DNA from: Helicostylum pulchrum
Taxonomy: Eukaryota; Mucoromycota; Mucoromycetes; Mucorales; Mucoraceae
DNA: 64,000 bases
NCBI GenBank assembly: GCA_025677825.1
Contig: JAIXMO010000015.1
Location: forward strand, 434,001 to 498,000
Reading direction: 5' to 3'
In this document: positions 1 through 64,000 of the stretch, piece by piece
Numbering within the stretch: the first letter of the stretch is position 1
Layout of the letters: every line of letters starts with the position of its first letter
The notes under the pieces: generated by a model
What the model saw: the letters and a program-made list of their open reading frames with translations, nothing else
Database searches by the model: none
What the model was told of the DNA's origin: nothing
Program-made: the position numbers and the translations under genes

Positions 1-1268
1 GCGTAAAGATACCTTTTAGTCCAATATATTATAGCTAGTAGTTCTTAAATGTACTATTTTAATTGACATCAATAAAAAAATAAAATAAAATTTAACATAA
101 TTTTGATGTTTGAGCTCTTGCAGAAGAAGATACACAGCATATTGTTTTGTACAATGACTTAGGTGAGCTCAAGGACTATTGCAAGTATCACGATACATTA
201 TTTTTCATAAATTGTCATCTTAAAAACGCGTCTTTTTAAGTGAAGGTTTAGAAGTAACTTTTAAAAAAGGTAATCGAAATAAGATGTTTTCTTTGTATAA
301 TTAAACGTCAGGAAATGGTTTTTTTTCCTACGTCACTTAGTAAAAGTTACTCCTTAGGATGTTGTCTTTAATACCAAAATTTAAAACTACTTGTTGTTTT
401 ATTTTTTTTTCGATTTTGCATATTTTTTTTCCAGTTGATCATTTTTGATAATTTCCGGCCATTTTGGTGGGCCAACCCCTTTTGTGTTTTGTGCTTATTT
501 GGAAATTGCTCCTGATTCAATTTGACTCTCTTTGTGGAAAAAACAATGATAATAAAGTGCTCTTTTAGGCGCACTTAATCCATCTAAACTTGTATTTTTT
601 AGTAAAAACACTGACCGAGTAATCATCGTTTTAGACGTTTTTTTTTTCGCTCAAATTTGAATTATGCTGTCCTTAAATTGGTGGTTTCTTTAAAGCGCGT
701 TTTCTCGCCCAGTTTTAGACGTAGCACTTTTATTTATGAATATCCAATATATAGTTTTTAAATATCTACATTCGGTGCTATAATTAAACACGGTAATAAA
801 AAACTATATTTTACGTAATCGCGAAACTCTGAAAATGGTTACACAATATTACACTAAAAAAGTGTATTTTTTTACCCAGAAAAAAAACGTCTAAAACAGC
901 GATTACTCTTTCAGTTTTTGTAGTTGAGGTATGATTTAAAATAATTTAGAAGTGTCTAAACGAGTTCTATATTATGCATTTTTTCCCCACAAAAATAGGA
1001 AAATTGGATCTGAAGTAAATATAAAATAACTACAAAAATACAAAAAAGGTTGACCCCCAAAAATGAAAATCGAAAAAAAAACAAGAAAGCTCGTTTTTAA
1101 TTTTTTTTTATCAGTGATTTCTTATGCGAGCGATTATTTAAACTCAGGTATTTCACTGAGCTTTTTTCTTTAGAAGTAATTATCCACTGCACGATAATAA
1201 GGGTATATTCGATAGAAAGGTGGATGCCTTTCACATTTCGGTCACCCTTAAATAGAGCCACTACTGTA
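1..1268 (+). mobile_element. Right portion of a TIR transposon (MITE family), cut by window start
   Basis: The right end reads CACCCTTAAATAGAGCCACT then ACTGTA at about 1243-1268. This is the complement of the family terminus CAGTAGCGGCTCTATTTA found elsewhere in the window. Internal blocks match other members: the 'gagctcttgcag' block at 112-123 recurs near 16705, 18810 and (inverted) 27090. The 'ggttgacccc' block near 1048 recurs near 26735. The block at 790-820 recurs on both sides of the 7.7 kb insertion at 18971-26659. No transposase is encoded; short ORFs here are not convincing. 1269-1610 is an ordinary AT-rich spacer and promoter for the next gene. Confidence 0.75.
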
Positions 1269-1610
1269 TACGTATACGAGGTTAACCTATTACTGTAAAC
1301 AGAGCGACTCTCTTGATGTTTACTACCATCATTTGAACTGGCTCAGATAATATTGAATTTGCTATTCGATTCTACCACATCCTCTAAACAGAGTGGCTTA
1401 TCAAACTCTATACTACCTTCTCTTTTGATCTTTAAGTAATCTAGTATAAGTTACAAAGTTATCTGGGTACTTGCTTAATTTTACATAAAATGAGGTGCAC
1501 GTATCTTTTTGCCAAAGGTAGAAAAATATTTCACGGCTGTGCTCTAACAAAAACATTTTTTTATTTTTCTTTTCTTTGTTGTATACGTGTTGTACCTTTA
1601 AAAAAAAGTA

Positions 1611-2601
1611 ATGGCTCAGGGAACAGGTATTAACTCTTCCATAACTTTAGAAGGTTCTTCTTCTTTAATTGTTCAGTTCTTTGGTAAGTTTTTTTTCTTT
1701 CTATTAAACTCGATAAATACTAACTAACTTTTTTTTATTTTTCTTTTTTTTTTTTAAAAAAAAGAGTGTGGTCTTAACAGGTAACGCATATTGTCAATTC
1801 ACTCTCTTTTTTTACATGTAAATATGCTAAACCATTAAAACTAGCATATTAATGTTGCGTGGATTATACCCAGAAGATTACTTTAAAATGACAACGAAAT
1901 ATGGAATCAAAGTATACTCTTCAAATAATCCTGAATTGACAGCCTATATCGAAAAAATCATTAGTCAACTAAAGAGTAAAAAGAAAAAGAGAAAATTACA
2001 TATTATGCTATTTTCAACCAACTTAACCAATTTTTTTTTTTTTTTTTGTATTCTAGTTTGGTTAGCCAGTAACACTGTTAGTAAATTTGTCATTGTTATT
2101 TCTTCTGCCGAAACTTTGGAGGTTGTTGAAAGATGGCATTTTGACATTCAAGTGAACGGAGAGAATGGTCTGCCAATGGCAGAGAATGTACCTCCGGCAG
2201 AGTAAAAATTACTTAAAGAAAAAATAACTGGGAACTATAAACTGATTTTCTCTTTCTGTAGGGCAGAAATAATTAAAAGACGTACTGTATTACAAATTCA
2301 AACTGTTTTACGTCAAATTTCTTCTAGTGTATCTTATTTACCATCGTTAGAAGGAGATGAATGTAAGTCTTTTTTTTTTTGTTTTTTTTTCGTAATGATT
2401 TGACAATTTTATACATATATGATAGATACATTCAAAGTGCTTGTGTATGCAGATAAAGATGTCGAGGTTCCAACTTTATGGGCAGATAGTGGACCTAGTT
2501 TAATTGCAGGTGGCGGAGAACACGTACGATTAAAGTCAATCTCTACACTTGTTCACAACGTAGAGTCATTTGTTGCGTATAAAATGACTGATTCGTTTTA
2601 A
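1611..2601 (+). CDS. MAD2: Spindle assembly checkpoint protein Mad2 (HORMA domain)
   Basis: Six exons: 1611-1683, 1765-1780 (a 16-base microexon), 1845-1975, 2057-2201, 2262-2362 and 2426-2601. Joined, they give 213 residues, close to the usual Mad2 length of 200-210. The whole protein is one HORMA domain. Recognisable stretches are TLEGSSSLIVQFFE at the N-terminus, NSILMLRGLYPEDYF, and FKVLVYADKDVEVPTLW followed by the C-terminal safety-belt region ending VAYKMTDSF. Mad2 binds Cdc20 at unattached kinetochores and blocks the anaphase-promoting complex; that role is from family knowledge. The ATG follows a short A-rich leader and matches the family start. All introns have GT-AG ends and phases agree. 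Identification is firm. Confidence 0.93.
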
Positions 2602-2746
2602 ACCTTATATATATATATATATACAAACTCTCACACACACATATATACACACAACTCGCAAAAAATAAAAAAAATATTGCATTTACCAAAGAAAAAAAAA
2701 GTTTGAAAATCAAATCTATTATTATTTGTTACATGTCTTTTTTTTT

Positions 2747-4412
2747 TTATCCTTCTTGACCAAAGTCTTGCGTAAATTCAACATGCTGTGTAATACCTGC
2801 TTCATTGACAGTAGGTCGAGAACTTTGGACGGCCTTTAAAAAGTCTTGAATGGTTAATTCAGGTTCCAATAATTGATCTCCTTCAATATCCATCCAATTC
2901 ATGACTCTCGCATCAGGATCACCTGGTGAACAAGGTGTAAAATATTCACGAACTGTGCCTGGATTAGTTCGACAAGGTGCCACGACGGACTTGAAATGAG
3001 TAGCAGATTGCACTTTACGAATAGGTTGCATTAAAGCATCTCTTACTAACACTGCAATATCAGATCCAGAATAACTAAATAAAAATCATGTTGGTTCACT
3101 GTCCTACTTTTTTTGTTTTTGTAAAAAAAACACTCTCTATATATCTTTACCCGTCAGTTAAGTCAGCAAGTTGCTTGTATTCAGCTTGTCCTAATGTACA
3201 AGGGGTATTTCCAATATTAAGAGCGAACAAATTGGCACGAGCATTGACCTCAGGAAGAGGAATATAAATACGTCTTTCAAATCTTCTTCTAATAGCAGCA
3301 TCTAACTGCCAAGGTATATTGGTAGCACCAAGAACAAGTACACCATCCATATCATTTCCTACACCATTCATCTGTACCAAGAACTCAGTCTTGATACGAC
3401 GCGAGGCTTCTGATTCACCTTCACCTCTTGACCCACAAAGCGAATCAACTTCATCAATGAATACAATCGCAGGTTTATTCTCTCTTGCCATTTGAAACAA
3501 TTGTTTTACTAATCTTTCACTCTCTCCTAACCATTTCGAAACTAAATCCGACGATGAAACCGAAAAGAAGGTAGCGTTGGATTCAGTAGCTACTGCTTTT
3601 GCCAAGTAAGATTTACCGGTACCGGGAGGTCCATAAAGTAAAATACCACGCCAAGGCTTACGTTGTCCTGTAAACAAATGGGGAAACTTGATGGGAAGAA
3701 TAACAGCTTCTTTTAATGCTTCCTTTGCTAATTCTAAGCCAGCAACATCGTTCCAACTGACATTAGGCTTTTCGGTCAAGATAGCACCTATTTTTTTTTG
3801 GGGGTCGTTTACTAATAGTCTAATATATTACACATATAATCTTACCACTTAAACTAGCTCGCATCTTTTTCATATCAGCATCATCTTCATTTTCTTCAGT
3901 TTTATCAGACCCTCTATTTTTTTTTTAAAAAAAGATCAACCAACTGCATAAAAATATATAAGGTACAAGAAATGCTTACAGTTTTTTAGTTTTACCAGCT
4001 GCACCACTTGTAGGACTAGCAGTCTGTTTCGTTTCTTCTTGAGCATTTAAAAATTCCTTTAGAGTTTCTGCCCTGTTTAAATATTCCATAAGTTTTACAC
4101 GAATGCGTTCCTTTAACTTGTCATTCTTTTCATCTTGAAAAAAAAAAGAACAAGGTTAGTTTTAAAAGAAGAAGTAAAAAAGGAAAGAACTATTTACATC
4201 GAATAGCTGTCATGAAATATTCTAGACAATTTTGGTATAAACTATATGCTTCTTTATAGTTCTCTTTATGATCTTCTTCTGTTGCCCTTTTAGCAATGTC
4301 AATAGCTTTCTATATTTTTAAAAAAAAAGTTCGTTAAGCATCCTTTTTTTCATCTATTTTATAAAAAGATGACAAACTTTATACTTACCGTGAGAAAGTC
4401 TGTATTCGACAT
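2747..4412 (-). CDS. VPS4: ESCRT AAA ATPase Vps4
   Basis: Six exons on the minus strand: 4412-4389, 4309-4198, 4133-3980, 3913-3846, 3787-3151 and 3074-2747. They encode 440 residues, the expected family length. The N-terminal ~75 residues form an MIT domain ([20 protein letters not shown]), followed by a charged linker. The AAA domain has Walker [14 protein letters not shown], Walker [11 protein letters not shown], and arginine fingers in the [11 protein letters not shown] segment. The C-terminal beta domain and helix follow. Vps4 disassembles ESCRT-III polymers in multivesicular-body sorting, cytokinesis and membrane repair. The first exon codes only eight residues. The gene is divergent from CLPTM1, with 378 bp between start codons. 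CHMP7, an ESCRT-III subunit, lies at the far end of the window. Confidence 0.95.
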
Positions 4413-4790
4413 TATATTCGTGTTTTTTTTTCTTGTAATAAAAAAGAGAAAAAGAGAAAAAAAAATGGGTTTGCCCGAGGCTTTCTTTTTTACTGCAGAA
4501 AAAATACACGTACGAAAAAAAAAAAAGACTGGAAGAATATTTATGCAGCAGCAAATCGTCCTTGAAATTGGTTTCCGTCATGTGAGAACCTTTTATCTTT
4601 ACCTACTTGGAACAAGTTACTATCGTCACTGTACCTTTAAAACGCTATTGTGGCAAATATCCTACTTTCTCTTTTGGTTTTTTTTGTTAGCTTGACGTTT
4701 CACACTCGGAGACTCAACTGTGAAAGCAACATTTTTTTCAAAAAAAATAAATCATTTTTTTTTTTTTGTACTTCTTCTTTTTTTTTTAAT
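4413..4790. promoter_or_regulatory. Shared intergenic region between VPS4 and CLPTM1
   Basis: This 378 bp gap separates the divergent start codons of VPS4 and CLPTM1 and must hold both promoters. It has long A and T runs (4426-4470, 4516-4526, 4740-4790) and short overlapping ORFs on both strands that have no protein-like composition. No defined factor site can be named from sequence alone. Confidence 0.5.
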
Positions 4791-7046
4791 ATGGCAGACG
4801 ACAATAAAGTGGCTGCTCCAGTCGTTGGTCCTGCGACTACAGCTCAAGGTCCTCAAGAAAAGACGTTTTTACAAAAGTATGGTGGATCGATCGCGCAGAT
4901 GGTCATTTTCTGGTTAGTGATGCAGTTAGTAACAAAAGGTAAAAACATAATCTATTCGAAAATGTCAAAAATTAAAAATTATTTTTAAGGTTTCCAAACT
5001 TCTGTCGATGTTACAACTAAACCTGATGTAACCTCTGATGATGCTACTACTAAACCTGCTCTTGAATTCATTCCTGGCGTAAGCACACTTCGTGATTACG
5101 CTAATGTACCCGACAATGTATTTTACTTTACTAATCCTTCTCTTCCTCTTTCCGATGTCGCTGATACCTACGTACCTCTCTGGCCTCACCAAACTCCTAT
5201 GGATGTTACTGTATTTGTAAGTGAAGACGAATATTTCACTGACTATCAAAGACAACCTGACTGGACAACGACTGATATTTACTACGGTGAAGATTTTGAA
5301 CCTAGAGAACATAAAATTGAAATTCCTGCTACAAAGGTATATATAATTGATTCGATCTTTTTTAACGTACCCAATTAATTATTTATAATTAGTCGATTCA
5401 ACATAACGGTACCGTCTATGCTCATATCTTTGTTTCACAAGCTGGAAAACCATTAGATCCAACCAAACAGGGTTTTGTCCCTGATGCTACCGTTTACGCC
5501 AGACATGGTAACACGAATTTTCATTTGTAAAACCCCAACCAAATTTTTAACTAATCAAGCTTCTTTAAAAAAAAAAAAAAAGCTTTGACCAAATTTTACC
5601 CTCAGAAATCTGTTGTCAAACAAAAGAAATTATTGGGTAAGTCTGAACAACATGAAGAAGAAGTGGAGGAGGAAGAGGAGAAAAATGTTGAAAGTATCCC
5701 TGTACAAGAACAGCAACATGAAGACGAAAGTGCTGCAGGAAGTATTGTTGGTCTTGGTGCTGGTCTTATCGGTAACTTGACTCGTCGTGCACCTTTAGTA
5801 GCTTACTGGCACCCCAATGTCACTTTAAGTTTGGTTAGTAACAGTAAAGCACCTCTCCCCAAGAACGGTTTACAACCACCTGTCATGAGACACGTTCAAT
5901 TTGATTACGGTCTTTCTCGTAAACCTAACAACAAGGTTGGTTTCTACCGCCCTATCTTGTTCCCTAACGATTTCTGGGTTCTTCAACAAAATGCCTATGC
6001 TATTAACGAAACTATCACTACTTTACCTTTAAATATTCGTGTTGAACCTATTTCAATGTGGAAGTTTAATATCTATGCTACTTTGGACGAATCCATGAAA
6101 CAACAATCTCAAAGTGCGCTTGGAGGTATGACCAGTGGAGATATGGATGAAGTAAAACGTATGTTTATCGAAACCAACCCTATTCTTTTGGGCACAACCA
6201 TTGCTGTCAGTTGTCTTCATTCATTGTTTGAAATGCTTGCCTTCAAAAACGATATTGCATTCTGGAAACAAAAATCCAATAGTGCTGGTATCTCTGTTCG
6301 TACATTGATTGTCAATATCTTTTTCCAAATTGTTATTTTCCTCTACTTGTTTGATAACAACCAAGAAACCTCTTGGATGGTGTTGATTAGTCAAGGTTTT
6401 GGTTTGGTTATTGAGTTATGGAAGGTGTTTAAGGCTCTCAAGTATGAATTGATCTGGACTCCTGGTTCTCTTATTCCTTCTTTAGGTCAACAAGCTGTAG
6501 AACAAACTGATGTAGAAGATGAAACTGCTAAATATGATGCTATTGCATTCAAGTACTTGAAGTGGCTTTCATATCCTTTATTGGCTGGTTATGCCATGTA
6601 CTCCTTGTATTATGATGAACACAAGAGTTGGTATTCCTTTGTTATTCATACTTTGGTCCAATTCGTGTACATGTTTGGTTTTATTACCATGTTACCTCAA
6701 TTGTATATTAACTATCGTCTCAAGAGTGTAAGTTATATTTTGTTTTATTTGAAGACAAGAACATATTACTTATTATTTTAAAAAATAGGTTGCACATATG
6801 CCTTGGAAGACATTAATGTATAAGTCACTCAATACCTTCATTGATGATTTATTCGCATTTGTTATCAAGATGCCTACTTTGCATAGACTTGCTTGTCTTC
6901 GTGATGATTTCGTATTTTTTGTATATATTTATCAAAGACACGCTTATAAAGTTGATCCCACTCGCGCCAATGAATATGGTCAAGTAGGAGGTCCTGAAGA
7001 TAAAAACGAATCCGAGAAGGATAAGGAATCCAAGAAAGATAAATAA
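4791..7046 (+). CDS. CLPTM1: CLPTM1-family multipass membrane protein
   Basis: Five exons: 4791-4938, 4990-5336, 5393-5507, 5583-6727 and 6789-7046. Joined length is 670 residues, typical of CLPTM1. The N-terminus has one hydrophobic segment (IAQMVIFWLVMQLV) followed by a large lumenal domain with FVSEDEYF and WTTTDIYYG. The C-terminal half carries the family signature HSLFEMLAFKNDIAFWK and several membrane segments, then the conserved MPWKTLMYKSLNTFIDDLFAF and FVYIYQRHAYKVDPTRANEY. The tail is lysine and glutamate rich. Animal CLPTM1 acts in ER/Golgi retention and in lipid or receptor trafficking; the fungal role is not established. An acidic insertion (EEEVEEEEE) lies in the lumenal domain at about residues 225-235. 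Confidence 0.93.
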
Positions 7047-7136
7047 GTTTTCTTTTTTAAAAAAAAAAATAAAGAGTGATTTCTGACTGAATTTATTGTT
7101 ATATATTTTCCTTTTTTTTTGTGTTGTATAAAAAAT

Positions 7137-7523
7137 CTAAATACGTTCAAGAGCTTCCATAATAGAGATACTGTTACCACGAATAACCTATTATAATATA
7201 AAATATTAAAAAAAAACTGATTCATGTTATGATTAAAAAAAAAGAATAAATGTATATTACCACCATGCCGATATTGTGTTTTTCAGTTGCACTAATCTCT
7301 TCGATAGTTTCATCCAAAACAATGTTCATGAAAGGATCGAAACCACGGAGAACACCGCTCACCTTACGGTTTCCGTTTAATTGAAGTGAAAGACGCTTGT
7401 CCATGTACCTAATGATGAAAAAAAGAAGAAAAAATTAATTAGTAAAAAAAAAAAAAAAAAAGATCGATGAATTGCATTCATCTATACGTACTTTTTCAAT
7501 TCTGGTGTAGTTGTCTTTCCCAT
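7137..7523 (-). CDS. SMX2: Small nuclear ribonucleoprotein SmG
   Basis: Three exons: 7523-7492, 7408-7261 and 7187-7137. They encode 76 residues, the same size as metazoan SmG. The Sm fold is complete: [20 protein letters not shown], then [20 protein letters not shown] (Sm1) and [20 protein letters not shown] (Sm2). SmG is one of seven proteins in the Sm ring on spliceosomal snRNAs. Two introns interrupt a gene of only 231 coding bases. Upstream (7524-7700) is A-rich and looks like leader or promoter sequence. Very secure by motif and length. Confidence 0.94.
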
Positions 7524-8674
7524 TTTATATTAGCCTAAATACAGATTAAAAATAAAAAAAACGCGTGTTATTATAATGCAAAGCCATGTTCATTATTCAA
7601 TACGAACCTGTTTTGATTATTTAGCTATTAGGGTAAGAAAAAAAAAAGAAATTGTAAGAAAAAAAAAGTTTGTTCCCGCTTATTTTTCAGCTTTTTTTTT
7701 TCTCGTTTGAAGTACGTCATCAAATCAATATCTTTGAAAGAGTAGTAGCGGATGCATCTTGTAGAATGGACGTTGTGAAAGTAGATAGTAGTCTATAATG
7801 ACGTGTGCTTTTTGTCACTGGTGTATTATTAAAAAAAGCTAATTGTAATTGAGAAATATGTGTATAATACAGTGTATACTGTATACGTACACAGTATTTT
7901 AAAAGCAAGCAAAGGTTATAATTTGCGTCTCTGACACTATAAAAGTACGGGCCTTTTTTTTGTTTTTCTCTCTTAGTGCTCAATTATCACTAGACTACTT
8001 TTACAACAAGAAACCAATAGCTCCTGTTTCCTCTTACTGCCAAAAAAAAAAGAGTTGTTTTTATCAAGTATTATGGCGCATCTTTTCAAAAACATCACAT
8101 CTTAACTCTCCTGCGTGGGGGTTTTTTTTAGAATATCATGCACTACGGCGCATGTCTCTATTGAAGAAAATGCTTCTCGCAAGTCTATTTAGATTATTTT
8201 TTATCCCCTCACTGTTGAAGCGGATGACACTACAATATTCAGTGTCTTTTGTTGCTCTCTTTGCTAGCGGATGCCTATCCTTCGCCTAATTTAACGGATG
8301 AAGTAGCGTCTGCCGACTTATAATCTTACCTTTAAAGGTACTATTACAACTTCAAAGAGTTAGAAGGCTCGGAGACAAGCTTTGGCAATGGGAGGTCAAC
8401 TCTAACAGAGTGTTTTCAGACAATCAAAAGCGTAAAGAAGTAAATGGAATTCAACTGACAAGATTAAAAAACGTACTTCGCTCCTTGCTGGGAAGTACAA
8501 AATTAACCACATTGCTTTAACATCATATCAGAAGTCTTGCTGAATCAGGAACAGTGTCTCAATTTTTGGCTGATAGAAAACACAGTCGATTCTATCAATT
8601 ATATTCCCAAAAATAGAAAATGATTTTTATTTATTTATATTTTTCCTTTGCATTTTTTTTTCTTTCTTCTCATT
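7524..8674. other. Intergenic region with a decayed coding relic near 8300-8620
   Basis: 1.15 kb lies between SmG and MED8. Most is AT-rich and shows no gene. Between about 8300 and 8620 the plus strand reads as protein only if frame changes are allowed. Pieces such as YKINHIALTSYQKS and, in another frame, SGTVSQFLADRKHSRFYQLY run up to a stop at 8617. This looks like the tail of an old transposon or other lost gene, but I cannot name the family. A short ORF at 7960-8289 has no recognisable features. The last ~50 bp are the T-rich MED8 promoter. Confidence 0.35.
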
Positions 8675-9436
8675 ATGGACAATTCACAAATTCAAGCAAC
8701 TTTGGATCCTAACACTTACCAAGAACTGGAAGCACTGCGAGGAAAACTATGGTCACTGCAAGAGACCTTTTCAACTCATTTAGCTTCGTTGACAGAACCT
8801 AGATACCCGTTTAACTGGCCTGATCTTTTAAACAAATTCAACATGTTGACAGCAAAGTTCGCGTCATTATCAGAAGATTTTTATAGTTATACAGAAACAG
8901 GAAGTAATGCCACTCTACCTAAACTTATGTTACATCCCTATGTACCAACAACCAAAGAAAGTGATACCAATATCCTTAGTGTCCTACTTCGTACCAAACT
9001 TATTCCTGATATCGAGAAACTGGAAGCAGATACACAGGCTACGATCTCCTTAGAATTACAAATGGATTCAAACTTAAACAATGGCTTTGCTGGTAAAAAT
9101 GTCGACGATGAACAATTGATTCAAACACAATTAAAACAATGGAATCAGTTACTTCAACGACATGATAGATTAGCTGTAGATGCCACACAGTTTGTTTCGG
9201 AATTAGCGTCTGATCATAAACCAAACTTTTTGTTACGATACGAAGATCAGGCAGATGAATCCGAAGACGAAGATATGGAAGAAGAAGAAGAGCAGGAATG
9301 GGAAAAGCTGGGGTTCCCGTCTGAAGATATTTGGAAAAAGTGGAAATTAGAATGTATGATGAATTTTTATAGTAGTGGAAAGAGTGAGGTGGTTGGCAGT
9401 GATGTTAAAAAGTTAGCTACCGCTGTAAAGAAATAG
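8675..9436 (+). CDS. MED8: Mediator complex subunit 8
   Basis: Single exon of 253 residues from the ATG at 8675. An in-frame ATG 27 bases upstream adds only a phenylalanine/leucine-rich stretch, so the downstream start is preferred. The N-terminal half matches Med8: LEALRGKLWSLQETFSTHLA, WPDLLNKFNMLTAKFASLSEDFYSY, LPKLMLHPYVP and VLLRTKLIPDIEKLE. Med8 is a head-module subunit that contacts TBP and RNA polymerase II. The C-terminal part has a long glutamate/aspartate run (about residues 190-210) and then WEKLGFPSEDIWKKWKLECMMNFYSSG, a common Med8 tail. Identification is from motif memory and is good but not absolute. Confidence 0.85.
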   Translation: MDNSQIQATLDPNTYQELEALRGKLWSLQETFSTHLASLTEPRYPFNWPDLLNKFNMLTAKFASLSEDFYSYTETGSNATLPKLMLHPYVPTTKESDTNILSVLLRTKLIPDIEKLEADTQATISLELQMDSNLNNGFAGKNVDDEQLIQTQLKQWNQLLQRHDRLAVDATQFVSELASDHKPNFLLRYEDQADESEDEDMEEEEEQEWEKLGFPSEDIWKKWKLECMMNFYSSGKSEVVGSDVKKLATAVKK

Positions 9437-10142
9437 AACCTGTATTTTTTTTTTATCAAGAATAAAAGCAATATACGTTACTTACAGTGAATTAAACGAT
9501 AAAGATGATCTTTTAGAGTTTGCATATTTTTTATCCATGTTTTATTTTACCCAGTGACTTGATCCGATTTATCGTTATTTTTCAAAAATGATGTAGATGA
9601 GTAGCTGCAGGTGGATACATGTATACTCTGTAGACTGACTTTATTATATCATCTGCCAAGAATCATATTAGCCATGCCATGTTTGCTTTTTAGGATTACC
9701 ATAATAAATCTCTTATACGAATTCCATCCTGTCTGAATTCTCTTCCATTTAAAAATTGTAATCGTTAATTTTTGCACAGGGTAGAAAATTACAGAGATGT
9801 TTAGTTTTCAAATACTGTAGTATATTCGCTTATAGTAGGTGTACGCTCTATTTACGCGCTCAAAAAAGAAAGTGCGGTGTATTACTTTTTTGCGTACCTT
9901 TATAAAGTGCTGAAAAAAGTAGCCTTAACTTTAAAGTATTACATTCGAGTAGACTACATTTGAGTGTTTCGTAGCAAGTGATCTTATGCACGGGAGTTGC
10001 TTTGAACCGCATCCGTTCGTACGGACATAAAAAGAAACAAAATAATAATGAAAAATATAAGATATGCTTCAGCTTATTTAAAAGGTTCACACATAAAAAA
10101 AAATACTTACTGGTGTAAGAAAGACAAGTAATTTATTAGGAC
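9437..10142. other. AT-rich intergenic region, no gene seen
   Basis: 700 bp holding the MED8 3' end and unassigned AT-rich sequence. A 76-codon minus-strand ORF at 9860-10090 has no protein-like features and is ignored. Confidence 0.5.
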
Positions 10143-10657
10143 TTGTCATACAAGAAGTTAAGCAAACGTCATACTTTTTTGCATGAACTTGTAAATAGAA
10201 CGTGCGCCCAAAAAATAACTGATCTAAGAAAGCTCGTAAAACACAAAAAGGTTTTTGTGGAACCATTTCCTGATGTTGAGATGAAGGAAGCTCCTTTTAA
10301 AGCTGAAAGGATAGTTGATTATAGTACCTACACTGAAGAAGATGGTAGAAAGTATTTTTACTTTTTAACTGAAAAGCTTTGACTCCGAACAGTCAAGGCA
10401 GCAAATAACAATTACCATACCGCACTCACATGGAAACAAGCGTACAACCATGACCCAAAAAAAAAAACGGCCTTAAAAAAACTAACCATACTGTCAACAG
10501 ACCTATTAGTCGATTAAATGAAAAACACAAAGACCATCCTAAAAACCTTGTTCGATGAGGATAACACAGTAACGATAAACGACGCGGTTCAAAGACTTTT
10601 GCTGGTTTGAAAATAAACAAATCTAGCGTAGTCAAGTTTATGAAGAAGGAATGTTAG
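10143..10657 (+). pseudogene. Decayed N-terminal part of a Tc1-like transposase
   Basis: Reading from 10143 through an in-frame TGA at 10381 gives KAANNNYHTALTWKQAYNHD, a helix-turn-helix segment typical of the N-terminus of Tc1/mariner-type transposases abundant in Mucorales. Further on, RPISRLNEKHKDH, KTLFDEDNTVTINDAVQRLL and INKSSVVKFMKKEC continue the pattern, but in three different frames. At least two frameshifts and several stops are therefore present. No DDE catalytic domain follows. It is a dead fragment. Family assignment is from recalled motif patterns and should be tested by a protein search. Confidence 0.6.
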
Positions 10658-10863
10658 CTTGTATTAAACTAAAATATCCGACAAGTAAAACCACATTGCA
10701 TTATAGCACCAACTCGTGAAGGGATAAAAAAAAAGACGCAGCTTATATGCTTGAGTAACGTTACATCTTCCTTTTTTTTAAAAAAATAAATATGTACGCA
10801 CCTATTTTCTCCCCTTCTCCTTTTCCCTTCTTCTTTCTTTTTTTTTAAAAAAAAAATAACAAA
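10658..10863. promoter_or_regulatory. Spacer and promoter before the orphan ORF
   Basis: Short spacer with a strongly T-rich tract (10800-10848) followed by an A run and then the ATG at 10864. This resembles the pyrimidine-rich leaders before other genes in the window. Confidence 0.35.
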
Positions 10864-11928
10864 ATGGTAAACATACGTAGAAAATCCATGATTCCACGAA
10901 AAACTCAAACAAACTACGCAACGGATATAATTTTTCGAGAAAATTTAAGTCATATTCTTCAGACTACACAAGTACAAGTTTTCAAAAGCGACCCGATAAG
11001 ATGGATACCGCAAGACCACGTAACACTATACAAGCGAGAAATAGCATGGCACCTTTATCAAATGACACGTTTGATCAATATAGAATGTTGGAACATCATT
11101 GTAAATATATTATTTGAACAACACAGTAGAGTTATTTTTTCGCTGATATATCAACTAGGAGGCACAAACTATCACCGATCTGCATTACCTTTTCTAACGG
11201 GTCGTTGGGAAAACTATAGTACAGTCAAACATATTGCATCCATTTACAAAACCAACATAATACTGTATCGACCAAACTACATACCTCAATATCTCAGAGT
11301 TAGAACACATTATGTAAATCTTATTACCCCCACCAATCAGAATGTAGTAAATAACACACTTGTTATCTATAGTGAGCCAGTAGAATACCTCTTCAGTAGA
11401 GATTATAATTTTCAGCTATCTTCTTTAACAGACTTGAGGTTCGAGGAAAACTTTAAAACGTTCTTTGAGCTAGATAAGTGCTTAATAGAATATGAAGCTT
11501 TTGATAAAGTCGGACATACTGACGATGAAAGGACTAATTTACAAGTAATTAAACAAAAATTTGACCAAGATAAAGCAAAGGCCCGTTACAAAGCATTCGT
11601 GGCGCTGCGGTGCGATTCAGAAGCCTCAGAAGATGTACCTGATGATTGGTGGCCATATCCAGATGACAGACCGTTAACGATTGAAGAATTTGTTTTACTT
11701 TTGATTAAGGTTTCTACAACATATTCTGGTACATATTACATTATTTATAAAAACAATTTTTATTGTATTTGTGGTGATATGTTTGAAGCAGATACCATGA
11801 TTTGTCAAGTGGACGACCATGGCGGTTTAAGCATACCTAGCGATTTCGAAAATCGACTTTTCGGTACTAAATACAAGAGAGGTTCTTTAATTTCTCTTGT
11901 AAATAATAAATATTTATTTGTGAATTAA
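10864..11928 (+). CDS. Unrecognised 354-residue protein, faintly OTU-like
   Basis: Uninterrupted 354-codon ORF with a good start (aaaATGG) and a T-rich leader. No family recognised with confidence. A central stretch, TGRWENYSTVKHIASIYKTNIILYRP, resembles the part of OTU cysteine proteases where a Gly-Trp segment precedes a hydrophobic strand, and LVIYSEPVEYLFSRDYNF could be the following strand. The catalytic Asp-Gly-x-Cys expected near the N-terminus is not present, so any relationship would be to an inactive form. The C-terminal third holds DDWWPYPDDRPLTIEEF and a possible Cys pair (YCICGD). The gene has no introns, unlike most neighbours, and sits beside transposon debris. It may be a lineage-specific or transposon-linked gene. 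Confidence 0.5.
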   Translation: MVNIRRKSMIPRKTQTNYATDIIFRENLSHILQTTQVQVFKSDPIRWIPQDHVTLYKREIAWHLYQMTRLINIECWNIIVNILFEQHSRVIFSLIYQLGGTNYHRSALPFLTGRWENYSTVKHIASIYKTNIILYRPNYIPQYLRVRTHYVNLITPTNQNVVNNTLVIYSEPVEYLFSRDYNFQLSSLTDLRFEENFKTFFELDKCLIEYEAFDKVGHTDDERTNLQVIKQKFDQDKAKARYKAFVALRCDSEASEDVPDDWWPYPDDRPLTIEEFVLLLIKVSTTYSGTYYIIYKNNFYCICGDMFEADTMICQVDDHGGLSIPSDFENRLFGTKYKRGSLISLVNNKYLFVN

Positions 11929-12443
11929 AAAAAACCTGGCGCTATTTTTTGAAACATGTTTTAATGCAGTACTTGTATAAATACCGTTTGTTTAGTTCCC
12001 TTTTTTTTTTTTTTTTTGGCTCGGAGATATTACTATTTCGAGTATAGAAGGTGGCTACCAGCGAAAAATTAACTTACGAGAGAAAAAAAGTAGTACAATA
12101 TAAGAAGAAGGAATAAAGAATTACTATATACGCTAAAAAAATTATTATATTTTGAAGTTAAAAGAGGTTGAAACGTTCCCTATTTTTTTTCAAAAAAAAG
12201 GGCTTTTCCGCCATTCTTTTTTCAAAACTCTGCTCTATGGAACAGAAAAAAAAAACCAAGTAACACCAAAGCGTCATGAAAAGTTTGTTTTCCCCCGCAA
12301 ATGACGGTATTCTAATTACTTTTTGTTAAAAAAATTAGGTCCCACAGGGTTTCTTTTTTTTTGTAAGGATATAAAAAAAAAGTATTAAATTTTTTAGCTT
12401 TTTTTCTTTTTCTTATTTATAAAACAAACTTTCACACACTCAA
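11929..12443. other. AT-rich intergenic region
   Basis: 515 bp with a 17-base T run near 12001 and many A runs. It includes the promoter of the F-box/WD40 gene. No ORF or RNA recognised. Confidence 0.4.
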
Positions 12444-14071
12444 ATGGCTTATATATCATTTTCAATGATATTCTCATCCGCAGGATATACTCCCAACAAC
12501 AAACCAGAAACGAAGACCATGGCGGTACCTACTTATATCACCATTTGTCCTAGAAAAGATGGAACAACAGCAAAGACAAAACGATTAAATCCTCGTCGTA
12601 CTACGTCAAAATCAACATTACTACCGTTGAAAAGGAAATTGAAAGCTTCCTCTTCCAATTTCTCTTCTATTTTACCTAAATTTCATGTTGGTGGATCATC
12701 ATACCATCGTCGCCCTTCTTCTATTTATTCTGACAATAGTTTTAATTCTAATCTACAACCTGTCACCAGATCAAGTACGTATCTTATTGTCCTGTTTTTT
12801 TTTCATTCTCGTGTGTTAAAAACTGACTCTTTTTTATATAATAGCTTTAGTAACATTGCCAAATGAAATTATCTCGAACATATTATATTATTTAGATTAC
12901 ATCACCATTCAAAAGTTATCTCGAACATGTAGTATAATGTATCCCATTTGCCACGATGATCGTTTATGGCGTCGATTTCTGTATGCCGATTTCCATTCCG
13001 TGCCTCCTCTTATTCAAGAAAATGCCTTAACTTTAGAGCGGAAAAAGGGTATCACACGACTAGCCTCTTCTTTTAATTTAAAATTATATCGAAATCATCT
13101 TAAACTGGATCAACGCTGGTTAACCGGAAAGGTAAATACCCGCTTTTTACAGGGACACCAAGACAGTATTTATTGTTTGGCTTGGATTTCCAAGGACCTG
13201 TTAATCAGCGGTAGTCGAGATAAAACACTCAAAATATGGCATATACCTACCAGTAAATGTATTCGTACTATTGAAGACGAGCATGATGGCAGTATTTTAT
13301 GTATGCGAGTCGATAAAGAAAATCAACTTTTAATGACTGGGTCTTCGGATGCTACATGTACAATATGGTCTTTACCACAAGTAAAACCTATACTTAAGTT
13401 AAGAGGTCACGGCCATAATGTCTTGGACGTATGCTTAGTTAATAATAATCGCATTGTTACATCTTCAAGAGATCACACATTGCGAGTCTGGGATAAAAAT
13501 ACTGGTGCAGAATTACGGCAAATGCTTGGACATACTGCTTCTGTAAATGCTATTGAACCTGTTGGCGGAAATCGGGTTGTCTCGGCTTCTGGAGATTCCA
13601 CTTTAAAACTATGGGATGTAGAAACTGGTGAATGTATTCGAACTATGAAAGGCCATAAACTTGGTTTGGCGTGTATTAAATACTGTGATGGTCGTCTTTA
13701 TAGCGGTGGATTAGAAGGAAGAATTAAAGTATGGGATGTTGAAACAGGTGAATGTCTTGATACCTTACTTGGTCATGCTGGCATGATCCGTTCAATCGAT
13801 TGTTTAAATGGAAAAATAGTCAGTGGTAGTTATGATCGTTCACTTCGAGTCTGGGACATAAAGACGGGCGCATGTGTTCTTAGTTTCCAAAGTGGGCATT
13901 CAAATTGGATATTTAACGTCTTGATGAGTGGAACGCGAATTGTTAGGTAAGTATTTGAATAAACAAGTGTATGACATGAAAATTACTAATGATTTTTATT
14001 ATAGTTCTGGTCAAGAGAAGCGAATCATGATTCTCGATTTTAGTAATGGCTTAAGTCCATTATGTAATTAG
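12444..14071 (+). CDS. F-box and WD40-repeat protein (SCF substrate receptor)
   Basis: Three exons: 12444-12774, 12845-13946 and 14005-14071, encoding 499 residues. Residues 1-110 are basic and low complexity. An F-box follows (TLPNEIISNILYYLDYITIQ through DDRLWRRFLYADF, about residues 113-160). Seven WD40 blades follow, with clear repeats such as ISGSRDKTLKIWHI, VTSSRDHTLRVWDK, VSASGDSTLKLWDV, YSGGLEGRIKVWDV and VSGSYDRSLRVWDI. Such proteins (Cdc4, Met30, Pof1 class) recruit phosphorylated substrates to SCF ubiquitin ligases. I cannot assign one orthologue. The last exon is short (LSPLCN end). The third intron boundary is supported by phase and by continuation of the last blade. Confidence 0.9.
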
Positions 14072-15300
14072 AAATTGTATATTATTTTATCCCACCCATA
14101 CCCCCTTTTTTATTTACAATCTGCGTCTAAAATAAAGTAACGGACTTTCGTTCTTCCCCGGATTTTCCTCTTTTCACATTCATTTCCCCACCGTTATGCG
14201 GCGACTCAAAGTATGTTTTGAACCTAAGGTCGCCGGGAATTCATATCATTGGTATACGTGTATTCTATTAAACTTTATTATATTATAAAGTTGGTTGTCT
14301 ATTTTAATATTCAGTTTTTTTTTACACAAAACCCCCCCTCCAATCAAAACTCTTTATTTTTGAATTTCTAATCTGACAAAGCATGCATTTAGTTGTCGCA
14401 CATACAAGTGATTTATGTGTCCAGATGAAATAAGTCATTAGGTTGAACAATGCATAATTTACGATTCAAAACGATCACCAAGTCTTAATTGACAGTAGAC
14501 TATAAACGAATATTTTTTTTACATGTTTTTATCTCCGCCTTTTTTTTTTCTCACGATTAAAAAAAAAAACTGCTAAAATAGATTTTATTGTAAAGTTTAC
14601 ACAAGTATAGTTCTGTCGTCAACTGCTCGAAAAAGCTTTAGAAAGTTAATATAATTCATAAAAATCATGTTTATATATAATATCTGGGCCATCATAATGA
14701 TGAGAAACCGGAAGATAGAATATGTCATATGTTGTCTGTAAGTGTATACTATCGGTATATTCATGCTTCCATCTCTATTACATATAGCATTTAAACAAAC
14801 CACAATGTCTTAATAAGTGTCTGTGTATATTTATAGCGTCTAAGAAAAATATGCATAGAAACTTCTCAATTGCTTCGTGAATGTTGTACAAACATCCAGC
14901 CGGATATTCACATCAATAAGACCACGTGCGTTCGCTTTTTTTCCTCTCAGGCCGCAATTATTATTCGACCTACATTGCAATTTATTAATTTTTGGATTTA
15001 TTTGTGCCTGTGAACAGCGATCCAACATTTAATGTAAAACCCCCTTTTTTTTCCCTGTTACACCTTTAGATATTTATTTACACGCTGCAAAATAGGTTTC
15101 TTTATTTAATTTTAGAGCCGACATATGTATCTTATCAGTTAATAATTACTTGTGTTATCTATACGTCTTCGCGGAAACCAATTCAGTGGTAGAAATGTTG
15201 CCACGTTATTACAGTGATTAGTCTTCGTAAAACTATGTTTGTCCTCTGTTACAAAGAAACAAGTGTTGAGATTTCTGTGGACTAAAAAAAATCCAAGTAT
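14072..15300. other. AT-rich intergenic region, no gene seen
   Basis: 1.2 kb between the F-box/WD40 gene and a transposon. Short minus-strand ORFs at 14597-14803 and 14840-15028 lack recognisable features. I see no transposon terminus here. Confidence 0.45.
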
Positions 15301-16838
15301 TACAGTAGCGGCTCTATTTAATGGTGGCCAAAATACGGAAGAAAACTCACCCTTAGATCAAACATACCCTTATACCAAACAGTGAAGAATAACTAAGCTC
15401 AGGTATCTCAGTGAGCTTTTTTTCTTTAAAAGCTCACATAAGAAATCACTGCTAAAATTAGCAGTTAGTTATAATAAACATTGGTTTTTATTTTTTAAAT
15501 AAACAGGAAACGCTTTTTGGACTCAAGTTTTTTAATACACAGTTGTTGTTTTAACTATATCTTTGATAAAAAAAAATTAAAAACAAACTTTTTTGTTTTT
15601 TTTTCGATTTTCATTTTTAGGGATCAACCCCTTTTGTGTTTTTGTAGTTATTTTATATTTGCTTCGGATCCAGTTTGCTTATCTTTGTGAAAAAAACATG
15701 GATGGTATAGAACTCGTTTAGACTCTTCCAATCAATTTTAAATCATACTTTTACCGCAGAAACTGAAAGAGTAATCGCTGTTAAATACGCCTAAAAGAGC
15801 ACTTTATTATCATTGTTTTTTCCGCGTAAAGCTAATGTGGTTACACGAAAAAATGGCTTTTTTTATCTCGAAGATATATTTAAAACAACTATTTTGTTTT
15901 AAACAACTCGGGTCCAAAATGCGTTTCCTGTTTCTTTATAAATTAAACCCCCATTTTTCATTACAGCTGCAGTGATTTCTAATGTGAGCGATACTTCTCC
16001 TCCCAAAGGTTTTCAAGTTCCGTCAACCAACTTTTTTTTTAACTTTTTCATACCACAATTTGGATACAACAAATTTTTTCCTTATAAGTAGTCCTGGATC
16101 CAGGGTTTCTGCTGTTTCCTCCAGGCTTTCAATGAGGATCATGTCTTCGGGGATGGGTATGATAAGAGAATAGACTCAGGCAGCGTCCTATGTATGCAAG
16201 CTAAGTTGCACAGGCCTTCCTACTTCCCCTTTTTTTTTATATAAAACGAAAATGAAAAAATATCTTTTTACAACTAACTGTGAACGTAATAAGCTTCTAT
16301 GTTACGTGAGAGAACTAGGTCTATTTCTTTGTAAGGCGCATTTTCGTGACTGCAAAAAATTATTTTGAGGGTTTTTAGCTGCGCAGCAAAAACACATCAT
16401 GCATAATTTATTACAAAAATTAAAATCTAGGTATACGCTTGTTGACGACCACCGAGTTTTCTTTAGAAAGTCAGCTAGAAAAAGTAACCAAGTAAATACA
16501 GAGACGCTATTATGTGACAGAAGATTTAAAACGGATGCAGCGTAAACCAAATAAAGTGAGCACAAAGATACTTTTTAGTCCTGTATATCATAGCTAGCAG
16601 TTTTTAAACGTATTGTTATATGTGGAATTCTAATGAACAAGCTCTGCACTTTATTTTAATTGAGAACAATAAACTTTTTAACTAATAGAATTTAAAATGG
16701 TTTGAGCTCTTGCAGAAAAAAAGATAACTAGCTCAATAAGCTTTTTTTTTTCTTTAGCAGTATTTAATTATCCGCTATTTGATATAAGGGTGTATTTCTT
16801 CCGTATGTCGGCAACCCTTAAATAGAACTGCTAGTGTA
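15301..16838. mobile_element. Complete non-autonomous TIR transposon, TA-flanked, ~1.54 kb
   Basis: The left end begins TA-CAGTAGCGGCTCTATTTA at 15301. The right end, read in complement from 16838, begins TA-CACTAGCAGTTCTATTTA. The imperfect terminal inverted repeats extend about 75 bp: both contain a 'tacggaagaaa' block then 'cacccttaKatcaaa'. TA flanks and a CAGT-like start fit the Tc1/mariner superfamily. No transposase is encoded. Internal sequence shares blocks with 1-1268, 18671-18970, 26660-27333 and 43975-45307. Examples are a 'ggatcaacccctttTgtg' block near 15620 and 'atagctagcag' near 16590. Confidence 0.8.
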
Positions 16839-16935
16839 GAACATGTATACAAAAATGATTAAATAGATATGATATATACGAGATGATTTATTGGTCCCGG
16901 ATGTAGGCAATGGTGTGGTACATATACAGCCTTAA

Positions 16936-18414
16936 ATTACTTTTGAACTATTCAAAACTTTTATATTCTCTGACTTGACTTTTTTTTATGGAACCAATCT
17001 CAATTCGAAGATGCGGGTATTATGGTTTCGTTATAACCATAATGAGGCTTTATCGTTAATAAATAACAATCAATATTTCAAACATAGTTATCTTACTACA
17101 ACGTTAGTCTTTCGAGAAACTAGGAGTCGTAGAGTCTCGTATACCTTCAATAGACTAGAATTATTAGAGATATTGAATCAGTTACCAAATTTAGAGATTG
17201 ATTTTAAGCTAGTGTATAATCCTGAAGAATATGTAGGATATTTGTTAGATGCTGATATGCAGCATATTAACCACATTGATATTGGATTCAACCTTTGTGA
17301 TATCCGAAGCGACTTACTATTTTCAGTATATTACAAATTTCTTAACTCTCTTACCTGTATCAGTTTAGTTTATGATAGAAATAGAATTAACTCGCGAAAA
17401 ACCAATATATCAAATTTATTAACTCGGTTTAAGAAATTGACAAAACTAGAATTGTACAATAGGCATGATATCAATTTGACACCATTTCAAATACAAGATA
17501 GTTGTCCCAATCTGGAACTTCTTGTGTTTGATAGTCTTCATCCAATTTCCGACAGTGGCATGCAACATATATTAGACGACAATAGAAGAATCAATTTGAA
17601 TTTTATTTCAAGTTTGACCTGTTTAAATTTATGTCTACCATCTCTATCGGCGATGTATACAAGATACCTCGTAGATTACTTTCCAAATCAGTTAACTGAC
17701 TTACACATCACGATCTCTCGTCAAAATATTTTTAATTGGATTGAAATTGTTGGAATGGATCTTGCATTAAGACTTATGGAAAAAGCTGGTGGTATTGATG
17801 GAACATACGTTCGCTTTATACTGCGCGAAGAGTATCAAGAACGAGCCAACGACGAAAACAATATGACAAAATACTTCAAATTATTGAACTTAATCTTTTG
17901 CGTTAATACAATCACGATGATGTATATCGAATTTTTAAATTACTCCCTTTCAAATTGTCCTAGGCTTCGAAGCTTGAATATCAAATGCGACATATCTGGA
18001 TCTTTATATCATTTTCTTAGTTTAAGACCCGAGGAAGGGCGAATTTCTTCTGATCAAAAAGACTGTGATATCAATTTATTACAAATGGAACATATTAGAC
18101 CAACTGAAAATCTTTTAGATTTGGTGACAACTCATTTGCATAATATCGAGATTGTATCATTAAAAGCTGCAGATTGGAGTCACAAATTCCAAGTTCCTGT
18201 TATTGATTTAACAAGGTTCAAAAAACTAAAGAGCTTTAATTATACAAGTACATATAGCCATTTTACGAAAGAACATAAATTTATCTTGATCAAATATACA
18301 AATGGAACAAAAGAACAGCGTATTATTAAATATGGAGGACCAAAGGGTGACCCGAGTTTTACTGTACTCTGCGATATATCTGTATCCTTAGATTCCTGCG
18401 CAAGCACTACCTAG
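16936..18414 (+). pseudogene. LRR/F-box-type protein lacking its N-terminus
   Basis: An open frame runs from a stop at 16933 to the stop ending at 18414. The first in-frame ATG lies at about 17011. The product (roughly 470 residues) has irregular leucine-rich repeats (LTRFKKLTKLELYNRHD, SSLTCLNLCLPSLSAMY, CPRLRSLNIKCDISG), like the C-terminal part of Mucorales F-box/LRR proteins. No F-box precedes it. Immediately upstream, in another frame at about 16894-16976, the sequence MVWYIYSLKLLLNYSKLLYS looks like the lost continuation, and an 8-T run lies at the frame change. A complete transposon ends about 100 bp before. I infer a gene decapitated by insertion and frameshift. A translated short form cannot be excluded. 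Confidence 0.6.
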
Positions 18415-18670
18415 TTTTTTTCGCTACTTTAAAATAAACAAAGCAACTTTGCATATTTTCATAAGTACAATTGTGATATACTTCATATCAACTTATACAA
18501 GTCTATATACCAATATTATAATGCTATTTACTTCTTACTTATACTGTATTCTGTTATTGCTCTCTAAATATCAGGTATAAATTTATAACGGGTGTTTATA
18601 ATTATCGTGAACAGAGCGTTGTCTCACGGCATATTCATTCGAAGTGGCACTCCTATAAATAGGAAGCTAT
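18415..18670. other. Short spacer before transposon left end
   Basis: 256 bp of AT-rich sequence after the LRR-type ORF. No feature recognised. Confidence 0.4.
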
Positions 18671-18970
18671 TACAGTAGCGGCTCTATTTAAGGGTGGCTT
18701 TCTCCGCCGCTTTAACATCACTATTTACCACTGCTTGATTTAAGGGCGGAATCTAATTTCGCAAAACAATAAAACTTTTAATAGAATTTAAAATGATTCT
18801 GATGTTTGAGTTCTTGCAGAAAACGATACACAGCATTTTTTTTTGTTCAGTAACTAGGGCCGATTCAAGGACTATTTATAGTGCTCTCTAATCCATTATT
18901 TTTCATTTATTATTCTCTTTGAAACGCGTGTTTTTAAGTGAAGGTTTAGAACACGGTGATAAAAAACTAC
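18671..18970 (+). mobile_element. Left part of TIR transposon interrupted by duplicated segment A
   Basis: The left terminus TA-CAGTAGCGGCTCTATTTA starts at 18671. It is followed by family-specific blocks ('gatgtttgagttcttgcag' near 18800; 'acgcgtgtttttaagtgaagg' near 18925). The element stops at the triplet TAC (18968-18970), where the 7.7 kb segment begins. It resumes at 26660 with 'attttacgtaatcgc'. Joined across the insertion this reads like the uninterrupted repeat at 790-820. The right terminus is missing, so the element was also truncated on its far side (near 27333). Confidence 0.8.
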
Positions 18971-19349
18971 TTGACTGGTATTAGCTTGCTATAAATTAGA
19001 AAAATATTTCATTTTTAAAATAGACGGAAGTAGTACGGGTCAACTGTTTGTACAATAAGATTCAAGTATGATGCTACTGCCGTCATGCAAGTATACGATA
19101 AGGTATTGCTGTATTCTGTGGTGTTTCCTTCTTTTGTAGAGCCAAAAAAAGGGGGGGGGGTAACTAGAAAAATTCAGCACAAACGACTGCGCGACGTTGA
19201 ACTTGTTTGTAACAGGCTGCTTTATTATTAGTTGACAAGTAATTATATCGTTTTAAACGTTTTATTCTTATTAAAAGTGAATTATCATTCATTAGAAAAA
19301 AAAAAATTTTAAAGAAAAAAAAAGGGGGTTTGTACGTGTATATATATTT

Positions 19350-22300
19350 TTAATTATATAACTCCAAATAGTCAATACATCGATAATCAGCTTCATGGTC
19401 GTCTTGCTTAACAGTAAAAACAAGCTCGTATCTTTCTAATTTACAGCTAATGCCAATAGGCTTAGTTACATCTTTAATAGGAAATATAAATCGATGCAAC
19501 TTCTTGAAGTTGTTGTTTGATATAGTATTGTTTAATGATTCTGCTTCACGAGAGGCATATAAAACTGGACAAATGAAGAAAAAAAGTTAGCAAAACAAAA
19601 AAAACAAAAAAACAAAAAAAAAAAGTTGTGCTGCTGTCATCTTACCTATAGCAATGGAACATTCGTGTGGCACTTTGAACTGTAAGAAAGGATCGTGGTT
19701 TGGTATAATTGAGGAAGCATATACGTTTAAATCAATCAAAGGGTGAAGTAAGGTAAGCGCATCTTCTTGGGCTGTATATAAAACCTCCTCATATTTAATA
19801 TTTGCATTTTCATCTTCATCTTTTTTTATGTATTTATTCTTTTCGTCACTGGTCCTAATCTTTTTAAACAATCGACTATATATGTGTTCCGCCATATGAT
19901 CTTGCCTTTTTATATCATGGCTCAAGATATGAACCGCGTACCTTTGTTCGGTTACTCTTCTCGACTTTCGTAGCACTTTATTATCGACACCGTGTGCTAA
20001 ACAAGCTACTTGTCTAGTAAAATCCACATCACCATCAAACAAAAGATAAACATTTATATCAAATGTGTTTCGAAGATAGTTTTTCAAAACATCGTACAAC
20101 CTATTTCCAAACTCGATACTGTCACTAGTGAGAAACACGCATAACTTTTGTGACGGATTGGTAATATAAGTATCGCAGGTCTTTTTAATCATGTACATTA
20201 ATCGATATTTTATCCAAGGTTTAATTAAGATGTCCTGTATCTGTCTGTTTGTTATTTTGTAATCTTTGAATTGTTTAATGGCGTACAGTAGACCGGCCTT
20301 GTTGACAGCTGAATTAACTGGTAGTTGCATAAACATAAGCTCGTTTGTACCTGGAATCAAAAACAAGTCACCGAGAGTATGTGTCGCAGACGGTCTATCT
20401 AAATCGACATTACGGCTGATATAGTCACGTACATGTGACCCCATAAAATTGACCATGCCTGCTAAATGCGCCAACAATTCTATTACGGTATAATCTCGTA
20501 TCATAATCTTTCTATCAATACCAGCAGGAGGTAAAGTTTCGAATTTCCATGAAATAGTAGGGCCAACCGTAGGCTCTAAAGGTTCAATGTTTGTCTTTTC
20601 TAGTTCTTGACGTAGAAATACTTTTAAATTCAATGTCAAGGTTTGAATTTTTTCAGCGTCTTGAATTTTGTGGTTGGGCAATAATGATCCTTCGATAGGG
20701 ATAGTATCGTACGTTTCCTGATTTTGGATACTGTCGCAAATGACGTCAAAGTATGGGTAACTAGTACGAGATGTACTGGATACATCTACCCATGTAATAG
20801 TTCCTTTATAGATATCGGTAAAGTTCACCATACCGATTTCAGATGCAGCACTAAACACGCTGGTCTTTAAAAGTTTATGTTCTCCCTCTGAGCAGTACGT
20901 TGCCTTGCAATCGAACAATCGACATATGTTATCGTGTGCCTTGGTAAGTGTTTCTGGCGGAAATAATTGATCGAGCTCAGTCATCTTTTTAAGTATCTCT
21001 TTTTTTAAAGTTTCCATGGGCATTTCAGTAAATATATTAAAGTCTTCTTTATGGGGATTGTTTGTTGAGTGTGGTGCGATAGAGATACAGTATCGTACGT
21101 TGTCGGGTCGCCATTGCTTCTCCGGGTACAGGGTCTCGTAATCATTTTGGATCCATTCGTAGAGCTGGTGAATAAAGGCCTTGATTAAGCACTTGTAGTA
21201 AAAGGTACCCCAGAGATCCAGTAGATATTCACCTACGCTTGCGGCGTCAACAATTTGGTTAAAGTTATACTGAAGAAAAGTTTCAGAATCAAATTGAAAT
21301 TTTCGGGAGAAGCCATATCCAGATTTGATACTACAAATTCAAAAAAGGAAAAAAAAAAAAGTTAACTTTTATAAAAAACCCTATGTATTTTTTTTTTATA
21401 CAATACTTACTTTTTTTTGCGTAATAATTCTGTAAAAGTGCCGCCGGGTGGAAGGAAACGACGTCCTTCTAAACTCAAAAAACTAAACGTGGCAGTCAAG
21501 TCAAACAAATCGATATCTATGCCAACCAACAAATTACGTTTTACATCCGCTTGAGGATCTTCGTTATACTGAAACGGTTGGATTTTAACTCGATCTTTGG
21601 GTATAATATCTATACAATCAATACCATGATAAATACCGCCTCGCATCGAAGCACGGTACCCGTCCTCTGGTACAATCAAATGCTGAATAGCATTTGTGCA
21701 AGTAATAAACTCGTAGTGTAACTTTTTGTACAGATAGGGTGATTGACCAAACCCTCCCAACAAAAACAGAGTTTCAATGGTTGTATGTGATTTTCTAATC
21801 TGCTTACGGACCAAACTCATTACGTTTTCAACAACGGGGTCAAACACAAATTTCGATATATCAGTACTTTTAACACGTAGCTGTACTGTTTCTGCATGGC
21901 GAACAATGTTTCCAGTAGTATCTAAACTTTCAATGACAGAGGGAATGAAGCTTTCGTCGTGTGGTGGTAATGTAAAGTAGACGTAGTCAGTAGGTGTTAG
22001 ATCTTGAACGAAATCATCGTCACTAAATATGTCTTGGTCCATGTAAACGTCGTCTTCGTCGTAACATGATTCATCTTGCTCCGTTTCTTCTTCTTCGTTA
22101 TCTGAATGGTTTAAGTAATCCTGTTCGTAATCGTAATCGTTTTCATGAACATCTTTCATTACTGTATCATCAGTCGTTGTTAAAGTGGTAGCATCATCTG
22201 TTGGTTCAGTTTGTTTAACAACCGTAGTAGCAGCAGTAGAAGCAATATAATTATTTCTACCAGTTTCATCACCAAAGTAGTGCTTTATTTCCTTTATAAA

Positions 22301-23096
22301 TTGATCCACCAACAGTTTCAAAGTACTATCACTGACACCACCAAGAAACACTTGATCTCTTAAATAACTTTCCATATTTTTATCCAGAATAGTAGAGCCA
22401 CAACATCCCCCGCTTTCTAAAGCCAATTGACAATGTCCTTTTTGCTCCACACTAGTATCAGTACATTCATAAGTGGCTAGGTCAACTGTACCACCACCAG
22501 CATCACATACCAAGTACCGCTGCCCTTTCACTAATTTCTTTGTGTGACCCTCGGTTCTGATACAAAACTCGCGTTCACAAAACAAGGAAGCAGCAAAGGC
22601 TTCATTGATAATGACTAACCTTTCATTTGGATCCGAATCCTGAACTAACCCAGCCTCTATGGCAATTAACCGCATGCACGCGTTATCTTCAGTTACCCAA
22701 GTTGCAGGCACAGTCAATACGAATCTAAAATCTTTCTCAGATGCTTTTCGTGGTAATACAGTTTGAATCAGTTGGTGACACGTATATTGATATATTTCTC
22801 GAAGATAATCTACTGCGGCGTTCCAGTATTGCTTTTCTTCGTAGGTGAGCTGGGAGTTGTTAGTGCGATAGTTTTGAAAGATGGTGTGAAGTTTAAGTTT
22901 GAATTGGTCGATGAGGAGGACGTCAGGGTCATTTGGAGTGGCAGTGATATGGTCAATAGCGGATTTACCCCATTTCAAAAGTGTGTGGTCTGGTTTGGAG
23001 TAGAGACAGGCGGTAGGTGTCTTTTCAAATGTGTCGTCTGGTTTTTGTTCAGGCCTGCAAATATAAAAATTATGTCAGTATGACAGCTTAACGTTT

Positions 23097-23144
<48 letters not shown>

Positions 23145-23325
23145 ACCATTTTATAACGTGAACAATGCTTTTTTTGTCCTTGGTGTAGGAGAAGCAACTG
23201 CCGGAAAATGTGGTACCAATATCTATCCAATTATTAGATTACATGTATGTACCTTTTTTTTTACTAGTATAATGTACTTTACCTATACTTATAATGTAGT
23301 CGTAAAGATCAAACTCAGTAGACAT
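19350..23325 (-). CDS. HSPA12-like Hsp70-family protein, copy A
   Basis: Five exons: 23325-23283, 23222-23147, 23054-21411, 21330-19646 and 19564-19350. They total 1220 residues. The N-terminal actin-like ATPase fold shows the phosphate-1 loop DIGTTFSGSCFSY (split by the first intron), phosphate-2 DAGGGTVDLATYE at about 224, and the adenosine-side motif LLGGFGQSPYLY at about 471. A long acidic insertion (about residues 345-390) interrupts the fold. This pattern fits the HSPA12-like branch of Hsp70s expanded in Mucoromycota. The C-terminal ~600 residues have no substrate-binding domain I recognise. The frame is intact, with exon lengths identical to copy B. Exon 4 differs from copy B at 14 replacement and 3 silent sites; one residue differs at the end of exon 3 (Arg here, Gly in B). 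Confidence 0.88.
23103..23140. repeat. (TG)n microsatellite in an intron of the Hsp70-like gene, copy A
   Basis: An uninterrupted TG run of about 38 bases lies in the second intron of the minus-strand gene. The matching CA run in copy B is at 39026-39064. Confidence 0.9.
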
Positions 23326-23813
23326 ACTGGAGATTATTTTTTTTTATAAAAAAAGAAAAAGAAAAAGAAAAAAGCATTCCCCTTTTATAACCATTTTTCT
23401 GTAAAAACTGCGGGACATTAATTATGGTGTCACTCACTTTTGTTAACGTGAATCTCATCTTTCCAATTACTCGATTGAAATAATTACTTTTTTCGGTGAA
23501 GCGTTTTTATTTTCTTTTGGGAAGTAAAGTCATCGAAATAATTTAATTGATTTCAGTTGGTATAATTGTCCTGATAGGTACTGACAAAAAGGCTGGTGGT
23601 ATAAGATGACGGCTGAAGGGAATTGCTGAGCCTGTTTTAATCAGGTAATCCGTTCATTGTGCCACAAAAAGTATAACTTAGCATTGTTCACCCAAAAAAG
23701 AAAAAAAAAATAACCACTGCACATAGTATTTTATATGGACTACTGTTACAAGTCTCTGTTTTATTTTATATCATCACAACAGATTTATGGCGCATCTAAT
23801 TACTCGAGAAAGA
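23326..23813. promoter_or_regulatory. Spacer between NT-C2 and Hsp70-like genes, copy A
   Basis: 488 bp hold the NT-C2 3' end and the Hsp70-like promoter, and are shared with 38353-38840 in copy B. Because the whole spacer was duplicated, the A copy of the Hsp70-like gene probably kept its own promoter. A 'gaaaaa' repeat tract lies at 23351-23372. Confidence 0.5.
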
Positions 23814-24950
23814 TTAAGCGTGGGTTGGTTTTTCTTTAAATAGTTGTTCTACAAGGTCTACAGGAGAAGGATCATCGCTATCATTAAAGGGAGTCACTTG
23901 TCGACAGTAATGAGGCTAATTTTGTTTGTTTGTTAGTGTGTGTGTGCGTCTTATCAAAAAACGAAAGGCTTTTTTTTTTTTTTTTTTTTTTTTGCTTACC
24001 AGTGAGATAGCAGATTGTGATTTTTTGAGTACTGGTGTTTGTGAACGAAATGAGGTATCAAGATTATTACTGGTGCTGTTAATAGCGTTCGAGGTAAAGC
24101 TAGCCGAATCTGTATAATACATAATGAGCACCAGTATATACTAAAGAAGAAGAAGAAGAAGAAGAAAAAAACTTACGTAAAGAACGTTCATCGTATAATA
24201 AAGACCTTTCTTTCCTTTCAGTAATCATGGAAGGTATATCTGTAAATATCTGTTGTTTCTTTAATGGTGGACTATTAAGAAAGAAAAAAATTAATATAAC
24301 TCGTGTAAACCCTCCCCTCCCCCCCCCTTTTTTTTTCTCTTTTTCTGTGCGTAATTACATATCGAATTGCATTAAAGCATCGGATCTTTGATCTACTTTA
24401 ATTGAGAGCTAAAAAGAAAAGAAAAAAAACCATCGGTTAACTTTTGATAAGTGAATTAACGTACATGCTGATACAATACCTTTATGGTGGAGTTAAATTT
24501 ACAGTCATCTAACAAATACCTTCTTGTTGTCAATCCCGAACTAGCATACTCGGATAAATTTATTGTTAAACTACCAATTGGAATTGTATCCTTACTACCA
24601 CCTAATTCTTGATACACTTCCAGTTTAAACTCACAAGGTCCCAACACATGTTGTTTCGAGATTATTAATTGAGCCATGGTGCTTATGGGATGACCCCAAA
24701 ATATACAATGGTCTCGAATAGGAGCTCTATTTCATTTGAACAACATTTTAATTAAAAAAAAGAAAGAGTAATGATAGTATGTGAATACAAACCGAACAGT
24801 TGAACCATTGTTATGTGTTGCGTTCTTTAACCTCCATTTAACATAATATAAACCACTGACAAGAGGTACATTAGTTAAATCTTGAATGAGTATTGTTAAC
24901 TCAAAGTCTATTTTACGACTTTTAGATATAAATATATGAGAAAGAGGCAT
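23814..24950 (-). CDS. NT-C2 domain protein, copy A
   Basis: Six exons mirror copy B and encode 253 residues. The N-terminal ~150 residues fit the NT-type C2 domain of EEIG1/EHBP1-like proteins. Visible parts are SRKIDFELTILIQDLTNVPL, YYVKWRLKNAT, PIRDHCIFWGH, CEFKLEVYQE and IPIGSLTINLSEYA, then RRYLLDDCKFNSTIKV. In that family the domain binds membranes or partners in actin and vesicle traffic. The rest is serine-rich, with FTSNAINSTSNNLDTSFRSQ, and ends EQLFKEKPTHA. Only about 45 bp upstream of the ATG is shared with copy B; beyond 24995 the sequence is block X instead of the NEM1-side promoter. Transcription of this copy is therefore doubtful. Confidence 0.8.
23970..23993. repeat. T24 homopolymer in an NT-C2 intron
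   Basis: A 24-base T run lies in the last intron of the minus-strand gene. Copy B carries the complementary A run near 38171-38196 with a slightly different length. This is expected slippage. Confidence 0.85.
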
Positions 24951-24995
24951 AATAACTAGGTGCGGGGTAAGATTTTTTTTTGCTTTTTTGTTTTA

Positions 24996-26388
24996 ATTTA
25001 GACTAGTTTAATTTACTGATGATAAAAACTACTAAAAATCATGCATGATTGTTTTTTTCTTTTGACAAAATCCAGAATAGAATGGTGATATTAGCTGCTA
25101 CTGAGATTTATGTACAAGTATTTGGCTTGCAGCAAAACCCAAGAATATTGTTCAAAGTGGGTACACACTTACTGGAGATTTAGCTTTTGGTGTTTATATT
25201 TTAGAAGGGGTAAACTACAATGTAGCATGAAATAAATTTCGTCATTATTCACGCTTTTATTTTGGTCACTTTCTGATAAACTTTAGAAAACAAAAAATAA
25301 TATTCTCATTATTTCATATTAATATATTAAATTTTTTATTGATATCAATTAAAATAGTACACAACTATTTATTGGAATACCACATAACAATACATTTAAG
25401 AACTACTGGCTATGATATATAGAACTAAATGGTATTTTTGCGCTCACTTTATTTGGCTTACACTGCATTCCTTTCCAGTTTTTCATCACTTAGCAACAGT
25501 CTGTATTTAATTCCTTTTCCTAGTTAAATTTCTAAAGATACACTGCTGATACGCGCTCCATTCAGGTATAAATTGACCGTCTTTATACTTTAATTACTTT
25601 GTAAGGTTTATGTTACTATCCTTTCTCTATCAGTTTGATTATTATCCCTTTGTTTTAATAATATCGATTTGATTGTGTACTTTTGAAGACTAGACGCTTT
25701 TATATACAGTTAAATAAGACTTTTTATTTTATTATTATCACTTTTATATATTTAGTAGTTTTGTGAAGTTGGATTCCACCCTGGAATCGAATAGTAGTGA
25801 TAGAGGTGTTAAAGCGGGGGACCGAAGATGTTCTGGTGAAATCCACCCTTAAATCGATCCTACCCTTAAATCAGGTCACCCCTAAATAGAGCCGCTACTG
25901 TAGATCATATGATCAAATAAACCCTTGCTTTATCAACGCTATAAGTATTTATTCTGCTTACAATAAGTCATTTTTACTATGATGTATAGTTACCAGAAAG
26001 TATTTTTTTATATGCGTATCTTTTAAAAAAGTTTATATCCTATATTCATTTATTGTTCTGTTTTTTTTTACCGGTTCTGTTTTCTTTATGCCGGTTCAGA
26101 CGTATATGGTTCCTCTTAGAGTAATCACATCTATTTAATGGTTCTGTGAAATTGTATTCTACCTTTGGATCGAATAGTGGTAATAAGTGGTGATTTTAAA
26201 GTGGGGGGGGGGGACCGAAGAAGCTCTGGAGGATTTCACCCTTAGATTGAGCGTACAACTAAATAGAACACCACTGTAGGCATAACATATTCTTTCTTTT
26301 CGTGTGGCATTCATAAGTAATTATTTTCTTCTTATTACTTTTAAAATACCACCTAAAAAATTTAAACAGACTACTCTTTCTTTCAGCA
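24996..26388. mobile_element. Transposon-derived block X, copy A
   Basis: Part of the 7.7 kb segment. It contains a family right terminus ending ACTGTA at 25902 and a second, diverged one ending at 26278. Each is preceded by a 'tcgaatagt' plus 'accgaaga' block. Between 25320 and 25540 it matches 27115-27333. From 25902 down to 24996 it equals the left 0.9 kb of the complete element at 43975-45307 in copy B. The missing 0.43 kb of that element is absent here. No intact gene. Confidence 0.75.
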
Positions 26389-26627
26389 CGAAACCTGAAG
26401 TGGAAATGCCGAAAGAAAAAGTAGAAAAAGTAGAAAAGAAGTACAACGATGCTACCAAAGAGAACTGTCTCTTAAGATAACAGCTAGAAGAATTCAAGCA
26501 TCATATAGACAAAACAATCAAACAAGATAACAAAGAGTCAGAACAGTTAGTCATTATAAAAAAAGAAAATGAATTAATGGGAATTGAACTTGAGCTAATA
26601 GAGAAACTCTTTGAAAAAGAGCAATAA
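26389..26627 (+). pseudogene. Coiled-coil gene relic in block X, copy A
   Basis: After a good splice acceptor (tctttcag) at 26388 an open frame reads TKPEVEMPKEKVEKVEKKYN and onward to a stop at 26625-26627. It is rich in Lys, Glu and Leu with heptad-like spacing (LEEFKHHIDKTIKQ, LMGIELELIEKLFEKE). One in-frame TAA at about 26478 interrupts it. The same stop is present in copy B, so the lesion predates the duplication. It looks like a last exon of a captured host gene carried by a transposon. Parent gene unknown. Confidence 0.45.
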
Positions 26628-26659
26628 ACTCTTTCTTTATCAAATATTAATTGGTTTAC

Positions 26660-27333
26660 ATTTTACGTAATCGCAAATAAAGGCAAAGTAGATGTCGAAT
26701 AAATTCAAAATAATCACAAAAACACAAAAAGGTTGACCCCCAAAATGATCAAAAATGATGGACTGAAAAAAAATAAAAAATCGAGAAAAATATAAAACAA
26801 CATGCGGTTTTTAGTTTTGATGTTAAAGAAAACATCCTAAGGAGTAACTTTTACTAAGTAACGTGGGTAAAAGAATCGTTTCCTGATGTTTAATCATACA
26901 ATGAAAACATCTTTTTTCGAACACCGAAAAATAACCTTTTTTAAAAGTTACCTCTAAACCTTCACTTAAAAAGACGCGTTTTTAATGGAATAACGGATAG
27001 GCAATGATGGTTTATATTATTTTCAATAGTTCTTGAGCTTACCCAAGTTATTTTACCAAAAAATATTCTGTGTATCTTTTTTCTGCAAGAGCTCAAACAT
27101 TAAAATTATGGTAAATTCTATTAATTTTTTTATTGATGTCAATTAAAATAATACAAAGCTATTTATTTTAATACCACATAACAATACATTTAAAGGTTAC
27201 TAGCTATAATAAAGAGGGCTATAAATAATCTTTGCGTTAACTTTATTTGGTTTACACTGCATTCCTTTCCAATATTTTATCATTTAGTAACAGTCTGTAT
27301 TTAATTACTTTTCTTAGTTAAATACGGTATTCG
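26660..27333 (+). mobile_element. Right part of the transposon interrupted by copy A
   Basis: Resumes with 'attttacgtaatcgc' just after the TAC flank and continues with the 'ggttgaccccc' block (26735). It then gives an inverted version of the blocks seen at 1-400: 'aaaaagacgcgttttt', 'ttctgcaagagctcaaac', 'attgatgtcaattaaaat'. It ends near 27333 without a family terminus, where zinc-finger gene debris begins. Confidence 0.7.
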
Positions 27334-27339
27334 CATAGA

Positions 27340-27666
27340 TCAACATTTAGTGTTTTTATATGATGGATATGAGTGAAGTGTTACAAATAATATTTTTTTG
27401 AATGTATACGTTCTATTGCATAATGTACTACAAAGGTTATTTTTATTGTTCAGGTCCGGAACAATATCTTGATTCATCTGCAGTGCGGCTAATTTCCGTT
27501 TAGCTAGTGAGAAGTCATGAACATTATACAAGTCTCTAACTCTGTACACTCTGTCACAGGCAGTACAATGATTGCGTATTTCGTCTATAACCGGTAACTC
27601 GTTGCGATTAACGTGAGAAGACAGTGTTCTCGATGTGCTGAATTTTACATGGTAATAAATGGACAT
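27340..27666 (-). pseudogene. C2H2 zinc-finger gene fragment (3' part)
   Basis: Minus-strand ORF of 108 codons. VNRNELPVIDEIRNHCTACD and DIVPDLNNKNNLCSTLCNRT match the ends of the two plus-strand zinc-finger genes at 27780-29596 and 53696-55417. Compare EIPTIDEINNHCTSCD, and MNNKNNHCVSCNRTY. The fingers are damaged: histidines are missing and a Cys is displaced. It is a severed inverted fragment at the edge of the truncated transposon. Confidence 0.6.
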
Positions 27667-27779
27667 ATGACATCTACAGGAACTCGGTGTCGCATGCTGT
27701 TATCAATTTCTTGCTTAATGTACGCTCTAGTTCACGACCTTCTTATTTTTTTCTCCTTTTACTGTAGATCTCAGTCAAA

Positions 27780-29596
27780 TATGAAACATATTAAGGGGGA
27801 TAAGGACTTTGACACAAAAAAAAGACATTATTCCCCTTTTTCAGACAATATGAAACAAAAGACCGAAGAAAACATTGCAAGTAACGCGTTTAATCAAGAT
27901 ATGCAAATAAACAGGCCATAAACTGGAGCTTCTATTAAGCAAGAAACTGACGACAGCAAAGAATCTTTGAAATGCGCTTTATATTCCTCAGTGAAAGTTG
28001 AACCTTCTTCTTTAAAAATGAGTAAGTATAAAAGTAGTAAGTGTTGAAAAAGGGAATCAATATTGAGAGAGAGAGAGAGAGAGAGAGAGATTTTATACGA
28101 CCTGATACTCACTCAATATATGTATAACTTTATTGAAAAGTATCAAACGGAGACGCTGTAGTATATGTATTATCACTTTCGCGACGAGAAAGATTTACCT
28201 TGACCACAAACTTCACAGCCATAAAACTAAAGAGACGCCGATTATGGACCTAAAAAGCCGTTGGTGTAATATTTCCAGTAAGCAATTTCACAAAGTTACA
28301 AGTTATCGGCGGCGTATGGGTAATCTAAATAATGTTCATATTCCATCGGAAGCACCAGATATCAAATATCCAAACAATTACTGTTAGTCGTGTAATGTTA
28401 CGTACAAGTCCGGGAGAAATTACCTTAGGCATTTGATGGAAGTACATGATATGTCGCACCTTCTATCCTCCGAAGGACCGCGTAAATCAAATCATAATAC
28501 GAAGCCAACTATTGATATTTCAAATCTGTATTGCGATGTCTGCGAGAAAATATTTGGTTCCCAGAAAAGTTACATACGGCTTTTAATTCGAATGCATAGA
28601 ATAACCTTACCAGACACTTACATGCAACCGAGCAATTTTGATGTACAAAAATTGTACTTTAAAGTGTGTGACAAAACGTACAAAAACAAACAGAGCTTTA
28701 AAAGGCACTTGGACAACATACATCATATCGAGCCACCTTCTTGTTCTTATTTACTACCAGACATTAACGATCAAGACGACTGTTGTTTTGCATGCGAGAG
28801 AAGCTTCTGTAATCGAACAACATACTTACACCACTTGACCTTCTTTCATCTTGATGTATTACCGGAACTTTACCAAGGTGTAAATTGTGACAACCCTAGT
28901 AATCAAGACATATCCTTTAAAAAATACTGTGCTGATTGTCAAAAAGTATTTCTATTGAAACGTCTATGTCAAATTCACAGGGAAAAAATTCATGGTGTCG
29001 AACTACCGAAATATTTACCCAGCGTTGGTGATCTAAATAACCACAGTGAGTTATGCGATAAAACGTATAGTGATGTAACTACATATCGACGACATCTGGT
29101 TAATGTTCATAAATTAATTAAATCCTCTACAGTTCGTCAATGGTATAAAATGAATAATGAAACACCTGTTGCGGACCGTTTAAATAATCATTGTAATGTC
29201 TGTGATATAAGATATAAAACATTGGATTCCTACCGACATCATATGACAAGGTATCACTATATACAATTCCGCCTAACGAAATCACAGTCAGGTTATGTTG
29301 ATCTTAATGAAATACCAACTATTGACGAAATAAACAACCATTGCACCTCTTGTGACAAAGTTTACAAAAGTAGAAGAGCGTATAGAATTCATTCAAATAG
29401 GATCCATAACATCTTATTACCCAGAGCGATCTATAAAAAAGCACCGCTGATTCACCAAGATTTTATTCCTGACGTGGATGATAAAGATAATTATTGTGCC
29501 TCATGCGACATAGTGTATTCATCCAAAGCAAGCTATTTTCGCCGCCTCACCAAAATCCATCAAATGAACACTAAAAAAGATACAAAAGTTATTTGA
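27780..29596 (+). pseudogene. Multi-finger C2H2 zinc-finger gene with in-frame stops
   Basis: Coding-like sequence begins at 27781 with ATGAAACATATTAAGG. It reaches a TAA at 27919, then IKQETDDSKESLKCALYSSV. After an apparent intron containing a (GA)n run, the frame from 28133 to 29596 has one TAG at about 28386 (NNYC-stop-SCNVTY). Around ten C-x2-C...H-x3/4-H units follow, e.g. CDVCEKIFGSQKSYIRLL, CNVCDIRYKTLDSYRHHM and CTSCDKVYKSRRAYRIHS. Several have lost a ligand. The downstream part (28433-29596) is a clean 387-codon frame and could still be made. Two psi-K-x-E motifs (IKQE, VKVE) are possible SUMO sites. Function unknown; it looks like a fast-decaying lineage-specific family. Confidence 0.6.
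28065..28090. repeat. (GA)n microsatellite
   Basis: A perfect GA dinucleotide run of about 26 bases within the presumed intron of the zinc-finger gene. Confidence 0.9.
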
Positions 29597-29782
29597 TCGA
29601 CGCAAATAAAATAACAAGTTGTAACTACAGATTTTTTTTCTTGATAAATCCTAACTCAAAGAAAATCTATTTCTTTATAAATAAACTTCAAATAAAAAAT
29701 GGCAGGCAAGTATAGTAGCAGGTACTAAACTCTTTAAATATTTATGAGTTGTGTATACATACGAAATTTAATTTATTTATAA

Positions 29783-31990
29783 TTATTCTTGTTCTTGAAT
29801 GGTATCCTTTGCAGCCTTAATTAATGGAGTCAAGGTATAAAATGGATCTGATTTACGCAAAAATGGGTGTCTCAAAAGTTCCGCTGCAGTGGGTCTAAAA
29901 GCAGGATCCACTTGAAGACATAGTAACAAGAAATCCTTAAAGATATCACTAAGTGATTCAGGATTTTGCAAGTCAGGTGTACCGTTATTAGCAATCAAGT
30001 AGAGTGCACGTAACGGATTTTCGTTCAAGTAAGGTGGTTCTCCTTCAATCATTTCTATAGCTAAAATACCTAATGACCAAATATCTACTTTTTGATCATA
30101 CGCTTTTCTAGTTACAACTTCAGGCGCCATCTACACATTTTTTTTTTAAAAAAAAATAAGTTTTTTTAAGTTTGTTATAATAGCCCTAAACTTACCCAAT
30201 AAGGTGTACCAACTAGAGTAGTACGCTTTGATAAAGGTTCATGAAGTTGAGCACAAAATCCAAAGTCAGCTATCAAAAAAAGAAAGTTAAAAAAAAGGGG
30301 GGTGATTACAGAAAATACAATAATTTACTTAATTTAATTTCACCCTGCATACTCAATAAGACATTATCACTTTTAATATCTCTATGAATTACACCATTTG
30401 CATGCAGATGCTTTAAGCCTTCCAAAACCTGTGTACAAATAGCGGCAATTTGACCTTCCATCATCATATTACAAGTAACGACATCTGTTAAACTACCACC
30501 TTCCATATACTCCATCACCACCCAAAGATCTCCATTCCAAAGATAGGATTCGATAAAGTTGACAATGTTAGGGTGTTGAGAGCGTTTCATCACCATGATT
30601 TCATTGATGATCAATTCTTTCTTTGGTTGCTTTTCTACGTTCATTTGTTTGATAGCGACAGGCCTTGGCTCTCCTTGACGATAAGCAGTATAAACACCAC
30701 CAGAAGCACTAAATATAAAATAATTTAATATATATATATTTTTTTTTCTTTTTACAACGGTGGTTTATTCTTGTTTTTTACCCTTGACCAATTTTAACCA
30801 TATCAAAATAAATTAAAAGTGGATCTGAATTAACACAGATTTCTTGCAACTTGATCAAGACATCTTGATCCTTCATTCCCTTTTCCTTGGGAGGTCTCTT
30901 TTTGACAGTTCCAGGTGGACCTGTAGATAAAGAAGACGCAGGTTCATTCGAACAAGTAGTGGTATCAGTTAATCGTGTTAACTCGGGTAAATTTTTTTCA
31001 TCGTCACTACCAAATTCTTCAGTAAAAGAAGCTGTAGATTCAGAGTGAATAGAACCAACATCATCAATAAATTCTACACACACGTACAAAGAAAAAAAAA
31101 ATATATATATATATAATCAATAACTATAATTGCTTGCTACATATATTGGTTGTTGTACCATCTTCTAATTTTTTTTTATGATCAACTACTGTTTTTGTCG
31201 TATTTGTACTTTCGGAAACCTAAAAAGAAAAAAAAAAGTTAATATCAGCAACTATTTTTTGTGTGTAATATTTTTACCAAACCACCAGCAAGGTCAAATT
31301 CTTTGGATTTTGTGATTCTTAGTGTTGAAAACCGTTTTAGCGATTTACTTAACGTTTTATCACTATCAGCTGTTTTTGGGATTTTATTCCAAACGACATT
31401 ATCCATACTTTCTTGTGTTGCACCTTGAAAGAATTCAATAGCATGAATTACAGCCTTTTAAAAAAGAAAGTAAGTTACCATGAAAAAAAAAAAAAAAAAT
31501 ATGAAGAAAAAGTACCTGAGGATTATTTTCTTGTTCCTGTTTGGTAATACCACTTTGAGTCAGTAAGATAGTCCATTCCTTGGGCAAACCTGTGAATTCA
31601 CCTGTATTAGGATCAAATCCCACATGCGTAACATGAACTGTATTATAGGGTGTTGAAATATCCATTGGTTTTTGTTGTATATTCTTATGACTATGACTTC
31701 CATTGTTGTTACTAGATAAAAATTCTACACATAAAAAATATGTCAGTATGAAACAATAGAATAAACGAACAACAAAAGAAGACCCAACCATTAAAGTTTC
31801 CCATGAATTTAGTGATAACACCTTTAAATTTAGTTCTTTCCCGAGATTTAGTTGAGTCGTTATTGTTCAAAGGTGGTCTGTTATTGACATTAGACATTGT
31901 TAAAGGAGAGCCTAGCCTAGATGCTGACAATGGTTTATCTTGAGATGAATCTGCAAGATTACTAGTGACTAACTTGGGTAAATGTGACAT
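29783..31990 (-). CDS. STE20: PAK/Ste20-type protein kinase with CRIB domain
   Basis: Multi-exon minus-strand gene, start at 31990, stop at 29783. The first exon encodes [16 protein letters not shown] and a basic stretch. The second carries the CRIB/p21-binding motif [20 protein letters not shown] followed by [13 protein letters not shown] linker follows, rich in Ser, Thr and acidic residues, with a proline/lysine segment [14 protein letters not shown]. The kinase domain has the glycine loop [15 protein letters not shown], the lysine in [28 protein letters not shown], and GTPYWMAPEVV. It ends [20 protein letters not shown]. PAKs act downstream of Cdc42/Rac in polarity and MAPK signalling. At least seven introns are implied by frame. 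The exact borders of the middle exons (31100-31460) I did not fully resolve. Confidence 0.9.
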
Positions 31991-33259
31991 TTTTTTTTTA
32001 TTTTATTTTTGTGTGTTTTAAAAACTTTTTAGAAGAAGGGGAAAAAAAAGAGAAAAGGACAATAAAAAAAAAAGGGTTCAAAATAATTAAATATTTATTT
32101 AATTACATCCAACCTTAAAAATAAAATAGGTTATTGTAAATCATTTTTGGTTACTCATTTTTCTGTCCTTCTTGCAAAAGAGAAAAAACGAGTCTATTGA
32201 ATCGCCTATTCAATGCCTTTCCCATACGTCAAAGAGAGAGAGAATAGAACATTACTTTTTTACTACGAAAAAAGTAAACAGCAGAAAGCGAAAATTTGTA
32301 GTTTTTGCGCTTTTTTTTTTTTAAACAAAAAGGTATTTCTAGTGCTTGTAATAATTATTATTGTCAGGTAACACGACCACTGAGTAAAATAAATGATCCT
32401 TTTGAGAACGGTAAGGTGCGGTAACCTAGAGGTTTTACCTCGGTCCGTCTCGTGGGCTGTGGGAGTCAGACACGCACACACATATCAGAACTCAATTGAC
32501 TACTGGGCGAAATAAAAAAAACATGTCTAGACCAAGTGACAGTTCGACACGCGAGGTACAACTGCAAAAAGTTTTTTTTTTTTTGCAGCAGCAGAAATAA
32601 CAATAATAGAGAAAATAACGTGGAAATCATGGGGTAACATAGAAAACTTCAGAATTACAGTTGAAACGAAAAATAATAGAATTACAGCGAAAAAAATCAA
32701 GTTTATTAAAGAGAAAAAAAAAATAATAATTAAAAAGAGTAGAGTGGATAGAAGAAGACCTGGTAAAGAAAAGAAAAGTTAATAATTGCTTCAAAAAATA
32801 ACAGGTAGTTATATACAAGTAAAATAATGTCATGATATCAGTAAACAGTTTTCACATCAAGTATTCAGGCAATGTAGATAAGATTTGTAAATCATCACTT
32901 TCAGACATTATTTTTACAGTGTATATGTGCATACTTTTGTATAAATTGTACTTACGTTTTAACATCCATCCATCCAACCTTTTTTCCCGTTACGCTTACT
33001 ACTCAAACAAAAAGGTAGAAAACCTTTTTTTTTTAAAAATAAACAAACCGGAAAAAGAGTGATGGGGGTAAATCTTTATTGCAACTTCAGAAAACAGAAG
33101 CAGTTTATATACTTGTAACCGGACAAAAAAATTTATTGGGAGTTTCAAAATGGGCCGGACAGGTTTTTTTTTTTTTTTTTGCGAGAATTATGGTAATGAT
33201 TATGGCGAGATTAAAGTTAGTTCTTCCTCTTTCCTCATCGTCTTTTTGGTGTATTAAAC
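31991..33259. other. Intergenic region between PAK kinase and RPL3
   Basis: 1.27 kb between divergent genes. Both 5' regions are here. There are A/T runs, a short 'cgcacacac' stretch at 32471-32480, and several AT-rich short ORFs that I do not accept. A strong promoter for RPL3 is expected in the last few hundred bases, but no specific site can be named. Confidence 0.45.
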
Positions 33260-34753
33260 ATGGTAAGCAATTACATACGCACCCGCATCGCATCCATCCA
33301 TAACATATACTAATCCATCTTCTTTTTATAGTCTCACAGGTTAGTTTTTTTTCTTAAAAACATACACGATTTTTTTTTCTTGCACGATCGGACAACATTT
33401 TTTTGATTTACATAATGGACACTTCAACTTTAAATTGAATCATGTCCATCTATTTTACTTTTTATTTTGCATCATTATACTTTTGTTAGCGCAATATCAT
33501 TAACTCTTTAACCCTTACATATACAGAAAATTCGAGGCTCCCCGTCACGGTCATTTGGGTTTCGGCCCCCGTAAGAGAACTAGATCTCACCGTGGTCGCG
33601 TCAAGGCTTATCCTAAGGATGATGCCAAGAAGCCTGTCCACCTTACTGCCTTCATGGGTTATAAGGCCGGTATGACTCACATTGTTCGTGATCTCGAGCG
33701 TCCTGGATCCAGTAAGTTGTTTTTTTTAGAAAAGAAAGATTTTATGCATAAAAATGATTTACTAAACACAATAAACAAATGATAGAGATGCACAAGAAGG
33801 AAGTCGTTGAAGCCGTTACCGTTATCGAAGCACCCGCTATGGTTGTTATCGGTGTTGTCGGTTACGTCGAGACTCCTCGTGGTCTCCGTTCTTTGACTAC
33901 TGTCTGGGCCGAGCATCTTTCCGAAGAAGCTAAGCGTAGATTCTACAAGAACTGGTACCGTTCCAAGAAGAAGGCTTTCACCAAGTATGCCCAAAAGTAT
34001 GCTGCCGGTGCCAAGGATGTCACTCGTGAACTTGAACGTATCAAGAAGTACTGTTCCGTTGTCCGTGTCATTGCTCACACTCAAATTGCCAAGGCCAAGC
34101 TCCATCAACGTAAGGCTCACCTTATGGAAGTTCAATTGAACGGTGGTTCCATTGAAGCCAAGGTTGATTGGGCTCGTGAACATTTCGAAAAGGAGGTCAC
34201 TGTTGGTTCCGTCTTTGAACAAGATGAGATGATTGATATCATTGCTACCACCAAGGGTCACGGTTTCGAAGGTGTTACCGCTCGTTGGGGTACTAAGAAG
34301 CTTCCTCGTAAGACTCATCGTGGTCTCCGTAAGGTTGCTTGTATTGGTGCCTGGCATCCTTCCAGAGTCATGTACTCTGTCGCTCGTGCTGGTCAACGTG
34401 GTTACCATCGTCGTACCGAAATTAACAAGAAGATCTACCGTATTGCTACTGGTACCGATGCCAAGTCTGGTACTACTGAGTACGATTTGACTGAGAAGCC
34501 TATTACCCCCATGGGTGGTTTCCCTCATTATGGTGTCGTCAATGACGATTTCGTTATGATCAAGGGTTGTTGTGCCGGTTCCAAGAAGAGAGTCATCACT
34601 CTTCGTAAGTCTTTGACTGTCCACACCAAGCGTTCCGCTTTGGAAAAGGTTGCCATCAAGTTCATCGATACCTCTTCCAAGTTCGGTCACGGTCGTTTCC
34701 AAACTCCTGCCGAGAAGCACCAATTCATGGGTACTCTCAAGAAGGATCTTTAA
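33260..34753 (+). CDS. RPL3: 60S ribosomal protein L3 (uL3)
   Basis: Four exons: 33260-33262 (only the ATG), 33332-33339 (8 bases), 33527-33711 and 33786-34753. They sum to 387 residues, identical to the yeast length. The N-terminus joins to [20 protein letters not shown]. The core includes the conserved [20 protein letters not shown] loop region near the peptidyl-transferase centre, [13 protein letters not shown] and [20 protein letters not shown]. Codon use is strongly biased (AAG for Lys, CGT for Arg, GGT for Gly), unlike its neighbours, as expected for high expression. The start codon is followed at once by an intron and then a tiny exon. Long antisense ORFs here are by-products of the biased codons. 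Confidence 0.97.
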
Positions 34754-34853
34754 ATTACTATCTCGTTTTCATATTAAAAAAATACACGTTTTTGTTTTAA
34801 AATAAAAGAATACATTTTTTAAAAAAAAATCAACTCTTATTTATTTTTTTTAT

Positions 34854-35939
34854 TTATACAAATGTTGCATCGGGTTTATCAAACTTCACAATGCCCGCAT
34901 TGAGATTTTCTCCGCCGTATTGTTCCAATGCTTGTAATTCACGTCTAATGTATTGTACCACAAGTGCTAAATCAGTTGCATTGTTGGAAGACGTAGCGAA
35001 CAAGTTTCTGTATAGAGGAATTAGTTTATGTGCGTATATTGGCTCGATTATACTATTTTTTTTTTTACCTCCATAAAGCAGCGGCTAAAACAGGATCGTC
35101 CTTACACATACCCTCATCATAAGCGACAACACCACCGTGGAATTGTGCCAATAAATCCTTGACATAACTATTGATTACCTTTTGTTGTGAAATCTAAAGT
35201 AAAAACACCGTCAGTTTCGTTTTATTCTCTCACTCTTACAAGTAGACTTACTCCGTGTCCTCTAATTCTAACTTCTGCATCATCAAAGAAACGGTTCACT
35301 AACTCTTGAATATAAAGTTTACCTTGACCTTCAGCACGAAGATGAACCATCAACATCCAAACGTGTAACTGAGTGACTGAAAACCATGATTGAAAGTTAT
35401 CAGGAAGATTACACTCTAAAAAAATTAAAAATTAATGCCCCTGTCAAAATTAAAAAATATTTTTATATTATTGTATATATTACCTTTAATATAAAACTCC
35501 TTGTTTAATTCCATTTGTTCAGCACATACGTTATAAAGACTATGACTAGCTTTAATAGCTGTTGATCCGGTAGAGTAATAACCCATTACTTTTGCTAACC
35601 CATAAACGATCTTTTTTGTGGTTGTAGAGTATTTGGTATCTGATTGAGGTTCTGTGGTTGTACTGTTCCAACGTGAAGCAACTAAACTAGTAGCTCTCTA
35701 AAGAAAAAAAAAAAGGGGAGTTGAATATTTATTTATTTTTGTAAACTAATTAACTTACAATGGCACCAAGTTGGACTGGGGTCTTTTGAATCAACGATGC
35801 ACTTGACAAGGACTACAGTAAAAAAAAGGGTTTCAGTTAGTTGACTGGATACGGTTTGGTTTTGTTGTTGTTGCGCTTTTAGCGTGTCATGTACCTTCTT
35901 GATTGAAGTGTTGAGAACTCTCTTTACAGCCAAGGACAT
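34854..35939 (-). CDS. CBP3: Cbp3/UQCC1-type ubiquinol-cytochrome c reductase chaperone
   Basis: The minus-strand gene starts at 35939 with MSLAVKRVLNTSIKK. It continues SLSSASLIQKTPVQLGAI and RATSLVASRWNSTTTEPQS, a basic, serine-rich mitochondrial presequence. The conserved domain includes LPDNFQSWFSVTQLHVWMLM, VHLRAEGQGKLYIQELVNRF, FDDAEVRIRGHG and DDPVLAAALWRNLF. This matches the ubiquinol-cytochrome c chaperone family (Cbp3, UQCC1). In yeast, Cbp3 binds the mitoribosome exit and newly made cytochrome b. Six exons are implied, with introns near 35890, 35740, 35440, 35230 and 35040. The gene is convergent with RPL3; about 100 bp separate the stops. Confidence 0.88.
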
Positions 35940-36156
35940 TTTTTTATTCTAGTATGACAAACAGTGAAAAAGAAGGGTGACGAAGGAAAATTTTTCTGCG
36001 AGTGCAAACACACACATAAAATATATTCCCACTGCGTTTCAAATAATAATCGTAAAAAAAAAAAAAGGTAGTGTAGCAAGGCAGGCATACTCGGGATCCA
36101 ATTCCGGCACAGAAAGAAAGAGAAAGAGTATTTATTACAAGACAGTTAAAAGAACA

Positions 36157-37076
36157 CTAAGTTAATTTATGCTGTAATCTTAATACGCTACGAACATCAG
36201 CAGTAAACCGTAATGCATCTAAGAAAGGTAGGAGATCTAATAAGGATTCATCATTGGGGTTTGATATCCAAGTTGGTAATGCAATACCATTTTCTGAGGG
36301 AAAAAGATTTAGTTTTTTTACCCCAACAAAAAATAAATAGAAAATTTTTACCTTTGTACATGTCAAATGCAATAGGACTATTATCAACAAGACATACTTT
36401 ACAAAGGTCTTCTTCAGCTAAAGTAAGGTCCTTTAAGAAATTACCATTTCTTAATACGCATGACTTTAGATATAAATTAGTGCAACGAAATAAAGTATAA
36501 ATATATCTTTTTTTACTTGTCTAAAGAATCGTTGTGAAATCACATTATTATCCTGATCAAGCCAGTCAATCACGGGGTCAGCATATTCTGCCATAGATGC
36601 GGTATAAATAACAACCTTATACCATTGACTGATCTAAAATAAACATAAACATAAATAAAGACAATAAAATATGCTAGATTCTTTCTTTCTTTTACCGTCT
36701 TTAAAAAGAAATCAACATGAGGTCTTTTGTATACTTCATACAATAAGCTTTGTTTGTCACATTGTACTTCCACCTTTTTTCTGATAATCGAAGGACTGAC
36801 TTCTTTAAACGAACTTTCAGAACCGAGTCGAACCGAATGAACAAGTGTTTCGTCAAGGTCTAATATAAGTGTCTTTCCTTTATAGTATTGCATATCTGTA
36901 TTGAGTTTGGGTATCTTTTGGGTTATTCGTTTTCTCGATAGTATCAAGGCACATACAAAGTTGTAAGTGAGAGCAACATATTCATATACATGACTAAAGA
37001 ATACTTTGGTTCTTCTTTTTCGTATTGAGGGTGCTGTAGTCGTTGTTGTCGTTGTTGTTGTAAATGTACTTGACAT
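36157..37076 (-). CDS. NEM1: Nem1/Dullard-type HAD phosphatase (CTDNEP1 class)
   Basis: Minus strand, start 37076, stop 36157, four exons. The N-terminus has a threonine run and basic RKRRTKV, then one membrane segment ([15 protein letters not shown]). The catalytic motif is [17 protein letters not shown], with the nucleophile and acid/base Asp of the FCP/SCP class. Further family blocks are [66 protein letters not shown] and [20 protein letters not shown]. Length and membrane anchor fit the nuclear-envelope/ER Nem1 phosphatase that activates Pah1/lipin. It is head to head with the NT-C2 gene at 37215, only 138 bp between starts. The left breakpoint of copy B (37169) lies in that shared promoter. 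Confidence 0.9.
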
Positions 37077-37214
37077 GTAAAAGATTATTTATTATTTATT
37101 ATATATAAAAAAAAAAAGAGAAAGAAAGAAAGAACAAAAAAGCGGGGTTCTTTTACACTTGTATAAAATAAAACAAAAAAGCAAAAAAAAAATCTTACCC
37201 CGCACCTAGTTATT
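37077..37214. promoter_or_regulatory. Bidirectional promoter NEM1 / NT-C2, cut by the duplication breakpoint
   Basis: 138 bp between divergent start codons. The pentamer TAAAA at 37169-37173 is the left limit of sequence shared with copy A. The NEM1-side 92 bp are therefore unique to this locus. Confidence 0.65.
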
Positions 37215-38352
37215 ATGCCTCTTTCTCATATATTTATATCTAAAAGTCGTAAAATAGACTTTGAGTTAACAATACTCATTCAAGATTTAACTAATGTACC
37301 TCTTGTCAGTGGTTTATATTATGTTAAATGGAGGTTAAAGAACGCAACACATAACAATGGTTCAACTGTTCGGTTTGTATTCACATACTATCATTACTCT
37401 TTCTTTTTTTTAATTAAAATGTTGTTCAAATGAAATAGAGCTCCTATTCGAGACCATTGTATATTTTGGGGTCATCCCATAAGCACCATGGCTCAATTAA
37501 TAATCTCGAAACAACATGTGTTGGGACCTTGTGAGTTTAAACTGGAAGTGTATCAAGAATTAGGTGGTAGTAAGGATACAATTCCAATTGGTAGTTTAAC
37601 AATAAATTTATCCGAGTATGCTAGTTCGGGATTGACAACAAGAAGGTATTTGTTAGATGACTGTAAATTTAACTCCACCATAAAGGTATTGTATCAGCAT
37701 GTACGTTAATTCACTTATCAAAAGTTAACCGATGGTTTTTTTTCTTTTCTTTTTAGCTCTCAATTAAAGTAGATCAAAGATCCGATGCTTTAATGCAATT
37801 CGATATGTAATTACGCACAGAAAAAGAGAAAAAAAAAGGGGGGGGGAGGGGAGGGTTTACACGAGTTATATTAATTTTTTTCTTTCTTAATAGTCCACCA
37901 TTAAAGAAACAACAGATATTTACAGATATACCTTCCATGATTACTGAAAGGAAAGAAAGGTCTTTATTATACGATGAACGTTCTTTACGTAAGTTTTTTT
38001 CTTCTTCTTCTTCTTCTTCTTTAGTATATACTGGTGCTCATTATGTATTATACAGATTCGGCTAGCTTTACCTCGAACGCTATTAACAGCACCAGTAATA
38101 ATCTTGATACCTCATTTCGTTCACAAACACCAGTACTCAAAAAATCACAATCTGCTATCTCACTGGTAAGCAAAAAAAAAAAAAAAAAAAAAAAAAGCCT
38201 TTCGTTTTTTGATAAGACGCACACACACACTAACAAACAAACAAAATTAGCCTCATTACTGTCGACAAGTGACTCCCTTTAATGATAGCGATGATCCTTC
38301 TCCTGTAGACCTTGTAGAACAACTATTTAAAGAAAAACCAACCCACGCTTAA
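37215..38352 (+). CDS. NT-C2 domain protein, copy B
   Basis: Exons 37215-37372, 37439-37685, 37757-37806, 37894-37988, 38056-38165 and 38251-38352. Total is 253 residues. Phases are consistent and all splice sites are GT-AG. The N-terminal domain resembles the NT-type C2 domain of EEIG1/EHBP1-like proteins (MPLSHIFISKSRKIDFELTI, CIFWGHPISTM, FKLEVYQELGGSKDTIP, LSEYASSGLTTRRYLLDD). The C-terminal ~100 residues are polar and serine-rich and end EQLFKEKPTHA. Such fungal proteins are poorly studied; membrane or cytoskeleton attachment is inferred from the domain. Unlike copy A it keeps the full bidirectional promoter with NEM1, so it is the likelier expressed copy. Confidence 0.82.
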
Positions 38353-38840
38353 TCTTTCTCGAGTAATTAGATGCGCCATAAATCTGTTGTGATGATATAA
38401 AATAAAACAGAGACTTGTAACAGTAGTCCATATAAAATACTATGTGCAGTGGTTATTTTTTTTTTCTTTTTTGGGTGAACAATGCTAAGTTATACTTTTT
38501 GTGGCACAATGAACGGATTACCTGATTAAAACAGGCTCAGCAATTCCCTTCAGCCGTCATCTTATACCACCAGCCTTTTTGTCAGTACCTATCAGGACAA
38601 TTATACCAACTGAAATCAATTAAATTATTTCGATGACTTTACTTCCCAAAAGAAAATAAAAACGCTTCACCGAAAAAAGTAATTATTTCAATCGAGTAAT
38701 TGGAAAGATGAGATTCACGTTAACAAAAGTGAGTGACACCATAATTAATGTCCCGCAGTTTTTACAGAAAAATGGTTATAAAAGGGGAATGCTTTTTTCT
38801 TTTTCTTTTTCTTTTTTTATAAAAAAAAATAATCTCCAGT
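38353..38840. promoter_or_regulatory. Promoter spacer of Hsp70-like gene, copy B
   Basis: 488 bp shared with copy A. A TTTTTC repeat tract at about 38788-38817 lies just before the ATG. No heat-shock-element array is evident to my eye. Confidence 0.45.
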
Positions 38841-39022
38841 ATGTCTACTGAGTTTGATCTTTACGACTACATTATAAGTATAGGTAAAGTACATTATACT
38901 AGTAAAAAAAAAAGGTACATACATGTAATCTAATAATTGGATAGATATTGGTACCACATTTTCCGGCAGTTGCTTCTCCTACACCAAGGACAAAAAAAGC
39001 ATTGTTCACGTTATAAAATGGT

Positions 39023-39070
<48 letters not shown>

Positions 39071-42000
39071 AAACGTTAAGCTGTCATACTGACATAATTT
39101 TTATATTTGCAGGCCTGAACAAAAACCAGACGACACATTTGAAAAGACACCTACCGCCTGTCTCTACTCCAAACCAGACCACACACTTTTGAAATGGGGT
39201 AAATCCGCTATTGACCATATCACTGCCACTCCAAATGACCCTGACGTCCTCCTCATCGACCAATTCAAACTTAAACTTCACACCATCTTTCAAAACTATC
39301 GCACTAACAACTCCCAGCTCACCTACGAAGAAAAGCAATACTGGAACGCCGCAGTAGATTATCTTCGAGAAATATATCAATATACGTGTCACCAACTGAT
39401 TCAAACTGTATTACCACGAAAAGCATCTGAGAAAGATTTTAGATTCGTATTGACTGTGCCTGCAACTTGGGTAACTGAAGATAACGCGTGCATGCGGTTA
39501 ATTGCCATAGAGGCTGGGTTAGTTCAGGATTCGGATCCAAATGAAAGGTTAGTCATTATCAATGAAGCCTTTGCTGCTTCCTTGTTTTGTGAACGCGAGT
39601 TTTGTATCAGAACCGAGGGTCACACAAAGAAATTAGTGAAAGGGCAGCGGTACTTGGTATGTGATGCTGGTGGTGGTACAGTTGACCTAGCCACTTATGA
39701 ATGTACTGATACTAGTGTGGAGCAAAAAGGACATTGTCAATTGGCTTTAGAAAGCGGGGGATGTTGTGGCTCTACTATTCTGGATAAAAATATGGAAAGT
39801 TATTTAAGAGATCAAGTGTTTCTTGGTGGTGTCAGTGATAGTACTTTGAAACTGTTGGTGGATCAATTTATAAAGGAAATAAAGCACTACTTTGGTGATG
39901 AAACTGGTAGAAATAATTATATTGCTTCTACTGCTGCTACTACGGTTGTTAAACAAACTGAACCAACAGATGATGCTACCACTTTAACAACGACTGATGA
40001 TACAGTAATGAAAGATGTTCATGAAAACGATTACGATTACGAACAGGATTACTTAAACCATTCAGATAACGAAGAAGAAGAAACGGAGCAAGATGAATCA
40101 TGTTACGACGAAGACGACGTTTACATGGACCAAGACATATTTAGTGACGATGATTTCGTTCAAGATCTAACACCTACTGACTACGTCTACTTTACATTAC
40201 CACCACACGACGAAAGCTTCATTCCCTCTGTCATTGAAAGTTTAGATACTACTGGAAACATTGTTCGCCATGCAGAAACAGTACAGTTACGTGTTAAAAG
40301 TACTGATATATCGAAATTTGTGTTTGACCCCGTTGTTGAAAACGTAATGAGTTTGGTCCGTAAGCAGATTAGAAAATCACATACAACCATTGAAACTCTG
40401 TTTTTGTTGGGAGGGTTTGGTCAATCACCCTATCTGTACAAAAAGTTACACTACGAGTTTATTACTTGCACAAATGCTATTCAGCATTTGATTGTACCAG
40501 AGGACGGGTACCGTGCTTCGATGCGAGGCGGTATTTATCATGGTATTGATTGTATAGATATTATACCCAAAGATCGAGTTAAAATCCAACCGTTTCAGTA
40601 TAACGAAGATCCTCAAGCGGATGTAAAACGTAATTTGTTGGTTGGCATAGATATCGATTTGTTTGACTTGACTGCCACGTTTAGTTTTTTGAGTTTAGAA
40701 GGACGTCGTTTCCTTCCACCCGGCGGCACTTTTACAGAATTATTAGGCAAAAAAAAGTAAGTATTGTATAAAAAAAAAATACACAGGGTTTTTTATAAAA
40801 GTTAACTTTTTTTTTTTCCTTTTTTGAATTTGTAGTATCAAATCTGGATATGGCTTCTTCCGAAAATTTCAATTTGATTCTGAAACTTTTCTTCAGTATA
40901 ACTTTAACCAAATTGTTGACGCCGCAAGCGTAGGTGAATATCTACTGGATCTCTGGGGTACCTTTTACTACAAGTGCTTAATCAAGGCCTTTATTCACCA
41001 GCTCTACGAATGGATCCAAAATGATTACGAGACCCTGTACCCGAAGAAGCAATGGCTACCCGACAACGTACGATACTGTATCTCTATCGCACCACACTCA
41101 ACAAACAATCCCAATAAAGAAGACTTTAATATATTTACTGAAATGCCCATGGAAACTTTAAAAAAAGAGATACTTAAAAAGATGACTGAGCTCGATCAAT
41201 TATTTCCACCAGAAACACTTACCAAGGCACACGATAACATATGTCGATTGTTCGATTGCAAGGTAACGTACTGCTCAGAGGGAGAACATAAACTTTTAAA
41301 GACCAGCGTGTTTAGTGCTGCATCTGAAATCGGTATGGTGAACTTTACCGATATCTATAAAGGAACTATTACATGGGTAGATGTATCCAGTACATCTCTT
41401 ACTAGTTACCCATACTTTGACGTCATTTGCGACAGTATCCAAAATCAGGAAACGTACGATACTATCCCTATCGAAGGATCATTATTGCCCAACCACAAAA
41501 TTCAAGGCGCTGAAAAAATTCAAATCTTGACATTGAATTTAAAAGTATTTCTACGTCAAGAACTAAAAAAGACAAATATTGAACCTTTAGAGCCTACGGT
41601 TGGCCCTACTATTTCATGGAAATTCGAAACTTTACCTCCTGCTGGTATTGATAGAAAGATTATGATACGAGATTATACCGTAATAGGATTGTTGGAGCAT
41701 TTAGCAGGCATGGTCAATTTTATGGGGTCACATGTACGTGACTATATCAGCCGTAATGTCGATTTAGATAGACCGTCTGCGACACATACTCTCGGTGACT
41801 TGTTTTTGATTCCAGGTACAAACGAGCTTATGTTTATGCAACTACCAGTTAATTCAGCTGTCAACAAAGTCGGTCTACTGTACGCCATTAAACAATTCAA
41901 AGATTACAAAATAACAAACAGACAGATACAGGACATCTTAATTAAACCTTGGATAAAATATCGATTAATGTACATGATTAAAAAGACCTGCGATACTTAT

Positions 42001-42818
42001 ATTACCAATCCGTCACAAAAGTTATGCGTGTTTCTCACTAGTGACAGTATCGAGTTTGGAAATAGGTTGTACGATGTTTTGAAAAACTATCTTCGAAACA
42101 CATTTGATATAAATGTTTATCTTTTGTTTGATGGTGATGTGGATTTTACTAGACAAGTAGCTTGTTTAGCACACGGTGTCGATAATAAAGTGCTACGAAA
42201 GTCGAGAAGAGTAACCGAACAAAGGTACGCGGTTCATATCTTGGGCCATGATATAAAAAGGCAAGATCATATGGCGGAACACATATATAGTCGATTGTTT
42301 AAAAAGATTAGGACCAGTGACGAAAAGAATAAATACATAAAAAAAGATGAAGATGAAAATGAAAATATTGAATATGAGGAGGTTTTATATACAGCCCAAG
42401 AAGATGCGCTTACCTTACTTCACCCTTTGATTGGTTTAAACGTATATGCTTCCTCAATTATACCAAACCACGATCCTTTCTTACAGTTCAAAGTGCCACA
42501 CGAATGTTCCATTGCTATAGGTAAGATGACAGCAGCACAACTTTTTGTTTTTTTGTTTTTTTGTTTTTTTTGTTTTGCTAACTTTTTTTCTTCATTTGTC
42601 CAGTTTTATATGCCTCTCGTGAAGCAGAATCATTAAACAATACTATATCAAACAACAACTTCAAGAAGTTGCATCGATTTATATTTCCTATTAAAGATGT
42701 AACTAAGCCTATTGTCATTAGCTGTAAAGTAGAAAGATACGAGCTTGTTTTTACTGTTAAGCAAGACGACCATGAAGCTGATTATCGATGTATTGACTAT
42801 TTGGAGTTATATAATTAA
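38841..42818 (+). CDS. HSPA12-like Hsp70-family protein, copy B
   Basis: Exons 38841-38883, 38945-39020, 39113-40756, 40836-42520 and 42604-42818 give 1220 residues from MSTEFDLYDYIISIDIGTTF. The actin-like ATPase motifs are complete: DIGTTFSGSCFSY, then DAGGGTVDLATYE, then LLGGFGQSPYLY. An acidic, low-complexity loop (about residues 345-390, with DNEEEETEQDESCYDEDD) is inserted in the ATPase fold. Exons 4 and 5 add about 600 residues. These include AASVGEYLLDLWGTFYYKCL and ISIAPHSTNNPN, which may be a diverged second actin-like lobe; this is inference. There is no Hsp70 substrate-binding domain or EEVD tail. Family members in animals (HSPA12A/B) signal rather than fold proteins. Client and role here are unknown. 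Confidence 0.9.
39026..39064. repeat. (CA)n microsatellite in intron, copy B
   Basis: A perfect CA run in the second intron of the Hsp70-like gene; counterpart of the TG run at 23103-23140. Confidence 0.9.
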
Positions 42819-42828
42819 AAATATATAT

Positions 42829-43200
42829 ACACATACAAACCCCCTTTTTTTTTTAAAGAAAAAAAAACTTTTCTAATGAATGATAATTCACTTTTAATAA
42901 GAATAAAACGTTTAAAACGATATAATTACTTGTCAACTAATAATAAAGCAGCCTGTTACAAACAAGTTCAACGTCTCGCAGTCGTTTGTGCTGAATTTTT
43001 CTAGTTACCCCCCCCCCTTTTTTTGGCTCTACAAAAGAAGGAAACACCACAGAATACAGCAATACCTTATCGTATACTTGCATGACAGCAGTAGCATCAT
43101 ACTTGAATCTTATTGTACAAACGGTTGGCCCGTACTACTTCCGTCTATTTTAAAAATGAAATATTTTTCTAATTTATAGCAAGCTAATACCAGTCAAGTA
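42829..43200. other. 3' flank of Hsp70-like gene up to the circle-opening point
   Basis: AT-rich 3' sequence with a C9 run near 43008-43016 (G run in copy A). It ends at GTA 43198-43200, the point where the matching sequence in copy A stops. No gene. Confidence 0.5.
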
Positions 43201-43229
43201 AACCAATTAATATTTGACAAAGAAAGAGT

Positions 43230-43470
43230 TTATTGTTCTTTTTCAAAGAGTTTCTCTATTAGCTCAAGTTCAATTCCCATTAATTCATTTTCTTTTTTTA
43301 TAATGACTAACTGTTCTGACTCTTTGTTATCTTGTTTGATTGTTTTGTCTATATGATGCTTGAATTCTTCTAGCTGTTATCTTAAGAGACAGTTCTCTTT
43401 GGTAGCATCGTTGTACATCTTTTCTACTTTTTCTACTTTTTCTTTCGGCATTTCCACTTCAGGTTTCGTG
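43230..43470 (-). pseudogene. Coiled-coil gene relic in block X, copy B
   Basis: Minus-strand counterpart of 26389-26627, with the same lysine/glutamate-rich frame, the same acceptor, and the same in-frame TAA. The lesion is therefore older than the duplication. Confidence 0.45.
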
Positions 43471-43578
43471 CTGAAAGAAAGAATAGTCTGTTTAAATTTT
43501 TTAGGTGGTATTTTAAAAGTAATAAGAAGAAAATAATTACTTATGAATGCCACACGAAAAGAAAGAATATGTTATGCC

Positions 43579-43720
43579 TACAGTGGTGTTCTATTTAGTT
43601 GTACGCTCAATCTAAGGGTGAAAACCTCCAGAGCTTCTTCGGTCCCCCCCCCCACTTTAAAATCACCACTTATTACCACTATTCGATTCAAAGGTAGAAT
43701 CCAATTTCACAGAACCATTA
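43579..43720 (+). mobile_element. Diverged transposon left terminus inside block X
   Basis: Begins TA-CAGTGGTGTTCTATTTAG at 43579. It is followed by a subterminal region with a long C run and 'cactattcgattcaaaggtagaatcca', like the subterminal part of the element at 43975. Its partner end is not found in the window. It is probably an older, nested member of the same family. Confidence 0.6.
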
Positions 43721-43974
43721 AATAGATGTGATTACTCTAAGAGGAACCATATACGTCTGAACCGGCATAAAGAAAACAAAACCGCTAAAAAAACAGAACA
43801 ATAAATGAATATAGGATATAAACTTTTTTAAAAGATACGCATATAAAAAAAAATACTTTCTGGTAACTATACATCATAGTAATATGAAAAAAAAATGAAA
43901 GAATCGTAACTTATTGTAAGCAAAATAAATACTTATAGCGTTGATAAAGCAAGGGTTTATTTGATCATATGATC

Positions 43975-45307
43975 TACAGTAGCGGCTCTATTTAGGGGTG
44001 ACCTGATTTAAGGGTAGGATCGATTTAAGGGTGGATTTCACCAGAACATCTTCGGTCCCCCGCTTTAACACCTCTATCACTACTATTCGATTCCAGGGTG
44101 GAATCCAACTTCACAAAACTACTAAATATATAAAAGTGATAATAATAATAAAAAAGTTATTTAACTGTATATAAAAGCATCTAGTCTTCAAAAGTACACA
44201 ATCAAATCGATATTATTAAAACAAAGGAATAATAATCAAACTGATAGAGAGAGGATAGTAACATAAACCTTACAAAGTAATTAAAGTATAAAGACGGTCA
44301 ATTTTATACCTGAATGGAGCGCGTATCAGCAGAAATTTAACTAGGAAAAGGAATTAAATACAGACTGTTGCTAAGTGATGAAAAATTGGAAAGGAATGCA
44401 GTGTAAGCCAAATAAAGTGAGCTCAAAAATACCATTTAGTTCTATATATCATAGCCAGTAGTTCTTAAATGTATTGTTATGTGGTATTCCAATAAATAGT
44501 TGTGTACTATTTTAATTGATATCAATAAAAAATTTAATATATTAATATGAAATAATGAGAATATTATTTTTTGTTTTCTAAAGTTTATCAGAAAGTGACC
44601 AAAATAAAAGCGTGAATAATGACGAAATTTATTTCATGCTACATTGTAGTTTACCCCTTCTAAAATATAAACACCAAAAGCTAAATCTCCAGTAAGTGTG
44701 TGCCCACTTTGAACAATATTCTTGGGTTTTGCTGTAAGCCAAATACTTGTACATAAATCTCAGTAGCAGCTAATATCACCATTCTATTCTGGATTTTGTC
44801 AAAAGAAAAAAACAATCATGCATGATTTTTAGTAGTTTTTATCATCAGTAAATTAAACTAGTCTAAATTAAAATGCCAAGTTTTGTAAAACTGGAGTTTG
44901 TATGTAATTCCTTTCTGAAAAAATATAGTGGGTTCCAAAATCATGCCTGCGAATTTTACAACGCTTTCTGTTGTTTTAAAAAGTGCCAAAAATAACGGTA
45001 TTGTTTGCAGTCTGGTAAATATTCCTGGCTCTCTGGAAATGAAAGTTCCTTGCTTCTTTCTAGCCCGCTATAACGAAGCAATTGCCAAAGAAATTGCTTT
45101 ACAAATAATGGCTTCAGATCTAAAAAAAGAAATTACCAATCAACACCAGACTATTGTTAATAAAATAAAAAATGATTTGTAATCTGTTCGATATCGTGTA
45201 ATAAATAAAAAAGAAGATAATTAAAAAACCAACTTGTGAGTTGTATTCCACCTTTAAATCGGTCCTACCCCTAAATCAAGTCACCCCTAAATAGAGTCGC
45301 TACTGTA
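43975..45307. mobile_element. Complete TIR transposon spanning the right breakpoint of copy B
   Basis: The left end TA-CAGTAGCGGCTCTATTTA begins at 43975. The right end, in complement from 45307, is TA-CAGTAGCGACTCTATTTA. About 65 bp of terminal inverted repeat align, including 'gggtaggaYcgatttaa'. Length is 1333 bp, TA-flanked, no transposase. Sequence up to 44873 is also in copy A; the last 434 bp are not. The element is thus intact here and truncated there. Confidence 0.82.
44928..45182 (+). CDS. Short ORF inside the transposon, possibly a captured gene fragment
   Basis: 84 codons, MPANFTTLSVVLKSAKNNGI through LKKEITNQHQTIVNKIKNDL, ending about 60 bp before the right inverted repeat starts. 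In another frame, the sequence from 44873 reads MPSFVKLEFVCNSFLKKYSG up to a stop, so one coding unit may be split by a frameshift. The tail could form a coiled coil. No family recognised. It may be a relic of captured host sequence, like the relic at 43230-43470. Confidence 0.35.
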   Translation: MGSKIMPANFTTLSVVLKSAKNNGIVCSLVNIPGSLEMKVPCFFLARYNEAIAKEIALQIMASDLKKEITNQHQTIVNKIKNDL

Positions 45308-46123
45308 TTATCATTAGTTAACCTTTCACATACCTCAAATATAATAAGATTCATTTTTAGTTAATATCTAGTAGAAAAAACAGTTCGATTTAATTAGGTC
45401 AGAGTGTTACTTATGGTTTATATTGCATATCTATGAAAAAAAAAGTAATAACGCAATAAGCCAAATAAAAGTATCTGCTTCCGTTAAAAAAAGGGGGATA
45501 TGGACAAAAACACTAACTACTTTAACTTTTAATATCTAATGTCAAGTCTAACTCGTATTAAAATTACCCACCAACCCATAATTTACGAAAACAAAAAAGT
45601 TTTTGTTTTTGTTGCTTATCTTGCTTTAAAAGACATAAATAACGTACATTTTGTAAGGAGTCTTAGACATATATACGTATACTTCAATCATTTACTATTA
45701 AAGCGCTTTACTTCTATTCAAATATTTGGTGTTTACATTTCTTTGGTTAGTCATTTGTATTTATAAACATATTGTATTTTTTAAGTTTCTTTTAAGTAAG
45801 TTTTTTTTGTATCAAGGCGTCAAGTTAAACTATCAAGACATAACTATCAAGATAATATTATAGATATTTATCAAAAAAAATACAAGTGTCATATATAAAC
45901 AGAGAATCCTATCTGTTCTGTGTTTAGACGATATGCAACAAAAGATAATCATACGGATGCAGCATATAAAAAAGAAAAGCTTGGTATATGTAATTCAAAC
46001 GGATATTAGTTATGTACATTCCCTCCTCATATAGTAAATAAATATCATTAGCATTACATATAAAATGGATGAAAATTATGTCTAGCAGTTTTATAATTAA
46101 TTAATTTTGCGTATACAAGAAAA
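45308..46123. other. AT-rich intergenic region
   Basis: 815 bp. A 75-codon ORF at 45539-45766 is very AT-rich and unconvincing. The last ~100 bp would be the promoter for the first small secreted-protein gene ('tatataaa' near 46055). Confidence 0.4.
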
Positions 46124-46583
46124 ATGCGCACTGTTGCCCTTGTTGCCTTCATGGTTGCTGTTTTTATACTTTTTACTGGTGGCGACGCATATACAATCAA
46201 TAGAAAACGACGTCTATCATTAGATGAAGGAGAACTTTGGAATACTGGTATGTTTGAAGAATATATTGGTAATACACACGGTAAAAAAGAGAAGGTAAAT
46301 AAAGAAAAAAAGATATAATTACGTATAATCCCTTACACTAATATTGCCTTTAGTAAAGCAGCTACGCGGTCAGCTTTCAGAATTGTTTCCCCTTATTGAT
46401 AGTCATGAGACAGTGGCAGAGTCCTTTCTCCAATATAAATATTTATTCGACATAATATTTAATAAAATTGGATCTTTTATTTTTATTTATTCTAACTATA
46501 CTCACGTCAATCATGTATGTACAGTAGGTCTAAGCCAGAGTGTTACGCATATATCATTTATAATGTACATAAAAAAAAATTGA
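46124..46583 (+). CDS. Putative small secreted protein 1
   Basis: The first exon (46124-46247) encodes MRTVALVAFMVAVFILFTGG then DAYTINRKRRLSLDEGELWN, a clear signal peptide followed by a basic KRR site. A gtatgt donor at 46248 and an acceptor at 46353 join to VKQLRGQLSELFPLIDSHET and a hydrophobic tail, 117 residues in all. The splice is supported by phase and a strong donor but is not proven. Without splicing the product is 64 residues. The neighbour at 46648 starts the same way (MRT plus a hydrophobic core) and is spliced at a similar place. Family unknown. Confidence 0.4.
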
Positions 46584-46647
46584 TCAACTATATATAAAAT
46601 GCAAAGAAAAAAAGAGGCATCAGAGAAATATATTCACACTCAAGAAA

Positions 46648-46954
46648 ATGCGTACAACGCTTGTTATAAGTTTTATGATTTTTACTTGTACCAGTGCTCT
46701 TGTCATTAATAAAAACCAAGGCGAAGGCTCTATTCAGTTTAGTAAGCATGATACTAACGTACTTGATTAAAACAAAATTAAAAAGAGAGAGAGTTAATCG
46801 TTCCTTAGATCATGAGTTTGCCTCTGGTCAAGAAAAACGCGGGACTCAAGAGCCATCATCTGTTCAAGAACAACTCAAGGCGCGCGCAATCGGAGGTGAT
46901 ATTCCAGTGGGACAATGCGAAAGGTCAACAAAGAAATGTGTACCCAGAGGTTGA
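46648..46954 (+). CDS. Putative small secreted protein 2
   Basis: Two exons, 46648-46741 and 46809-46954, give 79 residues. The N-terminus MRTTLVISFMIFTCTSALVI is a signal peptide. The mature part is polar (HEFASGQEKRGTQEPSSVQE) and ends with two cysteines in GQCERSTKKCVPRG. The intron has donor gtaagc, a perfect TACTAAC branch site at 46752-46758 and acceptor ccttag, which strongly supports the model. This gene and its upstream neighbour look like a small paralogous pair. No known family; a secreted peptide or effector-like role is only a guess from the signal peptide and size. Confidence 0.5.
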
Positions 46955-47093
46955 TAAACTTCAACAGTTTTAAAATAAAAAATGTATTTCAATCCGCAAT
47001 CGGAAATAATTTATGTCAAATATATTAATCTAACAAGGGACCTTATCGTGTTTTTTCATCTTTTATTTTTATCTTTCAAATTGACTATTAGTT

Positions 47094-47190
47094 TACAGTA
47101 TTGGCTCTATTTAAAGATGTTCTATTATAAGGGAGAGATTTTTTCCAGTTTACCACGCTTTAACGCCACTATAAACACTCATTTAAAATA
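47094..47190 (+). mobile_element. Isolated transposon left terminus
   Basis: TA-CAGTATTGGCTCTATTTA at 47094, followed by a subterminal region ('cacgctttaacgccactat') like that after the terminus at 18671 ('ccgctttaacatcactat'). No matching right end seen downstream. It is a diverged or truncated copy. Confidence 0.6.
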
Positions 47191-47354
47191 AGGTTGGGAG
47201 AGTAGTACAAACATTAATGTTACACCCTGGTTTCTAATAAGCCACTTCGGTTTTCTTTGTGTATTTCAATTAAGATTCATTTCCCTACAAGGAAAAAAAT
47301 ATTATATTGAATAGACATTGAGGGTTAGAAAATCTTGTTATTGCAGCTAAAAAG

Positions 47355-48690
47355 AAGACGGGAGACAGTATGGAAGAAGAAGAAGATCATTCTGATCGTC
47401 GTGCCGAGAAGAAATGTCCGAAGTGCCTCTTCAGTGCGAAACTGCAAGGCTTTGGATCAGGCGTCTTGTACAAGTCAGATATTTTTCAGTGTTAAGTAAC
47501 TGAATTGCGCCATAAGACGTGACGTTGACGAGGAAAAAGGGATTATGTATGTTCACGGATCTTACGCTCAAAAACACCTTATGGAAGAAGAACTGGTTAA
47601 GGTGGATAAGATGATTAAAAAAACCCCGTCAGAATTTTTGATGCTGAAGAATACGTCGAGGCTATAAATCCTATTCTTTTAAATAAGAATAGAATGAAGC
47701 ACAGAAATTAGAAAATCCCAAATTAGAAGTCTTCTCAGCAGTCTTCGCAACAAAGACCTCCCTTTTGAAGAGTTCGCGAAGATTGAAGGCGAATCTACTG
47801 ACTGCATAATATCTGCTTCTTCGAAGTTTTGTATCATGTTCTCTGCTCCTGAGATGACCAAGACTAAGCTTCCTTTTGAGACGCAGCCCATGATGACGGG
47901 TGACACATACAAAGCTGTATGTGTAGGGTATTACTTGGTTTCCACCGTAATTTACGTACCCGACTTGAAGAAACACGTAGTAATTTTCCAAGCAATCATC
48001 AAAAAGCTTGATACCAATCAATTCGCCGTGTACTTCGAGGCGTTATTCAAGTTATTCGAGATTGTTCCCGAAACCTTCCTCGGTATGATCATGGATTTTT
48101 CGTTGGCCCAAAGTTAGGGGTTTCTCGGGGACGCTCTTTTCTTCTTTTGGCTTGACAAGGCTCATGCAATGCCTTTTTTAAAAAGGCTGTTACATGCATT
48201 GGAAGCAATCTGTGCAAATAATTGTCTCCAACTATGCAGTTGTGCCACCTAATAAGAGCAACCTCTTTGAAACCTTGACATATCAACTGCAAAGTACTAC
48301 CAATAGAAGCGTTTTCATCGAATCTGGTCGCAAGATTCTTACGGGATTTCCGAGTGCTCCTCTCTGGATTAAATGGTGGCTACAACCTTCAATTACAAGC
48401 ACCATCTTTAACTGTAGAACGTTGATGAAGGATGATTTGCGTAAGCATGAGTCTCGTACTTCCGACACTATTGAATCCTACCACAGTGCTTTGTACCGTC
48501 TCATACCAAAGAGAAAGGCCTTGGGTACTAGCCTCCGCCTTTTGTTACAAGTGCGTAAAAAAAGACGCGCGTCTTATTCTTCGTCTTTGTCACGTAAGAT
48601 TGTTATTGGCGATGGATTCGCTTATATGAAAGCAGACGAATGGCGTGTTTACTTTGTTTATTTCTCCTTTATTGTTCAAATCTCGTATAC
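47355..48690 (+). pseudogene. Degenerate MULE-type transposase gene
   Basis: Plus-strand protein-like sequence split over several frames. It starts with MEEEEDHSDRRAEKKCPKCL, a Cys pair as in a FLYWCH/SWIM-type zinc-binding head. VHGSYAQKHLMEEELVKVDK, then YLVSTVIYVPDLKKHVVIFQ, FLGMIMDFSLAQS and IKWWLQPSITSTIFNCRTLM follow, then TIESYHSALYRLIPKRKAL. MDFSLAQ and the WW/W-x-H-like tail resemble MULE-superfamily transposases common in Mucorales. Stops and frameshifts (e.g. 47491, 48115, 48230) make it dead. The GC content is higher than its surroundings, consistent with a foreign insertion. Confidence 0.6.
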
Positions 48691-48872
48691 CAACAGCTAA
48701 TTACGATAATTGGATGATGTTTGCTGATGCTGTTACTACGATGAGCAAAAACAGTCTTAGTATTGAAGATGCAAGAAATGGACACGAAAAAATGGTTACA
48801 ATTTGTAATCAATTTGAAACGTTGTATGGAAAAGAGAGTTTATATTGTGGAAGTTACATCTTTAGAATATGA
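48690..48872 (+). pseudogene. Second transposase-like fragment
   Basis: YDNWMMFADAVTTMSKNSLS then IEDARNGHEKMVTICNQFET and LYGKESLYC look like the helical segment with a conserved Tyr-Gly found in several fungal transposon proteins. It is cut off at 48872 and not followed by the usual downstream part. Family not certain. Confidence 0.35.
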
Positions 48873-49766
48873 TATTGAGAAGTATTTTGAGACTGAAGAA
48901 TAATTCTATAATTTAGCTTCAGTCTTTTAATCCCCTCATCGCGACTTTTAAATGAATTTCGGCTCATTGCAAGAGAAAACTGGTACAATACCGTGCTTTT
49001 CAAAATCGAAGATCTCTTTTCTGCCATAAAGTATAAAGCACAACATGCTACATATGCCGCAGTTTTCAAAAAAAAAAAAAAATAGGCATTCATACGTCTA
49101 AGGTAACTCATGCAAACCGAAAAAGCGCCTTAAACATGATGGCACAGGAGGACGTATCTGACAATTAACAACGTATGATCGGAAGATGGGGAACAGATAG
49201 AATGGCTGGTTGCTACCTATCAGGTCTTCCTACAGATGCTATTAAATGTCTTGCTGGATTTAGTTGAAAAAAGGGCGACTATTTCATCAGCAGAACAACG
49301 GTAGAGCCTTCTGAATCTCTTCAAGGATATAAGAATGGAAGCACATAGATATATTTTCTCTTTCATTTAGTAAAAAAAAAAATGCGTATTCCCTTTTACT
49401 TTTCTTCACTAAATCATGCAAAAAAAAAAAGCATTTTTTTAATCCAAAAAAAAAGTAATTTACTTTAACACACAGTCAATTTATGTGGTCAGCCCGAAAA
49501 GAGCTGTTTACTTATTTCGGTATCATGGAAACAGATACATTTCTTCTGGCGCTAGATTACAGAGTTTCGTATTTGCGTAAGATAGTTACCAGCATTATGT
49601 CTCTCCATTTACTGAAAGCTATTTATTTTTTCGCGCCTAGCACAAAGTTAGCCAATGAAAATGATGTATTCATACTTACTCACAACTAGTCCATTTATTT
49701 TGATGCATATTCTCTTTTTTTCCCCTTTCTTTTTTTTCTTTCTTTTTTATTATTACTATACGATAC
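48873..49766. other. Intergenic region with transposon debris
   Basis: A/T-run-rich sequence. A 68-codon ORF at 49483-49689 has no recognisable features. The segment before 49767 is the transporter promoter. Confidence 0.4.
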
Positions 49767-51554
49767 ATGGGAAAAAGGGAAAGAAACGTATCTATTCTAT
49801 CATCGGAAGAAGTAGTTCGTAGTTATGACTCTATTTCTGTATCGAGTACAGAACGAGAAAAAGTTGAGGTGACTGAACGGAGGTTATTGCGTAAGCTTGA
49901 TTTCAGGTATTAGAGCAAAATAAATAAAGTTATGATTTTTGGGGGTTTTAATAAACCTGGTATTTTCTTTATATAGATTGATCCCTTGGTTATCCGTACT
50001 GTATTTATTACTTAGTCTTGATAGAAATAATATTGGAAATGCTCGACTTGGTACACTAGAAAAGGATTTGAATCTTGTTGGAAATGATTATTACACTGCC
50101 CTGACTATTTTCTTTGCTGGTAAGTTTTTAATAGTTACACACTAGTTAGGAAAAAAAAAAAACTTATAGGTCGTACCAGGTTACGTTTTATTTCATATTC
50201 CTTCCAATTTATTGGTAAAGAAATTAAGGCCTTCCAGATGGATTTCTAGTACCATGATACTTTGGGGCGTTTGTTCTTTAAGGTAAAAGTGTTATATATA
50301 TATATATACATACATATATAGTTTACTGATGATAGGATTATAGTCAAGCGTTTACGCACAATGCAGCTGGTTTAATTGCGTGCAGATTCTTTTTAGGAGT
50401 ATTTGAAACAGGTGTAGGGCCTTCTACACCTTTATTTCTTTCTTTTTGGTATCAGCGAGATGAATTGGCTACGAGAGTAGCAATTTATTTTGGATCATCT
50501 ACAGTAGCAGGTGCATTTGCAGGTGCGATTGCTTATGGCGTACTTGGTACTTTAGAAGGAGCACATGGTATTGCAGGATGGAGGTAATATACACGTATAT
50601 ATTTTTTTATGTTTATCATATTTCCTAATCTGTATATTATTTCAAGATGGTTATTTATTGTTGAAGCCTTACCTACAATTGTATTAGGGTTTCTGAGCTT
50701 TATGGTGTTACCAGATACACCAGAAACAGCAGGTAAATGGCTTACAGCAGAAGAAAAACGAGTAGCTATTGAAAGGACTGAAAGGAGTGGTAACACTGAT
50801 GAAAAATCATTTGATAAAAAGCAATTTGTTGCAGCTTTAATTGATTACAAGGTTTGGTTTTCAGGTAAGTACTACCTTAAGTATTCTCTCTCCATGACTA
50901 ATACTTTTTGAAAAAGTTGTGATATATATTGGCTTAAATATTGCACTTGCTAGTTTTTCTATATTTTTACCTACTATTATTCGAGATATGGGATTTAGCT
51001 CATTGAAAGCACAACTTTTATCTATTCCACCTTATATTGCAGCAGCTTGTCTTGTATTTGTGGTCTCTTGGAACTCGGATCGTACACTTCAAAGAGCGTA
51101 TCACATTATTGTGGTGTGTGTAATCGGAGTTTTAGGGTACGTTCTTTTACTTGCAACAACCAAGATTGGATTACGTTACACTGGAGCAGTTCTTGTTGCT
51201 TGTGGCATATACCCGATTATTCCATTAACCTTATCCTGGGTCTCTAATAACCAATTAGGGCATACCAAGAGAGGTGTTGCTATTGCCATGACTAGTATGA
51301 TTGCTCAATGCTTTTCAATGTTGGGAACTCAAATCTATCGAACTGAAGACGGACCTCAATATATTAAAGGTCATACAATTTGTCTCATCTTTCTTTCTTT
51401 GGCAGCTTGTTCAGCTTGTCTATTAAGAATTTTGTTGGCGCGTGAGAATCGTAAAAGAAATGAACTTTACGGTGTACCTGAATCCAGTGATATGTCTGGA
51501 CTCATTATCGAAGATTTGTACGATAAACATCCTCAATTTAGATATGCTTTATAA
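49767..51554 (+). CDS. MFS transporter of the anion:cation symporter (Dal5-like) family
   Basis: Six to seven exons from MGKRERNVSILSSEEVVRSY (49767) to the stop at 51554. The hydrophilic N-terminus leads to helix 1 and the family loop LSLDRNNIGNARLGTLEKDL. Next come the helix 4/5 motif ACRFFLGVFETGVGPSTPLF with SFWYQRDELATRVAIYFGSS, then GFLSFMVLPDTPETAGKWLT. The C-terminal bundle starts VVIYIGLNIALASFSIFLPT and contains WVSNNQLGHTKRGVAIAM. About twelve membrane segments can be counted. Fungal members import allantoate, nicotinate, pantothenate and related organic anions; the substrate here cannot be told. The first exon ends at 49907 and joins at 49977. Confidence 0.88.
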
Positions 51555-51676
51555 TTTTATTTATTTATTTATAATCATTAATGCTATTTTTATACATATA
51601 AATCGGTAAAATAATACCAAAATACGGATTCTTTTTTGGTCGTTTTTTTTTTCTTTTTTTTTCTTTTTCTTTTTCT

Positions 51677-52687
51677 TTAATTGGGTGCCATATAATTACC
51701 AGGTACAAGGCCTCTCTTTTTCTGCGATAATTGTTCAGCAAACCACCAACCATCTGGTTGTCTATTAAGAATAGCAAAATTCTCGTTGGCACTAAACGAT
51801 AATTCAGAGGGAATCTAAAAAAAAAAAGCAGGGTTCAGTTATCTAATCAAATTATTGCTATTTCTTTTTTTATATCTCTTACTTGAGCAGTGTAATTCCA
51901 TAATGCGCGAGCTATAATAAATATAAAGCTTTAGTTCTTCTTCTTTTTAATAATAGTTATAATAATAAAAAAAGGGCTAGTTCTTACAATACTGTAAAAT
52001 AAATGCACCATCTTCTAAACGCTCGGGGCGAGATCTAGGCTTAGCGGCGGTAGGCTGTGTCGGAGAAGGGTTTTGCTGAGCAGGTTGTGCAATTCCTCTC
52101 TGTTGCTGTTGCTGTTGCTGTTGTTGCTGTGGTTGTTGTTGTTGAAGAAGACGAGGTTGGGAATTTTGTTGTAAAGGAGACAGTTGTCTAGGAGACTGCC
52201 GAGGAACAATTTGAGTAGGAGTAGGTTCACCTGCCATGACAACCTTTTGTAAATGATCAAAAGCAGAGTGAGCGTTCTCATGCTTGGATGGGTCTAAATG
52301 AGCATATCCATTGCTAGGTACATATTTAGAAGCAGCAAAACCCTGAAGCTCAGTAGGAGTTGGAGTGTTTTCTGAATTATTCGATAAAGATTCCCCTGAA
52401 CGTCTTGAAGTTGTAGCCCATTTTTCGTCTGTTTTAGAAATACTAGACCGTAAAGAAGGAGTTGGAGATGTAAGAGGTGATGCTAATGCAGGATTGAATG
52501 AGGGATTAGGTACAGGCCTGAATCTATCACTGTCAAGGTATTCGTCTGTATATTTGTGGTTAACTGGGTCAACTGCTTCTCCCAAATCTTCAATCTTCTT
52601 CTTTTTATCCTTTTTGTCCTTTTTGTCCTTTTTATCCTTCTTTTCCTTCTTGTCCTTTTTTTCCTTCTTTTCTTTTTGCTCAACCAT
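51677..52687 (-). CDS. SH3-domain protein with lysine-rich head and polyglutamine tract
   Basis: Minus strand, start 52687, stop 51677, three exons. The N-terminus is a lysine/aspartate repeat (KEKKEKKDKKEKKDKKDKK) encoded by near-tandem DNA repeats at 52599-52683. A Ser/Pro-rich middle follows, with PTSPTPS-like phosphosite clusters and a Gln-rich tract at 52100-52145. Exons 2 and 3 supply an SH3 domain at the very C-terminus: RALWNYTAQIPSELSFSANE, then NFAILNRQPDGWWFAEQ and KRGLVPGNYMAPN. SH3 modules bind proline motifs in polarity and endocytosis proteins. I cannot name the orthologue. Confidence 0.82.
52100..52145. repeat. CAG/CAA-type trinucleotide tract (polyglutamine)
   Basis: On the plus strand, TTGCTG units encode a glutamine run of about ten residues in the SH3 protein, with shorter Gln clusters beside it. 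Confidence 0.85.
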
Positions 52688-53695
52688 TTTTTTTTTAAAA
52701 ATAAATAAATAGAAATGAAATGAAAAAAAAGAGAAACAAACAAATTACTGGTTTTTATATTAAAAAATTTAAAAACATCTTGATTTGGAAACAAGTCACC
52801 CAAAACCCAAACCCGAAAATATGACGAAGAAATAAGCAGCACATTTTGGTGGAGCATGATTGTCATTCTGCATTTAATAATAACGCATTTAATGTTATAA
52901 GAGTCGTTGTAGTTTCGCTCATCAAGTGCGCGTACCTGTATGTTTAAACAGGTACAGAAAAAAAAAACAAATAAACTTTTTTCATTGGTTACCTTTTCTG
53001 CCAAGGTGATATCACGCACACTCGTGTGAGGATCATTGCAGCCAAGCAAAATTTAGTACTTGGACGGAACTAAGAAACCTTGCATTCGATTACATATTTT
53101 CGATTACTTATTTATAAAATGTCTTGAAACAACAAGGGCAGAAGACCCCCTTTCAAAGAAAAAATGTAGTCGTGTAGATAATGCAGTCAATAACAACAAC
53201 AACAACAACAACAAAACGTGTTTCGTCTCTTTCTCTAAAGTATTTAAAGACGTTCAACTAAGAATAATACTTAACCGTGGTTCCCCTATCTCATTGTAAG
53301 TGGTTGATAATCTATATATCCAAAATAAAAAGTTGTGTCTATTCCAATTGACGATATCGTATAATAATCGCTCAACTCCAGTTAGATTGCTGTCGCATTA
53401 GTCGACGCATTTTACACATTTTATAGTTAGACACTGGGAAATCCGATCTCTTCTCTTTAAGTATCTATCTAAATCATATACAGCACCTTAAGGTTGTGTT
53501 AAGACATACTTTACTATCGAACTATGTAAACAATCCATCTCATAAGACAACTTTATGCTTCGATATATGCCTGAATCAAGTGTAACAAAAATACTTGTCA
53601 CAAAAAAAAGTCACTTTTTTCTTTTAAAAATATGAAGCAAAAAATAGATAAAACGCGTTTAAACGTGATTTAAATGTAGACAGACTAAGAACTAG
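52688..53695. other. Intergenic region
   Basis: 1 kb, with a CAA microsatellite at about 53192-53215 and no convincing gene. The ORF at 53060-53299 includes that repeat and is rejected. Confidence 0.45.
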
Positions 53696-55417
53696 AACCT
53701 ACATAAAGCAAGAAACTGAAGACAGCAAATAACATTTGAAATACGCTTTGTATTCTCCAGTGAAGATTGAATCGCCTTCTTTAGAAATAAGCAGGTATGA
53801 AAAAAGGCGGCTTTTCAAAGACTTTAAGTTGTAAGTGTTAAAATATAGAAAGGAGAACAATTTTGTTTAAAAATACGACAAGGTACTCACTACGTATATA
53901 TATACATATATAGCTTTATCGAAAGATATAAAAAACAATCACTGTATTATTTGTGATCACTTTTAAAAGAAGACCAACTTACCTTCATCACGAACTTCAC
54001 TCGCATAAAACGAAACAGACGCCAATTATCGACCTAAAAGGCAGTTGCTGCAACATTTGCAATAAGGCATACAAAAGTACAAGAGAATATCGCACACATA
54101 TGGCCACTCTAAATAATGTTCATATTCCAGCTATCAGACCAAGAATAAAAGCAAACCAATCGAAAACGCCCGATTTCGAAGATCCAAATAATTACTGTAA
54201 TTCATGTGATTTCACTTTCAAGAGTCGATACATCTATCATAATCACTTGATTAAAATACATCGTATGCTATATCCAAAACCCTTGACAGAACCAATAAGT
54301 ATGAGGCCCACAGTTGATATTTTAAGTATGCGTTGTGATGCCTGTAAAAAAAATTTGATATCAAGAAAATTTATATACGGCATTTGGTTAGAGATCATGG
54401 AATGACTTTACCAGACGCTTACACAGAACCAAGCAATTTTGATTCTAAAAATCTTTATTGTAAAGTGTGTGATGTACGGTACTTGGGAAGAGGAGCTTTT
54501 ACTACTCACTTGCGAAAAACTCATTCTACAGCAAATCCGCCTTTTTCTGATTTGATGCCAGATATGAACGATCAAAATAATTATTATGTTACATGCGATA
54601 AAACATATTCCACTAAAGAGTACTATCAACGCCATCTGTTTTCCGTTCATCTTGACAAATTACCAGAACTTTACCAAGGAATAGATTGTACCCGCCCTGT
54701 GAAGTATAGTAAGTATTGTGCTGACTGAAAAAAGGTATTCCTGTTGAAACATGGACATCGACTTCATAAAAGTAAAATCCACGGCGTCGATGACCCACTC
54801 AAACAATTGCCAAATGGTGATGGTCCAGATCTTAGCGATCCAAATAAGCATTGTACTTTATGCGATAGAACATATACTTCCAGATATGGTTATCGTCTCC
54901 ACTCAGCTAATATTCATAATTTGCTTATACTTCCAATACGCACGGGACATATCATACCTAGCAATACAGCGCCTATTGTTGACCCTTTATACAAGCATTG
55001 TAATGTCTGTGATAAATTATATAAATCACCGAGTTCCTATCGACAGCACATGGTCAGATATCACCACGTAAAGTCCTTCGCAACTAGAATGATTTCACAG
55101 ATAGTTAATCGTAATGAAGAACCAGTTATTGACGAAATAGGCTGTACAATGGTACAGCCTGTGACAAAACGTACAAAACTAGAGACGGTTATACAGATCA
55201 TTTGCGTAAGATTCATGGCATCCTACTATCTAAACGAAAGTATAAACGACTACATATTAACCACCGTATTATTCCCGACATGAATAATAAAAATAATCAT
55301 TGTGTCTCATGCAATAGAACTTACTCTGGTAGATCTGAATATAATCGTCACTTGGTTAGATTCCATAATATGAAAAACCAAGAAAGTAAGCAAGAAGATA
55401 CAGACAAAAAAGTTTAA
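53696..55417 (+). pseudogene. Decayed C2H2 zinc-finger gene, paralogue of 27780-29596
   Basis: The upstream exon reads TYIKQETEDSK then stop, then YALYSPVKIESPSLEIS, matching IKQETDDSKESLKCALYSSV of the other copy. The finger region carries a frameshift near 53966, another in an A8 run at about 54346-54353, a TGA in place of Cys at 54726-54728, and a frameshift near 55140. Fingers remain readable: CNICNKAYKSTREYRTHM, CNVCDKLYKSPSSYRQHM, CDKTYKTRDGYTDHLRKIH, CVSCNRTYSGRSEYNRHL. With at least four lesions it is not translated as one protein. Confidence 0.75.
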
Positions 55418-55637
55418 TATTCAAGGATAGAGGCGAATTCCCCTATTATTTCGTATTATTATATTAACTAAATACTTTGACAAGTATCATTTGCTTTTAG
55501 TTACGTTACTTATCAAAGTATTAGAAAACTATCACTAGGACACACACATTTTAACCCATAAAGAAAAAAAAAATATGCAACTTATAAACATTTATTATTA
55601 TTTTCTTTCTATACAATCTTATTAAACAATGATAAAT

Positions 55638-57245
55638 TTACTCCCATTCAATGGTAGCAGGAGGTTTGGAACTGATATCGTATACAACACGGTTAACACC
55701 CTTGACTTCGTTAATAATTCTAGAAGAAATACGTTTCAAGGTCATAAACCATTCCGCACCAGTCATGACATCAGCAGTCATGAAATCGGTGGTTTCGACA
55801 GCTCTTAAAGCAATAACTTGCTCATAAGTACGCTTGTCACCCATAACACCAACAGCCTTAACGTTAAGTAAAGCTGCATAAGCTTGAGAGATTTGACGAT
55901 AGAAACCACCCTTTTTTATTTCTTCGATATAAATGTTATCAGCTAAACGAGCAATTTGAACTTGTTCGCGAGTGACTTCACCAAGGACGCGAATAGCAAT
56001 ACCTGGTCCAGGGAAAGGATGGCGCCATACTAATTCATCGTCAAGACCCAAGAGAGAACCCAACTTACGAACCTCATCCTTGAAGAGTTCACGAAGAGGT
56101 TCAATTAACTTGAGCTTCATATTCTCCAAAAGACCACCGACATTGTGATGAGTCTTGATGGTAGCAGAGGGACCCTTAAAAGAGATTGATTCAATGACAT
56201 CAGGGTATAAGGTACCTTGTAACAAGTATTCAATTTCACCACCACATTCCTTATCAATGATAGCAGCCTCAGCTTCAAAGACTTCAATAAATGTGTTACC
56301 GATAATCTTACGCTTGGTTTCAGGGTCAGTGACACCTTTAAGACGATCAAGGAATAAATCAGAAGCATCAGCAATCTTGAGGTTAATACCCATCTTGTCA
56401 ACCAACATCTTCTTAACGTTAGCACATTCATTTAAACGCATAACACCATTATCAACAAGAATACCGTGGAAACGATCACCAATAGCCTCATGCATCAATT
56501 TAGCAGCAACAGTAGAATCAACGCCACCAGAAACAGCACCGATAACACGTCCAGTAGGACCAACAAGAGCACGAATACGAGCGATTTCCTTGTCGATAAA
56601 AGATTCCATGGTCCAAGAGGCGTCACACTTACAGATATCAACTACAAAGTTCTTCAATACAGTCTTACCAATAGAAGTATGAGTGACTTCAGGGTGGAAT
56701 TGAATACCGTAAAATGGTTTTTCGTTATGAGCAACAGCGGCAAAAGGAGCAGTGTTGGTGTAACCAATAACTTCAAAGCCAGGTGCGGTGGCAGTGACTT
56801 GATCACCATGCGACATCCAAACTTCTGCCTCGCCATCAAGCGAATTGAAAAGGGCGTCCATGATAGGGTTTTGAGGGTGCTTGTTTAACTTGAGCATAGC
56901 ATAGCCGTACTCACGATGATCGCAGCTTTCAACTTTACCGCCCATAAGGTTGGTCATCTCTTGAAGACCGTAACAGATACCTAAAATAGGTACTCCACAA
57001 TCAAATACAGCGGGATCTACGCGAGGTGCGTCTTTATCATACACTGAGTAAGGAGAACCAGATAAAATAATACCCTTGGGCTTGAAATGGAGATCAGCCA
57101 TCTTTTGTGTGCAAGGTAAAAGTTCACAATAAACACCAAACTCACGAACTCGACGAGTAATCAAGTGAGAGTATTGAGAGCCAAAGTCCAAAATAAGGAC
57201 TGTGTCAAACATTTGACTGACTTCCTTCAAGTTATCTGTTGCCAT
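55638..57245 (-). CDS. GUA1: GMP synthase (glutamine-hydrolysing)
   Basis: Single uninterrupted exon of 535 residues. The class-I glutamine amidotransferase domain has the nucleophile in GICYGLQEM and the His-Glu pair in [11 protein letters not shown]. The ATP-pyrophosphatase domain has the P-loop [16 protein letters not shown]. The C-terminal dimerisation part contains [17 protein letters not shown] and ends [14 protein letters not shown]. It converts XMP, glutamine and ATP to GMP in purine synthesis. It is one of few intronless genes here. The codons are C- and T-rich at third position, suggesting good expression, and produce long antisense ORFs that are not genes. Confidence 0.97.
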
Positions 57246-58312
57246 GTTGTATATACGTTAATAAAAAAAAATATTTTTTCTTTTTCTGTTTAGAAAAAAA
57301 AAAAAGCTGGTTTTTATGTGTGTGTGAGTGTTGTTTGGAAGAAAAAGTGTGTCACGGAAAAGCGTCACATAGACTGGGTTCAAAAGGTAATAGAAGAAAA
57401 AAAATGCAGCTTTTTTAGCCTCGTTGATTGGGTGCAACCTACACATATTTGTTAAAATAAGCTAAATGAAACCATGTTGTAACTAGTTTCGTACAAGAAA
57501 TTGGTAGTATAGTTATCCCATGTCAGCCATAACTAACTTTATATCAAGAGGCTTATAAGAATCTACCGATGCTAAGTAGTAAAAGGAAAAACAGAGAGAG
57601 AAGGAAGGGACACACACTGTCATTTATTTTTAATTACTTCTGAAGCAATAGCGGGGAAAGTAAGATTTTTTATCATTGACAGTTACACAGCTCTTTTTTT
57701 TTATGCGCGAATAGTCCAAAAATATAGAGAGCTTTTGGGACACTGTAATAAGTACGAGACATTTAAGTTACTGACAAGTAACTAGACCTCTTCGTCCGTA
57801 TACTCTTGGAAAAAAAAAGAAACGGCAAATGCTCGCCCTTTTTTTAATCTTTTTTTTTAGCCTACAAAGATTCTCATAGTACTTTTTCTTGATTAAAAGT
57901 AAAATGAGTTTTGTTTCAGCTATTAAGGCTATATTAGCGTTTTAAAGTAAACAATAAATATATGCGACTAGATACAGTTTGATAAATGTTTCAGAAAAAA
58001 AAACTTTTAACGTTTTATCCAGTAACCATAAAAAACTGATATACAGATTTATGTAGAAAAAACGCACGTACCAACAGAGGCATAGAAATTACCTTGCAAT
58101 GACAGCCAAAAAGAGCGTTGGTCACTCTAAAAAAAATCTTCTCACCAAGTTAAATTACTCCCTCTCTTTTATAATCTCAAAACGACTCAAAAAACTGAGC
58201 ACAGTCACAAGCCTCATTTTTTTTTTGAAGTTTTTTTTTTTTTGACACCTAGAAAAAAAAACAAGTACCTTTTTTTTTGTTTTTTCTTAAAGCTTATATA
58301 AATATTCAAATC
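57246..58312. other. Intergenic region between GUA1 and bystin
   Basis: 1.07 kb between divergent genes. AT-rich with many A/T runs; no gene or RNA recognised. It holds both promoters. Confidence 0.45.
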
Positions 58313-59697
58313 ATGGGAAAAGACGCATCTAAATCCAAGGGAGGCCGTTCTCAACGTCACGATCCTTTGCATATTCAATTAGCTGAAATGCCCGAAACCA
58401 CTACTGTCAAAAAGGCACCCCGTCAAAAGTTTGTTGATCGTAACAATAGAGCCGAAGAAACTGGTGAGGTAAAAATAAACGCTTAGTTATACGCCCTCCC
58501 TCTCGAGAGGATCCAACATATATACTCATTTCTTTTTTAAAAAAATTATAGGAGTACTTGGATGCCAAGTTGTCAAAGAAAATTTTAAAGATCGCCAGAG
58601 AACAACAAGAGCAAATTGAAAAGGCTGAAGAAGACGAAGAGGAAAGAGATACTACTAAAAAGAGCTTTCCTTTAGGATTTGAAATCGATGAAGAGGAAAT
58701 TGAAGAAATTGATCAAGATGCTGATTATGAGGAACTCGAAATTGATGCCGCCGATGCCGATATTTTAGACAAGTTCTTACCTTCAGCACCTAGAGAAAAG
58801 AAGACTTTAGCTGATTTAATTATGGAAAAGATTAATGAAAAGAACGCAGCTGAAGGACGTAATGCTATTGAGAAAGAAGATGAATTATCACCTTCTATGA
58901 ACCCCAAGGTTGTTGAAGTATACTCAAAGGTTGGACAATTATTAAGTCGTTATAAGTCTGGTAAATTACCCAAGGCTTTCAAGATTATTCCTTCTTTGGG
59001 TAATTGGGAAGAAATTTTATATCTCACAGGACCCGAGACCTGGACACCTCATGCTACTTATGAAGCCACCCGTATGTTTGTGTCCAACTTGAAGGCAAGA
59101 CAAGTTCAAAGATTCTTCTCTCTTGTACTTTTGGATCGTGTTCGTGATGATATTGCAGATAACAAGAAATTAAGTTATCATCTTTACCTTGCATTAAAGA
59201 AAGCTCTTTATAAGCCTGCTGCTTTCTTTAAGGGTATCCTTTTCCCATTATGTGAATCTGGTAACTGTACATTAAAAGAAGCTGCTATTCTCGGTAGTGT
59301 CCTTACAAAGGTATCTATTCCTGTTCTTCACTCTTCTGCTGCCATCTTACGTTTAGCTGAAATGGAATATACTGGTCCCAATTCTCTCTTCATTCGTATC
59401 TTACTTGATAAAAAATATGCCTTGCCTTTCAAGGTTGTTGATGCTCTTGTCATGCATTTCGCTCGTTTCATGAATGATCCCCGTGAAATGCCTGTTCTCT
59501 GGCATCAATCCATGTTGGTCTTTGTTCAACGTTATAAACAAGATTTGATTGGTGAACAAAAGGATATTTTATTAGAAGTAATGAAGAAGAAGTATCATAA
59601 TGGTATTACTCCTGAAGTTCGTCGTGAAATCGTTCATGCTGAAGCTAGAGATGAAATTTTACTTGAAAAAGATGATGATATTATGATGATGGATTAA
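58313..59697 (+). CDS. ENP1: Bystin / Enp1, 40S ribosome assembly factor
   Basis: Two exons, 58313-58468 and 58552-59697, give 433 residues. The basic N-terminus MGKDASKSKGGRSQRHDPL is followed by an acidic region (EIDEEEIEEIDQDADYEELE). The conserved bystin core reads LSRYKSGKLPKAFKIIPSLG, NWEEILYLTGPETWTPHATY, ATRMFVSNLKARQVQRFFSL and VDALVMHFARFMNDPREMPV, ending MMMD. Enp1 is needed for pre-18S rRNA processing and export of the small subunit. The start at 58313 is preferred over upstream frames because it matches the family N-terminus. Confidence 0.95.
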
Positions 59698-59907
59698 AAA
59701 AAACGTGTATACTGTATTTATTATTAACACGGAAATCCCTTTTTTTTCCTCTTTTTTTTTCTAAAATATATGCTTCACTTTTGTCATTACCCTTTTTTCT
59801 CTCTTTTTTTTTAAAAACAAAATAATTCAAATAAATAAAATTAAATAGACAATTCAAGGTTTTTTTTTTTTTTTTTTTTTTGTATTAGAATAAAGATGTG
59901 TATATAC
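59698..59907. other. Convergent 3' region of ENP1 and the WNK kinase
   Basis: 210 bp with several T runs (including a 23-base run ending at 59881) that separate two convergent stop codons. Probably shared polyadenylation sequence. Confidence 0.4.
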
Positions 59908-62033
59908 TTAAGCTAAAGAAGATGGTTGTGGTGGAGATGATTGAGCTAAAGGTGGAGGAGGAGATGCAGGATAAGTTTGTTGTTGTAATTGAACTGCAGC
60001 CAATTTCTTTCCTTTCAGCATATTTTTTAATGCTCTCAAGGCAAATACAGTTAAACCAATACCTGCCCAATCTTCGTCATGTAAATCACGCAAGTCACCT
60101 ACAGTCATAATATCTTGATTTTGTAACTTTCTAGCCCATTCATGAGCCTTATCTGTACCACGATGCGACGCTAAAGCACAATCTGTGACAAATACGCTGA
60201 TATCAGTATCATCTGAATATTCTAAAATGTTTGTATTAGTCACAATATACATGTGTATAAAAAAAAAAGTCATGCTGTTAATTTTTTTTTTACCATCTAA
60301 TATATGAGATACTAATTTTTCTCGTTCTTCAGGAGTATTTAAACCATGAGGAGTAGGACTTGCAGTATTACTACTATGAACAGATAACGAAGCCAAAGCT
60401 TCATTTAGCAGAGGTCTCTTTATTAAATCTTCCTCAGTCAAAGGAGATTTAAGTTCTTCTAATTCTCTTAAATTTCTAACAGCATCTCTATATCTTGTTT
60501 CAGCAGCACGAGCTCTACTTTCAAAAGAATCACACTTTTGTTCAATTTCCAACACACGATCAGTAGCCTGATTTAATTCCTCACGCGTACGATCTAATTC
60601 GTTTCTAATATCGCTTTCTCTTCTCCAAACCGACCTACGTACTTGCTCAGCTTGTTCTGATTCAGTTGGCTTATCAATATCACGCAAGATACGATTAATT
60701 TCTTTTGTGATATGATGTTGATATCTCTCTGGTAATACTTGTTCTTCAATCATCTCTCTTACTACTTCCTCGGCTGTATCGGTTTCAACATTAAAATCAA
60801 ACTTGACTGATAGCTTATCCATGCCTTTAAACACTACTTGTAAAGTCAAATGAACATTATCGGGGTCAGCTGCTAATAATACAACATCGGGTTCAACTGC
60901 CAAAAATGAATGTTCTAGTATCTCCTGTGCTGACATTCGTTCGTCTTCGTTACTAAGACAGTTTTCAATCACACCTAGTACTTCAGGGTTTTGTACTTTT
61001 AACAGGCAAGCAGGTTTAACACCCTATATAAACATGCGCATATATTCATCGACATAAATAAAAAAAAAAATAACAATACAAAGGATATAAAACTTACGGC
61101 AGACACTTTTTTATAAATCTGAGCAGCATTTTTACATTCGCCATAAGGATATTCACCCGTAGCCATTTCCAAAAGACACATACCAAAAGCATAAATATCG
61201 ACTTTTTCGTTGTAACCTTGTTCCTCATACATTTCTGGCGCCATAAACTCTGGAGTACCAATAACGGTATATTTCTTACCTAATTTCATTTCAGCAGTTC
61301 CCATATCACCGATCTTGACTTCACCGTGAGCACCGTTAATAAAGATATTATCACACTTGATGTCACGATGAATAATGGGAGGATTGTGTCCATGTAAATA
61401 AGCTAAACCTTTCAAGATTTGACGAGACCAACGTTTTATAATTTTGAGATTAGGTAAAGGAGCTAACTTTCGTATATATTCACGCAAAGTACCAGATGTC
61501 ATTAATTCAGTAACAAATACAAACTCGTTTTCTCCATACCAAGCATCATGAAAGGCAATAATATTGGGATGACGAACCGATTTTAAAATTTGAATTTCAT
61601 GTTCCAAGTCTTTATTGTTGGGTGATTGCATAGCTTGCATCGTATTCCAGGCAACTTCATATCCTTCTTCACGATCGATAGCCTTGTAAACTACTTTATA
61701 AGCACCTTTACCTAGTAAAGTATTCAACTTGACATAACGTTCGTTTGGGGAGACTTCGACTACTTTTTCAGAGTCATGAGAAACAGACTCATCATTTATT
61801 TCATTAGGAGTAGGTATATTATAGTTATCCATTCTATGTTGAAAAGAGGTGCGAGTTGGATAATTTGTATAATGGTTCTGTTGTTCTTCTAATGTTGAGG
61901 GTATATTATTATCGTTACTATTGTAAGTTTGTGAAAGCGGTGCATAATAATTAGTGTAATTTAATTCAGAAGATTGTTCCTCATACGTTGAGTTATCAGA
62001 ACTAAAACTAACATGTTGGTTATCTGAAGACAT
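59908..62033 (-). CDS. WNK-type protein kinase with C-terminal SAM-like domain
   Basis: Three exons, 62033-61098, 61023-60294 and 60221-59908, encode 659 residues. The kinase domain has the WNK hallmark: the glycine loop [13 protein letters not shown] carries the catalytic lysine, while the usual beta-3 lysine is absent in [18 protein letters not shown], then GDMGTAEMK (DMG instead of DFG/DLG), and [20 protein letters not shown] follow. After the kinase comes an OSR1-C/PF2-like region ([20 protein letters not shown]). A coiled-coil follows ([20 protein letters not shown]). The tail [23 protein letters not shown] looks like a SAM domain. WNKs sense osmotic state and chloride in animals; the fungal role is open. 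Confidence 0.9.
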
Positions 62034-62596
62034 TTACTATTATTTACTATTTTTTTTTACTGTTAAAAAAAGTGTAAAAAAAAATACACCCAAAAAAAAA
62101 AGAAAAAAAGGAATGTTTTCTGGTCTGTGTGTCATAAAACCCAATCAGTCTTTTAAAAGTACAATTTTTTCTTTTTTTTCGGACGATTTCTTCATTGGAC
62201 GAAATCATTTTTATTTTCAGACTTACTTTAATAATTGAGTCAGGAAATGCATGAGTATTTATACTTGGCCTGCGATTAGGACTAATGCGTATATTTATCA
62301 TGTTATTTATTACTTTATTGATTAAATTGAACTTGAGTATTTATATGTTTTCATAAGTATAATTCTGTGATGATAAGAACGTAACGGTACGGCATAATCT
62401 GCTGATCAAGTTACTGTACATAATAGTCGTCAGTGACAACATAGTAATTAATGCACATTGTTTAACAGCCAACTACAAAAAGTATTGCCTTGTAAAAGAA
62501 AAAGGTTTTCTTATGAGCAAAACGAAAATTTATTTTAATAAAGCGTATGATACAAAATGAAATCCAACGTAGCTTGGAGGTTTTCTTTTATAGTTT
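62034..62596. other. Intergenic region
   Basis: 563 bp between the WNK start and the CHMP7 stop. AT-rich; an 84-codon minus ORF at 62047-62301 is rejected for lack of features. Confidence 0.45.
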
Positions 62597-64000
62597 TCAT
62601 GCCAATTCTCTTTTTCGAGTATTATTCTTTACGAATTTTTGAGCAGGGCGATCTAAAGTAGATAGAACGTTCTGCAATCTTGAAAGTTCGGATTCGGTAT
62701 TAATTGGTTTTGTTAAGCTAACTTGATTTTGTTCAAGTTCATTTAATTCTTGCTCCAATTCTTGTTCATCTACAGCAGGTAAATAAGCATCCGTGACTTG
62801 TTGATTTGCTACTGTCATTGCTTCTTCTACTTGTTTTTGATCTTTTAAACCATCTTCTACTTTTTCTATTGTTTCATCAATTGAACTCAAGTTTTTGTCG
62901 TTTAATAAAACTCGTAATGCATCTGCTCCCATATTAAATGCCTGTACAACCTTATCATATCATAATAACGTTAATATCTTTTTTTTTTTTTTTTTTGGTT
63001 ACAATATATATATATACGTACTTGTAAATCATTTTGTGATGCTTCGATTTTTAATAGGATAGTCTCCATAGTCTCTAATGTCTTTAATCGACTTTCTAAA
63101 ATACCGTCTATTTTTTTCTTTTTCTTTAGCATATAAGCGGCCTGTGGTTTACGACCATTCTTGAAATGTTGCCTCGCTAATAACAAGAATCTACAGTTGG
63201 TGATGATGACGTTATAAGTAAATAACAATAATAATAAAAAGGAATGACTTACTCTTCTGATTTCACTTGTAACTCATCCACCTGTCTATGTAACATGGTA
63301 CAAGCTATTTTCAAATTAATCAATGCCTTATCATTACTTGTTATTTTTGCCTTCACACGTTCTACTTCATTTCTATCAGCAAATTTAATCACGGTAGAAC
63401 TTGAACCGAGCGTATTTGCTGTTTCTGCTAAATCCACTCCGTAATGATGATGTAAATATCGTAGTATCATCCAAATATCTAAATCACTTAATTGAATAAT
63501 GGTTTCTTGAAAACATGGTATGGTGTCATAACTTTGTTTAAACTCGCTAAATGTAAATAAATTATCAAGTGAACTACAAAGTGGCTTTTTGTAATGTTGT
63601 TGGATAATAATTTTGGCATACTCTGCAATGGTAGGTAATACAATATAGAGATGAGAAGCTGTTTGAGGTATAAGCCATTGAAGGGGTTTGTTATAAATCC
63701 ATCGAAACCAATCCAATGTATGAAGTGATAAAGGGTATTTCTTTTCAAATTCTTGCTGTGTTAATAAATCGTGCGTCTTTTCAACCATATGCACCTAAGC
63801 ACATTTTTAAGCCCTCACAAATATATAACGTAAATGTATTTTTATCGGCACCTACCATCACATGATTCAAGCAAAGCGGCGTACCTTTGCTAGGTCGATA
63901 AAATAATTCAGATATTTCATTTCTATCGATAAAACAACTATACTCTTTTGTTGTTAAATAACCGTGTAAATTACAACTGAGTATAACTGCGCGCCAATAG
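62597..64000 (-). CDS. CHM7: CHMP7/Chm7, ESCRT-III protein (5' end outside window)
   Basis: The minus-strand gene runs off the window end. The most upstream visible exon (about 64000-63860) reads ILSCNLHGYLTTKEYSCFID then RNEISELFYRPSKGTPLCLN. It splices via gtaggt to VHMVEKTHDLLTQQEFEKKY, LHTLDWFRWIYNKPLQWLIP and DLDIWMILRYLHHHYGVDLA, the winged-helix part. The Snf7-type helices follow (FADRNEVERVKAKITSNDKA, FKNGRKPQAAYMLKKKKKID, NMGADALRVLLNDKNLSSID) and the C-terminus ends NTRKRELA. CHMP7 recruits ESCRT-III to the nuclear envelope. Its partner ATPase VPS4 is also in this window. The start codon is not visible. Confidence 0.87.

Follow-up and report, generated by a model that had tools for sequence, protein, structure and literature searches.

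A permuted inverted duplication carrying an Hsp70-like gene in Helicostylum pulchrum, explained most simply by a circular DNA intermediate

In Helicostylum pulchrum, a stretch of 64,000 nucleotides of contig JAIXMO010000015.1 (positions 434,001 to 498,000; in the following, the window) contains two copies of a segment, A and B, both composed of a long block Y and a short block X. The copies are inverted relative to each other, and their blocks follow each other in different order. This raises the question of how a duplicated segment can come to begin and end at another point than its template.

The two copies and their junctions

Self-BLAST of the window aligned the Y blocks (18968-25011 with 43200-37153, minus strand) at 99.16% identity over 6049 columns with 45 mismatches and 5 gap openings, and the X blocks (24991-26659 with 44873-43198, minus strand) at 96.5% identity over 1693 columns with 18 mismatches and 9 gap openings. 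With blocks of 6.0 and 1.7 kb and identities of 96-99%, the likeness of A and B is not a matter of chance. In a whole-genome search, full-length matches to Y were found at A and B only. The original prediction had claimed a permuted order, Y-X in one copy and X-Y in the other, and the base-by-base alignment confirmed it: the two blocks are swapped and their relative orientation is unchanged. Moreover, the ends of the donor are joined inside the derivative, and the ends of the derivative are contiguous in the donor; both findings are features by which duplications via extrachromosomal circular DNA (eccDNA) are recognised. The positions of all features are listed in Table 1.

Table 1. Positions of the two copies, their junctions, repeats and genes in the window.
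Feature	Position	Strand	Remark
Copy A, inserted (probable)	18968..26659	-	order X-Y on minus strand; 7692 bp; TAC at each end
Copy B, donor/native (probable)	37169..44873	+	order Y-X; 7705 bp; TAAAA at each end
TAC, left end of A	18968..18970	+	one TAC or AAC here in empty-site homologues
TAC, right end of A	26657..26659	+	followed by ATTTTACGTAATCGC as in both empty-site homologues
TAAAA, internal join of A, X end joined to Y start	24991..24995	-	putative circle-closure scar
GTA at the unbroken transition from Y to X in donor B	43198..43200	+	putative circle reopening point
GTATAAAATAAAA	37161..37173	+	left arm of 13-bp imperfect direct repeat (11/13) bounding donor
GTCTAAATTAAAA	44861..44873	+	right arm of the same repeat (11/13)
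Dispersed repeat R1, inside X	43974..44539	+	dozens of places with related sequence (scored: 40 out of 503 candidates)
Dispersed repeat R2	44542..44937	+	from X across right boundary of B into native flank
Half of Y without A/B substitution	37165..40286	+	homogenised tract (putative)
Micro-inversion in B relative to A	42854..42868	+	3' of gene; C resembles A more here
Hsp70-like gene, copy A	19350..23325	-	5 exons as in B; 1220 aa; open
Hsp70-like gene, copy B	38841..42818	+	5 exons; 1220 aa; open
Exons of copy B gene	38841-38883, 38945-39020, 39113-40756, 40836-42520, 42604-42818

The junction motifs named beforehand, TAAAA and TAC/GTA, proved right in letters and position, TAAAA being present in B at 37169-37173 and 44869-44873 and once at the internal join of A. 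The breakpoints show microhomology only, of 3 bp and of 5 bp (the latter within the 11/13 imperfect repeat), with neither indel nor long homology, and the joins show no loss or repetition of sequence beyond these 3 and 5 bp in common. Microhomology alone is weak evidence, because 3-bp matches are common by chance and 11/13 matches also occur elsewhere: among 100,000 random pairs a 3-bp junction match occurred in 6.8% and one of at least 5 bp in 0.9%, and 18 of the 111,744 pairs of 13-mers from the two flanks had an identity of at least 11/13.

The divergence between the copies, counted with MAFFT, is unevenly distributed. Positions 1-3122 of Y contain no substitution, the rest of Y contains 41 (12 in one tiny inversion and 29 otherwise) and X contains 23. 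Indels of 21 and 11 bp are located outside the substitution-free half of Y.

A probable route through a circle

The circular intermediate postulated in the original prediction is supported by the continuity of the donor at B and by two homologues of an empty site at A, both described below, and is further backed by the lack of a remnant third block, other than the old paralogue C and dispersed repeats, and of any gain or loss beyond the common 3 and 5 bp. We regard it as the simplest explanation of the locus. Very probably, the ends of a segment of B were joined at TAAAA to form a circle, which was opened again at GTA/TAC before its insertion at A, part of Y being homogenised later. B would represent the ancestral locus, from which a double-stranded circle of 7.70 kb with one complete Hsp70-like gene would have arisen by release or by copying, its ends joined at TAAAA inside the 13-bp imperfect direct repeat (11/13), with one copy remaining at B. 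The circle would then have been opened about 6 kb round from its closure, at GTA/TAC, and joined in inverted orientation, 10.5 kb further left, into a TAC of the chromosome, neither insertion junction gaining or losing a base. The joining might have occurred by microhomology-guided end joining or by a microhomology-primed replicative event. In a later step, gene conversion or haplotype exchange could have made Y 1-3122 identical in both copies, the remainder having kept a divergence of about 1-1.4%. Of these elements, the circle molecule, the repair pathway, the retention of a copy at B and the cause of the homogenised tract are those that we infer.

Without any circle, the same arrangement might arise by template switching (FoSTeS/MMBIR). 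A break at A would have to be repaired by invasion of B at GTA, copying of X up to TAAAA, a jump back over 7.7 kb to the second TAAAA, copying of Y and exit exactly at the point of entry. The short microhomologies at both joins would fit such a process, and according to the available text of PMC7450558 breakpoint features alone cannot distinguish end joining from MMBIR. However, exit would have to equal entry within 3 bp of a 7.7-kb segment, which by our own estimate happens once in a thousand cases or more rarely, and the sequence shows neither loss nor repetition of bases other than the shared 3 bp. A circle gives the coincidence of exit and entry for free. We consider template switching quite unlikely.

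Site-specific or transposon-borne circular elements of the Crypton-like type encode a recombinase or transposase. Such an element was rejected, since frames of 100 aa or more in A and B are limited to the Hsp70-like exons and one frame of 108 aa opposite them. Dispersed repeats are present in X. Duplication via a lariat (eltDNA), in which a strand swap at the knot leaves the two blocks in opposite orientation according to the available text of PMC7188851, was set aside, both blocks being inverted together in the self-BLAST.

Probable donor and landing site

The original prediction covered neither the direction of copying nor the mosaic divergence, the dispersed repeats in X and the paralogue C outside the window. 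With respect to direction, R2 runs past the right end of B into the flank of B, as it does in several genomic copies, whereas in A it is cut at TAAAA; this argues for B as the donor. We compared 13 other R2 copies, hand-picked from 28 other places. Three of them run on contiguously past the boundary for 21-75 bp, four are interrupted by a short deletion and then resume in the flank of B (two of the four only weakly, E 0.03), two come to an end no more than 2 bp from the boundary, without continuation, two stop before it, and two go on for 7-10 bp only. One further contiguous crossing, on contig C100, lies outside this set. As several repeat matches begin at 24991, the X/Y boundary was suspected to be the natural end of a transposon, but it is not a general repeat end, because R2 goes on in the flank of B in 7 of the 13 copies. 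Some of the remaining copies have a short deletion at the boundary or end there. Homologous recombination between R2 copies was rejected as an integration route, the left region of B (36700-37500) being unmatched in the R2-bearing loci tested.

The joined flanks of A (40 of 301 candidates scored) matched two places across the join at position 268, C46:250087-250391 (93%, query 1-300) and C46:566257-566546 (92%, query 1-283). These homologues of the empty site, which like donor and recipient was judged via paralogous repeats of the same genome and not via an orthologous strain, read AACAACATTTTACGTAATCGC and AACTACATTTTACGTAATCGC and have a single AAC or TAC as against the two TACs at A. Because the flanks of A are matched uninterrupted at two other genomic places, A appears to be an insertion. 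To the right of the join, the exact match extends over only 15 bp before the homologues diverge near the start of another repeat. The other scored matches cover one flank or the other, and many start 12-15 bp beyond the join. Both flanks carry related repeats, and A was therefore considered as an insertion that had split one repeat copy in the middle; because these repeats have opposite orientation, they are not halves of one element and the idea was dropped, yet the joined-flank search gave the two empty-site homologues.

The permuted order by itself is symmetrical and would equally allow A as donor and B as insertion. This direction is most improbable given that R2 continues into the flank of B and that A has two empty-site homologues; moreover, the joined flanks of B gave no empty site, as they matched only themselves, half by half, and a single R2 copy, a control with little power because the left flank of B is single-copy. 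Another history, described by Takahashi and Innan as a source of false positives, assumes a Y-X tandem duplication followed by loss of the outer blocks and inversion. It yields apparent block swaps (available text of PMC7188851), but is hardly credible here: paralogue C and dispersed repeats are all that resembles a third X/Y block in the rest of the 78 kb, the ends of two deletions would have to coincide exactly with the duplication joins, the joined flanks of A match two uninterrupted places elsewhere, and R2 is continuous at B. Extremely unlikely, too, is an assembly or haplotype artefact placing one locus twice in one contig; the genome consists of 168 contigs, half of Y lacks substitutions and the protein divergence of A and B is similar to that between strains, but both copies lie with different flanks inside one 606-kb contig, whose correctness is taken from the assembly, 41 substitutions and the 21- and 11-bp indels occur in other parts, and misassembly would not yield homologues of an empty target. 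For the route through a circle, the permuted order, both junctions, the continuity of the donor, two homologues of the empty site and open genes are, as far as the assembled letters can tell, all present.

Precedents and the duplicated gene

Humans, cattle and wine yeast already provide examples of the mechanism, and the present case is unusually well resolved for a filamentous fungus. The animal precedents mentioned in the original prediction hold, but its restriction to animals does not, as a permuted circle-mediated case has been published for wine yeast (PMC3053389, available text). In this yeast, Zygosaccharomyces bailii, region B likewise occurs in circularly permuted integrated forms, with 2-3 bp in common at four of six junctions and a generally unchanged site; in contrast to the native segment described here with its one extra copy, it is a horizontally acquired region of 17 kb that includes a functional ARS and is present in as many as four copies in a strain. 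Human pairs of segmental duplications mediated by circular DNA (PMC7450558 and PMC7188851, available text) share the flip from A-B/C-D to B-A/D-C, microhomology or short indels at resolved breakpoints, a copy number of two and, in many cases, distinguishable donor and derivative. The 16 pairs characterised in PMC7450558 span 22 kb to 3.9 Mb and either lie on separate chromosomes or have a distance of 90 kb or more, whereas the present pair is 7.7 kb in size, 10.5 kb apart and inverted, with both junctions free of indels. In cattle colour sidedness, a serial translocation by circular intermediates (cited in PMC9694575 and discussed in PMC7450558, available text), the circle was also closed at a short microhomology and reopened elsewhere, but the event was a translocation, and micro-duplications and micro-deletions accompanied the opening. 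In 306 Magnaporthe oryzae genomes, a screen revealed no circle-mediated translocation according to the available text of PMC9694575, although the pipeline did recover the wine-yeast case.

Inferences of duplication via a circle usually draw on the order of the blocks and nothing else. At the present locus, one can read base by base the donor, the closure scar, the reopening point, the landing site and two unoccupied places resembling it, and the segment carries a whole gene that is open in each copy. As a clean case in an early-diverging fungus, the locus suggests that the circle route can leave full-length gene copies, and it offers a precise junction for testing in living cultures. It is conceivable, if rather doubtful, that reintegration of gene-bearing circles is a standing duplication route in Mucorales that leaves intact, diverging copies of fast-evolving families, and that insertion can be fully conservative, crossover-like at 3 bp, without an encoded recombinase.

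The splice sites of the Hsp70-like gene were placed by eye, and the proteins of A and B differ at 19 amino acids. At A, the gene would have acquired a new neighbourhood on either side, with X upstream of it. Pfam gave no match for the two large exons (E 0.001) or for the homologue P0001 from H. pulchrum KT1b (E 0.01), PDB gave none for the protein, and NCBIfam gave an E of 0.0076, far below the family cut-off. Among 24 relatives, two are named Hsp70 family protein and two heat shock 70 kDa protein 12A-like by their sources. Scans of the window for tRNAs and other RNAs with ARAGORN and Rfam found nothing.

The older paralogue C is located just outside the window. In strain KT1b, HPULCUR_008791 is 98% identical to B and HPULCUR_008783, at 72%, matches paralogue C; each is listed on a contig of 468,316, with seven tags in between. 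Seven genes also separate B and C here, five with Pfam names (MFS_1 below cut-off) and two without match, in a count that left out two frames at 47.7-48.7 kb without Pfam match, taken for putative transposon remnants. This arithmetic on locus tags points to the position of B for the KT1b gene. The KT1b cluster of the cargo protein has two member sequences. At the 19 differences between A and B, KT1b agrees with A at 9 and with B at 10, and therefore sides with neither copy.

Arrangement of the duplicated unit

Part of the Helicostylum pulchrum genome (32.2 Mb, 168 contigs), the window occupies C57:434001-498000 within a contig of 606 kb. Its self-comparison bore out the original prediction of two inverted copies with permuted block order. 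A 7.7-kb unit is present twice in opposite orientation with a spacing of 10.5 kb, copy B reading Y-X and copy A reading X-Y on the minus strand. Since blocks X and Y are inverted together in A relative to B, the arrangement is a permutation rather than a partial inversion. Full-length matches to Y in the genome were A and B only; in addition, an older paralogue of the duplicated gene (C) and four short weak matches were found. Another duplicated pair in the window (27883-29506 and 53652-55312) is in direct orientation, shows 64.5% identity and has C2H2 zinc-finger reading frames in both members.

Features of the duplication (window coordinates unless prefixed by the contig)
Feature	Position	Strand or orientation	Basis or remark
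Copy B	37169-44873	+	Exact ends from junction letters
Copy A	18968-26659	-	Exact ends from junction letters
Micro-inversion	42854-42868	B relative to A	T/A-rich tract; mimics a cluster of 12 substitutions
Paralogue C	C57:498121-502395 (L030)	-	Just past the window end; genome search with Y

Donor and insertion copies

The end of X is formed by a dispersed repeat, R2, which in B passes the boundary at 44873 into the flank, the longest alignment with other genomic copies covering 44542-44937. Thirteen R2 copies were picked by hand out of 28 other fetched places, and 8/13 were also aligned separately. Three of the 13 crossed the B boundary contiguously by 21-75 bp, four picked up again in the flank past a short deletion (E-values 4e-6, 0.002, 0.03, and 0.03), two extended just 7-10 bp over it, two stopped at most 2 bp from it without continuation, and two stopped short of it. 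An additional copy on contig C100 showed a 21-bp crossing. In A, R2 is truncated at TAAAA and followed by Y. The continuity of R2 into the flank of B, but its truncation in A, indicates that the right end of B is native sequence. A short deletion was present in three to four R2 copies (L039, L041, and L044; in L045 a few bases further on) at the AAATTAAAA tract, the site of the proposed circle closure, as if this tract were prone to repeated breakage or slippage.

The joined flanks of A matched C46:250087-250391 (93%) and C46:566257-566546 (92%), both spanning the join (40 of 301 candidates scored). In both homologues, 15 identical bases beyond the join precede divergence, and the join holds a single TAC (C46:566) or AAC (C46:250), compared to a TAC on each side of the insert in A. 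The remaining scored matches covered one flank or the other only, many right-flank matches starting 12-15 bp beyond the join at the start of another repeat; a match on C84 extended 7 bp left of the join, with a different sequence further on. In the same search with the joined flanks of B, the only matches were B's own two halves and a single R2 copy on the right side, a weak control because the left flank of B is single-copy. On this evidence, R2 continuity at B and the joined-flank homologues of A indicate that B is the donor and A the insertion. Related dispersed repeats in opposite orientation flank A (18668-18967 and 26672-27323), the left one having relatives at two places on C46 with 92-93% identity.

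A proposed circular intermediate and its alternatives

TAAAA is common to the two ends of the donor, where it lies in GTATAAAATAAAA and GTCTAAATTAAAA, which are alike at 11/13 positions; circle and target share TAC/GTA, and each base of both is accounted for once. In the proposed mechanism, the ends of the B segment would join at TAAAA, and the circle would reopen at TAC/GTA and enter the target TAC. Replicative release, the sister chromatid or another nucleus are candidate routes by which B could have kept its copy. Microhomologies of 3 and 5 bp are on their own modest evidence, as 3 bp are reached in 6.8% and 5 bp in 0.9% of random pairs. The strength of the case for a circle is that copy A exits the unit exactly at its entry point. 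This follows automatically from a circle, which favors it over template switching without a circle, where entry and exit would coincide only by chance. A tandem-duplication history behind the swapped blocks, of which Takahashi and Innan warn (PMC7188851), is expected to leave a third block, and the 78 kb examined held none, only paralogue C and dispersed-repeat matches.

Among human segmental duplications, permuted pairs formed through circles have been described (PMC7450558, PMC7188851); wine yeast offers an example with a foreign segment (PMC3053389), and cattle are cited as a further case. The Magnaporthe oryzae circularome paper reports none in 306 genomes (PMC9694575). Among the paper titles listed for circles, reintegration and Mucorales or other fungi, no Mucoromycota case appeared, which does not prove that none exists. 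The mechanism is already known; the anatomy of this case is unusually complete.

The cargo gene and probable later sequence exchange

The unit carries one predicted gene, open in A and B and encoding 1220 amino acids; its five exons were delimited by assigning the splice sites by eye. In B, an (AC)n microsatellite in intron 2 (39026-39064, approximate) directly follows the splice donor. The 24 relatives listed, taken from 7998 scored candidates, comprised 14 named Mucorales, two unnamed sources, and eight low-identity sequences from other fungi or from animals; their source names included Hsp70 family (2/24) and Hsp70 12A-like (2/24). Curated family models gave no confident recognition of the protein, and its motif IDIGTTFSG is suggestive of Hsp70.

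Copies A and B differ by 23 substitutions in X and none in positions 1-3122 of Y, where only three length differences of a single A residue occur; the remainder of Y has 41, 12 of them due to one micro-inversion. At these 12 sites, C agrees with A at seven and with B at none, so the micro-inversion is probably derived in B. At the rate of the remaining Y (28-29 in 2914), zero substitutions in 3122 has a probability of about 1e-13, and later homogenisation is the likely cause. For the greater part of the gene, paralogue C matches A and B at 74% identity; in the 5' half of C, however, almost no differences from them occur across Y 1.9-3.0 kb, and from there to 3.4 kb the difference is 5-7%. This disparity is a sharp sign of gene conversion and points to sequence exchange within this gene family. 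Residue 364 fits exchange within the strain, being T in A, B, and C but M in two other species and in both proteins of another H. pulchrum strain, KT1b. What counts against such exchange is that C and the KT1b proteins have one more asparagine, following residue 103, which A and B lack. In a rival reading, A would derive from another haplotype of B, the duplication would be young, and the 1-1.4% divergence allelic. Between the A and B genes, 19 amino-acid-changing and four silent changes were found, all outside the homogenised part. With a pN/pS of 1.23 in the non-homogenised part (Fisher p = 1.0), the coding divergence appears, on few changes, indistinguishable from no constraint.
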